From: Lachnospiraceae bacterium
GTDB lineage: Bacteria > Bacillota > Clostridia > Lachnospirales > Lachnospiraceae
Length of the DNA: 64,000 bases
Reading direction: 5' to 3'
Assembly (NCBI GenBank): GCA_017457865.1
Contig: JAFTGN010000075.1
Coordinates: 27,893-91,892 of the forward strand
This document shows positions 1 to 64,000 of this stretch, piece after piece. The notes beneath the pieces are model-generated. The model saw only the letters and a list, made by a program, of their open reading frames with translations. It had not been told where the DNA came from and made no database searches. The translations under genes and the position numbers were made by a program. Within the stretch, counting starts at the first letter, position 1. Each line of letters starts with the position of its first letter.

Positions 1-829
1 TCCAGCAAATGGCATTGTACAACGCATAATCTGTAGCAGTGTCACAGGCATGGAGGGTCACTACCATGTCCACAGGAACATCTGTCTGATATCCATTGAT
101 ATCTCCAAGCTCAAAGCGGAGTCCGTCATACCCGTACTTTTCTGCTGCCTGGTTACATTTGGCAATCACATCCGCTTTCAGATCCAGTCCGATCATCTGC
201 ACAGACAACTGTTTCACTTCTGTCAGGTAATAGTACAACACAAATGTCAGATAAGATTTGCCGCAGCCAAAGTCGATGACCGTCAAGTGATCCCGCTGTT
301 TCTTCGACAACTCATCCTCTATCAATTCCAAAAAGCGGTTGATCTGACGAAACTTATCATACATGCTCCGCACCACTTTCCCCTCTCTGGTAAAGACTCC
401 CATATCCACAAGAGGCGGAATGATGGTACCTTCCTCCAACAGATACTGTTTTTTTCGGTTGTGACTTTCCATTTGTGCCCCGACTGCCGTTTGTCCATTT
501 TTTCCGGATATCTGTAACTGTTTTTTCTTATAGTGTACCTTGCCTTTGGCAGACACCATGACCATAAACTCGAAACCATCATTCCATGCATTTAACTGTC
601 CAAACTGCTCCATCTGTTCTGTCAGTTTTGTCAGCAATTCCTCTGGCGTAATATTTTCATGAAACACCTGCTTCTCCGTATAGCAGGCAATCTGGTATCC
701 CGCCTTCTTTTGCAAAATCTCCGTCCTCCGGTAAGGATTCCCCTTAGACGGCTTGCTGAAAATCAAACGCCCCGGCATTCCCTGCACCACCTGCGTCAAG
801 GCAGTTTGTAACTCTGTTCTATCTATCAT
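1..829 (-). CDS. Class I SAM-dependent methyltransferase (C-terminus outside window)
   Basis: The reading frame is open from the ATG at 829 to the window edge, so the C-terminus is missing. The ATG follows a GGGAGAAG ribosome-binding site. The N-terminal part is a poorly conserved region, and around residue 180 comes a glycine-rich SAM-binding motif reading IDFGCGKSYLTF. It is followed by an acidic loop (GLDLKADV) and then VDMVVTLHACDTATDYAL, which fits the later motifs of a Rossmann-fold methyltransferase. The motif style resembles the Methyltransf_32 group, but the substrate (RNA, protein or small molecule) cannot be inferred. It runs in the same direction as efp, yqeG and nrdR and follows the terminator behind efp. 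The class is fairly certain and the function unknown. Confidence 0.8.
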   Translation of the reverse strand, partial: MIDRTELQTALTQVVQGMPGRLIFSKPSKGNPYRRTEILQKKAGYQIACYTEKQVFHENITPEELLTKLTEQMEQFGQLNAWNDGFEFMVMVSAKGKVHYKKKQLQISGKNGQTAVGAQMESHNRKKQYLLEEGTIIPPLVDMGVFTREGKVVRSMYDKFRQINRFLELIEDELSKKQRDHLTVIDFGCGKSYLTFVLYYYLTEVKQLSVQMIGLDLKADVIAKCNQAAEKYGYDGLRFELGDINGYQTDVPVDMVVTLHACDTATDYALYNAICW

Positions 830-935
830 CTGCTTCTCCCTTATTGTATATAGAAGATTACCATCGCATCCTGTGTGCAGCATTTTTTGGTAATAGAATT
901 TTTCTGTTACCTGATCGGACTTTCCTAACGACACA

Positions 936-970
936 GGAAAAGGACTGTTGCACCTTCGACAACAGCCCTC
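936..970 (-). terminator. Rho-independent terminator after efp
   Basis: On the minus strand a GGGCTGTTG / CAACAGTCC stem (960-968 with 942-950, one G-U pair) is followed directly by TTTTCC. It lies just past the efp stop codon and separates efp from the methyltransferase gene. Confidence 0.8.
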
Positions 971-992
971 TTTAACCAGAATCTGTAACAAA

Positions 993-1550
993 TTACTCTC
1001 TGGACATATACTCGCCTGTACGGGTATCGATCTTGATCTTCTCACCCTGGTTGACAAACAATGGTACGTTTACCTGTGCACCAGTCTCTACGATGGCTGG
1101 CTTGGATGCACCTGTGGCAGTATCACCCTTGAAGCCTGGCTCGGTATCCGTTACCTCCAATACAACGAACAATGGCGGTTCTACCGCAAAAACATTGCCA
1201 TTGATGGAACAGATCTTGCACATCTCCTCTTCCTTTACGAACTTCAGCGCATCACCGATGATGTCTGCTGTCAGCGGAATCTGCTCGAAAGACTCCATAT
1301 CCATGAAGTAATAGAAATCACCATCATTGTATACATACTGCATATCTCTTCTGTCGATACGTGCAGATGGGAACTTCTCGGTTGGACGGAAGGACTTCTC
1401 TACTACACCACCGTTGATGATGTTCTTATACTTGGTTCTCACGAACGCTGCGCCCTTTCCCGGCTTTACATGCTGGAACTCGATGATCTGTACATAACTT
1501 CCATCGATCTCGATTGTCATACCATTTCTGAAATCACTTGCTGATACCAT
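993..1550 (-). CDS. efp: Translation elongation factor P
   Basis: EF-P binds between the P and E sites of the ribosome and relieves stalling at polyproline. The 185-residue product has the usual length and the three beta-barrel domains of the family. The tip loop reads [10 protein letters not shown], with Lys32 at the position that is modified or acts unmodified in other bacteria. The C-terminal signature region ([15 protein letters not shown]) is intact. The ATG at 1550 is chosen because AGGAGG lies eight bases upstream and the protein then starts [10 protein letters not shown] as in homologues; a longer in-frame extension to 1592 has no support. A promoter lies at 1627-1655 and a terminator at 936-970, so it is probably monocistronic. 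No EpmA/B or YmfI modification gene is in the window. Confidence 0.98.
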
Positions 1551-1626
1551 ATTCAAATCCTCCTGATCTATCATTTGCCTGCGTGTCCGCATGAATGTAC
1601 GTGCCTATGCAGACACATATGAAAAC

Positions 1627-1655
1627 ATTATATCTGAAAATACTGTGTTTTTCAA
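1627..1655 (-). promoter_or_regulatory. Sigma-A promoter for efp
   Basis: Minus strand TTGAAA, 17-base spacer, perfect TATAAT, about 75 bases upstream of the efp start and just downstream of the yqeG stop. Confidence 0.8.
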
Positions 1656-1671
1656 GTCCCAACCGATATTT

Positions 1672-2205
1672 TTATGTGGTTTTCCGCTTCTTTTGTGCCT
1701 TTTTTTGATCCCGATCATAAAAAAACAGCACGATGCGCTCCAGATACCGCTTCAACACAATCTGAATCTCCTCTTTGGGATGAATGGGAGACACCAAAAT
1801 AGAAGGAATACCGGTGCGGTTGGCACCATAAATATCGGTAAACAACTGGTCACCAATAAAATATGTACTGTCCGTATCCGTACCCATCAACTGCATGGCC
1901 TTTTGATAATTCTTCATCGAAGGCTTATGGGCATCCTCTACAAACATACTGTCCACTGCCTGAGCAAAAGGTGCCACTCTGGGCAGCTGATTATTGGAAA
2001 TGAGACAGGTCTGAAACCCTATTTCATGCAACCGTGCAAACAATGCCACTGCCTTTTCATCTGCCGGTGCCCCATGAGGCACCAGTGTATTGTCAATGTC
2101 GTAAATCAATCCTCGAATCCCTGTCTGATACAATGCCTCATACGCAATATCATAGGAAGATGCAACTCTAGCGGAAGGATAGAAGGGCTGAAGTAATGGT
2201 CTCAT
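1672..2205 (-). CDS. yqeG: YqeG family HAD-superfamily phosphatase
   Basis: This 177-residue protein belongs to the YqeG branch of HAD phosphatases (subfamily IIIA). Motif I is DIDNTLV with Asp36 and Asp38 as nucleophile and acid/base. Motif II is the Ser of LISNNQ, motif III the Lys of AHKPSMKN, and motif IV the acidic GDQLFTDIYGA. There is no large cap domain, as expected. The physiological substrate in Firmicutes is not settled; homologues often sit beside yqeH or aroE, but here the partner is nrdR. Its ATG overlaps the nrdR stop by four bases and is preceded by AAGGAGG inside nrdR, so the two are translationally coupled. The C-terminus is basic (KKAQKKRKTT). Confidence 0.93.
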   Translation of the reverse strand: MRPLLQPFYPSARVASSYDIAYEALYQTGIRGLIYDIDNTLVPHGAPADEKAVALFARLHEIGFQTCLISNNQLPRVAPFAQAVDSMFVEDAHKPSMKNYQKAMQLMGTDTDSTYFIGDQLFTDIYGANRTGIPSILVSPIHPKEEIQIVLKRYLERIVLFFYDRDQKKAQKKRKTT

Positions 2206-2675
2206 CCGTTCTTTTCCTCCTTCTTCGCCTGCAATAAGGTAATCAATTCCTCCGCAAAAGTATTCACATCTGTAAATTCCCGATACACAGAGGCAAACCG
2301 CACATATGTCACCTCATCAAGGCCCTTCAACTGCTCCATAACCAGTTCTCCAATCACACTGCTGCTGACTTCCTGGGTATCCATATCATAAATGGCCGTT
2401 TCCACTGCATCCACCACTCCACTAATCTGTTCCGCAGATACAGGTCGTTTGTGGCTGGCACGAACAACACCTGCCTCTATCTTTCTGCGCTCAAACGGCT
2501 CTCTGGTATTGTCCTTTTTCACCACCATCACGGGAAACGTCTCCACTTTCTCGTAAGTGGTAAATCTTGCGCCGCAATTTTCACACTGCCGTCTCCGGCG
2601 AATCGTTGTATTTTCATCTGCTGCTCTGGAATCCACTACCCTTGTATCATCCATGTTGCAATATGGACACTTCAT
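2202..2675 (-). CDS. nrdR: Transcriptional repressor NrdR
   Basis: NrdR senses ATP/dATP through an ATP-cone and represses ribonucleotide reductase operons. The 157-residue product starts with a zinc ribbon (Cys3, Cys6, Cys31, Cys34) and an arginine-rich stretch (TTIRRRRQ) that contacts DNA. The ATP-cone domain begins near residue 46 (VVKKDNTREPFERRKIEAG). The ATG at 2675 has CAGGAGG upstream; the longer frame to 2699 is not needed. A promoter at 2767-2795 and a 14-bp inverted repeat in the leader lie upstream. No nrd genes are in the window, so its targets act in trans. Confidence 0.97.
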   Translation of the reverse strand: MKCPYCNMDDTRVVDSRAADENTTIRRRRQCENCGARFTTYEKVETFPVMVVKKDNTREPFERRKIEAGVVRASHKRPVSAEQISGVVDAVETAIYDMDTQEVSSSVIGELVMEQLKGLDEVTYVRFASVYREFTDVNTFAEELITLLQAKKEEKNG

Positions 2676-2702
2676 CTCTACCTCCTGCCTGGACTGCACT
2701 CC

Positions 2703-2747
2703 ATTGGCACTTCAAATCCTTTCACAACAACGCTTTGAAATGCCAAT
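2703..2747 (-). promoter_or_regulatory. 14-bp inverted repeat in the nrdR leader
   Basis: ATTGGCACTTCAAA (2703-2716) and TTTGAAATGCCAAT (2734-2747) pair over 14 positions, with one G-U wobble when read as minus-strand RNA. The repeat lies between the promoter and the nrdR ribosome-binding site, and no T-run follows, so it is not a classical terminator. It could be an operator or an RNA leader hairpin; it does not obviously match the NrdR box. Confidence 0.6.
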
Positions 2748-2766
2748 GATTCCCCTTTATTGTATC

Positions 2767-2795
2767 AGTATACCCCATCCGGGTAACCTTTTCAA
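2767..2795 (-). promoter_or_regulatory. Sigma-A promoter for nrdR-yqeG
   Basis: Minus strand TTGAAA, 17-base spacer, TATACT. The leader to the nrdR start is about 85 nt. Confidence 0.8.
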
Positions 2796-2887
2796 GTCCG
2801 GCAGTGGTAATCTTTTTATTACCCCGACCTAGGATTTTTCTGTACGAGATGTATGGAAAAGAATTTCTCTGATCCATTCCCTGCCGC

Positions 2888-4219
2888 CTATTGTTCTGTC
2901 TGGTGCAGGAAACCTTTTTCTCTCCATTTCCCACTATTCCAACGCAGAAACATACAGATGGCACGGATACACTCATCAGATGCCATGGCAATATATGCCC
3001 CTACCGCCAGCAGTCCCATATGCAGCCCAAATAACCATGTACCACCTACCGCACACAAATACATGAAAACCAATCCAATCATCGTGGTAAACAGCGCATC
3101 TCCACTGGTTTTCAATGCATTTCCAAAAACCAGATTACCCACTCTGCCCATTTCCAGTACAATGTCTACAATCATCAACGTTCCCACCAGCTGTATCATC
3201 CGAGGATCCCCCGTAAAAAAGCCCATGAACCATCTGGAAGAAAAGGCAATGACAGCTCCGATTACAGCTGCAATTCCAATGCCAATGAGTGCTGCTTTCT
3301 TCGTTGCTTTGTCACATTCCTCAAATTTTCTGGCTCCAATGCGCCATCCTGTCATAATGGCATTGGCCTGTGCCAACGCCGCACCTACACTGTAGGAAAA
3401 GTTGGTAATCTGAGATACATAGGAACGAGCAGTCACATTAAGTCCCTCTGCATCCATCTGATTTAAAAATCGAATAACCAGCGTCATTGCCACATTATAT
3501 AACCCTGATTCCAGGGCAGAGGGCAGACCCACCTGAATGATCTGTCCCATGACCACTTTGTTTGGCAGCCGCTCCGGACTCTTATGGGCATCAATCTTTC
3601 TTTGAGCGGCAACGATCACCACAATCAGATTAAACAATCTGGAAATGACAGTGGCAATGGCCACTCCTGCCACTCCATAGTGAAATACAAACAAAAACAC
3701 CGCATTTAACACCAGATTGATTCCATTTCCGCAAAGAGACGCAATCAATGGCTGCTTTGTATGCCCAAAGGCACGCAGATAGCTGGAAAAAATCGGGATG
3801 GTGGCATTTAACAAAAAGCCAGCCCCAATTATGCGCAGATATGTGGTGGCATATTCTGCCAGACTATCTGCAATGCCTACCGCCTGTAAGATGGTACCGG
3901 AGCAGATGCTAAGTACCAGTGACATAACAATTCCAACTATCACATTAAATAGCAGTCCTAACTGTCTGGCCTGGTAGGCAATCCCTGGCTGTCCGGCACC
4001 GATATATTGTGTCATCACCGCAATCATACCGGAGGAAATGATCGAAAACATAATGATAAACATGCCAATATATGTATTGGAAGTGCCTACTGCTCCTACC
4101 GCCTGGTCTCCTACTGAAGAAAGCATGAGGGTGTCCACTGCACCTGCTAACATATAGCAGAGGGTTTCCAGGCAGATGGGGATAAACAACTGGATTAGAC
4201 TCTTTTGTTCGGTTTGCAT
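2888..4219 (-). CDS. MATE family multidrug/metabolite efflux transporter
   Basis: A 443-residue integral membrane protein with about 12 hydrophobic segments in two similar halves, the MATE layout. The N-terminal half carries AVDTLMLSSVGDQAVGAVG and the second half begins near VGLPSALESGLYNVA, both typical MATE positions. Such proteins export drugs or metabolites by Na+ or H+ antiport; the substrate here cannot be read. The ATG at 4219 is used because AAAGGAGA precedes it, discarding 15 extra residues in the longest frame. It starts 25 bases after the stop of the DUF2441 gene and probably shares its transcript. The segment downstream carries the nrdR promoter. Confidence 0.92.
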   Translation of the reverse strand: MQTEQKSLIQLFIPICLETLCYMLAGAVDTLMLSSVGDQAVGAVGTSNTYIGMFIIMFSIISSGMIAVMTQYIGAGQPGIAYQARQLGLLFNVIVGIVMSLVLSICSGTILQAVGIADSLAEYATTYLRIIGAGFLLNATIPIFSSYLRAFGHTKQPLIASLCGNGINLVLNAVFLFVFHYGVAGVAIATVISRLFNLIVVIVAAQRKIDAHKSPERLPNKVVMGQIIQVGLPSALESGLYNVAMTLVIRFLNQMDAEGLNVTARSYVSQITNFSYSVGAALAQANAIMTGWRIGARKFEECDKATKKAALIGIGIAAVIGAVIAFSSRWFMGFFTGDPRMIQLVGTLMIVDIVLEMGRVGNLVFGNALKTSGDALFTTMIGLVFMYLCAVGGTWLFGLHMGLLAVGAYIAMASDECIRAICMFLRWNSGKWREKGFLHQTEQ

Positions 4220-4244
4220 TCTTTCAATTGTCTCCTTTCGTTTC

Positions 4245-4799
4245 TTATATTGCACAAGGGTCAATTTCCTTTACAATCTCAATTACTTCTATTGTTCCAT
4301 CTACCAGCATTTCTATTACCGGTGGTTCCTGCCCATCTTCTGTTTCGTTTCGCCAGTATTGCTCTGCCAGAAGCAGATTTTGTTCCTTGTCCGTGGTTCC
4401 CACAAAGCACAGGTTGGCGTTTCCGGCAAATACATTACCTGTGACACGAAGCTTTACAATCTGATAAGTAGGACGCCTGATTTCCAAAAAGAAATCAAAC
4501 CATTTCTCTGCTTCCGCAAGGGTACCGGATACATAGAGACAGCCCATACGGGAGGGATAACAGGGATACTGCTTTTGCCGCACTTCTTCTAATGCCAGTT
4601 CTCGCAGTGCCACGGCAGTGTGGTGCTCTAGTTTCTCAAATTGGTACCGCTCTGGATAGGCATAAATGTCATGAACCAGATCCATCTTTGCCATCACTCT
4701 TTCATATACACCGCTGTGGTGTTCTGTATCCAATACAATCCGTTGCCCCACATGCATGGGCCGTTCTGTCACCACATGATATACCACATATTCGCTCAT
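4245..4799 (-). CDS. DUF2441 domain protein
   Basis: The 184-residue protein begins with a pattern I associate with DUF2441: YVVYHVVTERPMHVGQ, then a DTEHHSGVYERV block. It is soluble and acidic and has no signal peptide or membrane segment. Conserved-looking blocks include TAVALRELALEEVR, YPSRMGCLYVS and LRVTGNVFAGNA. The family has no function I can state with confidence. The start at 4799 has AAAGGAAT upstream and removes nine residues of the longest frame. It lies between an AAA/nuclease-like gene (43-base gap) and a MATE exporter (25-base gap), all minus strand. That context may mean co-expression but does not identify a job. Confidence 0.75.
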   Translation of the reverse strand: MSEYVVYHVVTERPMHVGQRIVLDTEHHSGVYERVMAKMDLVHDIYAYPERYQFEKLEHHTAVALRELALEEVRQKQYPCYPSRMGCLYVSGTLAEAEKWFDFFLEIRRPTYQIVKLRVTGNVFAGNANLCFVGTTDKEQNLLLAEQYWRNETEDGQEPPVIEMLVDGTIEVIEIVKEIDPCAI

Positions 4800-4842
4800 C
4801 GTGCATTCCTTTCCTCTTCCTTTCATTGGTCTGACTCCAATA

Positions 4843-6507
4843 TCAATACCACTTTATTTTTACCATACACTTTTTCTTATAAAAGGCTACGCCACAGGCG
4901 ATCACATCAATATATCTGTCCTCTTGCAGTTCTTCTGCATATTGTCTGTCTTCAATCTGTTTGAGCGCCTCATCACACTTGGCTTCGAGTCCTTTTGTAT
5001 TTTCAGCTACCTTAAACTCAAAAATAGCTGCTCTTGTGTTGTCAGCATCTACAACTGTAACATCCGTTCTCCCTGTACCATTTTCCCGATTGGATTTCAC
5101 TTCATAGGGGGAAACCACAAATATTCCTGTGATAAAAGCATGATAAAATAGTTCACTATAATCGTGATAACTGATTGTTTTGAACAATAAATTCGAAAAG
5201 GTTCGACTTAAACTTTTCTCATCACCATTCCAGAGCTGGCTGGTGATATCTCCTAAAGTGGTTGGTACAATGTCTTTTGCAAACCATAAGGCAATGCTGT
5301 TCTCAAAAATAGATTTTACTTCCTTATTTGGAATCCTAAGTTCTGCTTCGTTCTTTTCCCCATCTACACTGACCGGTGTAAGGTATCCCGTTAAGTAAAG
5401 AACACTCCAGAAGTTGTATTCCGTATCAGTCAAGTCTTCATAAGTCAGATTTTCATTTATTTTTGTTTGAATGGTGTTTCCCTGAAGCAATGCAGAAACC
5501 TGTTCGTTGATCTTTGTGTTGTTCTTTGAGAGAAACTGTCTGATGATATCATTACTGCTTGTATTTGCCCAGTAATTTTTAGGTTTTGCCTCTGGATTAT
5601 ATTGCAGCTGGGAAACATAATTCACAACATCCCAAGGACAATATACTTCTACCTTACCAAAATGATACCCATCATACCATTCTTTCATGATTGTTTTTGA
5701 CTGGGTGAAATTCGTATCCTGAAGAAGTTTGTCAATTTCAGAATCTGTAAATCCAAAGTATTCATCAAATCGATTATCAGAAATGGAATCCACATACAGA
5801 TTATTCAATCCCGTAAAGACGCTCTCCTTTGCGATCCGTAAGCAACCTGTGAGAACCGCAAATTTCAGACAGGAATTCCCCTTTAGTGCTCTGCTTAGCA
5901 TCAGTCTTATGATGTTTGCCATTTCACGATAGTAGCCATTGGATTTTCCTTTTGACATGGGTACATCATACTCGTCTATTAACACAATCACAGGCTTATG
6001 ATAGTACTCATAAAGCATCTCCGTTAACAAAGCCAACGATTCGGTAACCGAAACCTCTTTTGATTTTCCTGCATATAGTTCACAGAATTTGTTTCTCGTC
6101 ACCTCATCATACAGATCACTTTCCAGCAGATACAAATTCCTCTTGCATAAACTTGAAAGAATGGATTTCAACTGCTCATATGCTTGTTGATAATTGATCC
6201 CATCAATTTCTTTCAAAGAGAGATACAATGTAGGATATTGATTCATCCATTTTTCACAGATCTCTTTTTCATTTGATATGGCCAAACCTTCAAACAAATC
6301 TTTACTGTTTTTTCTGATATCAAAAAAACAATCCAGCATACTCATATTCAACGATTTCCCAAATCTCCTGGGACGGGTGATGAGAGTCACTTCTGCGTTT
6401 TTGTTCAGAATCTGCTGAATCAATCCTGTTTTGTCAACGTAATAATTATGATCTTCGCGAAGTTTGGAAAAACTGTCTTTGCCAATGGGCATTTCAAGAG
6501 TTGCCAT
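4843..6507 (-). CDS. AAA-ATPase-like / PD-(D/E)XK nuclease-like protein (DUF1703 type)
   Basis: A 554-residue two-domain protein. The N-terminal AAA-ATPase-like domain (PF09820 type) opens with PIGKDSFSKLREDHNYYVDKT and has a P-loop-like TRPRRFGKSLN near residues 44-54 and an acidic DEYDVPMSK motif near 165. The C-terminal part has the AIFEFKVAENTKG motif typical of PD-(D/E)XK_9 nuclease-fold domains. This family is amplified in Clostridia and Bacteroidetes, often in many copies. Its role is unproven; mobility-related and defence-related roles have been suggested. GAGGAGA precedes the ATG at 6507, which discards 56 extra residues of the longest frame. It appears full length. Confidence 0.9.
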   Translation of the reverse strand: MATLEMPIGKDSFSKLREDHNYYVDKTGLIQQILNKNAEVTLITRPRRFGKSLNMSMLDCFFDIRKNSKDLFEGLAISNEKEICEKWMNQYPTLYLSLKEIDGINYQQAYEQLKSILSSLCKRNLYLLESDLYDEVTRNKFCELYAGKSKEVSVTESLALLTEMLYEYYHKPVIVLIDEYDVPMSKGKSNGYYREMANIIRLMLSRALKGNSCLKFAVLTGCLRIAKESVFTGLNNLYVDSISDNRFDEYFGFTDSEIDKLLQDTNFTQSKTIMKEWYDGYHFGKVEVYCPWDVVNYVSQLQYNPEAKPKNYWANTSSNDIIRQFLSKNNTKINEQVSALLQGNTIQTKINENLTYEDLTDTEYNFWSVLYLTGYLTPVSVDGEKNEAELRIPNKEVKSIFENSIALWFAKDIVPTTLGDITSQLWNGDEKSLSRTFSNLLFKTISYHDYSELFYHAFITGIFVVSPYEVKSNRENGTGRTDVTVVDADNTRAAIFEFKVAENTKGLEAKCDEALKQIEDRQYAEELQEDRYIDVIACGVAFYKKKCMVKIKWY

Positions 6508-6563
6508 CGTGTCTTCTCCTCTCTGATAAAATCCATCTAACCATATCCTACCATACCAGAAAG

Positions 6564-6591
6564 AGAATAGCAAACAGATACTATAAGACAA
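6564..6591 (-). promoter_or_regulatory. Probable promoter for the 6507-4219 gene set
   Basis: Minus strand TTGTCT, 16-base spacer, TATTCT, about 57 bases before the AAA-like gene. Each box differs from consensus at two or more positions, so this is a modest call. Confidence 0.45.
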
Positions 6592-6617
6592 ATTCGATTT
6601 GGCAGTCCACATCTTCA

Positions 6618-7070
6618 TCAGTGATATAGATTTTTTCTCACCCAATCTTCTCTTAGCACATGCTCCGTCAACCACAAAGCTACTCCATCTTCCTCATTGG
6701 TCAGACATACTTCATCTGCCGCCTGTTTCACTTCTGCCAGTGCATTGCCCACCGCCACGCCGGTTCCACATGCCCGAAGCATCTCTATATCGTTGTAATC
6801 GTCTCCAAAGGCTACGATTTCTTCCATATCAAAATTGGCATACATGTTGTCATTGGCTTCGATGGCAATGGCACAGTCCGGTTCCTGTTTCAAAATCCCA
6901 GATACCAGAGAGACAGGGGATTCAATTCCGATTTCTCCAATCTTCCTGTCAGCCTCACAAATGACCGCCCCATTATGAAAGATGCCAATGTCATAGCGCA
7001 CCCATGGCAAAAAATCCCGGACTCCACGTATAGGACGTGCCGTTGCCACTACAAATCCACTGCCAGCCAC
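6618..7070 (-). pseudogene. Decayed Cof-type HAD phosphatase, missing its N-terminus and cap
   Basis: The frame encodes the later parts of a Cof-type sugar-phosphate HAD phosphatase: VVATARP (motif II region), IGIFHNGAVI, then the C-terminal motif IV VAFGDDYNDIEMLRACGTGVAVGNA. Two pieces are missing. The N-terminal nucleophile motif (DxDGT) is absent, because the frame opens at a GTG (7070) only 24 bases after the neighbouring gene's stop. The cap domain is also absent, because IEANDNMYANFDMEE runs directly into IVAFGDDYND where families normally have about 100 residues. It therefore cannot be a working phosphatase. The remainder is still open to the stop codon, which suggests recent in-frame deletions. 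No ribosome-binding site of note precedes the GTG. Confidence 0.8.
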
Positions 7071-7094
7071 ACATGTATCAACTCATTCGATCAA

Positions 7095-7565
7095 TCAGTC
7101 CTCTGTACAATTTGCCGCATCTATGGCAATGACCAGCATCATGCCCATCAGCTCATCGTTTGGATTGGCAATGTCGATCACATAAGTATCTCCCCAATGG
7201 AACAGTTCCTTGGAAATGTGTGCCACCGGTATATTACCGAAATACACATCATAGTCCCAGCCAAGAAAATCACCTTCCACCCGCCAGCCATTGAAGTCAA
7301 TTTCATATTTTGGTTTCAGAAACGTAAATTTCTTCTGAATCCGTCCATACACTCTGCCGCCGATCTCAATGTCAAATGCAGGAAGTAAAGTCAGCAATTT
7401 CTGCTTCACTCTGCCAATTTCTCTGCCAGCCCCATCATACACTTGTAGCTGATGCCCAAAGGCAAAAAATGCCGCTTTTACAAAATACTTTTGATTTCCT
7501 GCTTCATCATAAATATCATAAGAATCTGTCCAGGAAAAGACACGCTGTTTGATCAATAATTTCAT
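7095..7565 (-). CDS. LURP-one-related (YxjI-like) protein
   Basis: The 156-residue protein starts MKLLIKQRVFSWTDSYDIYDE, followed by repeated beta-strand segments (YFVKAAFFAFGHQLQVYD, IGRVKQKLLTLLPAFDIEI, YGRIQKKFTFLKPKYEI). This is the pattern of the LURP-one-related/YxjI family, which has a tubby-like beta-barrel fold. The bacterial function is unknown; phospholipid or membrane binding has been proposed from the fold. GGAGGGG lies before the ATG at 7565. No partner gene suggests a pathway. Confidence 0.82.
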   Translation of the reverse strand: MKLLIKQRVFSWTDSYDIYDEAGNQKYFVKAAFFAFGHQLQVYDGAGREIGRVKQKLLTLLPAFDIEIGGRVYGRIQKKFTFLKPKYEIDFNGWRVEGDFLGWDYDVYFGNIPVAHISKELFHWGDTYVIDIANPNDELMGMMLVIAIDAANCTED

Positions 7566-7670
7566 TCCAAAAATCCCCCTCCTCTGCAAGTAAATCTACA
7601 TCCCTATATGGGTTATCCACAGTTTACCGGATACCATATGGAAAATCAATATAAAACATCTTACAATTCT

Positions 7671-7704
7671 AAAAAAGACCTTAAGATTTCACATCTCAAG
7701 GTCT
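7671..7704 (-). terminator. Terminator after the PIN-domain gene
   Basis: Minus strand stem AGACCTT.AGAT / ATCT.AAGGTCT with a five-base loop, followed by TTTTTT. It ends the toxin-antitoxin operon. Confidence 0.85.
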
Positions 7705-7714
7705 GATTTTCAGA

Positions 7715-8134
7715 TTACTCTTCCATGATTTTTTTACACAACTCTTCTGCACTGATGCATGCAACATCACCTGCTAAAAAATCTTTCTCATTTCTTGTCA
7801 CAATATAATCAGCTTGTACCGCAACAGCACACTCCACCTGTAGGCAATCCTCAAAATCTGAAAAGTTTTTCTGATTCAAGGCAGATATGATTTTTACTTG
7901 ATCAATCCCCTCTACTTTCAAAATCCGGCAAAGCCGAAGCAATACTTCCCTTCTATCGTGCTCTGACATATCCTTACGCAAAATATAAAACATATTTGGA
8001 ATAGAATGCGCCGCCATAAATCCCTGCACTCTTCTCTCTGCACATAACCTCAGCAATTGATCCGCCGCATCATAATGTGGTTTTCTTCCCACTAAATAAT
8101 CAAGAAGAATATTCGTATCAATTAATATCCGCAT
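7715..8134 (-). CDS. PIN-domain toxin (VapC-like endoribonuclease)
   Basis: A 139-residue PIN domain beginning MRILIDTNILLDYL with catalytic Asp6. The second acidic group lies at SDFEDCLQ (Asp93, Glu95, Asp96) and the third near ADYIVTRNEKDF (Asp109, Asp118). These carboxylates bind Mg2+ or Mn2+ in PIN ribonucleases. Length and motif order are normal for a type II toxin. The ATG at 8134 has GGAGGAAAAGT upstream, lying within the end of the preceding antitoxin-like gene, which it overlaps by 17 bases. The targets of this branch are unknown. Confidence 0.88.
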   Translation of the reverse strand: MRILIDTNILLDYLVGRKPHYDAADQLLRLCAERRVQGFMAAHSIPNMFYILRKDMSEHDRREVLLRLCRILKVEGIDQVKIISALNQKNFSDFEDCLQVECAVAVQADYIVTRNEKDFLAGDVACISAEELCKKIMEE

Positions 8135-8363
8135 ACTTTTCCTCCAAAGCTACATATAACTCTTCTTTATAATTTCGTTCTTTTACTCCCGGTTTGCGAT
8201 ATTTTTGCAGCTCCTCATATGCAGTCTGCGCATCTGTTTTTTCAACTGAATTTTGCGAAATCACTAACTCTTCTATATTTTCCAGTATATTTAAAAGATA
8301 ATATATCTTATCCTCCGGCATACGCTTCACCAACTCAATTGCCTGTTCACGCATTGCTGTCAT
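8118..8363 (-). CDS. Antitoxin-like small protein paired with the PIN toxin
   Basis: An 81-residue charged, helical protein that begins MTAMREQAIELVKRMPEDKIYYLLNIL. This helical start is often seen in small antitoxins next to PIN toxins. The C-terminal half (EELQKYRKPGVKERNYKEELYVALEEK) is a plausible toxin-wrapping tail. GGAGGTG precedes the ATG, a promoter lies at 8442-8470, and the 3' end overlaps the toxin gene. I do not see a clear AbrB or RHH DNA-binding motif, so the subfamily is open. The assignment rests mainly on gene order and size. Confidence 0.75.
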   Translation of the reverse strand: MTAMREQAIELVKRMPEDKIYYLLNILENIEELVISQNSVEKTDAQTAYEELQKYRKPGVKERNYKEELYVALEEKYADIN

Positions 8364-8441
8364 AGTATCACCTCCACCTACTTCTCATTCCCTCAAAGAT
8401 ACTGTTAAAATATCCCAGTCGTATCAGATTTTCTTACCCAA

Positions 8442-8470
8442 ATTATAGCACATAAACGCTGCGTTCACAA
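8442..8470 (-). promoter_or_regulatory. Sigma-A promoter for the toxin-antitoxin operon
   Basis: Minus strand TTGTGA, 17-base spacer, perfect TATAAT, about 79 bases before the antitoxin start. Confidence 0.7.
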
Positions 8471-8530
8471 TCAAAACAATTCTGTATTTATTTTTCCTTT
8501 CCAAAATTTTTCTCTCCCCTGCATTTTCTC

Positions 8531-8559
8531 TTGACAACGTTGTCATACTATGCTATAGT
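8531..8559 (+). promoter_or_regulatory. Strong sigma-A promoter of the chimeric gene
   Basis: Perfect TTGACA, 17-base spacer, TATAGT. It is among the best promoters in the window and drives the gene at 8646 through a leader of about 80 nt that contains a GATACAG / CTGTATC hairpin (8605-8631) next to the ribosome-binding site. Confidence 0.85.
8532..8545. promoter_or_regulatory. cre-like operator overlapping the -35 box
   Basis: TGACAACGTTGTCA is a perfect 14-bp palindrome and fits every defined position of the CcpA cre consensus TGWNANCGNTNWCA. It overlaps the -35 hexamer, a position that would give repression. Other LacI/GalR-type regulators could use the same site. Confidence 0.65.
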
Positions 8560-8645
8560 AAACCACTGCAAACCTATATGATAGATAGGGATTAAAATAA
8601 AACAGATACAGCTCTATCACACCACTGTATCCGGAGGAGGTACCT

Positions 8646-9413
8646 ATGAGCAATACACAGGCCACAGAACATACACACAAGCATGAAGAACATGCTCACT
8701 GTCATACCCATTCCCATACGCTGTCCCGATCTGACGGACACGAGCACATCCACAGTCATCGTGCGCTGATCGGCTTCGACAAGCATGGAATTCCTACAAT
8801 CGTGGCGAAGGCCGACCACCAGGAGGATATTGACAAGGATTCGGATGCATTTATCAAAGACTATATGGCTGCTGTGACAGAATATAAGAAGACATTTCCA
8901 TCCAAGCAGGATGTAATCGACCAGCCCCCGGACCCGGCAGTACGGGAACTGCTTCTTCGGGCAGAACGAAGAGCCATTGCAGAAAAATACATTGACCTGG
9001 TGGGATTGTCTCAGTTTCAGGATTCTCATCCCCGCCAGCTGTCCGGCGGAATGCAGCAGCGTGTGTCCATTGCCAGAGCACTGGCCACAGACCCGGACAT
9101 CATCTTCATGGATGAGCCATTTGGTGCCCTGGATGCCATTACCCGCATGAAGCTACAGGATGACATTCTGGAAATTTCCAAGCAGCAGCAGAAAACCATC
9201 ATCTTTGTCACCCATGACATCGAAGAGGCCGTCTTTCTGGCTGACCGCATCGTGGTCATGACTCCGAATCCCGGCAAGATCAAAAGTATCATCACGGTGC
9301 CTCTCTCCAGAGAAAACCGTGACCGAACCAGTGACGACTTCATCCACTGGCGTGACCGTGTGTTTGAAATCTTCAATATGAAACATGAACCGAATATCGA
9401 ATATATGATCTAA
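8646..9413 (+). pseudogene. Chimera: His-rich, CO-dehydrogenase-like N-terminus fused to an ABC ATPase C-terminal half
   Basis: The 255-residue frame joins two unrelated parts. Residues 8-38 are a His-rich metal-binding stretch. Residues about 85-106 (SKQDVIDQPPDPAVRELLLRA) resemble the start of the CO dehydrogenase catalytic subunit CooS. From about residue 106 the sequence is the second half of a NitT/TauT-type ABC ATPase: signature LSGGMQQR (132-139), Walker B IIFMDEP (152-158), D-loop GALDA and His190 of the H-loop. Walker A and the Q-loop are absent, so it cannot hydrolyse ATP alone. The simplest reading is an in-frame deletion between a cooS-like gene and a downstream transporter ATPase gene, at about 8961. 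The GGAGGAGG site and strong promoter are intact, so a protein is probably made. The CooS assignment is tentative; the missing Walker A is clear. Confidence 0.7.
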
Positions 9414-9425
9414 TCGTAGTAGTCA

Positions 9426-9456
9426 AAGGAGCTGTCGCTTAGTGCGACAGCTCCTT
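9426..9456 (+). terminator. Terminator-like hairpin after the chimeric gene
   Basis: Perfect 13-bp stem AAGGAGCTGTCGC / GCGACAGCTCCTT with loop TTAGT, 12 bases after the stop. The T-tract is weak (TTGCATTT), so efficiency is uncertain. It may serve both strands, since the minus-strand gene at 9521 ends nearby. Confidence 0.75.
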
Positions 9457-9520
9457 GCATTTCCAGATCAATTTGTATTGTTTCAAATGCCAAGGCATTT
9501 CTTAACCAAATCATACTACG

Positions 9521-10000
9521 CTAATGGATTGACTCTAAATATGCTCTCTCCTCTTCTGTCAGACTTTCCTGAAAGCTTTTTTCATGCAGTACAATATCTT
9601 TCAACAAACATGCTTTCAAATAAGTTTCTGAATCTCCAGATTCATATAATTCTTTCGTCTTCTCAATCAGTACATCTTTCCCCGATTTCCTCTTTAACAA
9701 TTCCGCATACGCATCTGACTCCTTTGCCAACCCCTTTACGCCTTCTTCTATGGAAGAGGTCACATACACATCCATCAACAATGGGAATTCTGCCACTGCC
9801 TGTGCCAGCGCTTCATCACTCATTTTCTTTAATTTTTCAGGTGAAATTCTGCAGACATTTAAAATCTGTTTTGCACTCATAGACTCTGTGTTTGGGTACT
9901 GGTAATCAGAGTCTCTGTGATTTCTAGCAACCACAATTGCACCTACCACAACCAACAACATCATCAACCCAACTAATATCCGTATTACATCTCTTTTCAT
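9521..10000 (-). CDS. Membrane-anchored paralogue of the 10037 protein, without the peptidase-like domain
   Basis: A 159-residue protein with one N-terminal membrane segment (residues 8-26) and an otherwise charged, exported helical domain. Residues about 49-112 (CRISPEKLKKMSDEALAQAV, FPLLMDVYVTSS, EEGVKGLAKESDAYAELL) align closely with residues 61-120 of the neighbouring 350-residue protein. It lacks that protein's C-terminal Cys/His domain. GGTGGGA precedes the ATG, and the gene lies 36 bases downstream of its larger paralogue on the same strand. No known family is recognised. It may be a partner, inhibitor or duplicated fragment of the larger protein. Confidence 0.75.
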   Translation of the reverse strand: MKRDVIRILVGLMMLLVVVGAIVVARNHRDSDYQYPNTESMSAKQILNVCRISPEKLKKMSDEALAQAVAEFPLLMDVYVTSSIEEGVKGLAKESDAYAELLKRKSGKDVLIEKTKELYESGDSETYLKACLLKDIVLHEKSFQESLTEEERAYLESIH

Positions 10001-10036
10001 TTTATCCCACCATCCGTACTACTTCGTTATGTTCAT

Positions 10037-11089
10037 CTAACGATGCCATGCTGATACGTCACTCGTATCATACACCGAGGGTACATTACACACCGAATGG
10101 CTAAATACACCAGCTTTTCCCCATTTTGACTTCACAGTTCTTGTTGCTAACGGTGCCCCTGTTACTGAACTGGTTATCATTGCAGAATGAGAGAGACCAT
10201 ATAAAGAACCATAAATTACTCTATCACCGGGTACAGCACTTAAACTAGATGTACTAAATCCATTCACAACTCTAGTGTAACTTCCATCTGTCATATATAT
10301 GGATGGATTATCAATCCAATATATATTACCTGTTGACTGGCTATGCCACGCATATGAATGACAATTATACTTACAACTTCCATTTGAAATTAAGGTAACA
10401 CCATATGTACTTACGAGATTGGCATCTATTTCTGCATGATATGTACTAGAAGCATGACTGCACGTAGGTGTTGTGTATACAACAGAATGTCCATTGGGAG
10501 TAGTAGGCACTGCTTCTATATATCGTAAATTCTGCAAATCATCCGTTTTTGCAATTTGAAGTAACGATGATATTTCAGCAATTTCACATAATTCTTTTTC
10601 TGTCATGTCATTTTGAAATTCTTTTTGAAAAACGAGTAATATCGCCAATGCATCCATTTTTACTTCATTTTCTGCCGATAATTTTATAGATGACTTCTCT
10701 TTCATCTGAAGCAACATATCATACATTGCATCCTTTGCCGAATCACGACTGAGTAATTCAGCATATGCATCCGAAATTTTTTCGAATACTTTTACTCCTT
10801 CTTCAAAACTAGAAGTCACAAATACATCGTATAGAAATGGGAAATCCAGCACCGCTTGTACTAATTGTTCATTAGACATTGCCTTTAATATATCTCTTTC
10901 AATTCTACAGGCCTCAATCTTTTCTTCAACGCTTTCAAATGAATTCCATTTCGCATCTTCTGCTGTGACAGGATATTTATAAGTGTTCGTATCTTCCATA
11001 GTTTCATATTCTGCTGCTTTCGATTCAATAATCAAAGCTACTAACATAACAAAAGTAACCATCCATACAATACTATTTTTAATTTTCAT
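10037..11089 (-). CDS. Secreted protein with a shared helical domain and a Cys/His amidase/peptidase-like domain
   Basis: A 350-residue protein with an N-terminal signal peptide or anchor (residues 8-25). It has a helical domain (about 55-175) shared with the next gene and a C-terminal domain with CKYNCHSYAWH (Cys243), GDRVIYGS, GLSHSAMI (His301) and SKWGKAGVFSH. A Cys in an aromatic context, then a GD turn, then a His before a strand is the order seen in NlpC/P60, CHAP and related papain-like amidases. Catalytic residues are therefore proposed as Cys243 and His301. It could cut peptidoglycan or a peptide, but this is inferred. GGGGGA precedes the ATG. Base composition is more AT-rich than the flanking genes, which hints at transfer. 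Confidence 0.7.
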   Translation of the reverse strand: MKIKNSIVWMVTFVMLVALIIESKAAEYETMEDTNTYKYPVTAEDAKWNSFESVEEKIEACRIERDILKAMSNEQLVQAVLDFPFLYDVFVTSSFEEGVKVFEKISDAYAELLSRDSAKDAMYDMLLQMKEKSSIKLSAENEVKMDALAILLVFQKEFQNDMTEKELCEIAEISSLLQIAKTDDLQNLRYIEAVPTTPNGHSVVYTTPTCSHASSTYHAEIDANLVSTYGVTLISNGSCKYNCHSYAWHSQSTGNIYWIDNPSIYMTDGSYTRVVNGFSTSSLSAVPGDRVIYGSLYGLSHSAMITSSVTGAPLATRTVKSKWGKAGVFSHSVCNVPSVYDTSDVSAWHR

Positions 11090-11697
11090 ACAGTCCCCCT
11101 ATAACTATTCACTTCGATTTCGGGCTCTTTTATACATAAAACATTTTCCGTCATTCCAGTTTTTCAAAGAAAACGATAGGCCTATTCGCAAACATTTCTA
11201 ATTCTCTTCCATCAGTGGGCAGCTTTTTCTTCACTTTCATAAACATGTTTCATTTCTCTGCTCTGATTGTTTCGTTTCAGATTTGTTCGCCATTCTCTTC
11301 CAAAAAAACATCATATGACTGAAATTGCTCTATTTCTTTTTCAAAAGTAATCGTTTTATGATGACACTTTCACTTAATCCAGTTTTACCACGTTCCTCAT
11401 TTAGATATCTTCATACTACTATATTTTTCCTGTGCTGTCAACTCTTTTTTTATTTTTTTGATAACAAAAAGATACACTATACATTCTTAACAATTGTAAC
11501 TTTCCATTCAAAATATTTTATACTTTTATAAATGCAAAATCTTTACAACCAGTGCGGTTGCGTATACCGTTTTTTCTCCCCTCCCTCAAAATCGTATTAT
11601 ACGCATTGCACTTTTTGTGTCATAAAGAGTCTTATACACAAAAAAGCCTATGCAGTCTTTTTCTGACCACACAGGCTTTCTCCCACTTACTTCTGTT
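11090..11697. other. AT-rich intergenic stretch without a recognisable gene
   Basis: About 600 bases rich in T and A. Short open frames on the plus strand have no ribosome-binding site and low-complexity translations. The terminator of the higA-like gene lies at 11639-11682. No RNA gene or repeat was recognised in the rest. Confidence 0.6.
11639..11682 (-). terminator. Terminator after the higA-like gene
   Basis: Minus strand stem AAAGCCTGTGTGGTCAG / CTGCATAGGCTTT, imperfect in the middle, followed by TTTTTT. Confidence 0.8.
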
Positions 11698-11988
11698 TCA
11701 CACATATTCATACACGTGAATCGTCTCAATTTCCTCGCCAATCAGTTCCTTCATATTGCGCAAATCAATGTCATTCTGTAATCTCAAAAAATATCCATCT
11801 GATACACCAAAATACTGGGCCAGACGAAGAGCGGTATCTGCCGTAATCTTTCTTCTGTCATGAAGAATATCCTGAATTCTGGAAACCGGTACATGAATTT
11901 CCTGTGCCAGTTTATAGGCAGAAATGCCTGGCGAAGTGCTACTCTTTCTTCCACGGTTCCCGTCTCCCGCCTTCCGTGTAAAACTCAT
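11698..11988 (-). CDS. Orphan HigA-like XRE antitoxin with replaced N-terminus
   Basis: From residue 21 the 96-residue product reads as a HigA/VapI-type helix-turn-helix: GISAYKLAQEIHVPVSRIQ, DRRKITADTALRLAQYFGVSDGYFLRLQND. The usual HigA N-terminus (about 20 residues ending in an EEFxxPLG-like motif) is absent. The first 20 residues instead come from reading the last 50 bases of ylmC in another frame. This suggests a deletion that fused a truncated antitoxin onto the ylmC tail. The DNA-binding helices are complete, so it might still bind an operator, but no HigB toxin gene lies nearby. The start at 11988 has only a weak AAAGAAG site; translation may be coupled to ylmC. Confidence 0.65.
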   Translation of the reverse strand: MSFTRKAGDGNRGRKSSTSPGISAYKLAQEIHVPVSRIQDILHDRRKITADTALRLAQYFGVSDGYFLRLQNDIDLRNMKELIGEEIETIHVYEYV

Positions 11989-12220
11989 CTTCTTTCATAT
12001 CCACCAGAATCAAATCTTTTCCAATCTGGCAAATCTTCGGAAAGGGAATGATATACTCTCCTTCTCTGCCAAAGATGCCCCACACCTTACCACACCCTGG
12101 CACCACCAGTGCAATGATATGACCATCTTTCACATCCACTTCTACATCACTGACAAAACCTAATCGCTTACAGTCACTGATATTGATGACTTCCTTTTGC
12201 CGCAATTCAAACAGTCTCAT
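11939..12220 (-). CDS. ylmC: YlmC/YmxH family PRC-barrel sporulation protein
   Basis: A 93-residue PRC-barrel protein starting MRLFELRQKEVINISDCKRLGFVSDVEVDVKDGHI, then VVPGCGKVWGIFGREGEYIIPFPKICQIGKDLILVD. This is the YlmC/YmxH pattern found in endospore-forming Firmicutes; the molecular role is not established. The ATG at 12220 has AAGGTGG upstream. The longest frame extends a further 82 residues into the PAL-1 repeat and is not protein-like. The 3' end overlaps the orphan higA-like gene. The gene supports a spore-forming ancestry for the host. Confidence 0.88.
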   Translation of the reverse strand: MRLFELRQKEVINISDCKRLGFVSDVEVDVKDGHIIALVVPGCGKVWGIFGREGEYIIPFPKICQIGKDLILVDMKEDEFYTEGGRREPWKKE

Positions 12221-12250
12221 GCCCCACCACCTTGCAGGCTTACTACGATA

Positions 12251-12471
12251 GACAATTGCGAAACTCACCAAAAACTTTAAGGTGTGCTGGTCAGGAAGGC
12301 AAATATGACTTTTGAAGGCCATTGAAAACGCCGGTACTTGCTTTTTGGAGTGAACAACGAACAAAAAGGTTAGTATCCGTTGCGTTTTCACCTGGCGGAA
12401 GCTTGCCTGAAAAAGCCATATTGCGAACCAAGACAGCACTTCAAGAAAGTGATTGAAGTTTCGCAATTACC
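12251..12471 (-). repeat. PAL-1: long palindromic intergenic repeat
   Basis: A full element with GACAATTGCGAAACT at one end and its inverse at the other. On the minus strand the core reads CAACGGATACTAAC, apical stem CTTTTTG / CAAAAAG, then CAAGTACCGGCGTTTTCA. The outer arms GTGCTG / CAGCAC are specific to this copy. It fills the gap between the RND stop (38 bases away) and the ylmC start (30 bases away). Confidence 0.85.
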
Positions 12472-12509
12472 TATTGCTACTGCTATTTTATGATGGACAA
12501 TTGAAATCG

Positions 12510-15500
12510 TCACATCTGCAAAATCTCCAGGTCTTCTTCACTGACTTTTTTCAGTTCTCTCCGGTTCAGCAGATCGTAAATCACCGGTATGACAAACAGT
12601 GTCATCAAAGTGGCATAGAGCAGACCGCCGATGGTGACGATGGCGATTGGTGCCATCAGATCTGCACCGGAACCGATGCCCATTGCCATAGTCACCAGAC
12701 CCAGTACAGTAGTCAATGCTGTCATCAGAATGGGGCGCATACGGGTCATACCAGCCTCGATGATGGCGGCTTTCTTTTCTGTGCCTTCTAAGCGCAGCTG
12801 ATTGATATAATCTACCAGTACGATACCATTGTTCACCACGATGCCTGCCAGCATGACGAAACCGATCATGGATACCACGCTGATTTCATTGCCGGTCAGA
12901 TACAATCCCAGAAAACCGTCTGTGGCTGCCAGCGGCATGGTAAACAACACGATAAAGGGTGACTTGAAGGACTGGAACTGTGCCACCATAATAAAGTAAA
13001 TGCACAAAATTCCCAGTGCAAGCATCAGCACCAGCTGTTCCATGGCCTCCATAATGGTTTCATTTTCTCCATTGGAGACGATTTCTGTCCCATCGGGCAG
13101 TTCCAGATCGGCCAGTGCATCCTCCACATCCCGGCTCACCAGCCCTACATTGTATCCATCTGCGATTTCTGCTGTCACATTCAGATACCGCTTCTGATCC
13201 ACACGGGAAATGGAAGAAAATGCGGTGGTCTCCTCTATCTGGGCAATATCAGACAGTTTCACGGTACTGGTTTCTCCTGTGGTGCTCTGGGCAGTCAACT
13301 CATAGTCTTCCAAATCCTCTGCTGTCAATGCTTCTTCTCCGTCCATAATCAGCAACGGATACGCATCCCCCGTGTCTGTAATGGTCACAGAAGAAACCGG
13401 TTCCGCAATGCCCCCTGCCAGTCCGGCAAATACCTGTGCCACGGTCAGGTTGTGCTTCATGGCTCCATTTTTATCTACCATCACATGCAATTCCGGACTT
13501 GGGTCTTCGATGCCGTTGAACACATTCTGGGTACCCTCCACCGTGGCAATCCGTTCTGCCACCAGATTTGCGCCTTCCTGCAAGTCTTTCAGATTCTGAG
13601 AACGAATCTCAATGGAAATACCGGAACTGCCCAGTGAGCTCACATCCATGGTAGAGCCGGAAATGGACAGTTCACAATCCAGATCGGCGCAGGCTTCTGT
13701 CATTTCTTTTGCCAGTGTCTGGCTGCTTTCCTTCTTATCTTCTTTTAACAATACATACATGGTCACGGAGCGGCTGCTGGTGCCAAATCCCAGATTGACG
13801 GAATCCAGGGTCGCACCTACCTTATCTACATCCGCAAATGCGGTCAGGCGGCTGATGACTTCATCTGACATGGCGATGGTATCCTCTAACAGAGCCTCTT
13901 CCGGCATGGTCAGGGAAACCGACATCTGGTAACTGTCAGATTCTGGCAGATAGGCAGTACCTCTGCTCATGGCCAGCATAGCACTGAGCACCAGTAATAC
14001 CAGGGAACCCATGAGTACCACCGGTTTCCACTTCAACGCTAAGCGTAACAGTTTCTCATATCCTCCCAGCATTCGATCCATCAGACCCGGTTTCTGCTCT
14101 TTTACATGGGTCAGCATCTGAGAGGCCATCATGGGCACCAGCGTCATCGCCACGATCAAACTGGCCATCAGAGAAAAGGCAATGGTCAGTGCCATATCCT
14201 GAAACAGCTGTCTGGTCATTCCCTCGACAAATACAATAGGAAGAAATACACATACCGTGGTCAAAGTGGATGAGCTAATGGCACCTGCCACCTGTCCGGC
14301 ACCGCTGACTGCTGCCTGTATCCGGTTGGCACCTTTGTTTCGCAATCGATAAATATTCTCTATGACTACCACTGAGTTATCTACCAGCATGCCCACGCCC
14401 ACTGCCAGACCGGACAGGGAGATCAGGTTTAATGTCACACCTGCAAAATACATACACACAATGGCAAAAACCACGCTGACCGGGATAGAGCAGGCAATCA
14501 TAAAAGTAGGCCGGATGTCTTTTAAGAACAACAGCAAAATCAGAATGGCCAGCACGCCGCCCATCAGCAGATTATTCAGTACAGAATCCACCACCATGTC
14601 AATGTAATCTCCCTGATTCATCAGGGTGGTGACGTGTACTCCTTCATATTTTGCTTCAATCTCTTTTGATGCTTTTTCCAGTGCATGTGCCACGTCCGCA
14701 GTGGAATAGGTATTTTGCTTCTGCACCGTAAACATCAGGCCGTCATTGCCATTGACTCTGGCATAAGAATCTCCGGTATTGTCCGTCACATACAGTTCCG
14801 TCACATCAGACAACAGGATGGGATCAATGCCTTCCAGATCCGGGTCAAACAACACCAGATTCTGCAACTCTTCCAGACTTTCAATTTCGTCCCCCACTCG
14901 AAGCAGATAGGATGTACCATCCTCAGAAGACAGATACCCTGCCGGCATACTGAAATGCTGTGCCGTCAGAATGCCTGTGATCAGTTCCGGCGTGATAATG
15001 CCCTCCAATGCCGCCTGCTTCAGTGCCTCTGCCTTTGTCTGGTCAAAATTCTCTAACTGGTTGTTTAGCTCTTTCTCTCCTGCCTGTAACTCTGCAGATG
15101 CAGACTCTAACATGGCGCTTGCTTCATTTAACTGCTGTCTGGTATCCGCTTCCTGATTGTTCAGTGCAGTCTGTCCTTCTCCCACCATGGCACTGCCACT
15201 GTTTAATGCTGCTTCGCCTTCTGCAATAGCAGCAGATGCCTGTGCCAGCTGCGCCCTTGCATCTGCCAGTTGGGCTTTTGTCTGCTCTGCCAGGTTTTCA
15301 GAAGCTGCAAGAGACTGTCTGGTGGACTCGATCATCTGGGTCCGGAGGGCAATCTCCTGTCTGCGCACTTCCAATGTGCCACGTTCTGCGGTCAGTTCTG
15401 CCAGCTGCTGCGCCGCTTCTACTGCCTGGGGATCGTCCATACGGCTTTCTCCATCTGCTCCACCGCCAAATTCTTCTAACTGTGCCATCAGTTCCGCATA

Positions 15501-16475
15501 TCTGGCATCATAGGCGGCCTGTTCTGTGTCATAAGCAGCCTGTAACTGTGCCAGTTCGCTTTCGGATGCCGCAATCTGATTGCGCATTTCTCCATTCTGG
15601 GTGTCTAAATATGCCACCAATGTCTCTAACTGGGGCAGCACATTGGAAAGCTGTGCCAAAATGGTCTTTTGCTGCTGCAAGTCTGCCTGAGACTGGCTCA
15701 TGGCCAGCTCCATTTTCAACAGTTCCATCCTGCCCTGTAAAAAACCCTGATCTGCCTGGATGCTGCCATCCTGCAAAGCAGCCATCTGGCTTTGTAGTTC
15801 TGCTTTTCCTGCATCTAACTGTTCCTTGGCCTCTAACAGCTGTGCCTCTGCTTCTTCTAACTGTGCCTCTATTTTCTTCTGGAGTTTTTGATTGACTTTT
15901 GCGATCTTTTCCTGACTGATGACGATATTTTCTGTCCGTTCGATCAAGCCACTGACCGAAACGCTTGCCACTCCGTCTACCCCTTCCAGATAAGGAGCGA
16001 TCTCCTCTTTCACCAGTGCAGACAATTCTTCCGTGTCATAGTCATCCCCGTCCACTGCCGCCACCATGATCGGCAGCATATCCGGACTGATCTGCATCAT
16101 CACCGGCTTGCCCACGCCCTCTTCCATGGAACCGCTTAGCACATCCAGTTCCTCTCTGGTCTCTAACATAGCCCGGCTCATATCCACACCACTGGAAAAT
16201 TCCAGAATCACCACTGCATAGTTCTGACTGGAAATGGACTGGATCCGCTCCACCTGGTTGACTGTGGCAAGGGCTGCCTCCTGTGGTTTGGTCACATTCT
16301 GTTCCACCTTCTCCGGACTGGCGCCCGGATAAGTGGTCATGACCACCAGATAGGGGAGCGTTAGTTCCGGCAACAGATCCGTGGTCATTCTGGTAAATGC
16401 CACGATCCCCAGCACCAGAATTCCAAGCACTGCCACAATAATCGTATACGGTTTTTTTACACTGAACTTTGCCAT
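12510..16475 (-). CDS. RND-type efflux permease with a 300-residue coiled-coil insertion
   Basis: A 1321-residue RND permease of the AcrB/HAE1 kind, about 280 residues longer than usual. It has an N-terminal membrane helix (8-28), a first porter segment, then a huge Ala/Gln/Glu/Leu-rich heptad region (about residues 186-490) inserted after SVSVSGLIERTENI. The porter domain then resumes with a further helix bundle. The proton-relay helix has GMLVDNSVVVIEN, with Asp-Asn where AcrB has Asp-Asp. The C-terminal half repeats the layout. In a single-membrane cell there is no TolC, and no membrane-fusion protein gene lies beside it, so the coiled coil may act as a built-in extracellular stalk. The ATG at 16475 is preceded by AAGGTGAGG. 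Substrate is unknown. Confidence 0.92.
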   Translation of the reverse strand: MAKFSVKKPYTIIVAVLGILVLGIVAFTRMTTDLLPELTLPYLVVMTTYPGASPEKVEQNVTKPQEAALATVNQVERIQSISSQNYAVVILEFSSGVDMSRAMLETREELDVLSGSMEEGVGKPVMMQISPDMLPIMVAAVDGDDYDTEELSALVKEEIAPYLEGVDGVASVSVSGLIERTENIVISQEKIAKVNQKLQKKIEAQLEEAEAQLLEAKEQLDAGKAELQSQMAALQDGSIQADQGFLQGRMELLKMELAMSQSQADLQQQKTILAQLSNVLPQLETLVAYLDTQNGEMRNQIAASESELAQLQAAYDTEQAAYDARYAELMAQLEEFGGGADGESRMDDPQAVEAAQQLAELTAERGTLEVRRQEIALRTQMIESTRQSLAASENLAEQTKAQLADARAQLAQASAAIAEGEAALNSGSAMVGEGQTALNNQEADTRQQLNEASAMLESASAELQAGEKELNNQLENFDQTKAEALKQAALEGIITPELITGILTAQHFSMPAGYLSSEDGTSYLLRVGDEIESLEELQNLVLFDPDLEGIDPILLSDVTELYVTDNTGDSYARVNGNDGLMFTVQKQNTYSTADVAHALEKASKEIEAKYEGVHVTTLMNQGDYIDMVVDSVLNNLLMGGVLAILILLLFLKDIRPTFMIACSIPVSVVFAIVCMYFAGVTLNLISLSGLAVGVGMLVDNSVVVIENIYRLRNKGANRIQAAVSGAGQVAGAISSSTLTTVCVFLPIVFVEGMTRQLFQDMALTIAFSLMASLIVAMTLVPMMASQMLTHVKEQKPGLMDRMLGGYEKLLRLALKWKPVVLMGSLVLLVLSAMLAMSRGTAYLPESDSYQMSVSLTMPEEALLEDTIAMSDEVISRLTAFADVDKVGATLDSVNLGFGTSSRSVTMYVLLKEDKKESSQTLAKEMTEACADLDCELSISGSTMDVSSLGSSGISIEIRSQNLKDLQEGANLVAERIATVEGTQNVFNGIEDPSPELHVMVDKNGAMKHNLTVAQVFAGLAGGIAEPVSSVTITDTGDAYPLLIMDGEEALTAEDLEDYELTAQSTTGETSTVKLSDIAQIEETTAFSSISRVDQKRYLNVTAEIADGYNVGLVSRDVEDALADLELPDGTEIVSNGENETIMEAMEQLVLMLALGILCIYFIMVAQFQSFKSPFIVLFTMPLAATDGFLGLYLTGNEISVVSMIGFVMLAGIVVNNGIVLVDYINQLRLEGTEKKAAIIEAGMTRMRPILMTALTTVLGLVTMAMGIGSGADLMAPIAIVTIGGLLYATLMTLFVIPVIYDLLNRRELKKVSEEDLEILQM

Positions 16476-16518
16476 ACTGCCTCACCTTCTGCCGACAAGC
16501 GGCATAGATTTTCGATAG

Positions 16519-16558
16519 AAAAAGGAGCGTTCTGAAAGATTCAGAATACACTCCTTTT
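16519..16558 (-). terminator. Terminator after the amidase gene
   Basis: Stem AAAAGGAG...TTCTGAA / TTCAGAA...CTCCTTTT with a small interior mismatch and a four-base loop. On the minus strand it runs into TTTTTC. Confidence 0.8.
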
Positions 16559-16642
16559 ACTGTACCTTGCTTCGTCATACAAAGCAACTATCTTTAGAGA
16601 ATTTTCATATTTTTTCAAAAGATTTTTCTTCTGATTGCCGAC

Positions 16643-17638
16643 TTATTGCGTCAGTGCCGCACCAATGTCTGCTTTCAGCTGCACCCAGGCATCTTCATGT
16701 TCTACATAATACTTTGGGCAGATTTTTCCTGTCACATCATAATGCCGGATCACATTGTCCTGGGTCAATCCGAAGGTCTTGCACAGCCATGCGGTCAGCT
16801 GTACCACTGACTGGTACGTGGCCGGTGTGAACTGTCCTCCCGCATCCGGATGACAGACTTCTATGGAAATGGTGTCTACATTTCGCTGGTTGGTGCAGTA
16901 CGACATCTCATTGAGCGGAATACAGGAGATCACCTCTCCTTCCAGTCCTACGATAAAATGAGAACTGGCTTTGGTCACATGGGTATCTTTCAACCCTTCA
17001 AAGTAACTCCAGTTCTGGTCAGCCGTGGTGCCTGCATTGCCCACATAATGAATGGCGATATACTGGATGCTGTCCATGGCCACACAAGGTCTGGAATAGG
17101 GATTTACCGTCAGAGGACGTACCTCCACCCAGTCCGGCAGTGCCAATGTCTGAATATCCAGAGAAATGCCGCCTGCCGTGGTCATCCAGGTGTTGCCGTA
17201 AAATCCGGCAGATGCGCCTGCATTGGCCTCGTAAAATCCCTCTTCCTGTTCCACCGGAGCATCCTGCTGCTCCTGCAGCTCACGGGCGTCCCAGATTCCC
17301 TGTGTCTGTACCGCTGGCGCCTGGATGACAGCAGCCGCCTCCTCCGTTTCTCCGACCGCCGGCTGCTGTACCTGCCCTGTCTGGCTGTTCTGATGGTTCT
17401 GTGCCGGTACTGCTGTTTCCGGACGATTGTGATTGCCCTGTTTCACCAGAAACAATACCATACACACACTGGCCGCCACAAGCAGAACTGCCTGCGAGCT
17501 TCTTTTTCTCTGCTTTCTGTTTTGCCTCTTCGCCTTTTTGTCCCGCTGGCCTTGCAGAATATTTCGAATCTGGTTTTCAGAAGCCTGTTTCTTTTGCTGC
17601 TGCTGGGCAAAACGTTTGATTCTGTCCTCTCTGTCCAT
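16643..17638 (-). CDS. Membrane-anchored N-acetylmuramoyl-L-alanine amidase (Amidase_2/PGRP fold)
   Basis: A 331-residue protein with a basic cytoplasmic N-terminus, one membrane helix (about 49-66), a Gln/Ala-rich linker to about residue 150, and a C-terminal Amidase_2 domain. The zinc ligands visible are His197 (AIHYVGN), His299 (IRHYDVTGK) and Cys307 (ICP). The domain cuts the bond between muramic acid and L-alanine in peptidoglycan. The anchor should hold it outside the membrane near the wall, so it may work in wall turnover or spore/cell separation. GAGGGGGAG precedes the ATG. It is followed by its own terminator, separating it from the RND gene. Confidence 0.92.
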   Translation of the reverse strand: MDREDRIKRFAQQQQKKQASENQIRNILQGQRDKKAKRQNRKQRKRSSQAVLLVAASVCMVLFLVKQGNHNRPETAVPAQNHQNSQTGQVQQPAVGETEEAAAVIQAPAVQTQGIWDARELQEQQDAPVEQEEGFYEANAGASAGFYGNTWMTTAGGISLDIQTLALPDWVEVRPLTVNPYSRPCVAMDSIQYIAIHYVGNAGTTADQNWSYFEGLKDTHVTKASSHFIVGLEGEVISCIPLNEMSYCTNQRNVDTISIEVCHPDAGGQFTPATYQSVVQLTAWLCKTFGLTQDNVIRHYDVTGKICPKYYVEHEDAWVQLKADIGAALTQ

Positions 17639-17737
17639 TGTTCTCCCCCTCTGGCTCTTTCCTGCTTTTCATTTTTCCTCTTCTGTATGCCCTGTTTTCT
17701 CCCATGCTTTCTATTGTATCAACTTTTGACAGCCTTG

Positions 17738-17765
17738 GCTATACTTTTTGATCATCTTTTGACAA
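17738..17765 (-). promoter_or_regulatory. Possible promoter for the amidase gene
   Basis: Minus strand TTGTCA, 16-base spacer, TATAGC, about 100 bases before the amidase start. The -10 box is imperfect. Confidence 0.4.
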
Positions 17766-17842
17766 AATTGTTCTATTTTATCCACTCTTATTGTAGATAT
17801 CAAGTATCTTCTCTTGTTTCGTGTCTTCCTCTCCGCTTTCTC

Positions 17843-17871
17843 TTTACAATTGGTATTTGCTATACTACAAT
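17843..17871 (+). promoter_or_regulatory. Promoter for gtrA-yfhO
   Basis: TTTACA, 17-base spacer, TACAAT. A second TATAAT at 17955-17960 lacks a good -35 but is nearer the gene. The divergent gap 17639-18005 otherwise shows nothing but low-complexity AT sequence. Confidence 0.55.
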
Positions 17872-18005
17872 AGATTTCAGGTTGTGTAAAGTCATAAATT
17901 TGCAGATTCCTTCGCAAAATTCATAAAAAATCGTATCTTTTACGGAGTTTTTCCAGTATAATAGGAAATGATGCATGGAAATGCATGAATTGGAAAGGGG
18001 TTCTT

Positions 18006-18449
18006 ATGATTCAAAAATTTTTCTCTCATCCTCTGATTCGCAAAGTCGTCAACAGAGAAACCATTAGTTACGTCTTCTGGGGATGTGCCACTACTGTTGT
18101 GAACTGGGGTGTGAACTTTATCGCATATGATCTGCTCCATATTTCGACCTTCTGGTCTACTGTCATTGCATGGCTGGCAGCAGTGATCTTCGCCTTTTTT
18201 GTGAACAAGCTGTTTGTGTTTCACAGCAGATCCTGGCAACCCTCTGTTGTATGGAAAGAGTTTATTCCTTTTATTTCCTGTCGTCTGCTGTCAGGTGTGT
18301 TTGATGTGGCATTTATGGTCATCGCAGTGGATCATCTGCATGTTCCCAATGCATTGGCAAAACTTCTGTCCAATGTATTCGTCATGATTGCCAACTATTT
18401 TGCCAGCAAGTTTTTGATTTTCAGAAAACCCAAAGAACAAAGGAGTTGA
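18006..18449 (+). CDS. GtrA family membrane protein
   Basis: A 147-residue protein with four hydrophobic segments and the GtrA signature region (ETISYVFWGCATTVVNWGVNF near the start; NYFASKFLIFRK at the end). GtrA proteins are thought to help flip polyprenyl-phosphate-linked sugars used in decoration of wall polymers. The ATG at 18006 is chosen because AAAGGGG lies just upstream; an earlier ATG at 17985 has no site. It is followed after seven bases by yfhO. A matching GtrB-like glycosyltransferase is at 22813-23745, which fits a GtrA/GtrB/YfhO glycosylation set. Confidence 0.9.
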   Translation: MIQKFFSHPLIRKVVNRETISYVFWGCATTVVNWGVNFIAYDLLHISTFWSTVIAWLAAVIFAFFVNKLFVFHSRSWQPSVVWKEFIPFISCRLLSGVFDVAFMVIAVDHLHVPNALAKLLSNVFVMIANYFASKFLIFRKPKEQRS

Positions 18450-18456
18450 TAGAAGC

Positions 18457-21171
18457 ATGAAACAAAAATTCTCGTTACAAAAATTACTCCCTTACCTGGT
18501 GGCATTTCTGATACCGGTTGCCATTATGCTGATCTTATTTATACAGCGGCAGATCTACCCATTCGGAGACCGCAGTTTTCTGCGGACTGACCTGTATCAC
18601 CAATATGCTCCATTTCACCAAATGTTGCGGGATGCTCTACAGACAGGCAAGAACTTACAGTACACCTGGAATGTGGGACTGGGTACCAACATGGTATCAT
18701 TGTTTGCGTATTATTTGTGCAGTCCCTGCAACCTGCTGTTGCTGTTTTGCCCGTCCAATCTGGTCATTGAGTTTATTTCTTACTTCGCCATTGTGAAAAT
18801 CGGACTGGCCAGCACTGCCATGACCTTCTATTTGGCAAAACACAGCCGTAGCACGCCTTGGACCAGTGTGTTTTTTGGCATCTTATATGCCCTTTCCGGC
18901 TATGTAGCAGCTTACAGCTGGAATGTGATGTGGTTAGACTGTATCTGGCTGTTTCCTTTGGTCATTTATGCAATGGAACGACTGATCAAAACCGGTAAAG
19001 GTGGGCTGTACGCCCTGCTACTAGGCGTGGCAATCTGCACCAATTATTACATTGCCATTATGATCTGTATGTTTTTGATTCTGTACTTTATCGTGCAGAT
19101 AATCATTTCCAGTGACAGTTTCCTGGTACGGACAGAGGATGGTACGGGAAATGGTTCTAAAACTTTTGGCCGCTATATTTTGCGGATGGTACAATTTGCC
19201 GTATATTCCCTGCTGGCAGGAGGAATTTCTGCGATTTTGCTGCTGCCTGCTTACTATGCGCTGAAATTAACAGCTTCCGCTTCCACTACTTTTCCGAAAA
19301 ATCTGGACAGTTACTTCTCTACTTTTGAAGTCATCGCCAGACATCTGATCTGTGTGGAAACAGAGCAGGGACTGGATCACTGGCCCAATATTTTCTGCGG
19401 GATTGCGCCGTTAGTGCTGCTGCCTCTGTATGTCATGAGTAAGAAAATTTCTGCCAGAGAAAAAATCTGCTATTTTGTACTGGTATTGTTTTTCCTGTTT
19501 ACTTTCAGCCTGAAGGTATTGAATTACATCTGGCATGGATTCCATTTTCCCAATTCCCTGCCGGCCAGACATTCCTTCCTTTACATTTTCCTGCTGCTGA
19601 CCATGGCATACAATGGATTTCTGGAGCTAAGGGAACGAAATGGCAAAGAAATCATTGGCAGTATGTGGGGTGTCATTGCCATTACACTGGTAGCGGAAAC
19701 TATCATCACCGATGATGCCTTTCAGTGGTGGTCATTCCTGTTGAGCATTTTGTTTGCCGCTGTCTACGGTGGTCTGTGCTATCTGTATCAGAGACAAAAA
19801 ACAACCCGGTCATTCCTTTATATTCTGACCATGTGTGTTCTGGTAATCGAAATGACCATCAATACAGGTGACACCAGTATCACCACTTCTTCCCGCACCA
19901 CGTATACAGGAGAAGATATTTCTGTCAAAAGTCTTCTTGCCGATGCAAAAACCGATGAAGATTCTGTCTTTTACCGTGTAGAGAAAGTTTCCACACGCAC
20001 CAAAAACGATGGGGCATGGCTGGGTTATCAATCCGGTTCTATTTTCTCTTCTGCGGCCAATGCCAAGTTGACTGCCTTTTACAAGACATTGGGCATGGAA
20101 GGTTCCACCAATGCATACAGCATGCATGGTGCCACCCCGCTGACACTGGCATTGTTTGATGTGAAATATATGCTGGCAAAGGAGACCCTGCACGAAGATG
20201 CACTGAGAAGCCTGTTTGCCAGAGCATCCAATATGTATCTATACCGCAACAATTATGCACTGAATCTTGGATTTATGGTACCGTCCTCGTTGGAATGGAG
20301 CTGGAGTACCACAAACAGCAATCCAATCCTGAATCAAAATGCTTTTGCTTCTGCTGTTGCGGACATTAAAGATTTATTTTATCCTACCACCTATACCTTA
20401 TCCACTGTAACCAGTACCAACATTACGGTAGATGCAGACGGATATGTGTATGGTTATGTAGAACCCAACAGCAATGTAAAAACGGTGACTGCCCGTTATG
20501 CAGACAATACCACGGAAGAGTTTTCCAATGTAAACCGTGGCTATATCCTGGATCTGGGATACCATACTGCCGGAGAAACCATCTATCTGTATACCGACGA
20601 CAGCGGATCTATGACTGCTTACGGATATCTGCTGGATATGGACAAAATGGTGGAACTGCTTCAAACACTGCGTCAGGAACAGATGATCGTAGACAGCTAT
20701 GACAATACCCACCTGTCTGCCCACATTACCACAGAAAATGGCGGCAGATTGCTGACCAGCATCCCTTATGATCCTGGCTTTACAGTAACAGTAGATGGGA
20801 AAACGGCAGAACTTCTGACCTTTAAAGATGCATTCCTCAGTCTGGAACTGACTCCCGGCACCCACACCATCGAATTTACCTACCAGGCAGAAGGATTGCA
20901 ACTGGGAGGCATGATTTCCCTGGTCAGCCTGGTACTGCTGGCATTGATCATCCTCATTGGACGTGGTCTGATCCCCCTTCTGTCCAGACACAAAAAGAAA
21001 GCAACCAAAGAAGAGGAATCCACCGAATCTGAAATGAAACCTGATTCGAATCCAAATCGCGATCCGGAAAACGCAGATTCACAAAAAAAATCAGAGCCTG
21101 CAACAAAACAGAAGCCTGATACACAAGAAGCTGCTGCTTCTTATCAACGTTATAAAAAATCAAAGAAGTAA
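18457..21171 (+). CDS. YfhO family membrane protein (GT-C type glycosyltransferase-like)
   Basis: A 904-residue polytopic membrane protein of the YfhO family. A loop soon after the first helix contains DLYHQYAPFHQML, the acidic motif expected near the active site of GT-C enzymes. About 12 membrane helices fill the first half. An extracellular beta-rich region runs from about residue 490 to 800, a last helix lies near 815-840, and a Lys/Glu-rich tail ends the protein. YfhO proteins are associated with glycosylation of lipoteichoic acid or other wall polymers using polyprenyl-phosphate sugars. The start has AAAGGAG inside the end of gtrA, so the two are co-translated. The hairpin at 21233-21264 ends the transcript. 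Confidence 0.9.
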   Translation: MKQKFSLQKLLPYLVAFLIPVAIMLILFIQRQIYPFGDRSFLRTDLYHQYAPFHQMLRDALQTGKNLQYTWNVGLGTNMVSLFAYYLCSPCNLLLLFCPSNLVIEFISYFAIVKIGLASTAMTFYLAKHSRSTPWTSVFFGILYALSGYVAAYSWNVMWLDCIWLFPLVIYAMERLIKTGKGGLYALLLGVAICTNYYIAIMICMFLILYFIVQIIISSDSFLVRTEDGTGNGSKTFGRYILRMVQFAVYSLLAGGISAILLLPAYYALKLTASASTTFPKNLDSYFSTFEVIARHLICVETEQGLDHWPNIFCGIAPLVLLPLYVMSKKISAREKICYFVLVLFFLFTFSLKVLNYIWHGFHFPNSLPARHSFLYIFLLLTMAYNGFLELRERNGKEIIGSMWGVIAITLVAETIITDDAFQWWSFLLSILFAAVYGGLCYLYQRQKTTRSFLYILTMCVLVIEMTINTGDTSITTSSRTTYTGEDISVKSLLADAKTDEDSVFYRVEKVSTRTKNDGAWLGYQSGSIFSSAANAKLTAFYKTLGMEGSTNAYSMHGATPLTLALFDVKYMLAKETLHEDALRSLFARASNMYLYRNNYALNLGFMVPSSLEWSWSTTNSNPILNQNAFASAVADIKDLFYPTTYTLSTVTSTNITVDADGYVYGYVEPNSNVKTVTARYADNTTEEFSNVNRGYILDLGYHTAGETIYLYTDDSGSMTAYGYLLDMDKMVELLQTLRQEQMIVDSYDNTHLSAHITTENGGRLLTSIPYDPGFTVTVDGKTAELLTFKDAFLSLELTPGTHTIEFTYQAEGLQLGGMISLVSLVLLALIILIGRGLIPLLSRHKKKATKEEESTESEMKPDSNPNRDPENADSQKKSEPATKQKPDTQEAAASYQRYKKSKK

Positions 21172-21232
21172 CAATTCAGGCAACATCACTCCAAAAGGAG
21201 TTTGCATCATAATCTTCTTATAATCCATTTTG

Positions 21233-21264
21233 CCGCGGCAAAGCTTTGCTGCTCTTTGCCGCGG
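21233..21264 (+). terminator. Hairpin terminator between yfhO and argH
   Basis: Perfect stem CCGCGGCAAAG / CTTTGCCGCGG followed by TGTTTC. It is placed between the yfhO stop and the argH start and could also attenuate argH. No T-box features are visible. Confidence 0.7.
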
Positions 21265-21302
21265 TGTTTCAAATAACAGGCAGCAAGAAAGAGGTAATCA
21301 AA

Positions 21303-22676
21303 ATGAAATTATGGGGCGGACGCTTTACAAAAGAAACCAATCAGCTGGCACACAATTTTAACGCTTCCCTTCCGTTTGACCGTAAATTTTACAGTCAGGA
21401 TATTGATGGCAGTATTGCCCATGTGACCATGCTGGCAAAGCAGGGCATCTTGACAGATGCAGAAAAAGAGCAGATCATCGCCGGTCTGACCAGCATCAAA
21501 GAGGACATCACAAACGGTACACTGGAATTCAATGAAACAAGCGAAGATATCCACAGTTTTGTAGAGGAAAATCTCATTGACCGTGTAGGCGAAGTAGGAA
21601 AGAAACTGCACACCGGCAGAAGCCGTAACGACCAGGTGGCACTGGATATGCGTCTGTACACCCGGGATGAAGTGCTGGCAGTGGATGAATTATTGAAAGA
21701 ACTGTTGACTGCACTATTGACTATTATGAAGGAACACACTGAAACCTATATGCCGGGCTTTACCCATTTGCAAAAAGCCCAGCCGGTTACACTGGCTCAC
21801 CATGTGGGAGCTTATTTTGAAATGTTCAAGAGAGACAGAAGCCGTCTGTCTGATATTTATAAAAGAATGAATTACTGTCCCCTTGGAAGCGGTGCCCTGG
21901 CCGGTACCACCTATCCGCTGGATCGGAACTATACCGCTTCTCTCTTAGGCTTTGACGGTCCTACCTTAAACAGTATGGACGGTGTATCTGACAGAGATTA
22001 CCTGATCGAGTTTTTAAGTGCCCTGTCTACCATTATGATGCACTTAAGCCGGTTCTCTGAAGAAGTGATCATCTGGAACACCAATGAGTACCGTTTTGTA
22101 GAGCTGGACGATGCCTACAGTACCGGCAGCAGCATCATGCCCCAGAAGAAAAATCCGGATATTGCAGAATTGGTTCGCGGCAAGACCGGACGTGTCTACG
22201 GTGCCCTGTTCTCCCTGATGACCACTATGAAGGGACTGCCTCTTGCTTATAACAAGGACATGCAGGAAGACAAGGAACTGACCTTCGATGCCATCGATAC
22301 TGCCAAGGGCTGTATCGCCTTATTTACAGGCATGATCGCTTCCACTACCTTCCGTAAGGATGTGATGGAAGAAAGCGCCAAGAAAGGCTTTACAAACGCC
22401 ACAGACGCTGCTGACTATCTGGTCAACCACGGCGTACCATTCCGTGATGCCCACGGCATCGTGGGACAGCTGGTTCTGTACTGTATCGACAAGGATATTG
22501 CCTTAGATGATATGACGTTAGAAGAGTTCCAGGCCATCAGCCCGGTATTCCAGTCTGATATTTATGAAGCCATCAGCCTAAAGACCTGTGTGGAGAAGCG
22601 TCTGACCATCGGCGCACCTGGGAAGGCAGTGATGGATCAGGTGATTGCCATTTACGATGCATATCTGGCAGAGTAA
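21303..22676 (+). CDS. argH: Argininosuccinate lyase
   Basis: ArgH splits argininosuccinate to arginine and fumarate, the last step of arginine synthesis. The 457-residue product has the normal length and the fumarase/aspartase superfamily signature [12 protein letters not shown], with the catalytic serine in this loop. The N-terminus ([22 protein letters not shown]) and the [16 protein letters not shown] block are typical. The ATG at 21303 has AAGAGG upstream; the longer frame to 21246 reads through the terminator and is rejected. argG is not adjacent. A bidirectional terminator at 22753-22799 follows. Confidence 0.98.
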
Positions 22677-22682
22677 GCATGA

Positions 22683-22742
22683 GGCAATTGCGAAACTCCA
22701 GCCACTTTCGTGAAATACTGGACACGTTCACATTTCACAATG
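22683..22742. repeat. PAL-2: short remnant of the palindromic repeat
   Basis: GGCAATTGCGAAACTCC matches the left end of PAL elements and ATTTCACAAT resembles the inverted right end. Almost all of the core is missing, so this looks like an internally deleted copy. Confidence 0.5.
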
Positions 22743-22752
22743 TTTTTATAGC

Positions 22753-22799
22753 AAAAGTCCTGTGGGAAGAATGGTTATTTCCTTCCCACAGGGCTTTTT
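22753..22799. terminator. Bidirectional terminator between argH and the GT2 gene
   Basis: AAAAGTCCTGTGGGAAG and CTTCCCACAGGGCTTTTT form a long stem with T-runs on both strands, placed between convergent genes. Confidence 0.9.
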
Positions 22800-22812
22800 G
22801 ACCATATAATTC

Positions 22813-23745
22813 CTATACTCTCTCACTAATAATATACCTTGGCCGCTCTTTCATCTCATCATAAATCTTGGCAATATAATAGCCGATGATCCCCAGGCTC
22901 AGCATAATGACCCCACCAGTGATCAAAATCAGCAAAATCACTGTGGTGAACCCTTCTACTGCATCCCCAATGAGAAAATGGGCCAGCGTCTGGATCCCCA
23001 GTATGACCGCACAGATGATAAATAAGATGCCCATTCCCATGACCAGATACAGGGGGGCTGCAGAAAAAGAGGTCACATTGTTCACCGCATACTTTGCCAG
23101 GCTTCTGACAGACCATTTGGTGGTGCCAAATTCCCGCTCTGCCACCTGAAACTCGATGGTGGTAGACCGATACCCTACCCAGAAAGACAGAGCCCGGAAA
23201 AAGGTGTTGCGCTCTTTCAGTTCAGAAAGGGTATCAATGACCTTTCTGTCTAACAGCTTGAAATCAGAAGAAGACTCCATGTCAATGCCGGAACAGCGGC
23301 TGATGATCTTATAAAACAACCCTGCAGACAGTTTATGAGCCAGACTTTCATCTCCACGGCTGACCTTCACACCCTCGATCACCTCATAACCTTCCTGCCA
23401 TAAAGCATACATTTTAGGAATCACTTCCGGAGGATGCTGCAGATCACAGTCCATCACCACCGCACAGGCTCCCTGTGCTTCTGCCAGCCCTGCAAAGATG
23501 CAGGATTCTTTTCCAAAATTGCGGCTGAAATGGATGCCTCTCACACGGCATTCTTCTTTCTTGGCTTCTTTGATTTTCTCATACGTCCGGTCTTTGGAAC
23601 CGTCATCTACAAAAATCAGTTCAAATACAATCTGTTGTGCATCCAGAATACGAGCTACCGTTCTGGTGGTATTCAAAATATTCAGTTCCTCATTGTAAGA
23701 AGGAATGATGACCGACAGCATGCCTTCTTTCTTCACTTCGTTCAT
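22813..23745 (-). CDS. GtrB/DPM1-like family 2 glycosyltransferase
   Basis: A 310-residue enzyme. The N-terminal GT-A domain has SVIIPSYNEE, VDDGSKDRT and the metal-binding DCDLQHPPE. Two C-terminal membrane helices (about 230-255 and 265-295) end in KIYDEMKERPRYI. This is the layout of polyprenyl-phosphate glucosyl- or mannosyl-transferases (GtrB, DPM1, YkoT), which load a sugar onto undecaprenyl phosphate at the inner face of the membrane. It would supply donors for GtrA/YfhO-type glycosylation, encoded at 18-21 kb. The ATG at 23745 is preferred because GAGG lies six bases upstream; an ATG at 23757 is possible. PAL-3 lies upstream. Confidence 0.9.
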   Translation of the reverse strand: MNEVKKEGMLSVIIPSYNEELNILNTTRTVARILDAQQIVFELIFVDDGSKDRTYEKIKEAKKEECRVRGIHFSRNFGKESCIFAGLAEAQGACAVVMDCDLQHPPEVIPKMYALWQEGYEVIEGVKVSRGDESLAHKLSAGLFYKIISRCSGIDMESSSDFKLLDRKVIDTLSELKERNTFFRALSFWVGYRSTTIEFQVAEREFGTTKWSVRSLAKYAVNNVTSFSAAPLYLVMGMGILFIICAVILGIQTLAHFLIGDAVEGFTTVILLILITGGVIMLSLGIIGYYIAKIYDEMKERPRYIISERV

Positions 23746-23785
23746 GGTATGCCTCATTTCTATCTTCTGCCTGATTTTCCAAATA

Positions 23786-23958
23786 GGTAATTGCGAAACT
23801 ATAATACCGAACGCTTTTCATCAAAATTTTTATTTGAAAAACACGCTCTCTTGCATCAGAATCATTCTTACGAATGAATCATGCAACGGTACTAACAGTA
23901 CACGGCATTTCACAAAGGTTTTCAAACGAAAAAACTTCTGATGTACAAGTTGCTCACA
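23786..23958 (+). repeat. PAL-3: palindromic repeat with a shortened right arm
   Basis: It starts GGTAATTGCGAAACT, then CCGAACGC, CACGCTCTCTTGCATC, the small hairpin ATCATTCTTACGAATGA, then CAACGGTACTAACAGTACACGGCA. The right arm is degraded and runs to the glmS stop codon at 23959. It shares the type with PAL-5 and PAL-9. Confidence 0.75.
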
Positions 23959-25785
23959 TTACTCTACCGTCACAGACTTTGCCAGGTTTCTCGGCTTATC
24001 CACATCCAGTCCCTTTGCCAGAGAGACATAGTAGGCAAGAAGCTGTAATGGGATCACTGCCAGAGAAGTGGTAAAGCATGGCAAGGTTTTTGGCACATAG
24101 ACCGTAAAGTTTGCCGTATCCTCCATGGCATAGTTGCCTGCTGTGGTCAGCCCCATCACATATGCTCCTCTGGACTTCACCTCTACCATATTGCTGACCA
24201 TCTTCTCATACAGATCCGGCTGGGTGGCAATGCCGACCACCAGAATCCCCTTTTCGATCAGGGAGATGGTGCCATGCTTCAATTCCCCCGCCGCATACGC
24301 CTCAGAGTGAATATAAGAAATCTCCTTTAATTTCAGGGAGCCTTCCAGTGAGGTGGCATAGTCTACCCCTCTGCCGATGAAGAAGATATCATGACTGCCT
24401 GCAAACTTGCTGGCAAACCACTGGATCCGCTCCTTGTCTCCCAAAAGTGTCATGATCTTATCCGGCAGACTCTGAAGCTCTGTGAGCATCTCCCCGTAAG
24501 TCTGCTCATCGATCTGACCTCTTACCTGACCGAAGTGGATGGCAAGAAGATACAATGCGGCCAGCTGGGTGCTGTACGCCTTTGTAGTAGCCACTGCAAT
24601 CTCCGGTCCTGCCCAGGTATACAGTACCTTATCTGCTTCTCTGGCAATGGAGCTGCCCACTACGTTGACAATCCCTAACACAGGCACACCCTGTTCCTTT
24701 AATTCACGGAGCGCCGCCAGAGAGTCTGCCGTCTCTCCGGACTGACTGACGATGATGGCCAGCGAATCCGGCTCAATGATGGGATTGCGGTAGCGGAATT
24801 CACTTGCCAGATCCACTTCTACTGGAATTCTTGCCAGCTGCTCGATGACGTATTTGCCGGTAAAGCCCACATGGTAAGCAGAACCACAGGCAATGATGTA
24901 AATCTTCCGGAGAGCACGGGTCTCCTCATCGGTCATCTCCAGTTCATCCAGCACAATCTTCCCGTCACGGATTCTGGGACTGATGGTATCCCGTACTGCC
25001 TTTGGCTGCTCATAAATCTCTTTCAGCATAAAGTGCTCATAGCCGCCTTTTTCTGCTGCTTCCATATCCCAGTCTACGGTCACCAGTTCCTTAGTCTGCT
25101 CCTCTAAGTCGATATTATAAAAGGATGCACAATCCTTCTTTAACGCTACAATCTCCTGATTGTCAATGTAATACACCGTTCTGGTATGTTTCAAAATAGC
25201 AGGCACATCAGAAGCAATGTAGTTGCCTTCCGGAGAAATGCCCACAATCAGCGGACTGTCCTTGCGGACTGCGTACAACACATCCGGATGCTCTTTGAAC
25301 ATAATTCCCAGCGCATAGGAGCCCTCTACTCTGGTGAGCATTTTGGCAATGGCTTCCAACGGATCGCCCTTGTAATAATCGGTGAGCAGGTGTACCAATA
25401 CCTCTGTATCGGTCTGGGAGATAAAAGTATACCCTCTCCGTTCCAGACGCTTTCTTAAAATCTGATAATTCTCTATGATACCATTATGCACCACCGCAAT
25501 GCTCTTATTTTCATTGAAATGAGGATGGGAGTTGGCAATGGATGGCTCTCCATGGGTCGCCCATCTGGTGTGGCCGATGCCGATGGTTCCATTGATCTGG
25601 GAACCGTCTGCGGTCAGTTCTCTTAATACCTGTAACCGTCCCTTTGCCTTGACGATCTGTAACTCTTTTCCATTGTATACAGACAGTCCTGCCGAGTCAT
25701 ACCCTCTGTACTCTAACTTTGCCAGTCCATCCAGCAAAATCGGTGCTGCCTGTTTCTCTCCTACATATCCTACAATGCCACACAT
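23959..25785 (-). CDS. glmS: Glutamine--fructose-6-phosphate aminotransferase (isomerizing)
   Basis: GlmS makes glucosamine-6-phosphate from fructose-6-phosphate and glutamine, the entry to amino-sugar synthesis. The 608-residue product starts MCGIVGYVGEKQAAP; Cys2 becomes the N-terminal nucleophile of the glutaminase domain. Two SIS domains follow (ACGSAYHVG, SQSGETADSLAAL; FIGRGVDYATSLEGSLKLKEI), and the C-terminus PRNLAKSVTVE is the conserved tail. GGAGGGG precedes the ATG. It begins only nine bases after glmM, so no glmS ribozyme can lie before it; control must act through glmM or at other levels. Upstream-to-downstream order glmM-glmS fits consecutive pathway steps. Confidence 0.99.
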   Translation of the reverse strand: MCGIVGYVGEKQAAPILLDGLAKLEYRGYDSAGLSVYNGKELQIVKAKGRLQVLRELTADGSQINGTIGIGHTRWATHGEPSIANSHPHFNENKSIAVVHNGIIENYQILRKRLERRGYTFISQTDTEVLVHLLTDYYKGDPLEAIAKMLTRVEGSYALGIMFKEHPDVLYAVRKDSPLIVGISPEGNYIASDVPAILKHTRTVYYIDNQEIVALKKDCASFYNIDLEEQTKELVTVDWDMEAAEKGGYEHFMLKEIYEQPKAVRDTISPRIRDGKIVLDELEMTDEETRALRKIYIIACGSAYHVGFTGKYVIEQLARIPVEVDLASEFRYRNPIIEPDSLAIIVSQSGETADSLAALRELKEQGVPVLGIVNVVGSSIAREADKVLYTWAGPEIAVATTKAYSTQLAALYLLAIHFGQVRGQIDEQTYGEMLTELQSLPDKIMTLLGDKERIQWFASKFAGSHDIFFIGRGVDYATSLEGSLKLKEISYIHSEAYAAGELKHGTISLIEKGILVVGIATQPDLYEKMVSNMVEVKSRGAYVMGLTTAGNYAMEDTANFTVYVPKTLPCFTTSLAVIPLQLLAYYVSLAKGLDVDKPRNLAKSVTVE

Positions 25786-25794
25786 AAGCCCCTC

Positions 25795-27144
25795 CTATTG
25801 TTCGATCTGATATCCTTTTGACGCGATCACTTCGATGATCCCGTCTACATACTGTTCACACAAGGCGATGGTCTTTGCTTCTGCCATCACCCGTACCAGC
25901 GGTTCTGTCCCGCTCTCCCGCACCAGAATCCGTCCGTCCTCTCCCAGCGCTTCTTCTGCTGCCTGTACGGCTGCCTGCACATCCGGATCTGCCTGGGCTG
26001 CCTTTTTATCTGTCACCCGGACATTCTTTAACACCTGCGGGTAAATGGTCAGCGGCTCTGCCAGTTGTGCCAGTGACTTGCCGCATTCCAGCATCACATT
26101 CATCATCTGAAGAGAAGTCAGAATGCCGTCTCCTGTGTTGGCATACTCGCTGAAAATGATGTGACCGGACTGCTCTCCGCCAATGCTGTGACCGTTCTGC
26201 ACCATATTTTCATACACGTACTTGTCACCCACTGCTGTCTTCTCATAACCGATGTCCAATGCATCAAAAGCCTTGTATAAACCCAGATTGGACATGACGG
26301 TAGTCACCACTGTATTATTGGTCAGGCGGCCTTTCTCCTTTAAATACGCCCCGTAGATGTACAGAATCTGGTCTCCGTCCACTACATTGCCATGTTCATC
26401 CACACACAGACATCTGTCTGCATCTCCGTCATAAGCAAACCCCACATCTAACTTCTGTTCCTTTACCAGTTTCTGCAACCCCTCAATATGGGTAGAGCCG
26501 CAGTCTGTATTGATATTCAACCCATTGGGCGCATTGTGAATGACTGTCACCTCTGCCCCCAGTGCTTCAAAAATACTGCCTGCAATGGCAGACGCACTGC
26601 CATTGGCACAGTCTAAGCCAATCCGCTTGCCGGCAAAACTACCTTCCACAATGCTCTCTAAATATTTGATATATCTGGATCTGCCCTCTATATAATCTAC
26701 GGTCCGCCCGATGTCAGCTCCCTGTGCCAGCGGAACGGCTGCCACCGCCCCATCCAAATAAGCTTCCACCGCCTCAATGACCGTTTCTTCCATCTTTTCA
26801 CCTTTTCCATTGAGCAGCTTGATTCCATTGTCATAATAAGGGTTGTGGCTGGCGGAGATCATGATGCCGCAGTCAAAGCCTTCCGTTCTTGCCACATAGG
26901 ACACACTGGGTGTAGTGGTCACATGCAGCAAATAGGCGTCTGCCCCTGAGGCAGTCAAACCTGCTGCCAGAGCATACTCAAACATATAACTGCTCCGTCT
27001 GGTATCCTTTCCAATGACTACTTTACACTTGTGTTCCTGTCCATAATACCAGCCTAAAAACCGCCCCACCTGAAATGCCTGGTCTGCAGTTAGATCTACA
27101 TTTGCCTCACCACGAAATCCATCCGTTCCAAAATACTTACCCAT
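25795..27144 (-). CDS. glmM: Phosphoglucosamine mutase
   Basis: GlmM converts glucosamine-6-phosphate to glucosamine-1-phosphate, the step after GlmS. The 449-residue protein has the four alpha-D-phosphohexomutase motifs: FGTDGFRGEAN at the start, the phosphoserine loop ISASHNPYYDNG (Ser99), the Mg-binding DGDADRCL and the phosphate-binding RESGTEPLVRVM. The ATG at 27144 has GGGAGGT upstream, discarding seven residues. The promoter lies at 27194-27222. It is co-transcribed with glmS. Confidence 0.98.
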   Translation of the reverse strand: MGKYFGTDGFRGEANVDLTADQAFQVGRFLGWYYGQEHKCKVVIGKDTRRSSYMFEYALAAGLTASGADAYLLHVTTTPSVSYVARTEGFDCGIMISASHNPYYDNGIKLLNGKGEKMEETVIEAVEAYLDGAVAAVPLAQGADIGRTVDYIEGRSRYIKYLESIVEGSFAGKRIGLDCANGSASAIAGSIFEALGAEVTVIHNAPNGLNINTDCGSTHIEGLQKLVKEQKLDVGFAYDGDADRCLCVDEHGNVVDGDQILYIYGAYLKEKGRLTNNTVVTTVMSNLGLYKAFDALDIGYEKTAVGDKYVYENMVQNGHSIGGEQSGHIIFSEYANTGDGILTSLQMMNVMLECGKSLAQLAEPLTIYPQVLKNVRVTDKKAAQADPDVQAAVQAAEEALGEDGRILVRESGTEPLVRVMAEAKTIALCEQYVDGIIEVIASKGYQIEQ

Positions 27145-27193
27145 AGTTACCTCCCTTTGCGCCAATCACAAGAGTTGGACTGAAATCTGTTTC

Positions 27194-27222
27194 ATTATAT
27201 CATATTAAAATCCATGTGAAAA
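27194..27222 (-). promoter_or_regulatory. Promoter for glmM-glmS
   Basis: Minus strand TTTTCA, 17-base spacer, perfect TATAAT, 50 bases before the glmM start. The -35 is weak. Confidence 0.6.
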
Positions 27223-27245
27223 GGAAAACGATTGGAAAATGACAC

Positions 27246-27282
27246 AAAAAACTGACCCGGCTGTATCCTCCGGATCAGTTTT
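27246..27282 (-). terminator. Terminator after the first LCP gene
   Basis: Minus strand stem AAAACTGATCCGG / CCGGGTCAGTTTT with one mismatch, then TTTTTT. Confidence 0.9.
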
Positions 27283-27291
27283 GATCGACAC

Positions 27292-28563
27292 TTATTGATA
27301 TGGTCCTTCTGGTACAGGTGCTTCCATCTGCTCTTCTGACAAAACCTGTATTGTTTGCCCTTCCACAGTCGGTGCCATAGGATCTTGCGGTTGTATTTGC
27401 GTTTCTGTTTCTGACTCCCGCTTCAATGCATCCTCTACTTTTTCTTCTTCTGATACATTGCGATAAATAGTACCATAAAAACGCTCAATGGTACTTGGCC
27501 AGTCTGGAATCAGCATATCCTGTCCATTGATGATGACAATCTGATACATGTCATCATAAGGCAGACGATCGGAAATCAACTCATATCCAAGTAACGTAGG
27601 AGCCATCAACACCAGATTCATCAATTCCTGGGAAGGAATGTTGTGTGTGATATAAGGAGTCACCTCATTGATGATCCGATGGAGCTGACCAAACGACAAC
27701 TTTTTTGCTTTTGCAACCACTTCCTCTAATACCCGACGCTGCCGCTCCGTTCGCTCATAGTCAGAATTGCCCACGTAACGAATTCTCGAAAAGGCAAGTG
27801 CCTGCGTGCCAGTCAGGTACAGGTTACCTCCCTCTTCCGGCAGATAGTCTCCGTGTTCTGTAATATCTCCCTCATCGTACATATCATCTATGTACTGATT
27901 GGCAACCCGCACTTCCTCCGGTGAAACATACATGGGAATACCACCCATAATATCAATGATGGAAATAAAACTATTGAAATTCACAGATGCATAATAGCTG
28001 ATGTCAATTCCAAAATTTGCCTCAATGGTCTCTACCAGCTTGGGCGCACCTCCCAGCGCATGGGCCAAATTGATCTTATAATTTCCATAATCCGGGATGG
28101 TCACATACGTGTCGCGCATAATAGAAGTCAGCACAATCTCATGTGTATTATTGTTGATGGAAACCAGAATCATGGAATCGGAATTTCCCGCCCAATCATA
28201 ATCCACACGCCAATCTGTCCCCACCAGCAAAATATTGGTCACATGGGAATTATACACCAACCCTTTGCTGAGATTTTCCTGTAAGGCCTGATCAATTTTC
28301 TGCTGCTCAATACTATCGATACTGCTGCCTTCCAATTCATCTGGATTCTTTTGCTCTTCTATCTCTACATGTGGATTGATGACCACATCTACAGGGTCTT
28401 CCACATAATTCATCTTATCCAATGAAGAAAAAATATACAGATACACTGCAATGGATCCGCTGAACAAACAACACAAAACAATACAGACTGATAAAACTGC
28501 AATCTGTATCCGGCGTTTCGTCGTCTTTTTCTTCTCCTCATTGGTGAGGATTTTGATATCCAT
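27292..28563 (-). CDS. LytR-CpsA-Psr (LCP) family wall-polymer ligase
   Basis: LCP enzymes transfer lipid-linked glycopolymers (teichoic acid, capsule) onto peptidoglycan. The 423-residue protein has a short cytoplasmic N-terminus, one membrane helix (about 18-42), and an extracellular LCP domain with NILLVGTDWR, SIMRDTYVTIPDYGNYKINLAH, GGIPMYV and ALAFSRIRYVGNSDYERTERQR. The conserved Arg and Asp residues that bind the pyrophosphate are in these blocks. The tail is acidic and Gln/Glu-rich. The ATG at 28563 is used because AGGAAGGG lies upstream; the longer frame reaches into the promoter. A second LCP gene is at 32902. Both flank the TagGH exporter and probably act on the same polymer. Confidence 0.94.
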   Translation of the reverse strand: MDIKILTNEEKKKTTKRRIQIAVLSVCIVLCCLFSGSIAVYLYIFSSLDKMNYVEDPVDVVINPHVEIEEQKNPDELEGSSIDSIEQQKIDQALQENLSKGLVYNSHVTNILLVGTDWRVDYDWAGNSDSMILVSINNNTHEIVLTSIMRDTYVTIPDYGNYKINLAHALGGAPKLVETIEANFGIDISYYASVNFNSFISIIDIMGGIPMYVSPEEVRVANQYIDDMYDEGDITEHGDYLPEEGGNLYLTGTQALAFSRIRYVGNSDYERTERQRRVLEEVVAKAKKLSFGQLHRIINEVTPYITHNIPSQELMNLVLMAPTLLGYELISDRLPYDDMYQIVIINGQDMLIPDWPSTIERFYGTIYRNVSEEEKVEDALKRESETETQIQPQDPMAPTVEGQTIQVLSEEQMEAPVPEGPYQ

Positions 28564-28679
28564 AATCGCCCTTCCTGCCGGAACTTGCTTTCTCGACATA
28601 CCCTTGTGCCAAATTCCGACTGTCCGAAAAATGTTACAATAAATCAAAGCCATCTCGCATAGCTTCGCTCAATAGTTAC

Positions 28680-28708
28680 ATTATAATACAGATTTTGAAT
28701 GATTTCAA
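28680..28708 (-). promoter_or_regulatory. Promoter for the first LCP gene
   Basis: Minus strand TTGAAA, 17-base spacer, perfect TATAAT, about 116 bases before the start. Confidence 0.8.
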
Positions 28709-28738
28709 TCATTTTCCTCTGATTTCTATAACCAAAAA

Positions 28739-28770
28739 CAGATGACCAAGCCGTCGAACCTGCTCATCTG
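28739..28770 (-). terminator. Terminator after tagH-like gene
   Basis: Minus strand CAGATGA / TCATCTG with an 18-base loop, followed by TTTTT. Confidence 0.7.
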
Positions 28771-28791
28771 CTCCTACGTCCTTTCCAATGA

Positions 28792-29520
28792 TTACTTCAT
28801 GAACTCTGAATATTCCTTCAACACCTGATTGGGTTCTCCAATTTTCACAATTTCCCCGTCATGCATCCACATCACTTTGGTACACAATTCCTTTAACATG
28901 GGAATACTGTGCGACACGATCAATACAGTACGGTTTTCATCATTGATCAGACTCTTCATTTTATTCAGACTCTTCTTTTTGAAATGCTCATCTCCTACAC
29001 TGAGTACTTCATCAATCAACATGATCTCTGTCTCCAGGATTGCGGTAATGGAGAATGCCAGCTTGGAATACATACCGCTGGAATAGGTACGCACCGGCTT
29101 CTCGATAAAATCTCCCAGTTCAGAAAACTGGATGATCTCATCCATCTTTTCCCGCACATGGGCTTCGGAAAATCCCAGCAGCATACCAGCCAAAATAATA
29201 TTCTCTCTGCCGGAAAGATTCTTCTGAAATCCCACGCCAATGGATAAAAGAGACACGGAATGTCCCTTCAGGTCGATGCTTCCTCCGTCTGCAGAAAAGA
29301 TTCCTGCAATGGCCTTCAGCATAGTGGACTTACCACTGCCATTCTTCCCAATGATCCCCCAGATTTCACCTTTTTCTACAGAAAAACTCACATTTTTTAC
29401 TGCATGAAACAGTTCTTTTTCATTGCGCTTTCCACGCAGTAACATTTTTTTGATGGAATATGATTTTAAGCTCTTGTAATCCACACATAAATTCTTTACT
29501 TCTATTGCATATTCACCCAT
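28792..29520 (-). CDS. tagH: ABC transporter ATP-binding protein for surface polysaccharide/teichoic acid export (TagH/Wzt type)
   Basis: A 242-residue ATPase of the polysaccharide/polyol-phosphate export family. Walker A is GIIGKNGSGKST (about 55-66), the signature is TYSSGMYSKLAF and Walker B is EIMLIDEV. The YSSGMxxRLAF-like signature and the adjoining permease identify the TagH/RfbB branch. It lacks the C-terminal extension that selects substrates in some Wzt and TagH proteins, so it is the short form. It powers export of an undecaprenyl-linked polymer across the membrane. AAGGTG lies before the ATG inside the end of the permease gene; the intergenic gap is four bases. Confidence 0.93.
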   Translation of the reverse strand: MGEYAIEVKNLCVDYKSLKSYSIKKMLLRGKRNEKELFHAVKNVSFSVEKGEIWGIIGKNGSGKSTMLKAIAGIFSADGGSIDLKGHSVSLLSIGVGFQKNLSGRENIILAGMLLGFSEAHVREKMDEIIQFSELGDFIEKPVRTYSSGMYSKLAFSITAILETEIMLIDEVLSVGDEHFKKKSLNKMKSLINDENRTVLIVSHSIPMLKELCTKVMWMHDGEIVKIGEPNQVLKEYSEFMK

Positions 29521-29524
29521 TATA

Positions 29525-30319
29525 CTATATCACCTTTACATAACTGTTTTCATTTTTGTAAATCAAACGGATACCAAACCAGGAAATGACCAGACCGATG
29601 AGAAACCAACCAATCATCCATTTATAATGAGGCAATTCCCCATACAGCAAAACCCTGCGCAAAGAAGCCAGCATCACCGCCACAGGATTCAGTTCTGTAA
29701 TCCAATCTGCTACCTTTGTTCCAAAATGCGCTCCAACCTTTGCATGCAGGTCATAGAAAATACCCGTCAGATAAAACATCATCCGCAAAAAAATATTCAA
29801 CACATTGGCAAGGTCATCCACATATACGCCAAAGTGCAATAAAAATGTACATACACCAAATGTAATCACAAAGAGCGTCAACAAAATAGGAATGATAAAC
29901 AAAAACTTCCATGTAATCGGCACACCCCACACAAGAATCATGCCAAATACAATGGCAAAGGAAACCAGCATCTTAAAGCCATTCACGTATCCCTTTACCA
30001 AAATCAGCATGTATTTTGGAATATACACCTTTGACACGATCGCCTTGCTATTCTTTACACTAGACACACTGGCTTTTAACATTCTATTAAAAAAGTCCCA
30101 TACCGTAATGCCAATGAAAATAAAAATCGGAAAATACTGCAGCTGAGAATCAAAGATCACGCCAAACACAAATGCATATACCAGCATAAAGCAAAATGGC
30201 TCAATGACCCACCACAACCAGTTTAAATAAGAATTTGCCACTTCTGCCTTTAACTCTGATCGTCCGGCATAAATCACATATTTCCCATACTTTTTTAAAT
30301 CATTTATTATCCTTTTCAT
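29525..30319 (-). CDS. tagG: ABC-2 type permease for surface polysaccharide/teichoic acid export (TagG/Wzm type)
   Basis: A 264-residue ABC-2 permease with six hydrophobic segments. The start MKRIINDLKKYGKYVIY and RSELKAEVANSYLNWLWWVIEP is typical of TagG/RfbA proteins, and the end YKNENSYVKVI matches the family tail. The ATG at 30319 has GGGAGAC upstream; the 28 extra residues of the longest frame are rejected. With the ATPase it forms a 2:2 exporter for a lipid-linked glycopolymer. Confidence 0.93.
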   Translation of the reverse strand: MKRIINDLKKYGKYVIYAGRSELKAEVANSYLNWLWWVIEPFCFMLVYAFVFGVIFDSQLQYFPIFIFIGITVWDFFNRMLKASVSSVKNSKAIVSKVYIPKYMLILVKGYVNGFKMLVSFAIVFGMILVWGVPITWKFLFIIPILLTLFVITFGVCTFLLHFGVYVDDLANVLNIFLRMMFYLTGIFYDLHAKVGAHFGTKVADWITELNPVAVMLASLRRVLLYGELPHYKWMIGWFLIGLVISWFGIRLIYKNENSYVKVI

Positions 30320-30431
30320 CTTTGTCTCCCATATTGACAGTTCGTCTCTCACCCATACACCGATGGCCTCTTCTTCATTCACAGGAATTTCCCAACTTCC
30401 CATGCCTGATCCTTCATAGTCAACGCTAGGT

Positions 30432-30460
30432 ATTATATACTAGTTTTCCCTTCATTTCAA
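30432..30460 (-). promoter_or_regulatory. Promoter for tagG-tagH
   Basis: Minus strand TTGAAA, 17-base spacer, perfect TATAAT, about 113 bases before the tagG start and downstream of the previous terminator. Confidence 0.85.
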
Positions 30461-30550
30461 CCAGTTCACTGAATTTTAATAGAAAAAAGATTTGTGCGGG
30501 ATTGTGTATGCAGCTTTTTCTCCACCCGCAAGGTCTCATTCTGCTGATCG

Positions 30551-30592
30551 CAGTTTTTTGATAACAGTAATTTTCTGTTATCAAAAAAACTG
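30551..30592 (-). terminator. Long-stem terminator after the DUF4422 gene
   Basis: CAGTTTTTTGATAACAG and CTGTTATCAAAAAAACTG pair over 17 positions with one bulged A. It sits between the DUF4422 stop and the tagG promoter. The A/T-rich outer stem would give U-rich ends on both strands. Confidence 0.8.
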
Positions 30593-30646
30593 CCGCAGTA
30601 CATTGTTTCACTACGACAGTTCCTCTTGTATGTCAGAGTCGTTTAT

Positions 30647-31450
30647 TTAACTCTGTTCATAAATCTGATTCATAAATTTACTTTTTAGAAAACGATACCC
30701 CTTTCGCAACCAGTTTTCATCTTCCATGTAAATCACCGGAATAGACTTCATGCGGAAACGATTTTTGATATTTTTTTCCAGCCACACATTAAACAACAGT
30801 TCACTGAGACGACCGTACACCCTTGCCTGAAAACGAGAGTAACTGCGTACTTCCGCATCAATTCGGGGTTCTAATTTCTCCAACACCCCAAAAACCCATT
30901 CACAGTATGCATCCGACAAATCCCGGCGCATGATATACATGTTAAACATATGGGCACTTCTCCGTTTCATGACCGTTTCATAATAAGGAATATACTCTGG
31001 ATATTCCTCCTTCAACAACTGCTCCAACGCCTCAAGAGGCTCTCTGTAATGGGTATGAAGATAGTGATCCCGAATATTCTCAATGACATAATTCCGCTTC
31101 TTTGGCAAAATGACATTATACTGATACAAAAGTTCCTGAAGTTCTTCGTCTGTCATCACGCACTCTTCTTTTTTGTGTGTCTTACGATACAGCCATGATT
31201 TGACCGAATACTGTCTTCTGTAATGTGCCAGTCCCAGGTATGCGGCAGGCTGATTTTTCCAACACCAGTACAATCCTGTCAGTTCACAATAATACGGGTT
31301 TTTCCATGAAATATGATCCCCTGTATCATCCCCAATATACCCGATGTCCTGTCCCTTTTTTCTGCCAACATGCAACGGAAGATAACAGGAGTCTGATGGC
31401 ATCCAGTATTTTTTATGTGTTGCAATTGCAATTTTTACCTTAGGATCCAT
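30647..31450 (-). CDS. DUF4422 protein, putative capsular/exopolysaccharide glycosyltransferase
   Basis: A 267-residue soluble protein. It starts VKIAIATHKKYWMP and has VGRKKGQDIGYIGDDTGDHISWKNPYYCELTGLYW, GLAHYRRQYS, HMFNMYIMRRDLSDAYCEW and RVYGRLSELLFNVWL, which are the landmarks of DUF4422. This domain is found in capsule and exopolysaccharide clusters and is believed to be a glycosyltransferase; donor and acceptor cannot be told. GAGAGGGGA precedes the ATG. It follows the nucleotidyltransferase gene after 41 bases, on one transcript that ends at the 30551 terminator. Confidence 0.88.
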   Translation of the reverse strand: MDPKVKIAIATHKKYWMPSDSCYLPLHVGRKKGQDIGYIGDDTGDHISWKNPYYCELTGLYWCWKNQPAAYLGLAHYRRQYSVKSWLYRKTHKKEECVMTDEELQELLYQYNVILPKKRNYVIENIRDHYLHTHYREPLEALEQLLKEEYPEYIPYYETVMKRRSAHMFNMYIMRRDLSDAYCEWVFGVLEKLEPRIDAEVRSYSRFQARVYGRLSELLFNVWLEKNIKNRFRMKSIPVIYMEDENWLRKGYRFLKSKFMNQIYEQS

Positions 31451-31491
31451 GCAGTCCCCTCTCTCGTATTCTTACTTCCTTACTATCCTCA

Positions 31492-32409
31492 TCAAAACAA
31501 TGGACTGGTATATACACCATCTGCAATGAGACGTGCAAACGCATCCACTACAGTTGCCTTATCTTCTGCATACGTTACACCAAACCACTTATCGGTACTC
31601 TCTAACACCGCCACATCTGCCTGGCCACTCTTTAACATCTGGTCAATGATATCCGGCAGCAAATATTCTTTCTTGATATTTCCCTCTGGAATCTCCTTCA
31701 GGAACTCTACAAATTTATCCTCCAATACCCGGAAAAAACCAGGTGTCAATCCCCACATATTCATAGATACATGACTCTTTGGATCCAATGTAACCGTTTG
31801 TTCATCCCGTACACAAGTTACCGTACCATCTGCCTGACGGCCAATTTCATGTGTTTCAATGACATCTGTCAATGTGCCATCTTCTCCCACCACACAGATA
31901 CCTCTGGACACAGTACCATTGTCACTTAATGTGTTCTCCAAAATGAAACCTGCCATACAGAAATCAAACTTCTCACTGGATTCATCTGCCTGTACCAGAT
32001 AATCATGTACTTTTACAAATGCTTCCTTTCCATAATAATCATCTGCATTGATGACAATGAATGGTTCCTTTACAATGTCCTTACAGGAAAGGACTGCCTG
32101 ACCGGTTCCCCATGGTTTGGTACGGTCTGCCGGTTTCTCAAATCCTTCCGGAAGATCATCCAGTTCCTGATAAGCATATGCCACATCTACTACCTTCTCA
32201 ATGCGATTGCCGATGACTTCCTTAAAAGTCTCTTCCAAATCCTTGCGGATAATGAATACCACTTTATTAAAGCCTGCTTCCAGTGCATCATGAATGGAAT
32301 AATCCATGATGATCTCTCCGTTTGGTCCTACCGGTGCCAGCTGTTTGATCCCACCACCAAAGCGACTGCCTAAACCAGCTGCCATAATTACCAATGTTGT
32401 ATTTTTCAT
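31492..32409 (-). CDS. Sugar-phosphate nucleotidyltransferase family protein
   Basis: A 305-residue nucleotidyltransferase. The N-terminal signature is IMAAGLGSRFGGGIKQLAPVG with the Lys of GIKQLAP, then WGTGQAVLSCKD and the metal-binding VINADDYYG. These mark the GT-A-like NTP-transferase fold that makes NDP-sugars or related activated groups from sugar phosphates. The GGGIKQ variant differs from GalU/RmlA, so the exact sugar is uncertain. AAGGAGG precedes the ATG. It heads a two-gene operon with DUF4422, consistent with supply of an activated sugar for surface polysaccharide. Confidence 0.9.
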   Translation of the reverse strand: MKNTTLVIMAAGLGSRFGGGIKQLAPVGPNGEIIMDYSIHDALEAGFNKVVFIIRKDLEETFKEVIGNRIEKVVDVAYAYQELDDLPEGFEKPADRTKPWGTGQAVLSCKDIVKEPFIVINADDYYGKEAFVKVHDYLVQADESSEKFDFCMAGFILENTLSDNGTVSRGICVVGEDGTLTDVIETHEIGRQADGTVTCVRDEQTVTLDPKSHVSMNMWGLTPGFFRVLEDKFVEFLKEIPEGNIKKEYLLPDIIDQMLKSGQADVAVLESTDKWFGVTYAEDKATVVDAFARLIADGVYTSPLF

Positions 32410-32534
32410 ACATCCTCCTTATGATCACATCTGTGAATTTTCTTTTTTGTCCGTCCTGCGCTGTTTTCTAATTTGTTTATAGTTACACCCATTTGCATTT
32501 GGGCGCAATTATCCCTCACCTCTTTCTCTTGACC

Positions 32535-32563
32535 ATTATAGCGGATTTATTCTATCTTTTCAA
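32535..32563 (-). promoter_or_regulatory. Promoter for the nucleotidyltransferase-DUF4422 operon
   Basis: Minus strand TTGAAA, 17-base spacer, perfect TATAAT. The leader is about 120 nt and AT-rich. Confidence 0.8.
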
Positions 32564-32635
32564 TTCTTTTTTTCCAAATCTGAGAATTTATTGCATTTTT
32601 TCTGAAAATCGCTTAAATGCTTCGTCTTCAAGAAA

Positions 32636-32881
32636 TCAATAACCTCTTTCCACCCTATCATACTTTGGCATAGGACGATACCGCACCAGTTCCTCTGTTT
32701 TGGCTCTGTTCTGGTATTCTTTGATATATTCCTGCCGCATATCCTGAGACAAATTGGTCCATTCCACAAAATCTTTCTCACAGGCCGCCATCATAGTCTG
32801 GCACTTGGGGCACCTTGCCTGTCTGCTGCCGCTGACCATTCTCACCTGTCCACAGTCCGTACAGATAAATACATACATCAT
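32636..32881 (-). CDS. Small zinc-ribbon protein of unknown function
   Basis: An 81-residue protein with two CxxC knuckles, CTDCG near residue 7 and CPKCQ near 24, giving a rubredoxin-like zinc ribbon. A charged helical segment (LSQDMRQEYIKEYQNRAKTEEL) and a basic end follow. AAGGAG lies nine bases before the ATG at 32881; the GTG at 32905 of the longest frame would include the ribosome-binding site in the coding part and is rejected. It starts 20 bases after the second LCP gene, so it is probably co-transcribed with it. No function is recognised. Confidence 0.8.
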   Translation of the reverse strand: MMYVFICTDCGQVRMVSGSRQARCPKCQTMMAACEKDFVEWTNLSQDMRQEYIKEYQNRAKTEELVRYRPMPKYDRVERGY

Positions 32882-32901
32882 ATTACTCTTCTCCTTATTT
32901 A

Positions 32902-34068
32902 TCACTCTGTTCCATAAATCCGTTCCCGAATGCCGTGTATATTGGCTTCAAAGTCAATCCCCAGCACTTCCTGTCCATTGACCATCTCATCCCACCAGGT
33001 ACCATCCATAGGAACACGATTCTGCTCCACCTCATATCCCATATAAAAAATGCTCGTTAATATCATCATGGTCATGCGATGCTCTTTCACATTTGTGGTA
33101 ATCTGCGGTAAAACCTGATCCAATAATATAAGCAAAGATTTTGGACGAATATTTTTGGCATTTGCCATGACACCCTGTAAGATCTCTCGCTGCCTTTCTG
33201 TCCGCTGAAAATCCGTTCCGATATACCGGATACGGGCATAGCTGAGTGCCTGTTTTCCATTTAACAACTGGGGGCCGGTCTCTGTCAGATATCCATCGCC
33301 TTCCGCCGCACCAAGCAGAGCATTGATTTCATTCAAATATCCATTGACATAATTCCGCTCTCCCTCATCTACATCGATCACTACACCGCCCACTGCATCT
33401 ACAATATCTACAAAACTGTAAAAATCCACCTTTGCATAAGAATCAATGGCCAGTTTAAAATTCTGCTCTATGGTCTGAATCAGCAAAGCTGCACCACCAT
33501 ATTGATAAGCCGCATTCAGCCTGTGTGCCCCATAGCCGGGAATCTCCACATAGCTATCACGCAAAATAGATGTCATCACAATCTTGTGTTTCTTGGGATT
33601 GATAGACAATACAATCATCGTATCAGAACGCTCTGTATCTCCAGAATGCCGTTCATCTGTCCCGATCAAAAGCAGATTGGTCACGCCCCGTTCATAATAC
33701 ACATCACTGCCACGTACATAATCCGTCTCATACGGCTGGTAATTCATCTTTGCCACATAATACCGTACCCCCGCATAGGCAATACCGAATATGACCAATA
33801 AAATCACCAACACGGTACACAAAATTCTACGCACTATATGTTTTTTCTTTGGCATAGAAGCCGGTTTCCCCGGTACTTTTTCACTGTAAGGCACCGCAGA
33901 ATAAGGCGGCTTGGAATACAAACTCTGTCCGTTTTGCGTTCTTCGGTTCTGTTCTGATAAAACTGCCCGCTGCCCCGATGTAACCGGCCTGCCAAAATCC
34001 TTTGGCAACAAATCCACATCCACTTCCCTGTAACGGTCTTTTGTCACTTCTCTTTTTCTCCTGTCCAT
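32902..34068 (-). CDS. LytR-CpsA-Psr (LCP) family wall-polymer ligase (second copy)
   Basis: A 388-residue LCP protein with a long cytoplasmic N-terminus (about 75 residues, rich in Arg, Pro and Ser), one membrane helix (about 80-102) and the extracellular catalytic domain. Landmarks are NLLLIGTDERHSGDTERSDTM, SILRDSYVEIPGYGAHRLNAAY, GGVVIDVDEGE and ALSYARIRYIGTDFQRTERQR. It differs clearly from the LCP protein at 27292 in its N-terminal region. GAGGGGGAAG precedes the ATG. The long cytoplasmic tail may be a site for partner binding or phosphorylation, but that is only inference. Confidence 0.94.
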   Translation of the reverse strand: MDRRKREVTKDRYREVDVDLLPKDFGRPVTSGQRAVLSEQNRRTQNGQSLYSKPPYSAVPYSEKVPGKPASMPKKKHIVRRILCTVLVILLVIFGIAYAGVRYYVAKMNYQPYETDYVRGSDVYYERGVTNLLLIGTDERHSGDTERSDTMIVLSINPKKHKIVMTSILRDSYVEIPGYGAHRLNAAYQYGGAALLIQTIEQNFKLAIDSYAKVDFYSFVDIVDAVGGVVIDVDEGERNYVNGYLNEINALLGAAEGDGYLTETGPQLLNGKQALSYARIRYIGTDFQRTERQREILQGVMANAKNIRPKSLLILLDQVLPQITTNVKEHRMTMMILTSIFYMGYEVEQNRVPMDGTWWDEMVNGQEVLGIDFEANIHGIRERIYGTE

Positions 34069-34104
34069 ATGCTTCCCCCTCTCTTTATGCCGCTCTATTC
34101 ATGA

Positions 34105-34162
34105 AAAGAGAACCCACTGCTACACTGCCACTTGCATGTCTTCTGTACAGAGGGTTCTCTTT
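34105..34162 (-). terminator. Terminator after the sugar transferase gene
   Basis: Outer stem AAAGAGAACCC / GGGTTCTCTTT encloses a second smaller stem-loop; the minus strand ends in TTTTC. Confidence 0.8.
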
Positions 34163-34249
34163 CTAATCTGATTATATACTTTTCGTAACTGTTTAATATT
34201 TTCACAGTTATTACTTCTTTTATGTAGTCATACTCTCCTGACAATCGCC

Positions 34250-35665
34250 TTATCTGGAACCAACTTTCCCAAAGACAACTGCCACAGTTTTAAACAAAAT
34301 CTTAAAATCTAATGCCAGCGACCAGTTGTCAATATAAGACAAATCCAAACGTACCACTTCCTCAAAATCCTCGATGTCACTTCGTCCGCTGACCTGCCAC
34401 ATCCCTGTGATACCCGGTTTCATCATCAGACGGCGCTTATGGTAGATCTCATACTGGTTGAACTCGTCTACTGTAGGTGGTCTGGTTCCTACCAAACTCA
34501 TATCACCTTTTAATACATTGAAAAACTGTGGAAACTCATCAATGCTGGTGGAACGAATGAATTTGCCAATCTTTGTAATGCGAGGATCATCTGTCATCTT
34601 GAACATCAATCCCTTCATCTCATTCTGCGCCATCAATTCTTTCTTTCGCTCCTCTGCATCCATGTACATAGAGCGCATTTTATAAATGCTGAAAATCTTG
34701 CCATTCCGTCCCACACGCTGCTGCTTGAACAAAATTGGTCCTGGGGATTCCAACTTGATCAGCGGTCCAAAAATCAACAACAGAATGGCAGCGACCACAC
34801 ATCCCACAAGACCGCCTATGATGTCAATCAGACGCTTCACAATCATCTTCTCACTGTCAAAAGATGCAGTGGTAAAGGAAATAACCGGATAACCACCTAC
34901 CATCTCTACCTTCTGGTTAAACTCCTCAAACCCATCAATCAGATTTGCAATGACATGTACTGTCACGCCCATCTTCTCAAACTGCTCGATGTAAGGATGT
35001 AAAGAGTGTCCGGTGCGGTAGGAAATATGGAAAAATACTTCATCCACATGTGCCTGCTTGGCATAATCAAACATGTCCTCATAACTTGCCACTACAGGTA
35101 CACCACAAATTTTTTCTCCCTGCTTGTTGTCATCTACCAGTGCAATATATGTAATCTTATTCTCCCAGTTTCCACTGTTATTGAAATGAGACACCACCTT
35201 CTCTGCGCGGTCATGGGTGGTAATCAGCATCACACAATTGCTGTGTTTGGCATAATATTTACGTAAATATTGTTTCACCCACATACGAATGCCATATCCA
35301 ATCAGCACATTCAAAATCAGTGTAACTGCAAATACACTTCTGGAAAACTGTGCAGATGTCTTCGTTAAATACAATACAAATGTCAGTAACACTGCCAAGA
35401 CAATATTATACTTAATCACATTTAGCAGTTCTTCTATTGCAGAGCGCTGCAAAAAATATGCGTTTAAGCTGAAAATAAAGAAAATCAGCATGAATGTCAC
35501 CAGCAGAAATCCCAGGTTGATGATCAGATTTCTATGGGTATAGCTCCATAGTTTCCCTACAAACCGCAACCCCAGATAGGATCCCATTAAGTAACTAATA
35601 AATAAACTTACAATATCTGCCAGGCACACCACAAGATTGACATATTTTTCTTTTCTCTGTACCAT
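34250..35665 (-). CDS. Polyprenyl-phosphate sugar-1-phosphate transferase (WbaP/EpsL-type)
   Basis: A 471-residue polyisoprenyl-phosphate hexose-1-phosphate transferase. It has four N-terminal membrane helices, a Rossmann-like middle region (VMLITTHDRAEKVV), a fifth helix (about 285-310) and the catalytic C-terminal domain. Landmarks there are ILFKQQRVGRNGKIFSIYKMRSM, STSIDEFPQFFNVLKGDMSLVGTRPP and MMKPGITGMWQVSGRSDIEDFEE. Such enzymes start glycopolymer repeat-unit assembly by loading the first sugar phosphate onto undecaprenyl phosphate. TGGAGGT precedes the ATG at 35665. It fits with LCP, TagGH and nucleotidyltransferase genes nearby. The sugar is not predictable. Confidence 0.94.
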   Translation of the reverse strand: MVQRKEKYVNLVVCLADIVSLFISYLMGSYLGLRFVGKLWSYTHRNLIINLGFLLVTFMLIFFIFSLNAYFLQRSAIEELLNVIKYNIVLAVLLTFVLYLTKTSAQFSRSVFAVTLILNVLIGYGIRMWVKQYLRKYYAKHSNCVMLITTHDRAEKVVSHFNNSGNWENKITYIALVDDNKQGEKICGVPVVASYEDMFDYAKQAHVDEVFFHISYRTGHSLHPYIEQFEKMGVTVHVIANLIDGFEEFNQKVEMVGGYPVISFTTASFDSEKMIVKRLIDIIGGLVGCVVAAILLLIFGPLIKLESPGPILFKQQRVGRNGKIFSIYKMRSMYMDAEERKKELMAQNEMKGLMFKMTDDPRITKIGKFIRSTSIDEFPQFFNVLKGDMSLVGTRPPTVDEFNQYEIYHKRRLMMKPGITGMWQVSGRSDIEDFEEVVRLDLSYIDNWSLALDFKILFKTVAVVFGKVGSR

Positions 35666-35752
35666 TGCGGACCTCCATCTCTTGAACAAGAATCAAAAAC
35701 AGCGGTATACGCAAAAAAACGTAGATTTACCCCTGCATTAAATCTCCCTTAG

Positions 35753-35781
35753 ATTATACTATCAAATTTCGCAATATTCAA
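35753..35781 (-). promoter_or_regulatory. Promoter for the sugar transferase gene
   Basis: Minus strand TTGAAT, 17-base spacer, perfect TATAAT, about 88 bases before the start. Confidence 0.75.
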
Positions 35782-35826
35782 CCCATTTATAAAAATTGTA
35801 AAAAAAACATAAATTTTCTAATTTTT

Positions 35827-35847
35827 ATGTACAGTAATGTACAGTAT
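35827..35847. promoter_or_regulatory. Tandem ATGTACAGTA repeats between divergent promoters
   Basis: ATGTACAGTA occurs twice without a gap, giving two self-complementary TGTACA cores ten bases apart, that is, one helical turn. The position between the divergent sugar transferase and aroC promoters suits an operator. The regulator is unknown. Confidence 0.45.
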
Positions 35848-35921
35848 TTGACAAACCGGAATCGAATTCTGTAACGGAATTTTTTCATATAATAAGGTTT
35901 TCTTATCACACAAGAAACTAT

Positions 35922-35950
35922 TTGTATTTTCTGTCACTGTCCTTTATAAT
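35922..35950 (+). promoter_or_regulatory. Promoter for aroC
   Basis: TTGTAT, 17-base spacer, perfect TATAAT, 31 bases before the aroC start, giving a leader of about 24 nt. Confidence 0.75.
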
Positions 35951-35981
35951 GTGTATTAGTAAAACAGAATGGAGGATTACT

Positions 35982-37076
35982 ATGTCAGGTTCATCTTTTG
36001 GCACTATTTTTCGTATGACCACCTGGGGAGAATCTCATGGACCAGGAATCGGTGTAGTGGTAGACGGCTGTCCTGCCGGACTCCCTTTGACAAAAGAAGA
36101 CATTCAGCAACAGTTAAACCGCAGAAGACCAGGTCAAAACCGTTTCACCACTGCCCGTCAGGAGGGAGATGAAGTGGAGATTCTTTCCGGTGTATTTGAA
36201 GGCAAGACTACAGGTACCCCTATTTCAATGGAAGTACATAATACCAATCAGCGTTCCAAAGACTATTCCGAGATTGCTTCCTATTACCGTCCCGGACATG
36301 CAGATTATACCTTTGATGCCAAGTATGGATTCCGTGACTACACCGGAGGCGGACGTTCCTCTGCCCGGGAAACCATTGGCCGAGTGGCCGCTGGTGCCAT
36401 TGCCATGAAATTGCTTTCTTCCTTAGGAATTGAAATTACCGGTTATGCCAAAGAAATCGGTGGTATTATAGCAGAAAATTTTGACAAGACACAGATTGAA
36501 CAAAATCCATTTCGGATGCCGGATGCAGCCGCTGCAACAAAAGTAGAAGCTTACTTGCAGCAGAAAATCGCGGAACAGGATTCAGTAGGCGGTATTATTG
36601 AATGTGTGGTGACCGGCATGCCATCCGGACTTGGTGATCCTGTATTTGAAAAGCTGGATGCCAACCTGGCAAAGGCCATGTTTTCCATCGGAGCCGTGAA
36701 GGGATTTGAAATTGGAGATGGGTTTGCTGTCGCAAAGGCCTGTGGCAGCACCAACAATGATGCCTTTTGTATGAAGGACGGACAAATTGTCAAAAAAACC
36801 AACCATGCAGGGGGAATTTTAGGCGGTATCAGTGATGGCAGTCCAATCATATTGCGGGCAGCGATCAAACCTACTCCATCCATTGCCTCTACCCAGCAAA
36901 CAGTGAATCGCTTTGGTGAAGAAATTGACATCCACATCAAAGGCCGCCACGACCCCATTATTGTACCACGTGCTGTCGTGGTTGTAGAAGCAATGGCAGC
37001 TGTGACCATTGCCGATGCACTGCTGATGAATATGACCAGCCGACTGGATAGCGTGCAAAACTTTTATTTACCGTAA
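35982..37076 (+). CDS. aroC: Chorismate synthase
   Basis: AroC makes chorismate from EPSP with reduced FMN, the last step of the shikimate pathway. The 364-residue product has the three signatures: TTWGESHGPGIGVVVDGCPAG near the start, GGGRSSARETIGRVAAGA in the middle, and RHDPIIVPRAVVVVEAMAA near the end. The ATG at 35982 has TGGAGG upstream; the longer frame overlaps the promoter and is rejected. Other aro genes are not in the window. A bidirectional terminator at 37105-37157 follows. Confidence 0.98.
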   Translation: MSGSSFGTIFRMTTWGESHGPGIGVVVDGCPAGLPLTKEDIQQQLNRRRPGQNRFTTARQEGDEVEILSGVFEGKTTGTPISMEVHNTNQRSKDYSEIASYYRPGHADYTFDAKYGFRDYTGGGRSSARETIGRVAAGAIAMKLLSSLGIEITGYAKEIGGIIAENFDKTQIEQNPFRMPDAAAATKVEAYLQQKIAEQDSVGGIIECVVTGMPSGLGDPVFEKLDANLAKAMFSIGAVKGFEIGDGFAVAKACGSTNNDAFCMKDGQIVKKTNHAGGILGGISDGSPIILRAAIKPTPSIASTQQTVNRFGEEIDIHIKGRHDPIIVPRAVVVVEAMAAVTIADALLMNMTSRLDSVQNFYLP

Positions 37077-37104
37077 CCGTTTAGTTTCCTCAAAGTTACG
37101 GACA

Positions 37105-37157
37105 AAAATCCCCATAAAGCAGATAGGCAGTCAAAGCATCTGCTTTATGGGGATTTT
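37105..37157. terminator. Perfect 20-bp-stem bidirectional terminator
   Basis: A 20-bp inverted repeat (37105-37124 with 37138-37157), beginning AAAATCCCCATAAAG, loop of 13, with T-runs on both strands. It separates convergent aroC and the small membrane protein gene. Confidence 0.95.
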
Positions 37158-37172
37158 ATGTGTGTTAATTTT

Positions 37173-37406
37173 TCATTTCTCCGAAAAGAATTCGGCTGAC
37201 TCTTCCTCTATCTCAATAGACTCCAATTGCTCTGTGTTTCTCCCTTTCTCCCGGTACATACGAATGCCAAACTGGATGCCCAAGCCTACCAGAATAAGCA
37301 ATAGAATCGCCAGCACTGCCGGCACACCATATAACACAATCAAAAGAGGCAGCGCAATACTTTCTCTTACAACAACGATGGCATTTGTCTGTTTTCCTGC
37401 TTTCAT
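37173..37406 (-). CDS. Small single-pass membrane protein, unknown function
   Basis: A 77-residue protein with one long hydrophobic segment (about 17-47: ALPLLIVLYGVPAVLAILLL) and an acidic tail (EQLESIEIEEESAEFFSEK). TGGAGG lies five bases before the ATG at 37406. No family is recognised. It stands alone between the aroC terminator and the degV promoter region; 37407-37702 otherwise holds only AT-rich sequence and that promoter. Confidence 0.65.
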   Translation of the reverse strand: MKAGKQTNAIVVVRESIALPLLIVLYGVPAVLAILLLILVGLGIQFGIRMYREKGRNTEQLESIEIEEESAEFFSEK

Positions 37407-37603
37407 CCGTACCTCCAAAACTACTCTATTAATGTGTGAAAAATCATCTTTTTATATAACCACTCTGTACATTCACAGTTACTCTTTTCTACTATTTTTA
37501 TTATAGCAATCCTACCGATATTTGCAATCTTTTTCTGAATCGACATACAACATTCTTACACGGTTTTAAAAACCACTTATCATACTTGTCACATTGTTTT
37601 TAG

Positions 37604-37632
37604 TTGCATTTTAAAAGAATTTATAGTATAAT
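37604..37632 (+). promoter_or_regulatory. Promoter for degV
   Basis: TTGCAT, 17-base spacer, perfect TATAAT, about 70 bases before the start. Confidence 0.75.
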
Positions 37633-37702
37633 AATCAGGTGGACTTTGTCTATATCATATTGAACGCATATTTATTTTTCATACACAAGGAGGATCATTA
37701 CT

Positions 37703-38572
37703 ATGTCAAAACCTTTTTTGCTTTCTACAGAATCTACCGCTGATCTGCCAGAGTCTTTTACCACTGCGCATCAGATTATCATACACCCTTTGTATTATAT
37801 CATGAATGGCATTACCTACGGGCAGGATGAGCCATTCTTAGATCCTGCAGACTTTTATCAGAGGCTGAAAAACGGCAGTATGCCCACCACCAGCGCTTCC
37901 AATCCAGAAGCCATCCGGGAACAGATGACAGAGGCTGTGAAGGCAGGCTATGACATTCTGCACATCGCCTTCTCCTCCGGTTTGAGCAGCAGTTACCAGA
38001 ACACACTGATCGCAGTGGAGGATGTCCTTGCGGAATATCCGGATGCCAAAATCACCGTGATTGATTCCCTTGCAGCATCTGCTGGTCAGGGATTGGTGGT
38101 ACACAAAGCCGTTACCATGAAGGAAGCAGGCAAATCTATGGACGAAATTGCAGATTATTTATTGGAAAATCGTCTTCATTTCATTCACTCCTTTACCGTA
38201 GATGACCTGTTCCATCTATATCGGGGCGGCAGACTTTCCAAAACGACTGCCATCTTAGGCTCTGCTTTAAAAATCAAACCTTTGCTACATGTAGATGAGG
38301 AAGGCCATCTGATCAACATCGGCAAAGTGCGCAACCGTCAGAAGGTGTTAAATACCATGGCAGAAAAGATGAAGGACAATATGGAAGGCTATGAGCAGGA
38401 TGTCATCTATATCTCCCACTCCAACTGTTATGAGGATGCCAAATATCTGGCTGACCGGATCACTGCATTGTATGGTCTGGACAATATCATCATCACAGAC
38501 ATCTGCCCGACCATCGGTTCTCACACCGGTACCGGATGTGTGGCATTGTTCTATATGGGACAGGCACGTTAA
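37703..38572 (+). CDS. degV: DegV family fatty-acid-binding protein
   Basis: DegV/FakB proteins bind a fatty acid and in the Fak system present it to the FakA kinase for phosphorylation. The 289-residue product has STESTADLPESF at the start, the binding-site segments TTSASNPEA and FSSGLSSSYQN, VIDSLAASAGQGLVV, YRGGRLSKTTA and the C-terminal PTIGSHTGTGCVALFYMG. It is full length. AAGGAGG precedes the ATG. fakA is not in the window; Clostridia usually carry several DegV copies that differ in acyl preference. Confidence 0.95.
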   Translation: MSKPFLLSTESTADLPESFTTAHQIIIHPLYYIMNGITYGQDEPFLDPADFYQRLKNGSMPTTSASNPEAIREQMTEAVKAGYDILHIAFSSGLSSSYQNTLIAVEDVLAEYPDAKITVIDSLAASAGQGLVVHKAVTMKEAGKSMDEIADYLLENRLHFIHSFTVDDLFHLYRGGRLSKTTAILGSALKIKPLLHVDEEGHLINIGKVRNRQKVLNTMAEKMKDNMEGYEQDVIYISHSNCYEDAKYLADRITALYGLDNIIITDICPTIGSHTGTGCVALFYMGQAR

Positions 38573-38612
38573 GTTTCTTTATTTATAATTAAAAATAGTA
38601 TCAAATATATCA

Positions 38613-38655
38613 CAGGCAGAAGGGGCACACAAGTCAACCTTTTGCCTGAATTTTT
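38613..38655 (+). terminator. Terminator after degV
   Basis: CAGGCAGAAGG / CCTTTTGCCTG with a 14-base loop followed by AATTTTTG. The rest of the gap up to 38839 shows no gene or known RNA. Confidence 0.75.
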
Positions 38656-38839
38656 GAAGCAAAGCAGGGCTGCCACAGCCAATTGCTACCTGCAAAGCTA
38701 CATTTGCTGTAATCTACTTCCTTTTGCGCTTGGATTATTTCAGAAAAATCAAATAAGATAGGTATAATTCCAAAAACAGCCTTCTCATTATTTGTAAAGG
38801 CATATAAAACATTGAATTAAAATTAGAAAAGGAGATTCT

Positions 38840-39061
38840 ATGAAAAATTTGAGAAAAATTCTTGCCATCGCCGGTCTGGCTGTCATTGCCCTGTTATATA
38901 TTCTATGCATTGTATTTGCCTGCATCGGAAGTGAACTGACCCAGAAGCTGCTGCTCCTCACCATTATGCTGACCATCCTGCTTCCCATCATCATCCATTT
39001 CATCAGTGTGGGCATCAAAAACACTGAGACCGCACTAGGCGAAGAAGGGGAAGAGGAATAA
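38840..39061 (+). CDS. Small two-helix membrane protein, unknown function
   Basis: A 73-residue protein with two hydrophobic segments (about 7-29 and 37-58) and an acidic end (GEEGEEE). AAAAGGAG precedes the ATG with good spacing. No family is recognised. Its stop codon overlaps the outer arm of PAL-4, whose A/T-rich base would end its transcript. The downstream gene, purA, is convergent. Confidence 0.7.
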   Translation: MKNLRKILAIAGLAVIALLYILCIVFACIGSELTQKLLLLTIMLTILLPIIIHFISVGIKNTETALGEEGEEE

Positions 39062-39286
39062 AAAAATCACAGAACTACGATGCAGTGTTTGAAATGATGA
39101 CTACGTGCGCAACATGTCTATCGAAGGCACGCTCTCGCTTCGGTGAAAATGTAGCGGATACTAAGTAATTCTGCGACATAAAGTCTCAGAATTACAAGTA
39201 CCGACATTTTCAAGAGCCTTCTTAAGACATGTTTGCCTTACTTGTCATCATATTCAAATAAGCGAATGATAGTTCTGTGATTTTTT
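39061..39286 (+). repeat. PAL-4: palindromic repeat with terminator-like outer stem
   Basis: The core carries CGCAACATGTCTATCGAAGG, CACGCTCTCGCTTCGG, TAGCGGATACTAA, apical stem GTAATTCTG / CAGAATTAC and AAGTACCGACATTTTCA. The outermost arms (39061-39077 with 39270-39286) pair perfectly over 17 bp and end in TTTTTT. This copy fills the gap between two convergent genes and could terminate both. Confidence 0.9.
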
Positions 39287-39299
39287 ATAATCCTTTATA

Positions 39300-40577
39300 C
39301 TACGCTCTTGTAATGATCTCGTCACGTCCCGGTCCGTTGCTGACATACTTGATCGGTACGCCGATTTCTTTCTCAATAAACTCTACGTAATCACGGCATG
39401 CCTGTGGCAGCTCGTCGTAATTCTTGATGCCACGGATGTCACACTTCCAGCCTGGCAGTTTCTTCCATACCGGCTTTGCCTTTTCCAAGATGGTGGTCAC
39501 AGGGAAATCCGTGGTCACTTCCCCATCAATTTCATAGCCTACACATACCGGAATCTCGTCCAGATATCCCAGTGCATCCAGCACAGTCAAAGCAACCTCT
39601 GTAGCACCCTGTACACGGCAGCCATATCTGGTGGCAACCAGATCGATCCAGCCTACACGTCTTGGACGGCCTGTGGTGGCACCATACTCACCCTTATCAC
39701 CGCCCCGCTTTCTCAATTCCTCTGCCTCGTCACCGAAGATCTCACTGACAAATGCACCTGCACCTACTGCGGAAGAATATGCCTTTACCACAGTGGTAAT
39801 CTGCTTGATCTCATATGGCGGTACCCCTGCACCGATGGCACCATACGCTGCCAGCGTAGAGGAAGAAGTCACCATTGGATAAATGCCGTGATCCGGATCC
39901 TTCATGGAGCCAAGCTGTCCTTCTAACAGGACAGTCTTTCCTTCTGCAATAGCATCATGAAGATACTTAGAAGTATCACACACATATGGCATGATCAATT
40001 TCTTATACTCTAACAGTGTCTGGAACATTTCTTCCGGATCGATGGTTGGCTTATGATATAAATGCTCTAACAAGCAGTTCTTTGTCTCCATGACACGATA
40101 CACCTTTTCCTTTAAGGCTTCCTCATCATATAACTCTCCGATCTGGAATCCAATCTTGGCATATTTATCAGAATAAAACGGTGCAATACCGGACTTGGTA
40201 GAACCAAAGGACTTTCCTCCCAGACGTTCCTCCTCGTATGCATCAAATAAAATATGATACGGCATGAGAATCTGTGCACGGTTGGAAACCAGAATCTTTG
40301 GCTTAGGCACACCTGCCTCTACAATAGAATTCAGTTCCTTAATAAAATAAGGAATATTAAATGCTACACCATTGCCGATAATGCAAGTTGTATGATCATA
40401 AAAGATTCCGGAGGGAAGCAGATGCAATGCGAAACGGCCATATTCATTGATGATCGTATGTCCTGCATTGGCTCCTCCCTGGAAGCGAACAATAATGTCT
40501 GAATCCTGTGCCAGTACATCTGTGATCTTACCTTTACCTTCGTCACCCCAGTTGGCTCCGACGATTGCTCTTACCAT
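39300..40577 (-). CDS. purA: Adenylosuccinate synthetase
   Basis: PurA joins IMP and aspartate using GTP, the first committed step to AMP. The 425-residue product starts VRAIVGANWGDEGKGKITD, the GTP-binding P-loop with catalytic Asp, followed by the GGANAGHTI His. FGSTKSGIAPFYSDKYAK and the GATTGRPRRVGW block (substrate and GTP contacts) are present, as is the C-terminal KYVSNGPGRDEII. AGGAGGA precedes the ATG. The promoter at 40662-40690 gives a leader with two small hairpins. It lies several kilobases from purB/purF/purC and is transcribed on its own. Confidence 0.99.
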   Translation of the reverse strand: MVRAIVGANWGDEGKGKITDVLAQDSDIIVRFQGGANAGHTIINEYGRFALHLLPSGIFYDHTTCIIGNGVAFNIPYFIKELNSIVEAGVPKPKILVSNRAQILMPYHILFDAYEEERLGGKSFGSTKSGIAPFYSDKYAKIGFQIGELYDEEALKEKVYRVMETKNCLLEHLYHKPTIDPEEMFQTLLEYKKLIMPYVCDTSKYLHDAIAEGKTVLLEGQLGSMKDPDHGIYPMVTSSSTLAAYGAIGAGVPPYEIKQITTVVKAYSSAVGAGAFVSEIFGDEAEELRKRGGDKGEYGATTGRPRRVGWIDLVATRYGCRVQGATEVALTVLDALGYLDEIPVCVGYEIDGEVTTDFPVTTILEKAKPVWKKLPGWKCDIRGIKNYDELPQACRDYVEFIEKEIGVPIKYVSNGPGRDEIITRA

Positions 40578-40661
40578 ATTGTTATATCCTCCTGTAAATC
40601 ATGACTTGTAAAAGTCAGCAAACTCCTATGGAGGCATTTCCCTGCCTCACATCCATCCCTT

Positions 40662-40690
40662 AGTATATATGAATCAGGAAGGAAAATCAA
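40662..40690 (-). promoter_or_regulatory. Promoter for purA
   Basis: Minus strand TTGATT, 17-base spacer, TATACT. The leader of about 80 nt includes a GAGGCA / TGCCTC hairpin and a GACTT / AAGTC hairpin; no T-run follows, so it is not a clear attenuator. Confidence 0.65.
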
Positions 40691-40739
40691 TATATTTTTC
40701 ATTTTTCTGACCAGTTGATGACATTTCGTAATCGCTCTC

Positions 40740-40769
40740 TTGCGCTGGGATAACGGACTATGTTATAAT
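40740..40769 (+). promoter_or_regulatory. Promoter for the hydrogenase gene
   Basis: TTGCGC, 18-base spacer, perfect TATAAT, 24 bases before the start codon. Confidence 0.6.
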
Positions 40770-40793
40770 ATCCCGTGAAAAGGAGAGAACGCT

Positions 40794-42311
40794 ATGAGAG
40801 GTATTTATTCAAACAAAACAGAAATCCGACATAAAGTATTCACAGAAATCGCCCGTATGGCGTTTGAGGGGGGAGATTTCAACCGCATTGAAGATCTGCC
40901 CTACAAAATTGTACCCGGTGAAATCGGAAAATATTACGACAATATCTTCCTGGAACGGGCCATTGTAGGGGAGCGGCTCAGAGCCACCATCGGTCTGCCG
41001 ATCCGTAAGGTATCCGAGCATGCACCTCTGTCTGATGGGATTGATGCCAGTGCCATTGATGAGAAATATTACGATCCACCATTGATCAACATCATCAAGT
41101 TCGCCTGTCATGCCTGTCCGGAAAAGCGTGTGTTCGTCACCAATGGCTGCCAAGGTTGTCTGGAACATCCCTGTGTGGAAGTCTGTCCCAAGGATGCCAT
41201 ACATATGGTACAGGGACATTCTGTGATTGACCAGGAGAAATGTATCAAGTGCGGCAAGTGCTTAAATGCCTGTCCCTATCATGCCATCATCAAGCAGGAA
41301 CGTCCCTGTGCAACCGCATGTGGCATGAAAGCCATCAAATCGGATGAATACGGCAGAGCAGATATTGATTATGACCAATGTGTATCCTGCGGTATGTGTC
41401 TGGTCAGTTGTCCCTTCAGTGCCATTGTGGACAAAAGTCAGATTTTCCAGACTGTCCTTGCCCTCAAAAGTGACACCCCTATTTACGCTGCCATTGCACC
41501 TTCTTTCATCCGCCAGTTCGGTGATCAGGTTTCCCCTGAAATGGTACGGGCGGCTTTGAAGAAAATCGGATTTGCTGATATGGTAGAAGTCGCCATCGGT
41601 GCCGATTTGTGTGCCATTCAGGAAGCAGAAGATTTTATGAAGGAAGTACCGGAGCACCAGCCATGGATGGGTACCTCCTGCTGTCCTGCCTGGTCTGTGA
41701 TGGCAAAAAAGACATTCCCTCAGTTTGCCAGTTACATCTCTATGTCACTGACTCCTATGGTACTGACTGCCCGTATGATCAAGCAACAGCATCCGGAGTG
41801 CAAAGTGGTCTTCATCGGTCCCTGTGCGGCAAAGAAACTGGAAGCCAGCCGCCGCAGTGTCCGCAGTGATGTGGATTTCGTATTGACATTTGAAGAAATG
41901 ATGGGAATTTTTGATGCCAAAGACATTGACTTCCAGTCACTTGAAACAGAAGAGCCACTGCAAACCTCCAGTGCGCTGGGCAAAGGTTTTGCGGCCAGCG
42001 GTGGTGTGGCAGATGCTGTGGTCAGCGTCATCAAACAACGCTACCCGGACAAAGAAGTACTGACTGTCAAAGCAGAAGGATTAGAGGAATGTAAAAAGAT
42101 GCTTGCAATTGCCCGTTCCGGTAAGTATAATGGATATCTGTTAGAGGGTATGGCATGTCCCGGTGGCTGTATCGGTGGTGCTGGTGTATTATCTGATGTG
42201 AAGAAAGCCGCCACTAATCTGGAAAAGGACAAAGCACGTTCTACTCTGCACGAACCTACCGAGACAGAATTTCTGGATTATCTGGAACTGATCACGGAAG
42301 AGGACAAATAA
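40794..42311 (+). CDS. Monomeric [FeFe] hydrogenase, group B type
   Basis: A 505-residue protein with a Cys-rich N-terminal half and an H-cluster domain. Iron-sulfur motifs include Cys105/108, Cys119/122/127/131, CIKCGKCLNACP (150-161) and CVSCGMCLVSCP (196-207). H-cluster motifs are TSCCPAW (294-300, L1), IGPCAAKKLE (341-350, L2) and EGMACPGGCIGGAG (451-464, L3). The GPCAAKK form of L2 and the N-terminal layout fit group B, found in many gut Clostridia. H2 evolution or sensing is possible; group B is poorly characterised. GAGAGA and AAAAGGAG lie upstream. No hydEFG maturases are in the window. The ECF-like gene follows after 59 bases. Confidence 0.93.
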   Translation: MRGIYSNKTEIRHKVFTEIARMAFEGGDFNRIEDLPYKIVPGEIGKYYDNIFLERAIVGERLRATIGLPIRKVSEHAPLSDGIDASAIDEKYYDPPLINIIKFACHACPEKRVFVTNGCQGCLEHPCVEVCPKDAIHMVQGHSVIDQEKCIKCGKCLNACPYHAIIKQERPCATACGMKAIKSDEYGRADIDYDQCVSCGMCLVSCPFSAIVDKSQIFQTVLALKSDTPIYAAIAPSFIRQFGDQVSPEMVRAALKKIGFADMVEVAIGADLCAIQEAEDFMKEVPEHQPWMGTSCCPAWSVMAKKTFPQFASYISMSLTPMVLTARMIKQQHPECKVVFIGPCAAKKLEASRRSVRSDVDFVLTFEEMMGIFDAKDIDFQSLETEEPLQTSSALGKGFAASGGVADAVVSVIKQRYPDKEVLTVKAEGLEECKKMLAIARSGKYNGYLLEGMACPGGCIGGAGVLSDVKKAATNLEKDKARSTLHEPTETEFLDYLELITEEDK

Positions 42312-42370
42312 TATTCTGAAAGCAACAACTTTTGGAAATTATATTTTACATCAAAGGAGACAACTTGATT

Positions 42371-42916
42371 ATGAACACAAAAACCAAACAACTGACCATC
42401 GCCGCTATGATGCTGGCAATTTGTATTGTATCCCAGTTTTTCAAAAACACATCTGTTTACTTTACAGGTTCCATCGTCAATGCTGCATTGATTATCACTG
42501 CCCTGTCCTGTGGGCTTGGTTACGGGCTGATCCTGGCAATCATCACACCGATCACCGCGTTTTTGATCACCGGCGCACCCATCATTGCTGCCTGCCCGCT
42601 CATCATGCCCTGCATTATGCTTGGTAATGCAGTGATTGTATTTTTCGCCTGGGTGGTACGAGGACAGAAAAGTCCGGTGGCACTGCCCATCAGTCTGGCA
42701 ATCGGTTCTGTGGCAAAAGCCGCAGTCATGGCTCTGACCATTCTGGCAGTGGTCATCCCGGTATTTGGTACCAATTTAAAAGAACCACAGATTGCAGCAG
42801 CAAGAACCGTGTACTCTGTGACCCAGCTGATTACAGCATTGATCGGTTCTGTACTGGCATATATCATCTGGTATGCACTGCGAAAAGCATTGCAGAGTGA
42901 TCCTGAATTACGTTAG
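42371..42916 (+). CDS. ECF-transporter S-component-like membrane protein
   Basis: A 181-residue protein with about five or six hydrophobic segments: LTIAAMMLAICIVSQFF at the start, VNAALIITALSCGLGYGLILAI, PITAFLIT, and a final VTQLITALIGSVLAYIIWYAL. Size and TM spacing match substrate-capture (S) components of energy-coupling factor transporters. The vitamin or metal taken up cannot be read from it. The ATG at 42371 has AAAGGAG eleven bases upstream, a longish but usable spacing. EcfA/EcfT genes are not adjacent, as expected for group II ECF systems. The terminator at 42924-42963 follows. Confidence 0.78.
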   Translation: MNTKTKQLTIAAMMLAICIVSQFFKNTSVYFTGSIVNAALIITALSCGLGYGLILAIITPITAFLITGAPIIAACPLIMPCIMLGNAVIVFFAWVVRGQKSPVALPISLAIGSVAKAAVMALTILAVVIPVFGTNLKEPQIAAARTVYSVTQLITALIGSVLAYIIWYALRKALQSDPELR

Positions 42917-42923
42917 AATTTGC

Positions 42924-42963
42924 AAAAACTGGTATTGAAAGCATGCCTTCAATACCAGTTTTT
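42924..42963. terminator. Bidirectional terminator after the ECF-like gene
   Basis: AAAAACTGGTATTGAA and TTCAATACCAGTTTTT form a perfect 16-bp stem with an eight-base loop and T-runs on both strands, between convergent genes. Confidence 0.95.
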
Positions 42964-43025
42964 ATGCAAACTATGCAAATATTTTGAGTCTGAGTTAAAT
43001 TGACTCAGTGCAAATCTTTGCAGAA

Positions 43026-44462
43026 TCACTTGTTAATTGTAATTTCCGGATATATAGAAGCCACCGTGTCATAAAAAGCAGCCATCGCATCTTTCTGTGT
43101 ACCAGCACCAGTCTCGATGGTGTCAATTGCAACATCCCATGCATCACCAATTGCGGTATCGTACTGTGTAACCTTAGAGTAGTCAATCCTCTGGGCCTGC
43201 TTTAACCAGAACTGAAATAATTTCTGACCACCGCAAAACGCATTCTCGTCATCTGCATGTGCTTCTAAGGCAGGAATATAAGATGGAATATTACCCTGAG
43301 AAGTTTCAATCCACCAGTTGATTGTATCCATATCCGCTACAGCCCATTTGATGAATTCCCATGCCAGATCCTTGTTTTTGGACGCTGTAGAAATGCCTAA
43401 CCATGTACCACCACTAAATCCGTAAACCGGTCCGGCACAGATTCCCCATTTACCTGCAGTTCCTTCAAGTATATCCGTATCTGGATCATCACCAACATGA
43501 TCCCTCATGGTCAATATGCCCCAGGAAGGAAAACCATATGCAAATACTTCCGTTGTAACAGAAGCTTCTGCTGCATAATCATCATAGTTAAAGTTCTCAT
43601 CCCAAACGTTGATATCTGGTGTCAAACAGGCAACCTTACCGGCCATCGCCGCATACCAGGGAGCTGATCCAGAAGAAGCGTATGTGGTATAACCATCCTG
43701 ATACAGAATTATACGCAGATCCATGTAGTCATATCTGGCCTGATCAATATTTAAGGTACCATCAATCACCCAGGCAGAATCTCCTTTCATATAGCCTAAC
43801 TCCCCGTCAGAAGCAAAGATTGCATAACCAGCATTTTTTAAGGTTTCAGCTGTATCAAGAATCTTATCATAGCTGGAAAATAATTTACCAACCGACTCTG
43901 GATCATCATATCCGAATACCTCCTGGGCAATATCTCTCCTGTAATAAAAACCGGATGGGCAGATTTGATAAGAGAGTGCTCTCTGAATGCCGTCTGCATC
44001 CTGACCGACTTTTCGCACGTAATCAACCATGTCGCCTGCGAACGCATCACATCCCAGAGCATTCAAGTCTTCAAATATACCGGCTTCGAACATTGGCTGT
44101 AACATCTGTGGCTCACCAACAATCACATCAATAACGTGATCACCTCCTAAAATAGCTGTCTCGATCTTAGAAACATACTCTTCTGGTACAATAACAGTTG
44201 TCTGGATGGTTACGTCCGGATTCTCTTCCATAAACTTCTCTGCCATAGTCTCTAAATCCTTTTCCAGTGTCCAGATTACCAGACTTCCTGCTAAAGCAGA
44301 CTTGGCATTCTCATTATTTTCTGTTTCCTTTATGTCAGCATCAACAGTTGTAGTTTCTGCTTCCCTGATATCCTTTTTATCCCCATCAGAGTTTCTGCAC
44401 CCAACCATAAAAACTATCATCGCTACTGTTAAACACAATGCTGCAATTTTTTTAAATTTCAT
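43026..44462 (-). CDS. Family 1 extracellular solute-binding lipoprotein (orphan)
   Basis: A 478-residue lipoprotein. The signal peptide ends in FMVGC, with Cys22 as the lipidated residue. An acidic linker (about 25-55) precedes a periplasmic-binding-protein fold: GSLVIWTLEKDLETMAEKFMEENPDV, FYYRRDIAQEVFG, WYAAMAGKVACLTPD, GFSGGTWLGIS and EFIKWAVADMDTINWW. This is the pattern of sugar-binding proteins of CUT1 ABC importers. No permease or ATPase gene adjoins it, so it must share a transporter or be a remnant of an operon. AAAGGTGG precedes the ATG. It lies between purB and the ECF-like gene, and purB read-through may reach it. Confidence 0.92.
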   Translation of the reverse strand: MKFKKIAALCLTVAMIVFMVGCRNSDGDKKDIREAETTTVDADIKETENNENAKSALAGSLVIWTLEKDLETMAEKFMEENPDVTIQTTVIVPEEYVSKIETAILGGDHVIDVIVGEPQMLQPMFEAGIFEDLNALGCDAFAGDMVDYVRKVGQDADGIQRALSYQICPSGFYYRRDIAQEVFGYDDPESVGKLFSSYDKILDTAETLKNAGYAIFASDGELGYMKGDSAWVIDGTLNIDQARYDYMDLRIILYQDGYTTYASSGSAPWYAAMAGKVACLTPDINVWDENFNYDDYAAEASVTTEVFAYGFPSWGILTMRDHVGDDPDTDILEGTAGKWGICAGPVYGFSGGTWLGISTASKNKDLAWEFIKWAVADMDTINWWIETSQGNIPSYIPALEAHADDENAFCGGQKLFQFWLKQAQRIDYSKVTQYDTAIGDAWDVAIDTIETGAGTQKDAMAAFYDTVASIYPEITINK

Positions 44463-44560
44463 ATTTTTTAATCCACCTTTCTGTGAAAGGCACCGGTGGG
44501 CTTATGAGACCCAGAAATTCCATCTTTCTGCACAATGATACATATATGCATTGCAATTAA

Positions 44561-45994
44561 TTACACATTGATATCAGCGGTCATGCCCAGCACATCCTGA
44601 TTGGCCTCTAAGATCGGTGCAATCACTTCCTGCACGAACTCCTCTGTCTGCTGCGGTGCACGTCCCACATATCTGGACGGCTCCATACACTTCTGCAGCT
44701 CCTCTAATGTCAAATTGAAGGACGGATCTGCTGCGATCAGCTCTAACAGGTTATTGTCCTTTCCTTCTACCTTTACTGTCTTGCCTGCCTCCATAGACAG
44801 AGTACGAATCTTCTCATGCAGTTCCTGTCTGTCGCCGCCGGCCTTCACTGCATCCATCATGATGTTCTCTGTTGCCATAAATGGCAGCTCTGCCATCAGA
44901 TGCTTGTAGATCACCTTTTCATATACTACCATACCGTCTACTACATTCAGGTACAGATCCAAAATACCATCGATGGCAAGGAATCCTTCCGGAATGGACA
45001 GACGCTTGTTGGCAGAATCATCCAATGTACGTTCAAACCACTGGGTGGCGCTGACTAACATGGGATTGATCACATCCGCAATCACATAGTTAGACAGAGA
45101 TGCGATACGCTCACTTCTCATTGGATTTCTCTTGTATGCCATCGCAGAAGAACCGATCTGATTCTTCTCAAATGGCTCCTCTACTTCCTTCAGATGCTGC
45201 AACAGACGCACATCATTGGAAAACTTGTGGGCACTCAGGGCAATGCCGGAAAGGACATTTAACACACGGCTGTCCACTTTTCTGGAATAGGTCTGACCGG
45301 ATACCGCATACACACCGGAAAAACCCATCTTCTCTGCGATCATCTGATCCAGCTTCTTGATCCTCTCATGATCCCCGTCAAACAATTCCAGGAAGGATGC
45401 CTGTGTACCGGTGGTTCCCTTAGATCCCAGCAGACGCATGCTGTCGATCACATAGTCCAGATCTGCCAGATCCAGCACCAGCTCCTGTAACCACAAAGTG
45501 GCACGCTTGCCTACCGTAGTGGGCTGTGCCGGCTGGAAATGGGTAAATGCCAGTGTGGGCAGATCCTTATATTTGATGGCAAACTTGCTCAACTCGTTGA
45601 TCACGTTCAGCAGCTTCTTTCTCACCAGCTGCAGTGCCTCTGTCATAATGATCAGGTCAGTGTTGTCTCCTACATAACAGGAGGTAGCGCCTAAGTGAAT
45701 GATGCCCTTTGCAGTAGGACACTGTACCCCGTACGCATATACATGAGACATGACATCATGACGCACCAGAGCCTCACGCTCTTTTGCCACATCATAGTTG
45801 ATGTCCTCTGCATGTGCCTTTAACTCATCGATCTGCTCCTGTGTAATGGGCAGTCCTAACTCCATCTCGCTTTCTGCCAGTGCAATCCACAGTTTTCTCC
45901 ATGTACGGAACTTCTTGTCCTGAGAAAAAATGTACTGCATTTCTCTGCTGGCATAACGCTCAGAAAGCGGACTTGTATATCTATCTGTTGGCAT
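44561..45994 (-). CDS. purB: Adenylosuccinate lyase
   Basis: PurB works twice in purine synthesis, on SAICAR and on adenylosuccinate. The 477-residue product is of the fumarase/aspartase superfamily: LGATSCYVGDNTD, TLAFTHFQPAQPTTVGKRATLW, SKGTTGTQASF and the signature loop GSSAMAYKRNPMRSERI. The length fits the longer PurB subtype also seen in eukaryotes and many Clostridia. AAGGAGA precedes the ATG. PAL-5 fills the gap to purF upstream, so purC-purF-purB may form one transcript containing this hairpin. Confidence 0.98.
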   Translation of the reverse strand: MPTDRYTSPLSERYASREMQYIFSQDKKFRTWRKLWIALAESEMELGLPITQEQIDELKAHAEDINYDVAKEREALVRHDVMSHVYAYGVQCPTAKGIIHLGATSCYVGDNTDLIIMTEALQLVRKKLLNVINELSKFAIKYKDLPTLAFTHFQPAQPTTVGKRATLWLQELVLDLADLDYVIDSMRLLGSKGTTGTQASFLELFDGDHERIKKLDQMIAEKMGFSGVYAVSGQTYSRKVDSRVLNVLSGIALSAHKFSNDVRLLQHLKEVEEPFEKNQIGSSAMAYKRNPMRSERIASLSNYVIADVINPMLVSATQWFERTLDDSANKRLSIPEGFLAIDGILDLYLNVVDGMVVYEKVIYKHLMAELPFMATENIMMDAVKAGGDRQELHEKIRTLSMEAGKTVKVEGKDNNLLELIAADPSFNLTLEELQKCMEPSRYVGRAPQQTEEFVQEVIAPILEANQDVLGMTADINV

Positions 45995-46027
45995 AATACT
46001 TCTCCTTATTTCCTTTTTATAATTTCA

Positions 46028-46352
46028 GACAATTGCGAAACTCTTTCATCAAACCATAAAACAGCCTATATATCAGAAATTTTTCATTCAAAAAACTTTG
46101 TGGAACGCCGGTACTTTATTCTCGTTAGCAATGAGTCGGGCTGACAAGCTTGCTTGTCAGTATGACGAATGCCGCGAGTGCCAAATACCCAGTTGCCTGC
46201 AACGGTATATTTGGCATTTTGAGCAGTAAGCGAAAAAATATTAGTACCGCTGCTGTGAACATCATTCTTACGAATGATTCGAAGCGAGAGCGTGTTTTTT
46301 GAATAAAATTTCTGATCAAAGGCGTTCGGTGAAATAGAGTTTCACAATTGCC
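46028..46352 (-). repeat. PAL-5: palindromic repeat with a nested insertion, between purF and purB
   Basis: The termini are GACAATTGCGAAACT and its inverse AGTTTCACAATTGCC. On the minus strand it has CCGAACGCC, CACGCTCTCGCTTCG, hairpin ATCATTCGTAAGAATGAT, CAGCGGTACTAAT and AAAGTACCGGCGTT. About 96 bases (46121-46216) with two further hairpins are inserted at the apex relative to PAL-9. It ends two bases from the purF stop codon and 33 bases before the purB start. Confidence 0.88.
46121..46216. repeat. Nested hairpin-bearing insertion inside PAL-5
   Basis: The segment is absent from the otherwise similar PAL-9. It contains a 9-bp-stem palindrome at 46141-46160 (CTGACAAGC / GCTTGTCAG) and TGCCAAATAC / GTATATTTGGCA at about 46179-46215. 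CTCG and CGAG occur as short inverted ends of the first part. No coding potential is apparent. Confidence 0.65.
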
Positions 46353-46354
46353 AT

Positions 46355-47809
46355 TTATTTCTGATATTCGCCTCGGATGTCTTCCTTAGGCGGTTCAAGC
46401 GGATACTGTCCGCTGAAGCAGCCGTGACAGATGGGCAGCCCTTCTGACATCTCTGTAAGACGGTCAAATTCCAGATACCCTAACGAATCTGCACCGATGA
46501 TCTGGCGAATTTCTTCTATTGTATGGTGGGAGGCAATCAGCTGGTCTTCCGACGGAATGTCTGTACCAAAGTAGCAGGGATGTAAAAATGGCGGAGCCGA
46601 AATCCGCACATGGACTTCTGTGGCACCGGCTTCTTTTAACATGCCTACGATCCGGTCACTGGTGGTTCCTCTGACGATGGAATCGTCGATCATGACCACA
46701 CGCTTTCCTGCCACTGCTTCCCGCAGTACATTTAGCTTGATGCGGACACTGGATTCCCGGCTGGACTGTTTGGGCTTGATGAAAGTACGCCCCACATAAC
46801 TGTTTTTCACAAATGCCATACCGTACGGAATCCCTGATTCCATGGCAAAGCCCATGGCCGCTACATTGCCGGATTCCGGCACACCCACCACCAGATCTGC
46901 TTCCACCGGGTGATCTTTTGCCAGAAAACGGCCTGCCATAATCCGTGCCTTGTACACACTGACACCGTCAATGTAGGCATCCGGTCTGGCAAAATAAATG
47001 TACTCAAAAATGCACCTGGCTGTCTGCTCCTTTGGCAGACACAGAGAACGATCTGAAAGAATCTGTCCCTCCTTTGTAATGGTCACGATTTCCCCCGGCT
47101 CTACATCCCGGACAAATGTGGCACCGATGGTATCCAGTGCACAGGTTTCTGAAGTCAGAATGTACGCATTGTCTCTCTTTCCAATGCAAAGGGGCTTAAA
47201 TCCATAAGGATCTCTTGCACCGATCAGCTTTCTGGGGGAGGCAATGACCACAGAGTAGGCCCCCTTGATCTTCTTCATAGCCTCTGCCACCGCACGTTCC
47301 GCACTGCCGCTTCCCACTCTGGCTCTGGCGATCATATATGCCATGATCTCTGTATCAATGGTTGTCTGGAAGATGGCTCCGGTCATGGCCAGCTCCTGAC
47401 GCAGCTCAGGGGTGTTGATCAGGTTCCCATTGTGTGCCAATGCCAATGTGCCCTTGATATAATTCAATACCAGCGGCTGGGCGTTTTCTCTCACACTGCC
47501 GCCTGCTGTGGAATACCGGACATGTCCCACACCGATATTGCCATGCATCTGCTCCAACTGCTCACCAGTAAATACTTCATTGCACAAGCCCATTCCCTTA
47601 TGCAGGCGCATGTCCCCTTTTGGTCCATTGGTATCGCTGACTGCAATGCCGCAGCTTTCCTGTCCTCTGTGCTGCAAGGCAAACAATCCGTAATAAATGG
47701 TTCTTGCCACATCACCGCCATCAATGTCATACATCCCGAATACACCGCACTCTTCATTGAGTTTATCGTCTTTCCAGAATAGTCTGTTCCTCTGCTGTTC
47801 GTTTTTCAT
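46355..47809 (-). CDS. purF: Amidophosphoribosyltransferase
   Basis: PurF transfers the glutamine amide to PRPP, the committed step of purine synthesis. The 484-residue product has a propeptide of 20 residues before EECGVFGMYD, so Cys21 becomes the N-terminal nucleophile after processing, as in the B. subtilis type. The glutaminase domain has RGQESCGIA, GHVRYSTAGG and NGNL. The phosphoribosyltransferase domain has the PRPP motif VVMIDDSIVRGTTS. Cysteines that hold the oxygen-sensitive 4Fe-4S cluster of this class are visible (RCIFEYIYFARPDA, ICHGCFSGQYP). It lies 87 bases after purC with a hairpin between. Confidence 0.98.
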   Translation of the reverse strand: MKNEQQRNRLFWKDDKLNEECGVFGMYDIDGGDVARTIYYGLFALQHRGQESCGIAVSDTNGPKGDMRLHKGMGLCNEVFTGEQLEQMHGNIGVGHVRYSTAGGSVRENAQPLVLNYIKGTLALAHNGNLINTPELRQELAMTGAIFQTTIDTEIMAYMIARARVGSGSAERAVAEAMKKIKGAYSVVIASPRKLIGARDPYGFKPLCIGKRDNAYILTSETCALDTIGATFVRDVEPGEIVTITKEGQILSDRSLCLPKEQTARCIFEYIYFARPDAYIDGVSVYKARIMAGRFLAKDHPVEADLVVGVPESGNVAAMGFAMESGIPYGMAFVKNSYVGRTFIKPKQSSRESSVRIKLNVLREAVAGKRVVMIDDSIVRGTTSDRIVGMLKEAGATEVHVRISAPPFLHPCYFGTDIPSEDQLIASHHTIEEIRQIIGADSLGYLEFDRLTEMSEGLPICHGCFSGQYPLEPPKEDIRGEYQK

Positions 47810-47834
47810 GTCAACCTCTCTTTACAGATGTCAA

Positions 47835-47878
47835 GGGGCGACTGCAAGTATTTGATTTTCATGGTTCACAACCGCCCC
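47835..47878 (-). promoter_or_regulatory. Hairpin between purC and purF
   Basis: GGGGCG (47835-47840) pairs with CGCCCC (47873-47878) across a 32-base loop. No T-run adjoins it. It may act as a weak attenuator or RNA-processing site between the genes. Confidence 0.45.
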
Positions 47879-47896
47879 ACCAATTCAAGTGAATGA

Positions 47897-48601
47897 TTAC
47901 AGGCCAAGACGCTTGCTTACTTCCTCATATGCATCTTCTACATTTCCAAGATCACGACGGAAACGGTCTTTGTCTAATTTTGCATGAGTATTCACATCCC
48001 ACAGACGGCAGGTATCCGGAGAAATCTCGTCTGCTAAAATGATCTCACCGTGATAACGGCCAAACTCTACCTTAAAGTCAATCAGCTCGATGCCTCTCTC
48101 TAAGAAGTATGCCTTTAATACTTCATTTACCTTAAATACCAGTTCGGTGATGCGGTCAATTTCTTCTCTGGTGGCCACACCGATGGCGATGGCATAATAA
48201 TCATTGATCATTGGATCGCCCAGATCATCATTCTTGTAGCTGAACTCTAATGTAGGGATCTGTAACGGGGTTCCCTCTTCGATGCCCAGCTTCTTAGAAA
48301 AGCTTCCAGCTGCCACATTGCGGACGATAACCTCTAACGGAACAATTTCTACTTTCTTGACTGCGGTTTCTCTGTCGCTTAATTCTTCTACAAAGTGGGT
48401 TGGTACGCCCTCTTTCTCCAGAATCTGCATCAGATGATTTGACATCTTGTTGTTGATGACACCCTTGCCGCTGATGGTTCCCTTTTTCAGACCATTGAAT
48501 GCAGTTGCATCATCCTTGTAGTCTACGATATATACATCCTCTACATCAGTGGTGTATACTCTCTTTGCCTTACCTTCGTATAACTGTTCCAACTTTTCCA
48601 T
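47897..48601 (-). CDS. purC: SAICAR synthetase
   Basis: PurC couples CAIR with aspartate using ATP. The 234-residue product starts [16 protein letters not shown], then [27 protein letters not shown], the signature [15 protein letters not shown] and [23 protein letters not shown] near the end. The ATG at 48601 has TGGAGAT upstream. The longest frame adds 80 residues that read through the leader and end of addA and is rejected. Promoter 48743-48771 gives a leader of about 135 nt with mutually exclusive hairpins. Confidence 0.98.
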
Positions 48602-48631
48602 GATTCTAATCTCCATTCCGAAGCGTCTGCA

Positions 48632-48728
48632 AAAAGACGGCTGCCAGGAGGCATACCAGTCTGTCAGTCTGTACCGCTTCTCCACAGACTGTCCTTTGTA
48701 AAGTTCCCTGTCAGGGGTATCCTGACAG
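48632..48728 (-). promoter_or_regulatory. Structured leader of purC, possible attenuator or riboswitch
   Basis: Read on the minus strand, three stems follow one another: CTGTCAGG / CCTGACAG (48721-48728 with 48708-48715), CAGTCTGT / ACAGACTG (48684-48691 with 48665-48672), and AGACtGG / CCGTCT (48656-48662 with 48635-48640) followed by TTTTT. CTGACAG recurs after the second stem, so the first left arm could pair with either copy, and AGACTG is shared between stems two and three. It does not match the purine or PRPP riboswitch patterns I know. Confidence 0.5.
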
Positions 48729-48742
48729 CAACGACCATTCGT

Positions 48743-48771
48743 ATTATATAATACCCACACGCACTTTTCAA
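48743..48771 (-). promoter_or_regulatory. Promoter for purC
   Basis: Minus strand TTGAAA, 17-base spacer, perfect TATAAT. It lies in the short gap after addA. Confidence 0.85.
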
Positions 48772-48818
48772 TACCAGAAACCGCCTTATCTTTTCTTTTT
48801 TCTCCAGCAGTTTCTAAT

Positions 48819-51800
48819 TTATACAGGCAGAAGACAGCCAAACCGGAAGGAATACAAATATCGTTCTTTGACTTTTTTCCCGGTCATTTTTTCCAGCGCC
48901 AGCTGGTAATAGTCTAACTGTACCCGATACCGCTTTACCAGTTCCTGCACATTGTCTGCCCGGTCGGTCTTGTAATCCAGAAGCACCAGTCCATCTTCCT
49001 CTTCCAGATACAAATCGATCACCCCCTGCACCATGGCAAAATCTCCACCGGCCCGGCTCAGATCCATGAGAGGCAAGGCTGCATCCTCTGGACCTCCAGC
49101 TTCAAATACGTGTGCCCCCAGACCCGATAGTTCTGTCATGGTCAGACCAATGAGAAACTGCTGTTCCCTGTGGAGTCTGCCCTTTTGAAAGGCAGCATAC
49201 ATCCGCCCATACAATCCAGTCTGGAAAAATCCGGCCACCTGTTCAGAACGGATACATGTTCGTTCCTCCGGTGTCACCACCCCCTGCTTCACCAGATCTG
49301 TCAGTTGACTGTCAATTTCCTGACTGGTCATCTGTTCTTTGTATATAAGCTGTTCCATGACCAGATGATACAGGGTACCCCGTCTTGCACCGCTGACAGA
49401 AGGATCTCGGCCGGTATCCATTTTGGATGATACCACTTCTGACACTGTCTTTTCTGCCCTCTGCGTCTCTTCTGACTGCTGCTGTTTTTGTATAAACTCT
49501 GGCACAGTCTTTTCAAAGGGTAGTTCATACATCTGCGCCACAGGCAAGGTTTCCTCTGACAGCGGGGCAGACATCCGCTTCAGCTCTGATACCGACAGTG
49601 TGGTATGGATCCGGTACAATTTATCATAGTGATATGCATAGGAGAAACGCCGCTCCAACTCTGCCGCCCATTTCGGGTCATGCACAGCCTCATCATCCCA
49701 GTCCAGAAAAGCCTGCCTGGATACCGATTCCTCTGCGGCAAGCTCACTTCGTCTGCCAAGAAGTTCCCCGCAGCGCAGACAGGAAATGGTCAGAAGGGGG
49801 TTGCCTTCTGTATCCGGAATCACCATCCGATTTTGTCTGCCATAGGATGTGGCATCTTCTAAAGACACCACACTGCCCACTGCCGCCAGCATCCAGTCCA
49901 GATAGCTGGTGGCTTTGCTTAAGGTGCCATATCGAAGGAATGACTGACCTGGCTGTGTCTGCATGCCCACCTTTTGCAGATAATCTGTCAGTTTTTTAGA
50001 CGTGCCGGTCATGATCAGCTTCTCCTTGGCACGGGTCAGTGCCACATACAGTACCCGCAGTTCTTCTGCCAGATTTTCCAGACGAATCTTTTCTCCAAAG
50101 GCCCGTTTCATCAAGGCTGCTGTTTTGGTACGTCTCACCGGATGAATGGCATCAATAGCCAGTCCGTATTCCGGATGAAAGATCACCTTTTCCCGGGTGT
50201 CCTGGGTGTTGAACTGCTTGCCGCAGCCTGCCAGTATGACAATGGGAAATTCCAGTCCTTTGCTCTTATGAATGCTCATGATACGAACGGTATTTTCATT
50301 TTCTCCCGTCACGCCTGCTTCTCCAAAATCTACCGAATACTTTTGCAGCTGTTCAATGTAACGGATAAAGTGAAATACCCCTTTGTAACTGGTGGATTCA
50401 TAGACAAGCGCCTTTTGCAGCAGCATATCCAGATTGGCTCTGCGCCGTTCTCCACCGGGCATCAGGCTCACATAATCCCGGTAACCGCTTTGTTCTAATA
50501 CTTGCTCTAAGAAGGCATGGAGAGGCATATAAGCAGCCTGTTCCCGGTACCCTTCCAGTTCTGCCAGGAATGTTTGCACCTTTTCTGCCAGAGCAGATGA
50601 CACCGTTTCCTTGTAATGGGCTGTCTCCCATGAGCCGGATGCTGCATCAGATGGAGGAACAAAATCCCCCGGCTGTTCTGACAGATCCATAGCAGCATCT
50701 TCTTCCTGTACGAATCCACCCATATGTTCCTGATAAAATAGCAGGGCACCATACAGTCCGCCTCCCATTTCTCTGGGGTACACTGCCACAATCTCTGCCA
50801 GTTCTTCGCTGGTAAAACCATAAAACGGAGAACGCAGCACTGCCGCCAATGGAATGTCCTGCATAGGGTTGTCGATGATACGAAGGAAATGTAACACTGT
50901 CCCCACTTCCGTGGTGGTAAAATAACCGCTTCTGGATTCTGCATAAGCCGGAATGCCCATATCCGGCAGTATTTCCGTAAACACCTCTGCCCAGCCGCTT
51001 AAAGACCGAAGCAGGATCACAATGTCCCTGTATTCTGCCGAACGGTATGCCTTTGCCTCCTTATCCCACACATACTGGGGATGGACCGGGTCCGTCAGTT
51101 CCAGGATCCGGCTGCCTACCAGTCTGGCTTCCCACTCCTTGCTGCCTGCTTCCTCCTGCTGTTCTGCCTCGTCTACAGGTGACAAATCGGTTTCCTCTGT
51201 CTCTTCCTCTTCGCTGGACAGATCAAGCAGCAGCAGTTCTACACTGCCCCCCACCTGCTCTTCTGATGGGGCAAAAGGAAGTCCCGGATGCAGTGCCGTT
51301 TCCTCTGTGTAGGCAATGCCTCCTAACTGATCCTGCATGATCCGGTAAAACAGAAAATTGACCCCTTCCAGTACAGAAGCACGGCTTCGGAAATTTTGAT
51401 GCAGTTCAATCTTCTGATACCGACTGTCCTCTGTGGTGTACGTATGGTATTTCTCCATAAACAGCTCCGGCCTTGCCAGGCGAAACCGGTAAATGCTCTG
51501 CTTCACATCTCCTACCATAAATACATTGTGCTGTCCGTCCTCCACTTTGGACACCGCATTCAGCACCACCTCCTGTACCAGATTGCTATCCTGATACTCG
51601 TCAATCATAATCTCTGCAAAATGCTGGCTATACCGGCGGGCCGCCTCTGTGCGCACCACTTTTCCGTCTACTCTGTCGGTCAGAATTTCCAGTGCAAAAT
51701 GTTCCAGATCATTGAAATCCACCAGATTCCGCTTCTTCTTCTCTGCTGCATAGGCATCTGCAAATTCCTCTGTCAATCTGGTGATGCAATTCACTGCCGG

Positions 51801-52799
51801 TGCGGCCTCATGGAGCTGCTGTAATACCTGCTCCGGGGTAGCACTGCAATCCTGTTTCTGTAACCGGGAAATGGACTTTTTGATCCCATCCCGGATGGCT
51901 TTCACCTGCTCGGTCTTGTGCTCATCGCACAGGTCTGTCTTTTTCTTTCTGGGCATCCGGTCAAAAGTCATCTGCAATACCTTCTCCTGCGCCTGTGCGA
52001 AATCCTGCCCTTCACATGCTTCTTCTAACCGCTGCACATCCCCCATGATAGCAGGCAGCAGATAAGCAGGACCATCCGGTTCTTCACATAGGGCCTGCAT
52101 CCTCTGTGCCATGCCAAGGAGTTCTGCCAGTTCCAACTGCATCTGGACAGCGAGAAACTGCATCCACTCTGCCTGCTCCAATTCCTCCCGATCTGTCAGA
52201 GCATAAGCATCCCGACAGGACGCCAGCCATTCTTTGGGCCAGGGATAGCTTCTGGAAAAAGTATCACAGCGCAAAATCAGTTCTCCGATGCCCCCATCGT
52301 CTTTGCCTGTGGCAAAAGTATCCACAAAGTCCAGAAACCCTTCTTCCGGATTGGCATAGTGCCGTTCTAACAGATCTGCCACCACTTCCTGGCGAAGCAG
52401 TTTCAGTTCCCCCTCATCTCCGATCCGGAAAGAGGGATCCAAATCAATCCGGTGAAAATCATTGCGGATCACGTGCAGACAGAAACTGTGAATGGTGGTG
52501 ATCTGGGCATGATGTACCAGCGTCAGCTGGCGAAGCAGATGGGCATGTTCCGGTTGTTCCTCTACCTTTGCTTCAATGGCAGTCCGGATTCGTTCCCGCA
52601 TTTCTGCGGCAGCCGCATTGGTGAAGGTCACGATCAGCAGTTCATCAATATCCACCGGACGCACATCATCCGTAATCAAACCAATGATCCGCTCTACCAG
52701 TACCGCCGTCTTGCCGCTTCCGGCAGCTGCCGACACCAGAATATTTCTGTTTCGCAGAGAAATGACCTGCTGCTGCTCCTTTGTCCATGAAAATCCCAT
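48819..52799 (-). CDS. addA: ATP-dependent helicase/nuclease subunit A
   Basis: AddA is the UvrD-like helicase and 3'-strand nuclease subunit of AddAB, which processes double-strand breaks for RecA. The 1326-residue product has [31 protein letters not shown] (Q motif and Walker A), [18 protein letters not shown], the DEYQDSN Walker [35 protein letters not shown] and [15 protein letters not shown]. The C-terminal nuclease has [15 protein letters not shown] and LLDYKTDR. The ATG at 52799 has AAAGGGG upstream, discarding 29 residues that come from PAL-6. It follows addB but is separated from it by PAL-6. Confidence 0.97.
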
Positions 52800-52818
52800 A
52801 TATTCCCCTTTCTTCTCA

Positions 52819-53062
52819 GGCAATTGTGAAACTTCATCTACTTTCCGAGATGATACCTTCGTACACAATATGTCTTTCGAAGACACGCTCTCGCTTCACG
52901 TCATTCTTACGAATGACTGAAAAGTGCAGCGGACACTAAGTAATTCTGAGCCGTAAAGCCTCAGAATTACAAGTACCGGCATTTTCAAGAGTCTTCTTAA
53001 GACATGTTTGCCTCCCTTCGGCATCATCCTTCCGATACTTTTTTGAAGTTTCACAATGGCCT
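52819..53062 (+). repeat. PAL-6: palindromic repeat between addB and addA
   Basis: The termini are GGCAATTGTGAAACTTC and its inverse GAAGTTTCACAATGGCC. Inside are CACAATATGTCTTTCGAAG, CACGCTCTCGCTTC, hairpin GTCATTCTTACGAATGAC, GCAGCGGACACTAA, apical stem GTAATTCTGAG / CTCAGAATTAC and AAGTACCGGCATTTTCA. It ends 40 bases after the addB stop and leaves 19 bases, just the Shine-Dalgarno region, before the addA start. Confidence 0.9.
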
Positions 53063-53102
53063 GTTTGATATGCATCAATCTATCCTATCTATCACACATC
53101 TG

Positions 53103-56100
53103 TCATTGTTCTTCCCTGATCAAAGCCAGCACTTCTTCTGTGTCCAGGGTCTGTAACTTCCGGTACCGATAGCCCGGTATGCCGGTGTCAAAGCCACAAA
53201 TGCCTTTGTACATGCAGTAATCACATGCGGTCCGGTCTTTGTATGCATATGGATTCACCGGTATCTGCCCGGACAGCATTTCCCTGCACAGATCGGCGGC
53301 TTTTTGCTTGCCATATCCGCAAAGTTGCTGCATTTCCTCTGTAGATGCGGTCATAGAACTGCCTGTAGGTGCACCGGAGGCATCTCTGGTGAGATTTTTC
53401 ACCACCGCTGATTTTTTCCCTTCGGTATGGTCTACCAGTCTGGCAATGTCACTGTCTTTGTTGGTCAGACCGTTCATCCGCAGTTCCTCTAATACGGCAC
53501 TGTCCACTGCCTCTGCAAAGGCTTCTGTGTCCTCCGGCAGAGACGGCTTTTCCACCACCGGATTTTTGATGTTGTAATAATAGACACCTGCCGGTAGAAC
53601 AGCCTTGCCCGGATGGGTGGATGCGGTCAGTTCCATTGCCGCAGATAAATATAAAATCAGCTGTAACTGCAATCCATAGTACAGCCTGGTCAAATCCAGT
53701 ACGGTAGATCCGGACTTGTAATCCACAATCTTCACATACACTTCCTGGTCTTTTTCCACCAGATCCACCCGGTCGATGCGCCCATGCAGCTTCATGGTCA
53801 CCCCCGGACTGACTTCCAGCGCCATGCCCGGTGTATTGTATTCTGCGGAAAATGCCACCTCACTGCCCTTTGGGAAAAAACTGCCTGCCTGTAACTGCTT
53901 CTCCAATGCCCAGATGGTTTTGTCTGTCATCTGTTCCAGGCGGCCTACCAGATAGCGGTATCGGGCAGAACTTTTCAAAATGGTATTGCCATAGGCCTCT
54001 GTGACTTGCCCCACACTTTCCTGTACATATTGGAGCCGGTCTTCCTCTGACAGTTCCTGCCAGGTGACCTGTCTTTCCTGTAACAGACCGAAAAACCGGG
54101 AAATGGCTTCATGGAAAATGTTGCCATAATCTGCTGCGTTTAAGGCATATTCCTGCCGTTCTGACAGGCCCAGTCCATAGGTCAGGAAATGGGCATAGGC
54201 ACAGCCGGAAAAGGTTTCCAGTCGGGTCACACTGTTTAATGGATATTTCCCAAAAATGCGGGCTGACACTTGTGGAGACAGATGTTCCTCTCTGTAAGCC
54301 GCAAACAGTCCATCTAACACATGCTCCAGACGGGTTCTGTACTGAGGTTGTCTGTGATACCAGCCATACAGATCCTGCCACCAGCCATTCTCTTCTCCCT
54401 GTCTGTGTGCCCGTAAGCCTTCCATCAACAGTCCCATACTCTCTTCCGGCTGCCAGATCTGTGCTTCTTTCGACAGGCTGTCCTGGTTGCTTTCCTCTGC
54501 CTGTGGAAACTGCCTGCGGATCCGGTTCACCAGATAGCAGGGGCGCAGGGCTTTTCCGTCACTGCTGACTCCGGACCAGATCAGATACAGCTTTGCCCCG
54601 GGTTTTGTCAGCATCAGATACAGATAATATTGCTCAAAAAAGCCCTCCTCCTTACTGGTGGGTGCCAGTTCGATTTCTGTCTGTTTCAACCACTCTCTGT
54701 CCAGATCGGACAACAATCCATGCTTTCCATTGCCGGCAGGAATCAAACTGTCATTGCATCCAAGGAGAAACAGCACTTCTACACTGTCCAGTCTGGTTCG
54801 CTGTAAATTTCCAATGACCAGTCGGTCAATGGAGGGTGGAATCAGACCTGCCTGTAGATTTTCAAAACCGGACGATAAGATATCCCCATAAGCAGACAGG
54901 GAAAGCACTTCCTCTCCCATCAATCCCACCAGCTCATCCAACAGTCCCATAACCTTGCCAAAGCACTGGCTGTATTCCCTTGCCTGTGCCAATGCACCGG
55001 CTGCCTCAAACCGGTCTGCCTGTGCCTGCAATTGTTCCTCTGCCATACAACCGCATAAAAAACCATACAGCAAGGTGGTGATTTCTCTTACGTCTCTCTT
55101 TTCTGCAAAAGCACGGTCTATGGGAAGAAGCCAGGACATAATCTGTTCCCGCAGGTCATTGAGAGAAGCCAGATGATGCTGATATTTTTCTGCTTCCGGT
55201 GTCCCGCTTCCCTGTATGTTATTTCCCTGTGTTTGACTTCCTGGCATTTCCTGGATTTCACTGCTGCCTGCCCCATTCTGCTGAGATAAAACTTCTCCAC
55301 CAGATGCATCTGTCCATCCACAGATGGGCATGCCCCGGTACACAAATGTCCACTCCTGCTGCCACTTCCAGCCGGAAATGCCCAGTGCCTTCACATAATT
55401 TTCCAGATAGTCCACCTGTCTGCGGGTCAGACCGATCAGGGGATTGCGAAGCAGGCGAAACATAGACTCATAGGTATACTGTTTCTCCACTGCTTCTAAC
55501 ACAGAAGAAATCAGTTCCACCAACGGATTACCGGACAGATTTTTCTTCCGGTCAATGAACACAGGCAGATCTGCCCGGGCAAACCATTTCTCCAGAATGG
55601 GAATATAGGTCTCCATGTCACTGCAAATCACGGCAATCTCCCGATACCGGAACCCCTCCCGGATACAGGCAAGAACCTGGGTCAGTACATACCGCACTTC
55701 CTCCTCCGGATTTTTTGCCTGATGGAGATGAATTGCCTCTGCCGGTGCCGGATATTCCTGTACCGGATGGCGAAACAATCCCTTTTCCAGTGCCCGAAGG
55801 GGTTCTGCCACCGGTCTGGTTTCGTAAATCCGTTCCTCCGGTTTGAGTTCCACATGAGATTTTGTCTCCCGATTGATCCGGTCTGCCATGGCAGTGAGGC
55901 GGGCCACCACCTGCTTACTCATATAAAACAGTTCCTGCTCCCCGGTGATCTTGTAGGGATTTTCATCCGGGTCCATAGTCAATACAACCACCACATCTCT
56001 GCCATACTGCATGAGCAGTTCCAACAGTCCATACTGCACCGGGGTAAAACCGGTAAAACCATCCAGAACAAAAACCGACCGCTGCACTTCCTTTGACTGG

Positions 56101-56666
56101 GGAACCCACTCACTCAAGTGCGGCAGCAGTTCTTCTAATGTAATGACATCCCCTGTCTTCCTCTCTAAAAACTTTGCATAGATCACTTCCAGATCCCGGA
56201 TCTTATGCTGCAACAGAGGCTGGCTGTCCAACTGGTCTGCGATTTCCCGCAACTGTTTTGGCATGACACGATACTGGAGAAATTCAGACAGCATAGACTT
56301 TAACTGCTCAATAAAGCCCTTTCTGGACAGATTTCCCCGATACAGTTCCAGACTGTCTGCCACTTCCCCTGCAATCTTCCGCAGCAGCATGGATTTTCCG
56401 GTGTCATCTAAAATCCCCGGAATGGTCTGGTGCAGTTCCTCCATCACCCGGTAAGCCAGACGGTGGAAACTGACCACATCCACTTGCATCATCCCCAGAT
56501 TGTCCGTCAGCTGGAGTACCTTTTTCTGCGCCACCAGCGTAGACTGCTCCGGTACGATGATCTGCACCCGTAAAGAAGGGTCTGCCTCTGCTTCCTCTAA
56601 AAGCCTGCGATAGATGACCTCTGATTTCAGGGAAATCGAAGAGCCGAACATAAACTGTAGTGCCAT
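53103..56666 (-). CDS. addB: ATP-dependent helicase/deoxyribonuclease subunit B
   Basis: AddB is the Chi-recognising and 5'-strand nuclease partner of AddA. The 1187-residue product has the helicase-like N-terminal region (VQIIVPEQSTLVAQKKVL, VVSFHRLAYRV), RVDLVEKDQEVYVKIVDYKSG in the C-terminal nuclease, and the iron-sulfur staple: FSGCAYAHFL in the middle and ACDYCMYKGICGFD near the end, four cysteines in all. The Walker A region reads GSSISLKSE, with Leu replacing the Gly before Lys, so nucleotide binding may be altered. The ATG at 56666 has GAAAGGGG upstream. PAL-6 separates it from addA, and PAL-7 lies upstream. Confidence 0.95.
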   Translation of the reverse strand: MALQFMFGSSISLKSEVIYRRLLEEAEADPSLRVQIIVPEQSTLVAQKKVLQLTDNLGMMQVDVVSFHRLAYRVMEELHQTIPGILDDTGKSMLLRKIAGEVADSLELYRGNLSRKGFIEQLKSMLSEFLQYRVMPKQLREIADQLDSQPLLQHKIRDLEVIYAKFLERKTGDVITLEELLPHLSEWVPQSKEVQRSVFVLDGFTGFTPVQYGLLELLMQYGRDVVVVLTMDPDENPYKITGEQELFYMSKQVVARLTAMADRINRETKSHVELKPEERIYETRPVAEPLRALEKGLFRHPVQEYPAPAEAIHLHQAKNPEEEVRYVLTQVLACIREGFRYREIAVICSDMETYIPILEKWFARADLPVFIDRKKNLSGNPLVELISSVLEAVEKQYTYESMFRLLRNPLIGLTRRQVDYLENYVKALGISGWKWQQEWTFVYRGMPICGWTDASGGEVLSQQNGAGSSEIQEMPGSQTQGNNIQGSGTPEAEKYQHHLASLNDLREQIMSWLLPIDRAFAEKRDVREITTLLYGFLCGCMAEEQLQAQADRFEAAGALAQAREYSQCFGKVMGLLDELVGLMGEEVLSLSAYGDILSSGFENLQAGLIPPSIDRLVIGNLQRTRLDSVEVLFLLGCNDSLIPAGNGKHGLLSDLDREWLKQTEIELAPTSKEEGFFEQYYLYLMLTKPGAKLYLIWSGVSSDGKALRPCYLVNRIRRQFPQAEESNQDSLSKEAQIWQPEESMGLLMEGLRAHRQGEENGWWQDLYGWYHRQPQYRTRLEHVLDGLFAAYREEHLSPQVSARIFGKYPLNSVTRLETFSGCAYAHFLTYGLGLSERQEYALNAADYGNIFHEAISRFFGLLQERQVTWQELSEEDRLQYVQESVGQVTEAYGNTILKSSARYRYLVGRLEQMTDKTIWALEKQLQAGSFFPKGSEVAFSAEYNTPGMALEVSPGVTMKLHGRIDRVDLVEKDQEVYVKIVDYKSGSTVLDLTRLYYGLQLQLILYLSAAMELTASTHPGKAVLPAGVYYYNIKNPVVEKPSLPEDTEAFAEAVDSAVLEELRMNGLTNKDSDIARLVDHTEGKKSAVVKNLTRDASGAPTGSSMTASTEEMQQLCGYGKQKAADLCREMLSGQIPVNPYAYKDRTACDYCMYKGICGFDTGIPGYRYRKLQTLDTEEVLALIREEQ

Positions 56667-56702
56667 AATGCCCCTTTCTAAATATTGGCAAAACACCATC
56701 CA

Positions 56703-56960
56703 CCCGAACGCCTTTCAGCAAAATTTATATTTATAGGGCAGGTAGGTATCTATACGTACTGCCTGCGTTCGCAATATGTCTTTCGAAGGCACGCTCCCGC
56801 TTCGTGTAGAATGCAACGGCACTAATGTTTTTTATCGTAATATGATATATTACTCAAAAAACAAAGTGCCGGCTTCTACAAGAGCCTTCTTAAGACATAT
56901 TTGCCTTCCTTGCCAGTACGTAGATAGACTTTGCTTTTAGCCCTATAAATATAAATTTTG
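56703..56960 (+). repeat. PAL-7: palindromic repeat with 21-bp perfect outer arms, upstream of addB
   Basis: The arms at 56719-56739 and 56940-56960 pair perfectly (ending TATAGGGC / GCCCTATA). It starts CCCGAACGCC like PAL-3 and PAL-5. The core has CGCAATATGTCTTTCGAAGG, CACGCTCCCGCTTCG and CAACGGCACTAA opposite AAAGTGCCGG, a paired change from the TACTAA / AAGTACC of other copies. It lies between divergent addB and the gene at 57135. The rest of 56961-57134 shows nothing recognisable. Confidence 0.9.
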
Positions 56961-57134
56961 CTATCTCGGCTGTTTCTTGAATGAATCCACCAGTTTTGCC
57001 ATTATCTTATTGAATATGCATCACTGTAAAAGTATCAAATTGTTACAAATATTCTTTCTAACCCTCACACAAACAAGGTATATCTCCACAGGGTCAGGCA
57101 TATTTTGTAGTGAGCCTGATTGGAAAGGGTTTGT

Positions 57135-57584
57135 ATGAGTTCTAAAACCAAAATCCTAATCTTAAAAAAGAAAGAAATCCTTTACACCATTCTCTTTGCC
57201 GCACTGGCTGTTTTGCTGGTGGTTCTGCTGTATTTTATGTTTTTCCGCCCACACACCAGTCCCATGCCCAGAGAAGAAGCAGAAGAATCTTCTGTGACTT
57301 ACATACCGGGCATGTATACTACTTCCATCACACTGGGAGAACAATCTTTGGATGTGGAAGTCACCGTGGATGCAGACCATATCAATTCTGTCCGTCTGGT
57401 AGACCTGACAGATGCAGTGACCACCATGTACCCACTGGTAGAGCCTGCCATCGACAATCTGGCATTGCAGATCATCCAGACCCAGTCACTGGATACCGTT
57501 ACTTACAGTGAAGACACCCGGTATACTTCCACACTGTTACTGGATGCCATCGAAACTGCCCTGTCCAAGGCACAGCGTGAGTAA
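57135..57584 (+). CDS. Membrane-anchored FMN-binding-domain-like protein
   Basis: A 149-residue protein with one N-terminal membrane helix (about 16-38), a short acidic linker, and an exported domain: YIPGMYTTSITLGEQSLDV, then EVTVDADHINSVRLVDLTDA, LALQIIQTQSLDTVTYSEDTRYTS and LLLDAIETAL. The order and spacing resemble the FMN-bind domain of Rnf/Nqr-type proteins. The threonine motif that carries covalent FMN (SGAT) is replaced by SEDTRYTS, so flavinylation is doubtful. The ATG at 57135 has GGAAAGGG upstream. No redox partner adjoins it. Function is unknown. Confidence 0.7.
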   Translation: MSSKTKILILKKKEILYTILFAALAVLLVVLLYFMFFRPHTSPMPREEAEESSVTYIPGMYTTSITLGEQSLDVEVTVDADHINSVRLVDLTDAVTTMYPLVEPAIDNLALQIIQTQSLDTVTYSEDTRYTSTLLLDAIETALSKAQRE

Positions 57585-57594
57585 ACTTCATTTA

Positions 57595-57810
57595 TCATTG
57601 CAAACGGTATGGTTTAATCCAAGTGATGTCTGCGTACGCAACATGTCTTTCGAAGGCACGCTCTCGCTCAGGTGAAAATGCAGCGGATACTAAACTTTTT
57701 GTTCACTTTTCGTTCCAAAAAGTAAGTACCGGCATTTTCAATGGCCTTCTTAAGACATGTTTGCCTTCCTTGACATCACATTTCAGTGACAAGTAACCGT
57801 TTTGCAATGA
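57595..57810 (+). repeat. PAL-8: palindromic repeat between convergent genes
   Basis: The outer arms TCATTGCAAACGGT / ACCGTTTTGCAATGA and the middle arms GTGATGTC / GACATCAC are specific to this copy. The core has CGCAACATGTCTTTCGAAGG, CACGCTCTCGCTCAGG, GCAGCGGATACTAA, apical stem CTTTTTG / CAAAAAG and AAGTACCGGCATTTTCA. It starts ten bases after the 57135 gene's stop and ends one base before the nadE stop. Confidence 0.9.
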
Positions 57811-57811
57811 C

Positions 57812-59743
57812 TCAAAGGTTTTCTATTTCCTTCATCCACAGACGACTGCTGGCATCACTTGGCATACGCAGATCTCCTCTTGGGGAGACTGCCACAGAAC
57901 CCACCTTTGGACCATCCGGCAGACAGGAACGCTTGAACTGCTGTGTGAAGAACCGCCAATAGAAGGTACGAATCCACTTTTTGATGATGTCTTCCTCATA
58001 TTTTCCGGCAAAGGCAAGTTTTGCCATGCGGAATATTTTCTTTGGTGGATACCCAAAACGCAGTACATAATACAGGAAGAAGTCGTGTAGTTCATAAGGG
58101 CCTACCAGATCTTCTGTCTTCTGGGCAATCTTGCCATCTGCATCCGGCGGTAACAATTCCGGGCTGACCGGTGTATCTAATACATCATACAACACGGCAC
58201 TGAGTTCCTTGTCCTCCACTGTATCTGCATAATAACGAACCAGATGACGCACCAGTGTCTTCGGCACAGATGCGTTGACCCCATACATGGACATGTGATC
58301 TCCATTGTAAGTGGCCCAGCCCAGTGCCAGTTCCGACATGTCGCCGGTACCGATGACCATCCCTCCTGTCTGGTTGGCAATGTCCATGAGAATCTGGGTC
58401 CGCTCTCGTGCCTGCCCGTTTTCATAAGTCACGTCATGGATGGATGGGTCATGTCCGATGTCTCTGAAATGCAGATTGACCGCTTCTTTGATGTTCACTT
58501 CCCGCAGCTGTGCCCCTACTCTCTTTGTCATCAGGCAGGCATTCTGGTACGTACGGTCTGTGGTACCAAAGCAAGGCATGGTCACTGCGGTAATGCCGCT
58601 TCTGGGAAGTCCCAGCGCATCAAATGCCCGCACGGTTACCAACAGTGCCAGTGTGGAATCCAGACCGCCGGAAATGCCGATGACCGCCGATTTGCAGCCA
58701 GTGTGCTCTAACCGTTTCTTCAATCCCATGGTCTGAATGGACAGAATCTCCTCACATCGTCTGTCTCTGTTTCCTCTGTCTGCCGGTACAAATGGTGCCG
58801 GGTCAATCTTTCTCTGTAACTGCAACTCCTCCACAGGCAAGTCAAATGGCACCGTCACATACCCTTCCCCTGCCTGAGACAAATCAAATGTTCCCATTCG
58901 CCTGCGCTCACTGCGCAGACGGTCTAAGTCCATATCTGCCAGTATGGTTTCATGGCCCAGAGTGGCAGACTCCGCCAATATGGTACCATTTTCCCCAATG
59001 ATATTATGGCCGGAAAATACCAGATCCTGGGTAGATTCTCCCTCTCCTGCATTGGCGTAAATATAACCGCAGATCAGACGGGCAGACTGCCCTCCGATCA
59101 GATCCCGGCGATAAGCCGCCTTGCCTGTGGTCTCGTCACTGGCTGATGCATTGGCAATAACCGTGGCACCTGCCATGGCGTGCCGGATACTGGGGGGATT
59201 GGGGGTCCATACGTCTTCGCAGATCTCACAGCCAATCACCAGCTCCGGTATCTGCCGACAGGAAAATAACAGATTGCTTCCCATTGGTACTTCATAGGAA
59301 CTTCCATCTGCCCCTGTCAGTGTAACTGACACAGGTGTCTCATTTCCCTTAGAAAAATATCGCTGCTCATAAAACTCCCCATAGTTTGGAAGAAACGTCT
59401 TGGTCACCAGTCCCAACACCTTTCCACCAGACAATACGGCTGCCACATTGTACAGTCTGCTGCTTCGCTCAAAAGGCAGGCCAATCACTGCCACAACGCC
59501 CAACTCCCGGATGTCCTCTGCCAGTTCCATCATCATCTCCGATGCCTTGTCAATCATGGGACTTTGCAAAAACAAATCATTACAGGTATATCCTGTCAGA
59601 CACAGTTCCGGGCACACGATCACCTTCGCCCCCTGTCCGGCTGCTTCTGTGATCACATGCAATACCTGCTCCTTGTTGTATACCGGGTCTGCCACCTGAA
59701 TCTTAGGAGTGGCAGCTGCCACTCGAATAAAATGATCTTTCAT
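57812..59743 (-). CDS. nadE: Glutamine-dependent NAD+ synthetase
   Basis: NadE amidates nicotinic acid adenine dinucleotide to NAD+. The 643-residue product is the long form with its own glutaminase. The N-terminal nitrilase-like domain has the catalytic Glu/Lys/Cys triad in segments VIAEAAG..VCPELCLTGYT, TKTFLPNYGEFYEQRYF and IGCEICEDVWTP. The C-terminal synthetase has the PP-loop GISGGLDSTLALLV, TGDMSELALGWATYNGDH and KRSCLPDGPKVGSVAVSPRGD. GAAAGGA precedes the ATG at 59743; the longer frame is PAL-9 sequence. PAL elements lie immediately on both sides of the gene. Confidence 0.98.
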   Translation of the reverse strand: MKDHFIRVAAATPKIQVADPVYNKEQVLHVITEAAGQGAKVIVCPELCLTGYTCNDLFLQSPMIDKASEMMMELAEDIRELGVVAVIGLPFERSSRLYNVAAVLSGGKVLGLVTKTFLPNYGEFYEQRYFSKGNETPVSVTLTGADGSSYEVPMGSNLLFSCRQIPELVIGCEICEDVWTPNPPSIRHAMAGATVIANASASDETTGKAAYRRDLIGGQSARLICGYIYANAGEGESTQDLVFSGHNIIGENGTILAESATLGHETILADMDLDRLRSERRRMGTFDLSQAGEGYVTVPFDLPVEELQLQRKIDPAPFVPADRGNRDRRCEEILSIQTMGLKKRLEHTGCKSAVIGISGGLDSTLALLVTVRAFDALGLPRSGITAVTMPCFGTTDRTYQNACLMTKRVGAQLREVNIKEAVNLHFRDIGHDPSIHDVTYENGQARERTQILMDIANQTGGMVIGTGDMSELALGWATYNGDHMSMYGVNASVPKTLVRHLVRYYADTVEDKELSAVLYDVLDTPVSPELLPPDADGKIAQKTEDLVGPYELHDFFLYYVLRFGYPPKKIFRMAKLAFAGKYEEDIIKKWIRTFYWRFFTQQFKRSCLPDGPKVGSVAVSPRGDLRMPSDASSRLWMKEIENL

Positions 59744-59761
59744 ATTGTTTCCTTTCTCATA

Positions 59762-59982
59762 GGCAATCGCAAAACGATGACAACGAACGTTCTTCAACAA
59801 AATTTTATAAAAAACACGCTCCCGCTTTGAATCATTCGTAAGAATGATGTCCACAGCAGCGGTACTAATATTTTTTCGCTTACTGCTCAAAAATAAAGTA
59901 CCGGCGTTCCACAAAGTTTTTTTTATGAAAAATTTTGTTGTGCGAACTGTTTTGTGATTTTATCAAAACTTTTCGCAATTGC
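59762..59982 (+). repeat. PAL-9: palindromic repeat between the 62298 lipoprotein gene and nadE
   Basis: The termini are GGCAATCGCAAAAC and its inverse TTTTCGCAATTGCC. Inside are CGAACGTTCTT, CACGCTCCCGCTTTG, hairpin ATCATTCGTAAGAATGAT, CAGCGGTACTAAT, apical A/T stem and AAAGTACCGGCGTT. It ends at the TAG stop of the lipoprotein gene and leaves 18 bases before the nadE start. Confidence 0.9.
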
Positions 59983-62298
59983 CTATTGTAACCTCAATTT
60001 TTCTATTTCTGTCAACCACGGATAAAATGCGGTCATATCATCCGGAATGGTCTCTACGTCTACTGTCTGGGCAGAAAAGCAAATGCAGGTTCTGCACTGG
60101 CACACTGGTACTTCCACTGCCTGTTCCAGAATCTCTTCCAGACATTTGTAATAGGCTTTGTCCCGAAGCTCCGGGTCTCTCTCTTTTTTTAATTCCGTCA
60201 GCAGACTGTCCAAGGTCTGGTCTTCCAGATGATACCAGTTTTGCATGGTTTCTTCTTTCAACAGACTGCTGCTGCCATAGGTATGGTACAAATCCGGATA
60301 CAGCGTATCTTCCCGAATGCCGCACCACAATTCATAAGTGCCTTCTGACAGCCGTTCCTGTAATGCCGCTTTTGTCTCCACATCTGTCAGTTCCAGATGA
60401 ATCCCCAGCTCTTCCAGATGGGCCTGCGCCTGTTCTGCCAGCAGTTCACACACTTCCATGTCTGCCATGTCTGATGCCAGACACAACTCAAATGTGAGGG
60501 ACCCCCCGGAAGGGGCTTTTATCACTTTCTGCCCCCGCACCGTGTAGCCTGCCTGCTTGAAATAGTCCAGCACTGCCTGTTTCATGGCTTCTTCTGCTTC
60601 TTCCCCGGTCATGTCTTCCTCATAAATCTCATGTCCCTGACGATCCCTGGTATAGGCCTGCTGATAGGCTTCCTCAGAAGAACCGGGGGCAATATCAAAA
60701 ATACGGGAAGCCGGATAATCCAACACCCCATAGGTACTGCCTGCATAGGCATTCACTGCTTCCTTTCGTTCATATGCAAACAGAGTGGCCAATGCCTTTC
60801 GCAGGGCAATGGATGGATCTGAATCTCCCTTTCCCCCTACATTGACGGTATCTACATTCATGCCAATATAACTGTAACTTGCGGAATCTGCCAGGCAGGT
60901 GTAAATCCGCTCTCCGCTGATGGCATCATTGCCATTTTCCTGTCGGATGGCATTTAACACACGCTGGCTGTCCTGTACCTGCACCACATCCAGCTGCCCT
61001 TCTGACAGTAAGGTCAATTTCTCTTCCTCTGTCACTGGCTGCCAGCTGATATTTCCAATCTCCGGTTCTCCTTTGTAATAATAAGGATTTGCCGCAAAGG
61101 TCAACTGTCCCCCTTTTTCTTCCGTCATATAATAGGGTCCGGCACCCACAGGCAGCTGTACTCTGTCTAAAATAGCCTCCAAAGCCTCTCTGTCAAATCC
61201 AAACTGATTTTCCGAAACTGCATACAGACTTTCCTCTCCATATTTTTTCAAAGAAAGCACCGGAATGTCCAGACTATACAGCGTTTCCTCATCATATCCA
61301 TTGGTGTCAATATCCACCCGAAAAGCGCTGATTCTGCGAATTCCCGAAATATTCGGGGCTTTGCCCCGCTGTCCCGATGCGATCTTTTCCGCAATCAAAT
61401 ATTCCTCTGCCAGCTGCCTGGCATCCTCCTCATAGGTGGTTTCATCCGCCCCACAGACACGTCCCAGTGCGCCATAATCCCCACCGTATTCTGCTGCCAC
61501 CACACTGACTACATCTGCACTTACTGCCTCAGGGGGATAAGACTCCTCCTGTCCATAAAAATGCAGAAACAATTCCTCCGGTGATGCATACTGGTCTGTC
61601 AATAAGGAATAATCGGTGGACTCATATAATGACCTGCACCAGTCCAGCTCTTCTTCCAGCACAGGAACCACAAGGGTACGATTCAGCTCCTCTGCCAGTT
61701 CCTCTGGCAGTTCCTGCAATGCCTGTGTGATTTCCTCCTCCTCCACTGTCACATCAGCCGGTGCTTCCAGCCGATAGTTCTGCATCCCGATGATGGGCAC
61801 ATGGGCCAGAGAATAAGGGCCGGTGTAAGCAGGATCAGACAGCACATACAGCGTAAACAGCAGATCATCTGCCGTCAGGGATTCCCCTTCAGGGGTGCAG
61901 GCATCCTCCCGCAAAGTAATATGATAGGTGGTGATGTCATCCTTTGCATTATAGGAGACATCAATCTTGGCAATGCCTTCATAAGTGTAGGCAAAACCAT
62001 TGTGTTCCAGTTCCTTCTGGTAAATGGCATCATACACGATTTCTCCACTACGGTCTACCGTCAGCAGCATGGCCTGTGTCAGACGCACCAGTTCCTGCTC
62101 CGGATCCGAAACCGCAAACAACGGATGGAAAGAACCAATGCCCCCATCATACCCGATGTGCAGGATTTCATCTGCCTGTACCTGCACGTCCGTTTCTTCC
62201 TGTGTGGTCTCCTCTGAATCTGTCTGTCCCCTGCAGCCGGCGAACCATACCATGCAAAACAGCAACAGCCAGAAACTGTTCCTTTTTGTTCTATTCAT
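59983..62298 (-). CDS. Family 5 extracellular solute-binding lipoprotein
   Basis: A 771-residue lipoprotein of the peptide/nickel-binding SBP_bac_5 family, longer than the usual 500-600. The signal peptide ends in WFAGC, with lipidated Cys22. The mature part begins ILHIGYDGGIGSFHPLFAVSDPEQELVRLTQAMLL. It has YHITLREDACTPEGESLTADDLLFTLYVLSDPAYTGP, AGPYYMTEEKGGQLTFAANPYYYKGEPEI and IALRKALATLFAYERKEAVNAY, the typical landmarks. An insertion of about 100 residues (ITQALQELPEEL to AEEYLIAEKI) explains the extra length. The ribosome-binding site GGATGATG is weak. The upstream gene is a polytopic membrane protein; no oligopeptide permease is visible. Confidence 0.9.
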   Translation of the reverse strand: MNRTKRNSFWLLLFCMVWFAGCRGQTDSEETTQEETDVQVQADEILHIGYDGGIGSFHPLFAVSDPEQELVRLTQAMLLTVDRSGEIVYDAIYQKELEHNGFAYTYEGIAKIDVSYNAKDDITTYHITLREDACTPEGESLTADDLLFTLYVLSDPAYTGPYSLAHVPIIGMQNYRLEAPADVTVEEEEITQALQELPEELAEELNRTLVVPVLEEELDWCRSLYESTDYSLLTDQYASPEELFLHFYGQEESYPPEAVSADVVSVVAAEYGGDYGALGRVCGADETTYEEDARQLAEEYLIAEKIASGQRGKAPNISGIRRISAFRVDIDTNGYDEETLYSLDIPVLSLKKYGEESLYAVSENQFGFDREALEAILDRVQLPVGAGPYYMTEEKGGQLTFAANPYYYKGEPEIGNISWQPVTEEEKLTLLSEGQLDVVQVQDSQRVLNAIRQENGNDAISGERIYTCLADSASYSYIGMNVDTVNVGGKGDSDPSIALRKALATLFAYERKEAVNAYAGSTYGVLDYPASRIFDIAPGSSEEAYQQAYTRDRQGHEIYEEDMTGEEAEEAMKQAVLDYFKQAGYTVRGQKVIKAPSGGSLTFELCLASDMADMEVCELLAEQAQAHLEELGIHLELTDVETKAALQERLSEGTYELWCGIREDTLYPDLYHTYGSSSLLKEETMQNWYHLEDQTLDSLLTELKKERDPELRDKAYYKCLEEILEQAVEVPVCQCRTCICFSAQTVDVETIPDDMTAFYPWLTEIEKLRLQ

Positions 62299-62466
62299 CA
62301 CATCATCCAATCTCACGCATGCATCTTGCATTTTTTGTTTAAATTAGTTTATTTAAATCGCAATCAATTCTATGATACCACAAATCCACCTGATAAGCAC
62401 CTATTTCTCTGAAAATTTGATGGCATCCCTAATCATAAAACAGTCTGGTGCTTCTTGGGCTGCCAA

Positions 62467-62501
62467 TTTTTATGTAATCGGAAGTTCCCGTTACATAAAA
62501 A
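62467..62501. other. Hairpin in the gap before the 62298 lipoprotein gene
   Basis: TTTTTATGTAA and TTACATAAAAA pair over 11 bp with a 13-base loop. The A/T-rich base would give a T-run on either strand. It could end the transcript of the membrane protein gene at 62583. No other feature is seen in 62299-62582. Confidence 0.5.
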
Positions 62502-62582
62502 CAAGACGAAGCAACCAGAGATCACTTCATCCTGTTTTATATTGGCTATATCATTTTCAATATACCATCCCTGCCACACCCA

Positions 62583-64000
62583 TCAACTCCGAATCCGAAA
62601 GGTCTTCGGTGCAATGCAATACACTGCCACACAGGAAATCAGTCCATACACCACGCATAGCAAAATCATCAGACCGCCAAACAACAGCGTATCCACATGG
62701 AGATTGATCATGGTATAACACACCACATACGTGACGCCCATCAGCAGCCGATACGGGATGCTTTTCACTTCCGTCCCTGCCGTATAGGGCTGTAACAGAT
62801 AATACCAGGTCAGATAGTGGACAGAAAAAAGCAAACTCATGGCCACGGTGCCCACAAACAACACCACATAATACAATGGCGTATCTGCACCGCCACTGAC
62901 CAGCAGTCCCATCACCATACCTGCCCCGATCACCACTGCCGGCAGCAGATTGACTTTGATGATTTCCCGAAGCCGGATCCAATACAGTTCCAAAATCGCC
63001 TTTGGCTGCTTATAAAAGGAGTAGGTCAGCAAACTGTGATCGCAGTTGACGAACAATGCCTGTGTATACCCGGTTCCCGTGTTCAGTGCATACATAAAAA
63101 ACAGCAGTTTGGCAAAATGATTTTGAAACAATTCCTTGAAATCCGGACGAAATTCCGGCTGCACATACAGCCATGCCACCAGTGCTACAAACAACAGACC
63201 ACAGATGACACTGGTAATGACAGAGCGTCTCCACAACAGTTTTTTATGCCGCTTGACAAACAACTCATGCAGATACTCAAATCCATGCCGATTGCTGGAC
63301 ACCGTTGTGTTGTCAGAAATCAGGTTCCGGCTGTTTAATGTCTCCAGCTGCACCTCATCGGTATCGGGATGCAGCACCTTCCAGGACAGCTGCTGGCAGA
63401 TTTCCCTGTAGTAAGGAAAGGTTCGGATGTATGGAATACAGCAGATACCTGCCACTGCCCCAGCCAGCATCCCGATCACCAGTATGTTGAGGGGAAGGGG
63501 ATGATGAAACAGCACCGGAAGATAAGCCGCTGCCACAAGCCCCGTCACCAGCAGTCCCACACTGTTTTTTGGAAATAGATGGGCATAGTCTTTTGTGTTC
63601 TGATACCGGTACAGCCGCAGGGCAGAAACTGCCAACTTCACCCCGATGACGGATGCAGTCAGCAGCAGTCCCATCCGGATTTTCATGCCAAATACCAAGC
63701 CAAACAAGATACCTGCCGTCAGGTAGCCTGCTGCGGTAGACACCAGAAATGTCACATATTCCACTAACTCATACCGCCGTCCATCCATCCGCATCAGTAT
63801 GACCGCATAATACATCTCTTTTGTGTCAGTCAAAAATTTCTGGTGTACCCACGCACCTGCCAGACATAAGAAAAACAAGACGTGTACATATCCGCCTGCC
63901 CCATCAGGCGACAGTGCAAATCCTCTTCCAGACAAGATACGCTCTGTCCAGCCTGTTCCAAATCCGCCATATAATACAAAAACCGGCAGTGCTGCCATCA
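62583..64000 (-). CDS. Large polytopic membrane protein, possibly an ABC-type permease (may extend past the window)
   Basis: At least 471 residues with about 12 hydrophobic segments. An ATG lies at 63998, but the frame may continue past the edge. A central soluble stretch (TFPYYREICQQLSWKVLHPDTDEVQLETLNS, HELFVKRHKKLLWRR) sits between two membrane blocks. KEMYYAVILMRMDGRRYELVEYVTFLVST resembles segments in bacterial export permeases that work with a separate ATPase, but I do not recognise the family. It lies upstream of the family 5 solute-binding lipoprotein on the same strand. An ATPase gene just outside the window would strengthen an ABC assignment. Confidence 0.6.
   Translation of the reverse strand, partial: MAALPVFVLYGGFGTGWTERILSGRGFALSPDGAGGYVHVLFFLCLAGAWVHQKFLTDTKEMYYAVILMRMDGRRYELVEYVTFLVSTAAGYLTAGILFGLVFGMKIRMGLLLTASVIGVKLAVSALRLYRYQNTKDYAHLFPKNSVGLLVTGLVAAAYLPVLFHHPLPLNILVIGMLAGAVAGICCIPYIRTFPYYREICQQLSWKVLHPDTDEVQLETLNSRNLISDNTTVSSNRHGFEYLHELFVKRHKKLLWRRSVITSVICGLLFVALVAWLYVQPEFRPDFKELFQNHFAKLLFFMYALNTGTGYTQALFVNCDHSLLTYSFYKQPKAILELYWIRLREIIKVNLLPAVVIGAGMVMGLLVSGGADTPLYYVVLFVGTVAMSLLFSVHYLTWYYLLQPYTAGTEVKSIPYRLLMGVTYVVCYTMINLHVDTLLFGGLMILLCVVYGLISCVAVYCIAPKTFRIRS

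Follow-up and report, generated by a model that had tools for sequence, protein, structure and literature searches.

Dispersed imperfect palindromes with a conserved bulged hairpin core in Lachnospiraceae, probably a non-autonomous MITE-like element

The long palindromes in a 64,000-nucleotide stretch of a Lachnospiraceae genome (the window) belong to a dispersed palindromic family, and all nine items described here (PAL-1 to PAL-9) are among its members. We consider it probable that the palindromes represent a non-autonomous MITE-like element defined by its conserved core, a bulged hairpin; this reading includes a repair route by which copies would be altered at fixed chromosomal sites.

Eight imperfect palindromes and one remnant are present in the window where the initial annotation had placed them. 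Their extents were set by hand from the printed sequence; the eight palindromes measure 160-328 bp, instead of the 170-325 bp given at first, and the remnant measures 60 bp. Type A includes PAL-1 (12249..12473(-), core 12318-12409) with TAGR...YCTA ends, PAL-6 (52817..53063(+), core 52880-52992), which has the opposite orientation at the corresponding site of the sister species G002, and PAL-8 (57595..57810(+), core 57653-57745), whose ends are diverged. PAL-4 (39061..39290(+)) has a type A core (39124-39217) within a different outer stem. Type B includes PAL-3 (23784..23943(+)), with a decayed core and a lost right end, for which the G002 site is without the element, PAL-5 (46026..46353(-), core 46095-46298), which harbors a nested structured module of about 115 nt, is decayed in G002 and is absent in the same-genus species G001, and PAL-9 (59760..59985(+), core 59811-59917), which is found in G002 with the same orientation. 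By eye, PAL-7 (56683..57004(+), core 56786-56885) is a hybrid with outer arms of type B and inner arms of type A. PAL-2 (22683..22742(+)) is the remnant without a core; its 300-bp site is 96% identical in G002. The shared modules described initially were borne out apart from the outer stem of PAL-4 and PAL-1, in which CAAGCTTCCGCCA replaces CACGCTCTCGCTT. The outermost TAG of PAL-9 (59983-59985) is the stop codon of an adjoining open reading frame (59983-62331(-)). The GC content of the nine items is 0.34-0.45, compared to 0.455 for the whole window. Ten neighbors scanned by domain were ordinary chromosomal genes (AcrB-type transporter, argininosuccinate lyase, glycosyl transferase, glutamine amidotransferases, PurA, PurB, AddB, NAD synthase, and a solute-binding protein).

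The repeat family proposed in the initial annotation extends far beyond the window, as many further copies were detected in the genome by three approaches. Searches by blastn with PAL-8 and with one type B copy each yielded 42 matches in the window's genome (G000; 40 candidates scored in each case), and the terminal motif was matched 233 times, versus seven times for the reversed control. With a core covariance model (R1; 94 positions, 28 pairs), trained on 40 copies of this genome including six from the window, 90 cores were detected in the 2.61-Mb genome. Within the window, six of the eight cores were recovered with E values of 1e-9 or better, all six being part of the training set; PAL-5 with its inserted module reached an E value of 0.018, PAL-3 was missed, and neither is among the 90 cores. 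Independent support for the family is provided by the copies in the rest of the genome. A pattern of box, core, and partner derived from the window copies matched six times in the window and was absent from 100 simulated windows with the same dinucleotide frequencies. Chance hairpins were rejected based on these pattern-free simulations, the many copies genome-wide, and the terminal motif count far above its reversed control. Contigs C24, C46, C49, and C104 of this genome end inside elements, indicating that the family breaks assemblies and that the copy count is a lower bound. The cores are located between called genes, many of them near gene ends, according to a simple codon-score gene caller; frames containing a core were left out of the calls.

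The core strand starts with the outer arm, a one-sided CACGCTYYCGCTT, a stem, an A[AG] bulge, CGG, an optional single A, YACT, and AA, followed by a variable terminal hairpin, A, AGTRCCG, the stem, and the second outer arm. The conserved one-sided unpaired parts are the CACGCTYTCGCTT box and the A[AG] bulge, while the stems vary freely with compensation. This persistence of the unpaired parts while the stems change suggests that the unpaired parts are under selection. In the window's genome, two types of outer arms occur, as well as hybrids recognized by eye; certain copies carry an extra module within the terminal hairpin, and others are devoid of the core or of one arm. Several type B copies (PAL-5, window 46026-46353, and loci L003, L073, L074, and L078) harbor the module of about 115 nt (GCCAAATAT...ATATTTGGC plus a second stem) within their terminal hairpin, an arrangement resembling the entry of one palindrome into another. 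Two other genera have some copies in which the 5' arm, together with the whole or a part of its one-sided box, is tandemly repeated two or three times (L048 2961-3190, L040 393-700, L049 2638-2750, L050 1830-1937).

To assess the fold, 30 copies of about 20 genomes were aligned (A4). Pairing was found in 90.7% of 475 cells, and both sides vary in 12 of 16 pairs. The covariation score was 0.490, compared to 0.177 ± 0.014 in shuffled alignments and at most 0.172 when the alignment was slid, whereas the number of further pair types did not exceed that of the shuffles (28 versus 26.1; reached by 124 of 500 shuffles). The structured module suggested in the initial annotation is thus supported across genera by a conserved fold with covariation and by conserved unpaired parts. 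Template switching can correct quasi-palindromes, and the stem complementarity might be a product of such correction in ordinary decaying repeat DNA, with no selection on structure. The best local arm alignments in other genera, in which 87% of the aligned positions pair although the arm sequences differ, would agree with this explanation, as would the roughly equal share of G-U pairs in folds of both strands (see below). However, neither the one-sided box nor the A[AG] bulge would survive template switching, whereas the bulge A and most box positions are invariant across the 30 divergent rows, which makes this explanation very unlikely.

Evidence for insertion was obtained in the genus of the window's genome. 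The own-genome copies with TAGRCAATTGCGAAAC inverted-repeat ends comprise 66 bounded copies of 70-439 bp, of which 27 are flanked by an 11-bp repeat (9 of 11 positions or better), in contrast to 1.9% (~2%) of mismatched pairings. The commonest register of these repeats combines TAGR...YCTA ends with an 11-bp duplication. An empty site with one target copy was identified in G002 opposite a core-less insertion of about 80 bp in L075. The absences of PAL-3 in G002 and of PAL-5 in G001 do not leave a clean single-copy target. For the tests of gene context, arm pairing, and strict flank repeats, 74 own-genome matches were reduced by hand to 64 by removing three copies of G002, six duplicates, and one match at a contig edge. 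In the strict test, which combines flank repeat and end, six of 55 own-genus copies passed (null 0/110). Within this genus, the inverted repeats at the ends, the 11-bp repeats in the flanks, and the empty site thus substantiate the non-autonomous mobile element considered initially. Outside the genus, none of 126 copies passed the strict test (135 copies minus seven duplicates and two with short flanks; null 1/250), and the end motif was found in eight of 128 copies (six of 29 in G049 and two of five in G059; 0 of 2560 in shuffled flanks), so that mobility outside the genus is indicated mainly by the copy number. One copy in G059 (L141) shows a flank repeat of about 10 bp by eye.

No transposase gene seems to be part of the element, whose 60-440 bp are too short for one. 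No transposase with matching ends was found at ten loci with unpaired ends, where only half elements are located. No convincing IS4-type partner (DDE_Tnp_1) emerged among 11 hits in six genomes. Single end-like matches (at most two mismatches) occur at several DDE_Tnp_1 loci at about chance frequency. L236 alone has a two-mismatch end match on each strand, which is about chance level for 11 letters; the left end match is at most 130 bp from the transposase profile match. According to the preferred reading of a MITE-like element, insertion generates an 11-bp target duplication between TAGRCAATTGCGAAAC inverted repeats, as observed in this genus. The combination of these inverted repeats with the duplication implies that a transposase acting in trans would have to move the copies.

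Changes at fixed sites were studied at 13 sites with a core in both the window's genome and G002, a sample biased to doubly occupied sites. The orientation is the same at 11 sites and inverted at two, PAL-6 and PAL-4, although G002 is a draft genome of 74% completeness and 4% contamination, so that mis-assembly may underlie these inversions and the swaps described below. PAL-6 is inverted in place with both flanks present; PAL-4 is tentatively regarded as inverted, the G002 contig stopping within the element. The core is nearly the same at seven of the 13 sites (0-6 differences) and belongs to a different subfamily at six (17-37 core differences). At these six sites, 11 of the 12 flanks were alignable and 88-98% identical; one was cut by a contig end. 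In the comparison of L012 and L241, the core and the right arm match whereas the two left arms differ in type, and the switch points are located in the end and in the one-sided box. The swaps fit ectopic repair between copies; whole-element swaps might alternatively have arisen from an ancestral pair of which different members were lost. In the proposed mechanism of the MITE-like element, the inserted long palindrome would extrude as a hairpin or cruciform and then be cut, as suggested by the general behavior of long palindromes, and the cut palindrome may be repaired from dispersed copies or close in the opposite orientation. Extrusion, cutting, and repair would result in arm swap, subfamily replacement, and inversion at fixed sites, the outcomes seen in the draft genomes. 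The unpaired parts most likely serve as a folded-strand signal for the mobilizing or processing enzyme.

The distribution of the core was determined by several searches, for which stricter filters and 10 to 43 scored candidates per genome were used when more than 40 genomes were covered, so that the counts of these wide searches are lower bounds. Of 98 relatives, counting the window's own genome, 25 had an R1 match; these 25 are all members of the same family, which contributed 60 genomes, and the 38 genomes from other families of the order gave no match. Two other genomes of the same genus were included, one with at least 43 copies and G001 with no R1 match. In a sample of the Lachnospiraceae, the core was found in at least 96 of 299 genera (14 candidates scored per genome). 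A sample of 398 genomes of the phylum contained at least four with a core (10 candidates scored per genome), namely the window's own genome, two of the same family, and one outside (G695). The latter, from a different family, has a single core match (C2:106772-106866, E 2e-6), which may be the result of transfer, contamination, or chance. A laxer search revealed 74, 57, 32, 27, 20, 16, and 15 copies in seven genera. The exact core pattern was found in 14 stretches in named genomes assigned to Lachnospiraceae, Clostridiales, Butyrivibrio, or an uncultured bacterium, several of them from deer. Cargo of plasmids, phages, or viruses was rejected, as no matches were obtained in a plasmid query with one type B copy, in a query of phage records with PAL-8, and in a comparison of one exact pattern with viral contigs.

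Outside the genus, all 26 core pairs within 1.4 kb are convergent (eight genomes, 12 pairs in one of them), which is not explained by the direction of the flanking genes and which counts in favor of the preferred reading. Among the 90 cores of the window's genome, three close pairs occur; unlike in other genera, two are same-strand and one is convergent, which counts against the preferred reading. In L049 (1960-2555), short repeats (ACGAGYAAAAATCAGAGATTC...AAATCCACTGC) occupy part of the gap between two convergent cores. The consistent convergence might be explained if the core were a folded single-strand DNA recombination site, comparable to attC or the end hairpins of IS200/IS605, with the convergent doublet as the mobile unit. 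Such a site would also be in line with the conserved extrahelical bases next to variable stems and terminal hairpins, with the about equal G-U share on both strands, and with in-place inversion and exchange at shared sites. In integrons, attC sites are imperfect palindromes with conserved extrahelical bases and a free stem sequence, and the core resembles them in these features and in the variable terminal structure. However, the ten window neighbors are ordinary chromosomal genes rather than cassettes, and Y1 transposition and attC recombination make no target duplications, which are present in the own genus. Since, in addition, 76 of 128 copies outside the genus are single and the own-genome pairs are mostly same-strand, we regard a single-strand recombination site as unlikely. 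A similar comparison applies to REP/REPIN sequences, which form inverted hairpin pairs with bulged hairpins. The palindromes share bulged hairpins with them and may, in the convergent pairs of other genera, also share the inverted hairpin pair as a unit, but the cores of about 80-125 nt are part of longer hairpins, and the 11-bp target duplications in the own genus differ from the lack of duplication in transposition by the Y1-type RAYT transposases.

The main rival to a folded-strand signal is a role of the transcribed hairpin at the 3' ends of genes. According to this explanation, the core is a structured RNA acting in 3' UTRs, where it would, for instance, block exonucleases, recruit a processing enzyme (e.g., RNase III), or bind a host protein, with transposition being secondary. 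Of the 126 copies outside the genus that have a called upstream gene, 79 are located downstream of a same-strand gene versus 47 (p 0.0055), and the distance from the called stop to the core start is 30-80 nt for 51 of the 79. The bias to same-strand genes would not be expected of a purely selfish DNA signal and thus counts against the preferred reading. By genome, G032 (9:1) and the mixed set (38:19) show a clear bias, G049 (15:11) and G012 (9:5) a weak one. It is absent in G053 (8 same, 11 opposite) and in the window's genome (29 same, 26 opposite), and this absence argues against an RNA function. Likewise, the inversion of PAL-6, the convergence of pairs whatever the gene direction, and the lack of a match in the same-genus species G001 speak against it, whereas the conserved one-sided parts and the covariation speak for an RNA. 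According to PMC10969869, MITE transcripts form stable stem-loops and QMITE2 is mostly located in 3' UTRs, which would also be in accordance with this explanation.

Wobble pairs bear on the same question. Own-genome arm mismatches on the core strand comprise 73 G-U versus 35 A-C (one unparsed copy of 64 left out), an excess that favors RNA. The excess is weak in other genera (79 versus 61), and A4 gave 8 versus 3 in 28 rows (its other two rows, with at least five unpaired cells, were left out). In core stem P2, by comparison, A-C exceeds G-U in other genera (31 versus 7; one unparsed copy of 128 left out), with similar counts in the own genome (10 versus 7); as judged from the printed rows, the A-C excess looks to be driven by one subfamily of G049. 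In minimum-energy folds, the G-U shares on the two strands are nearly equal (5.3% and 4.8% in other genera, 3.1% and 3.8% in the own genome) and lower than in nine tRNAs (15.8%), although one TwoAYGGAY RNA is equally low (1.9%). The wobble-pair tests conflict, an action of the core as RNA stays a prediction, and we consider the 3' UTR function rather unlikely. The initial annotation had named an Rfam match as evidence against novelty. None was obtained over the elements in the window or in eight loci of other genera with Rfam release 15; the window gave no match at gathering thresholds, and lax thresholds yielded nothing plausible over the elements. The lax window candidates STnc560, mir-3118, mir-1540, and sR3 were rejected because they fall outside the elements, and CsrC in L052 of another genus because it reached 25 bits with a cut-off of 61 and is confined to the terminal hairpin. 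A TwoAYGGAY RNA (RF01731, 102 bits) is located in L042 of another genus (1135-1298(-)), about 200 nt 3' of the core.

No earlier description of the palindrome family was found in the literature as judged by titles, subscription papers and supplements of structured-RNA surveys being beyond reach, and a search by sequence words led to a single unrelated plant paper. BOX elements of Streptococcus pneumoniae have a modular build and, by description, resemble the palindromes in this respect, but occur in another taxon. ERIC has a length of 127 bp and a TA duplication of 2 bp, and to our knowledge, it is one of few bacterial MITE-like families spanning many genera. The palindromes, compared by description, share with it the long imperfect intergenic palindrome and the family-wide spread, in a different taxon. 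In PMC10969869, ERIC is described as a long imperfect intergenic palindrome present in tens to hundreds of copies across Enterobacteriaceae and Vibrionaceae, and MITEs are characterized as short intergenic elements with terminal inverted repeats, direct repeats at younger copies, many copies, and stem-loops. The general features of the prokaryotic MITEs QMITE2 of Coxiella, Correia/NEMIS, and RUP are common to the palindrome family. The own-genome copies agree with the length limit for MITEs (<500 bp, terminal inverted repeats of about 4-30 bp), and the elements are AT-rich and intergenic; direct repeats, expected at younger copies, were detected in the own genus and, by the strict test, not in other genera. 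Unlike MITEs, the palindromes generate an 11-bp duplication, no parent IS was found, the core occurs in about one-third of the sampled genera, and arms and ends are exchanged.

Tentatively, the core could constitute a folded nucleic-acid signal of a new class that is conserved across a bacterial family and would serve a non-autonomous element with interchangeable arms and ends as its recognition hairpin. The convergent doublets would then represent the complete, transposon-like state with bulged hairpins at both ends, and the enzyme moving them would be one so far not connected to such signals; we regard this possibility as rather unlikely. The palindrome family is worth annotating, as its members may otherwise be mistaken for terminators or regulatory RNA. 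It represents a natural system to watch inversion, arm swap, and replacement at fixed chromosomal sites. About one-third of the genera sampled from a large gut family have the single bulged hairpin core in common, with up to 90 copies per genome, which raises the testable question of which protein reads the conserved bulges.
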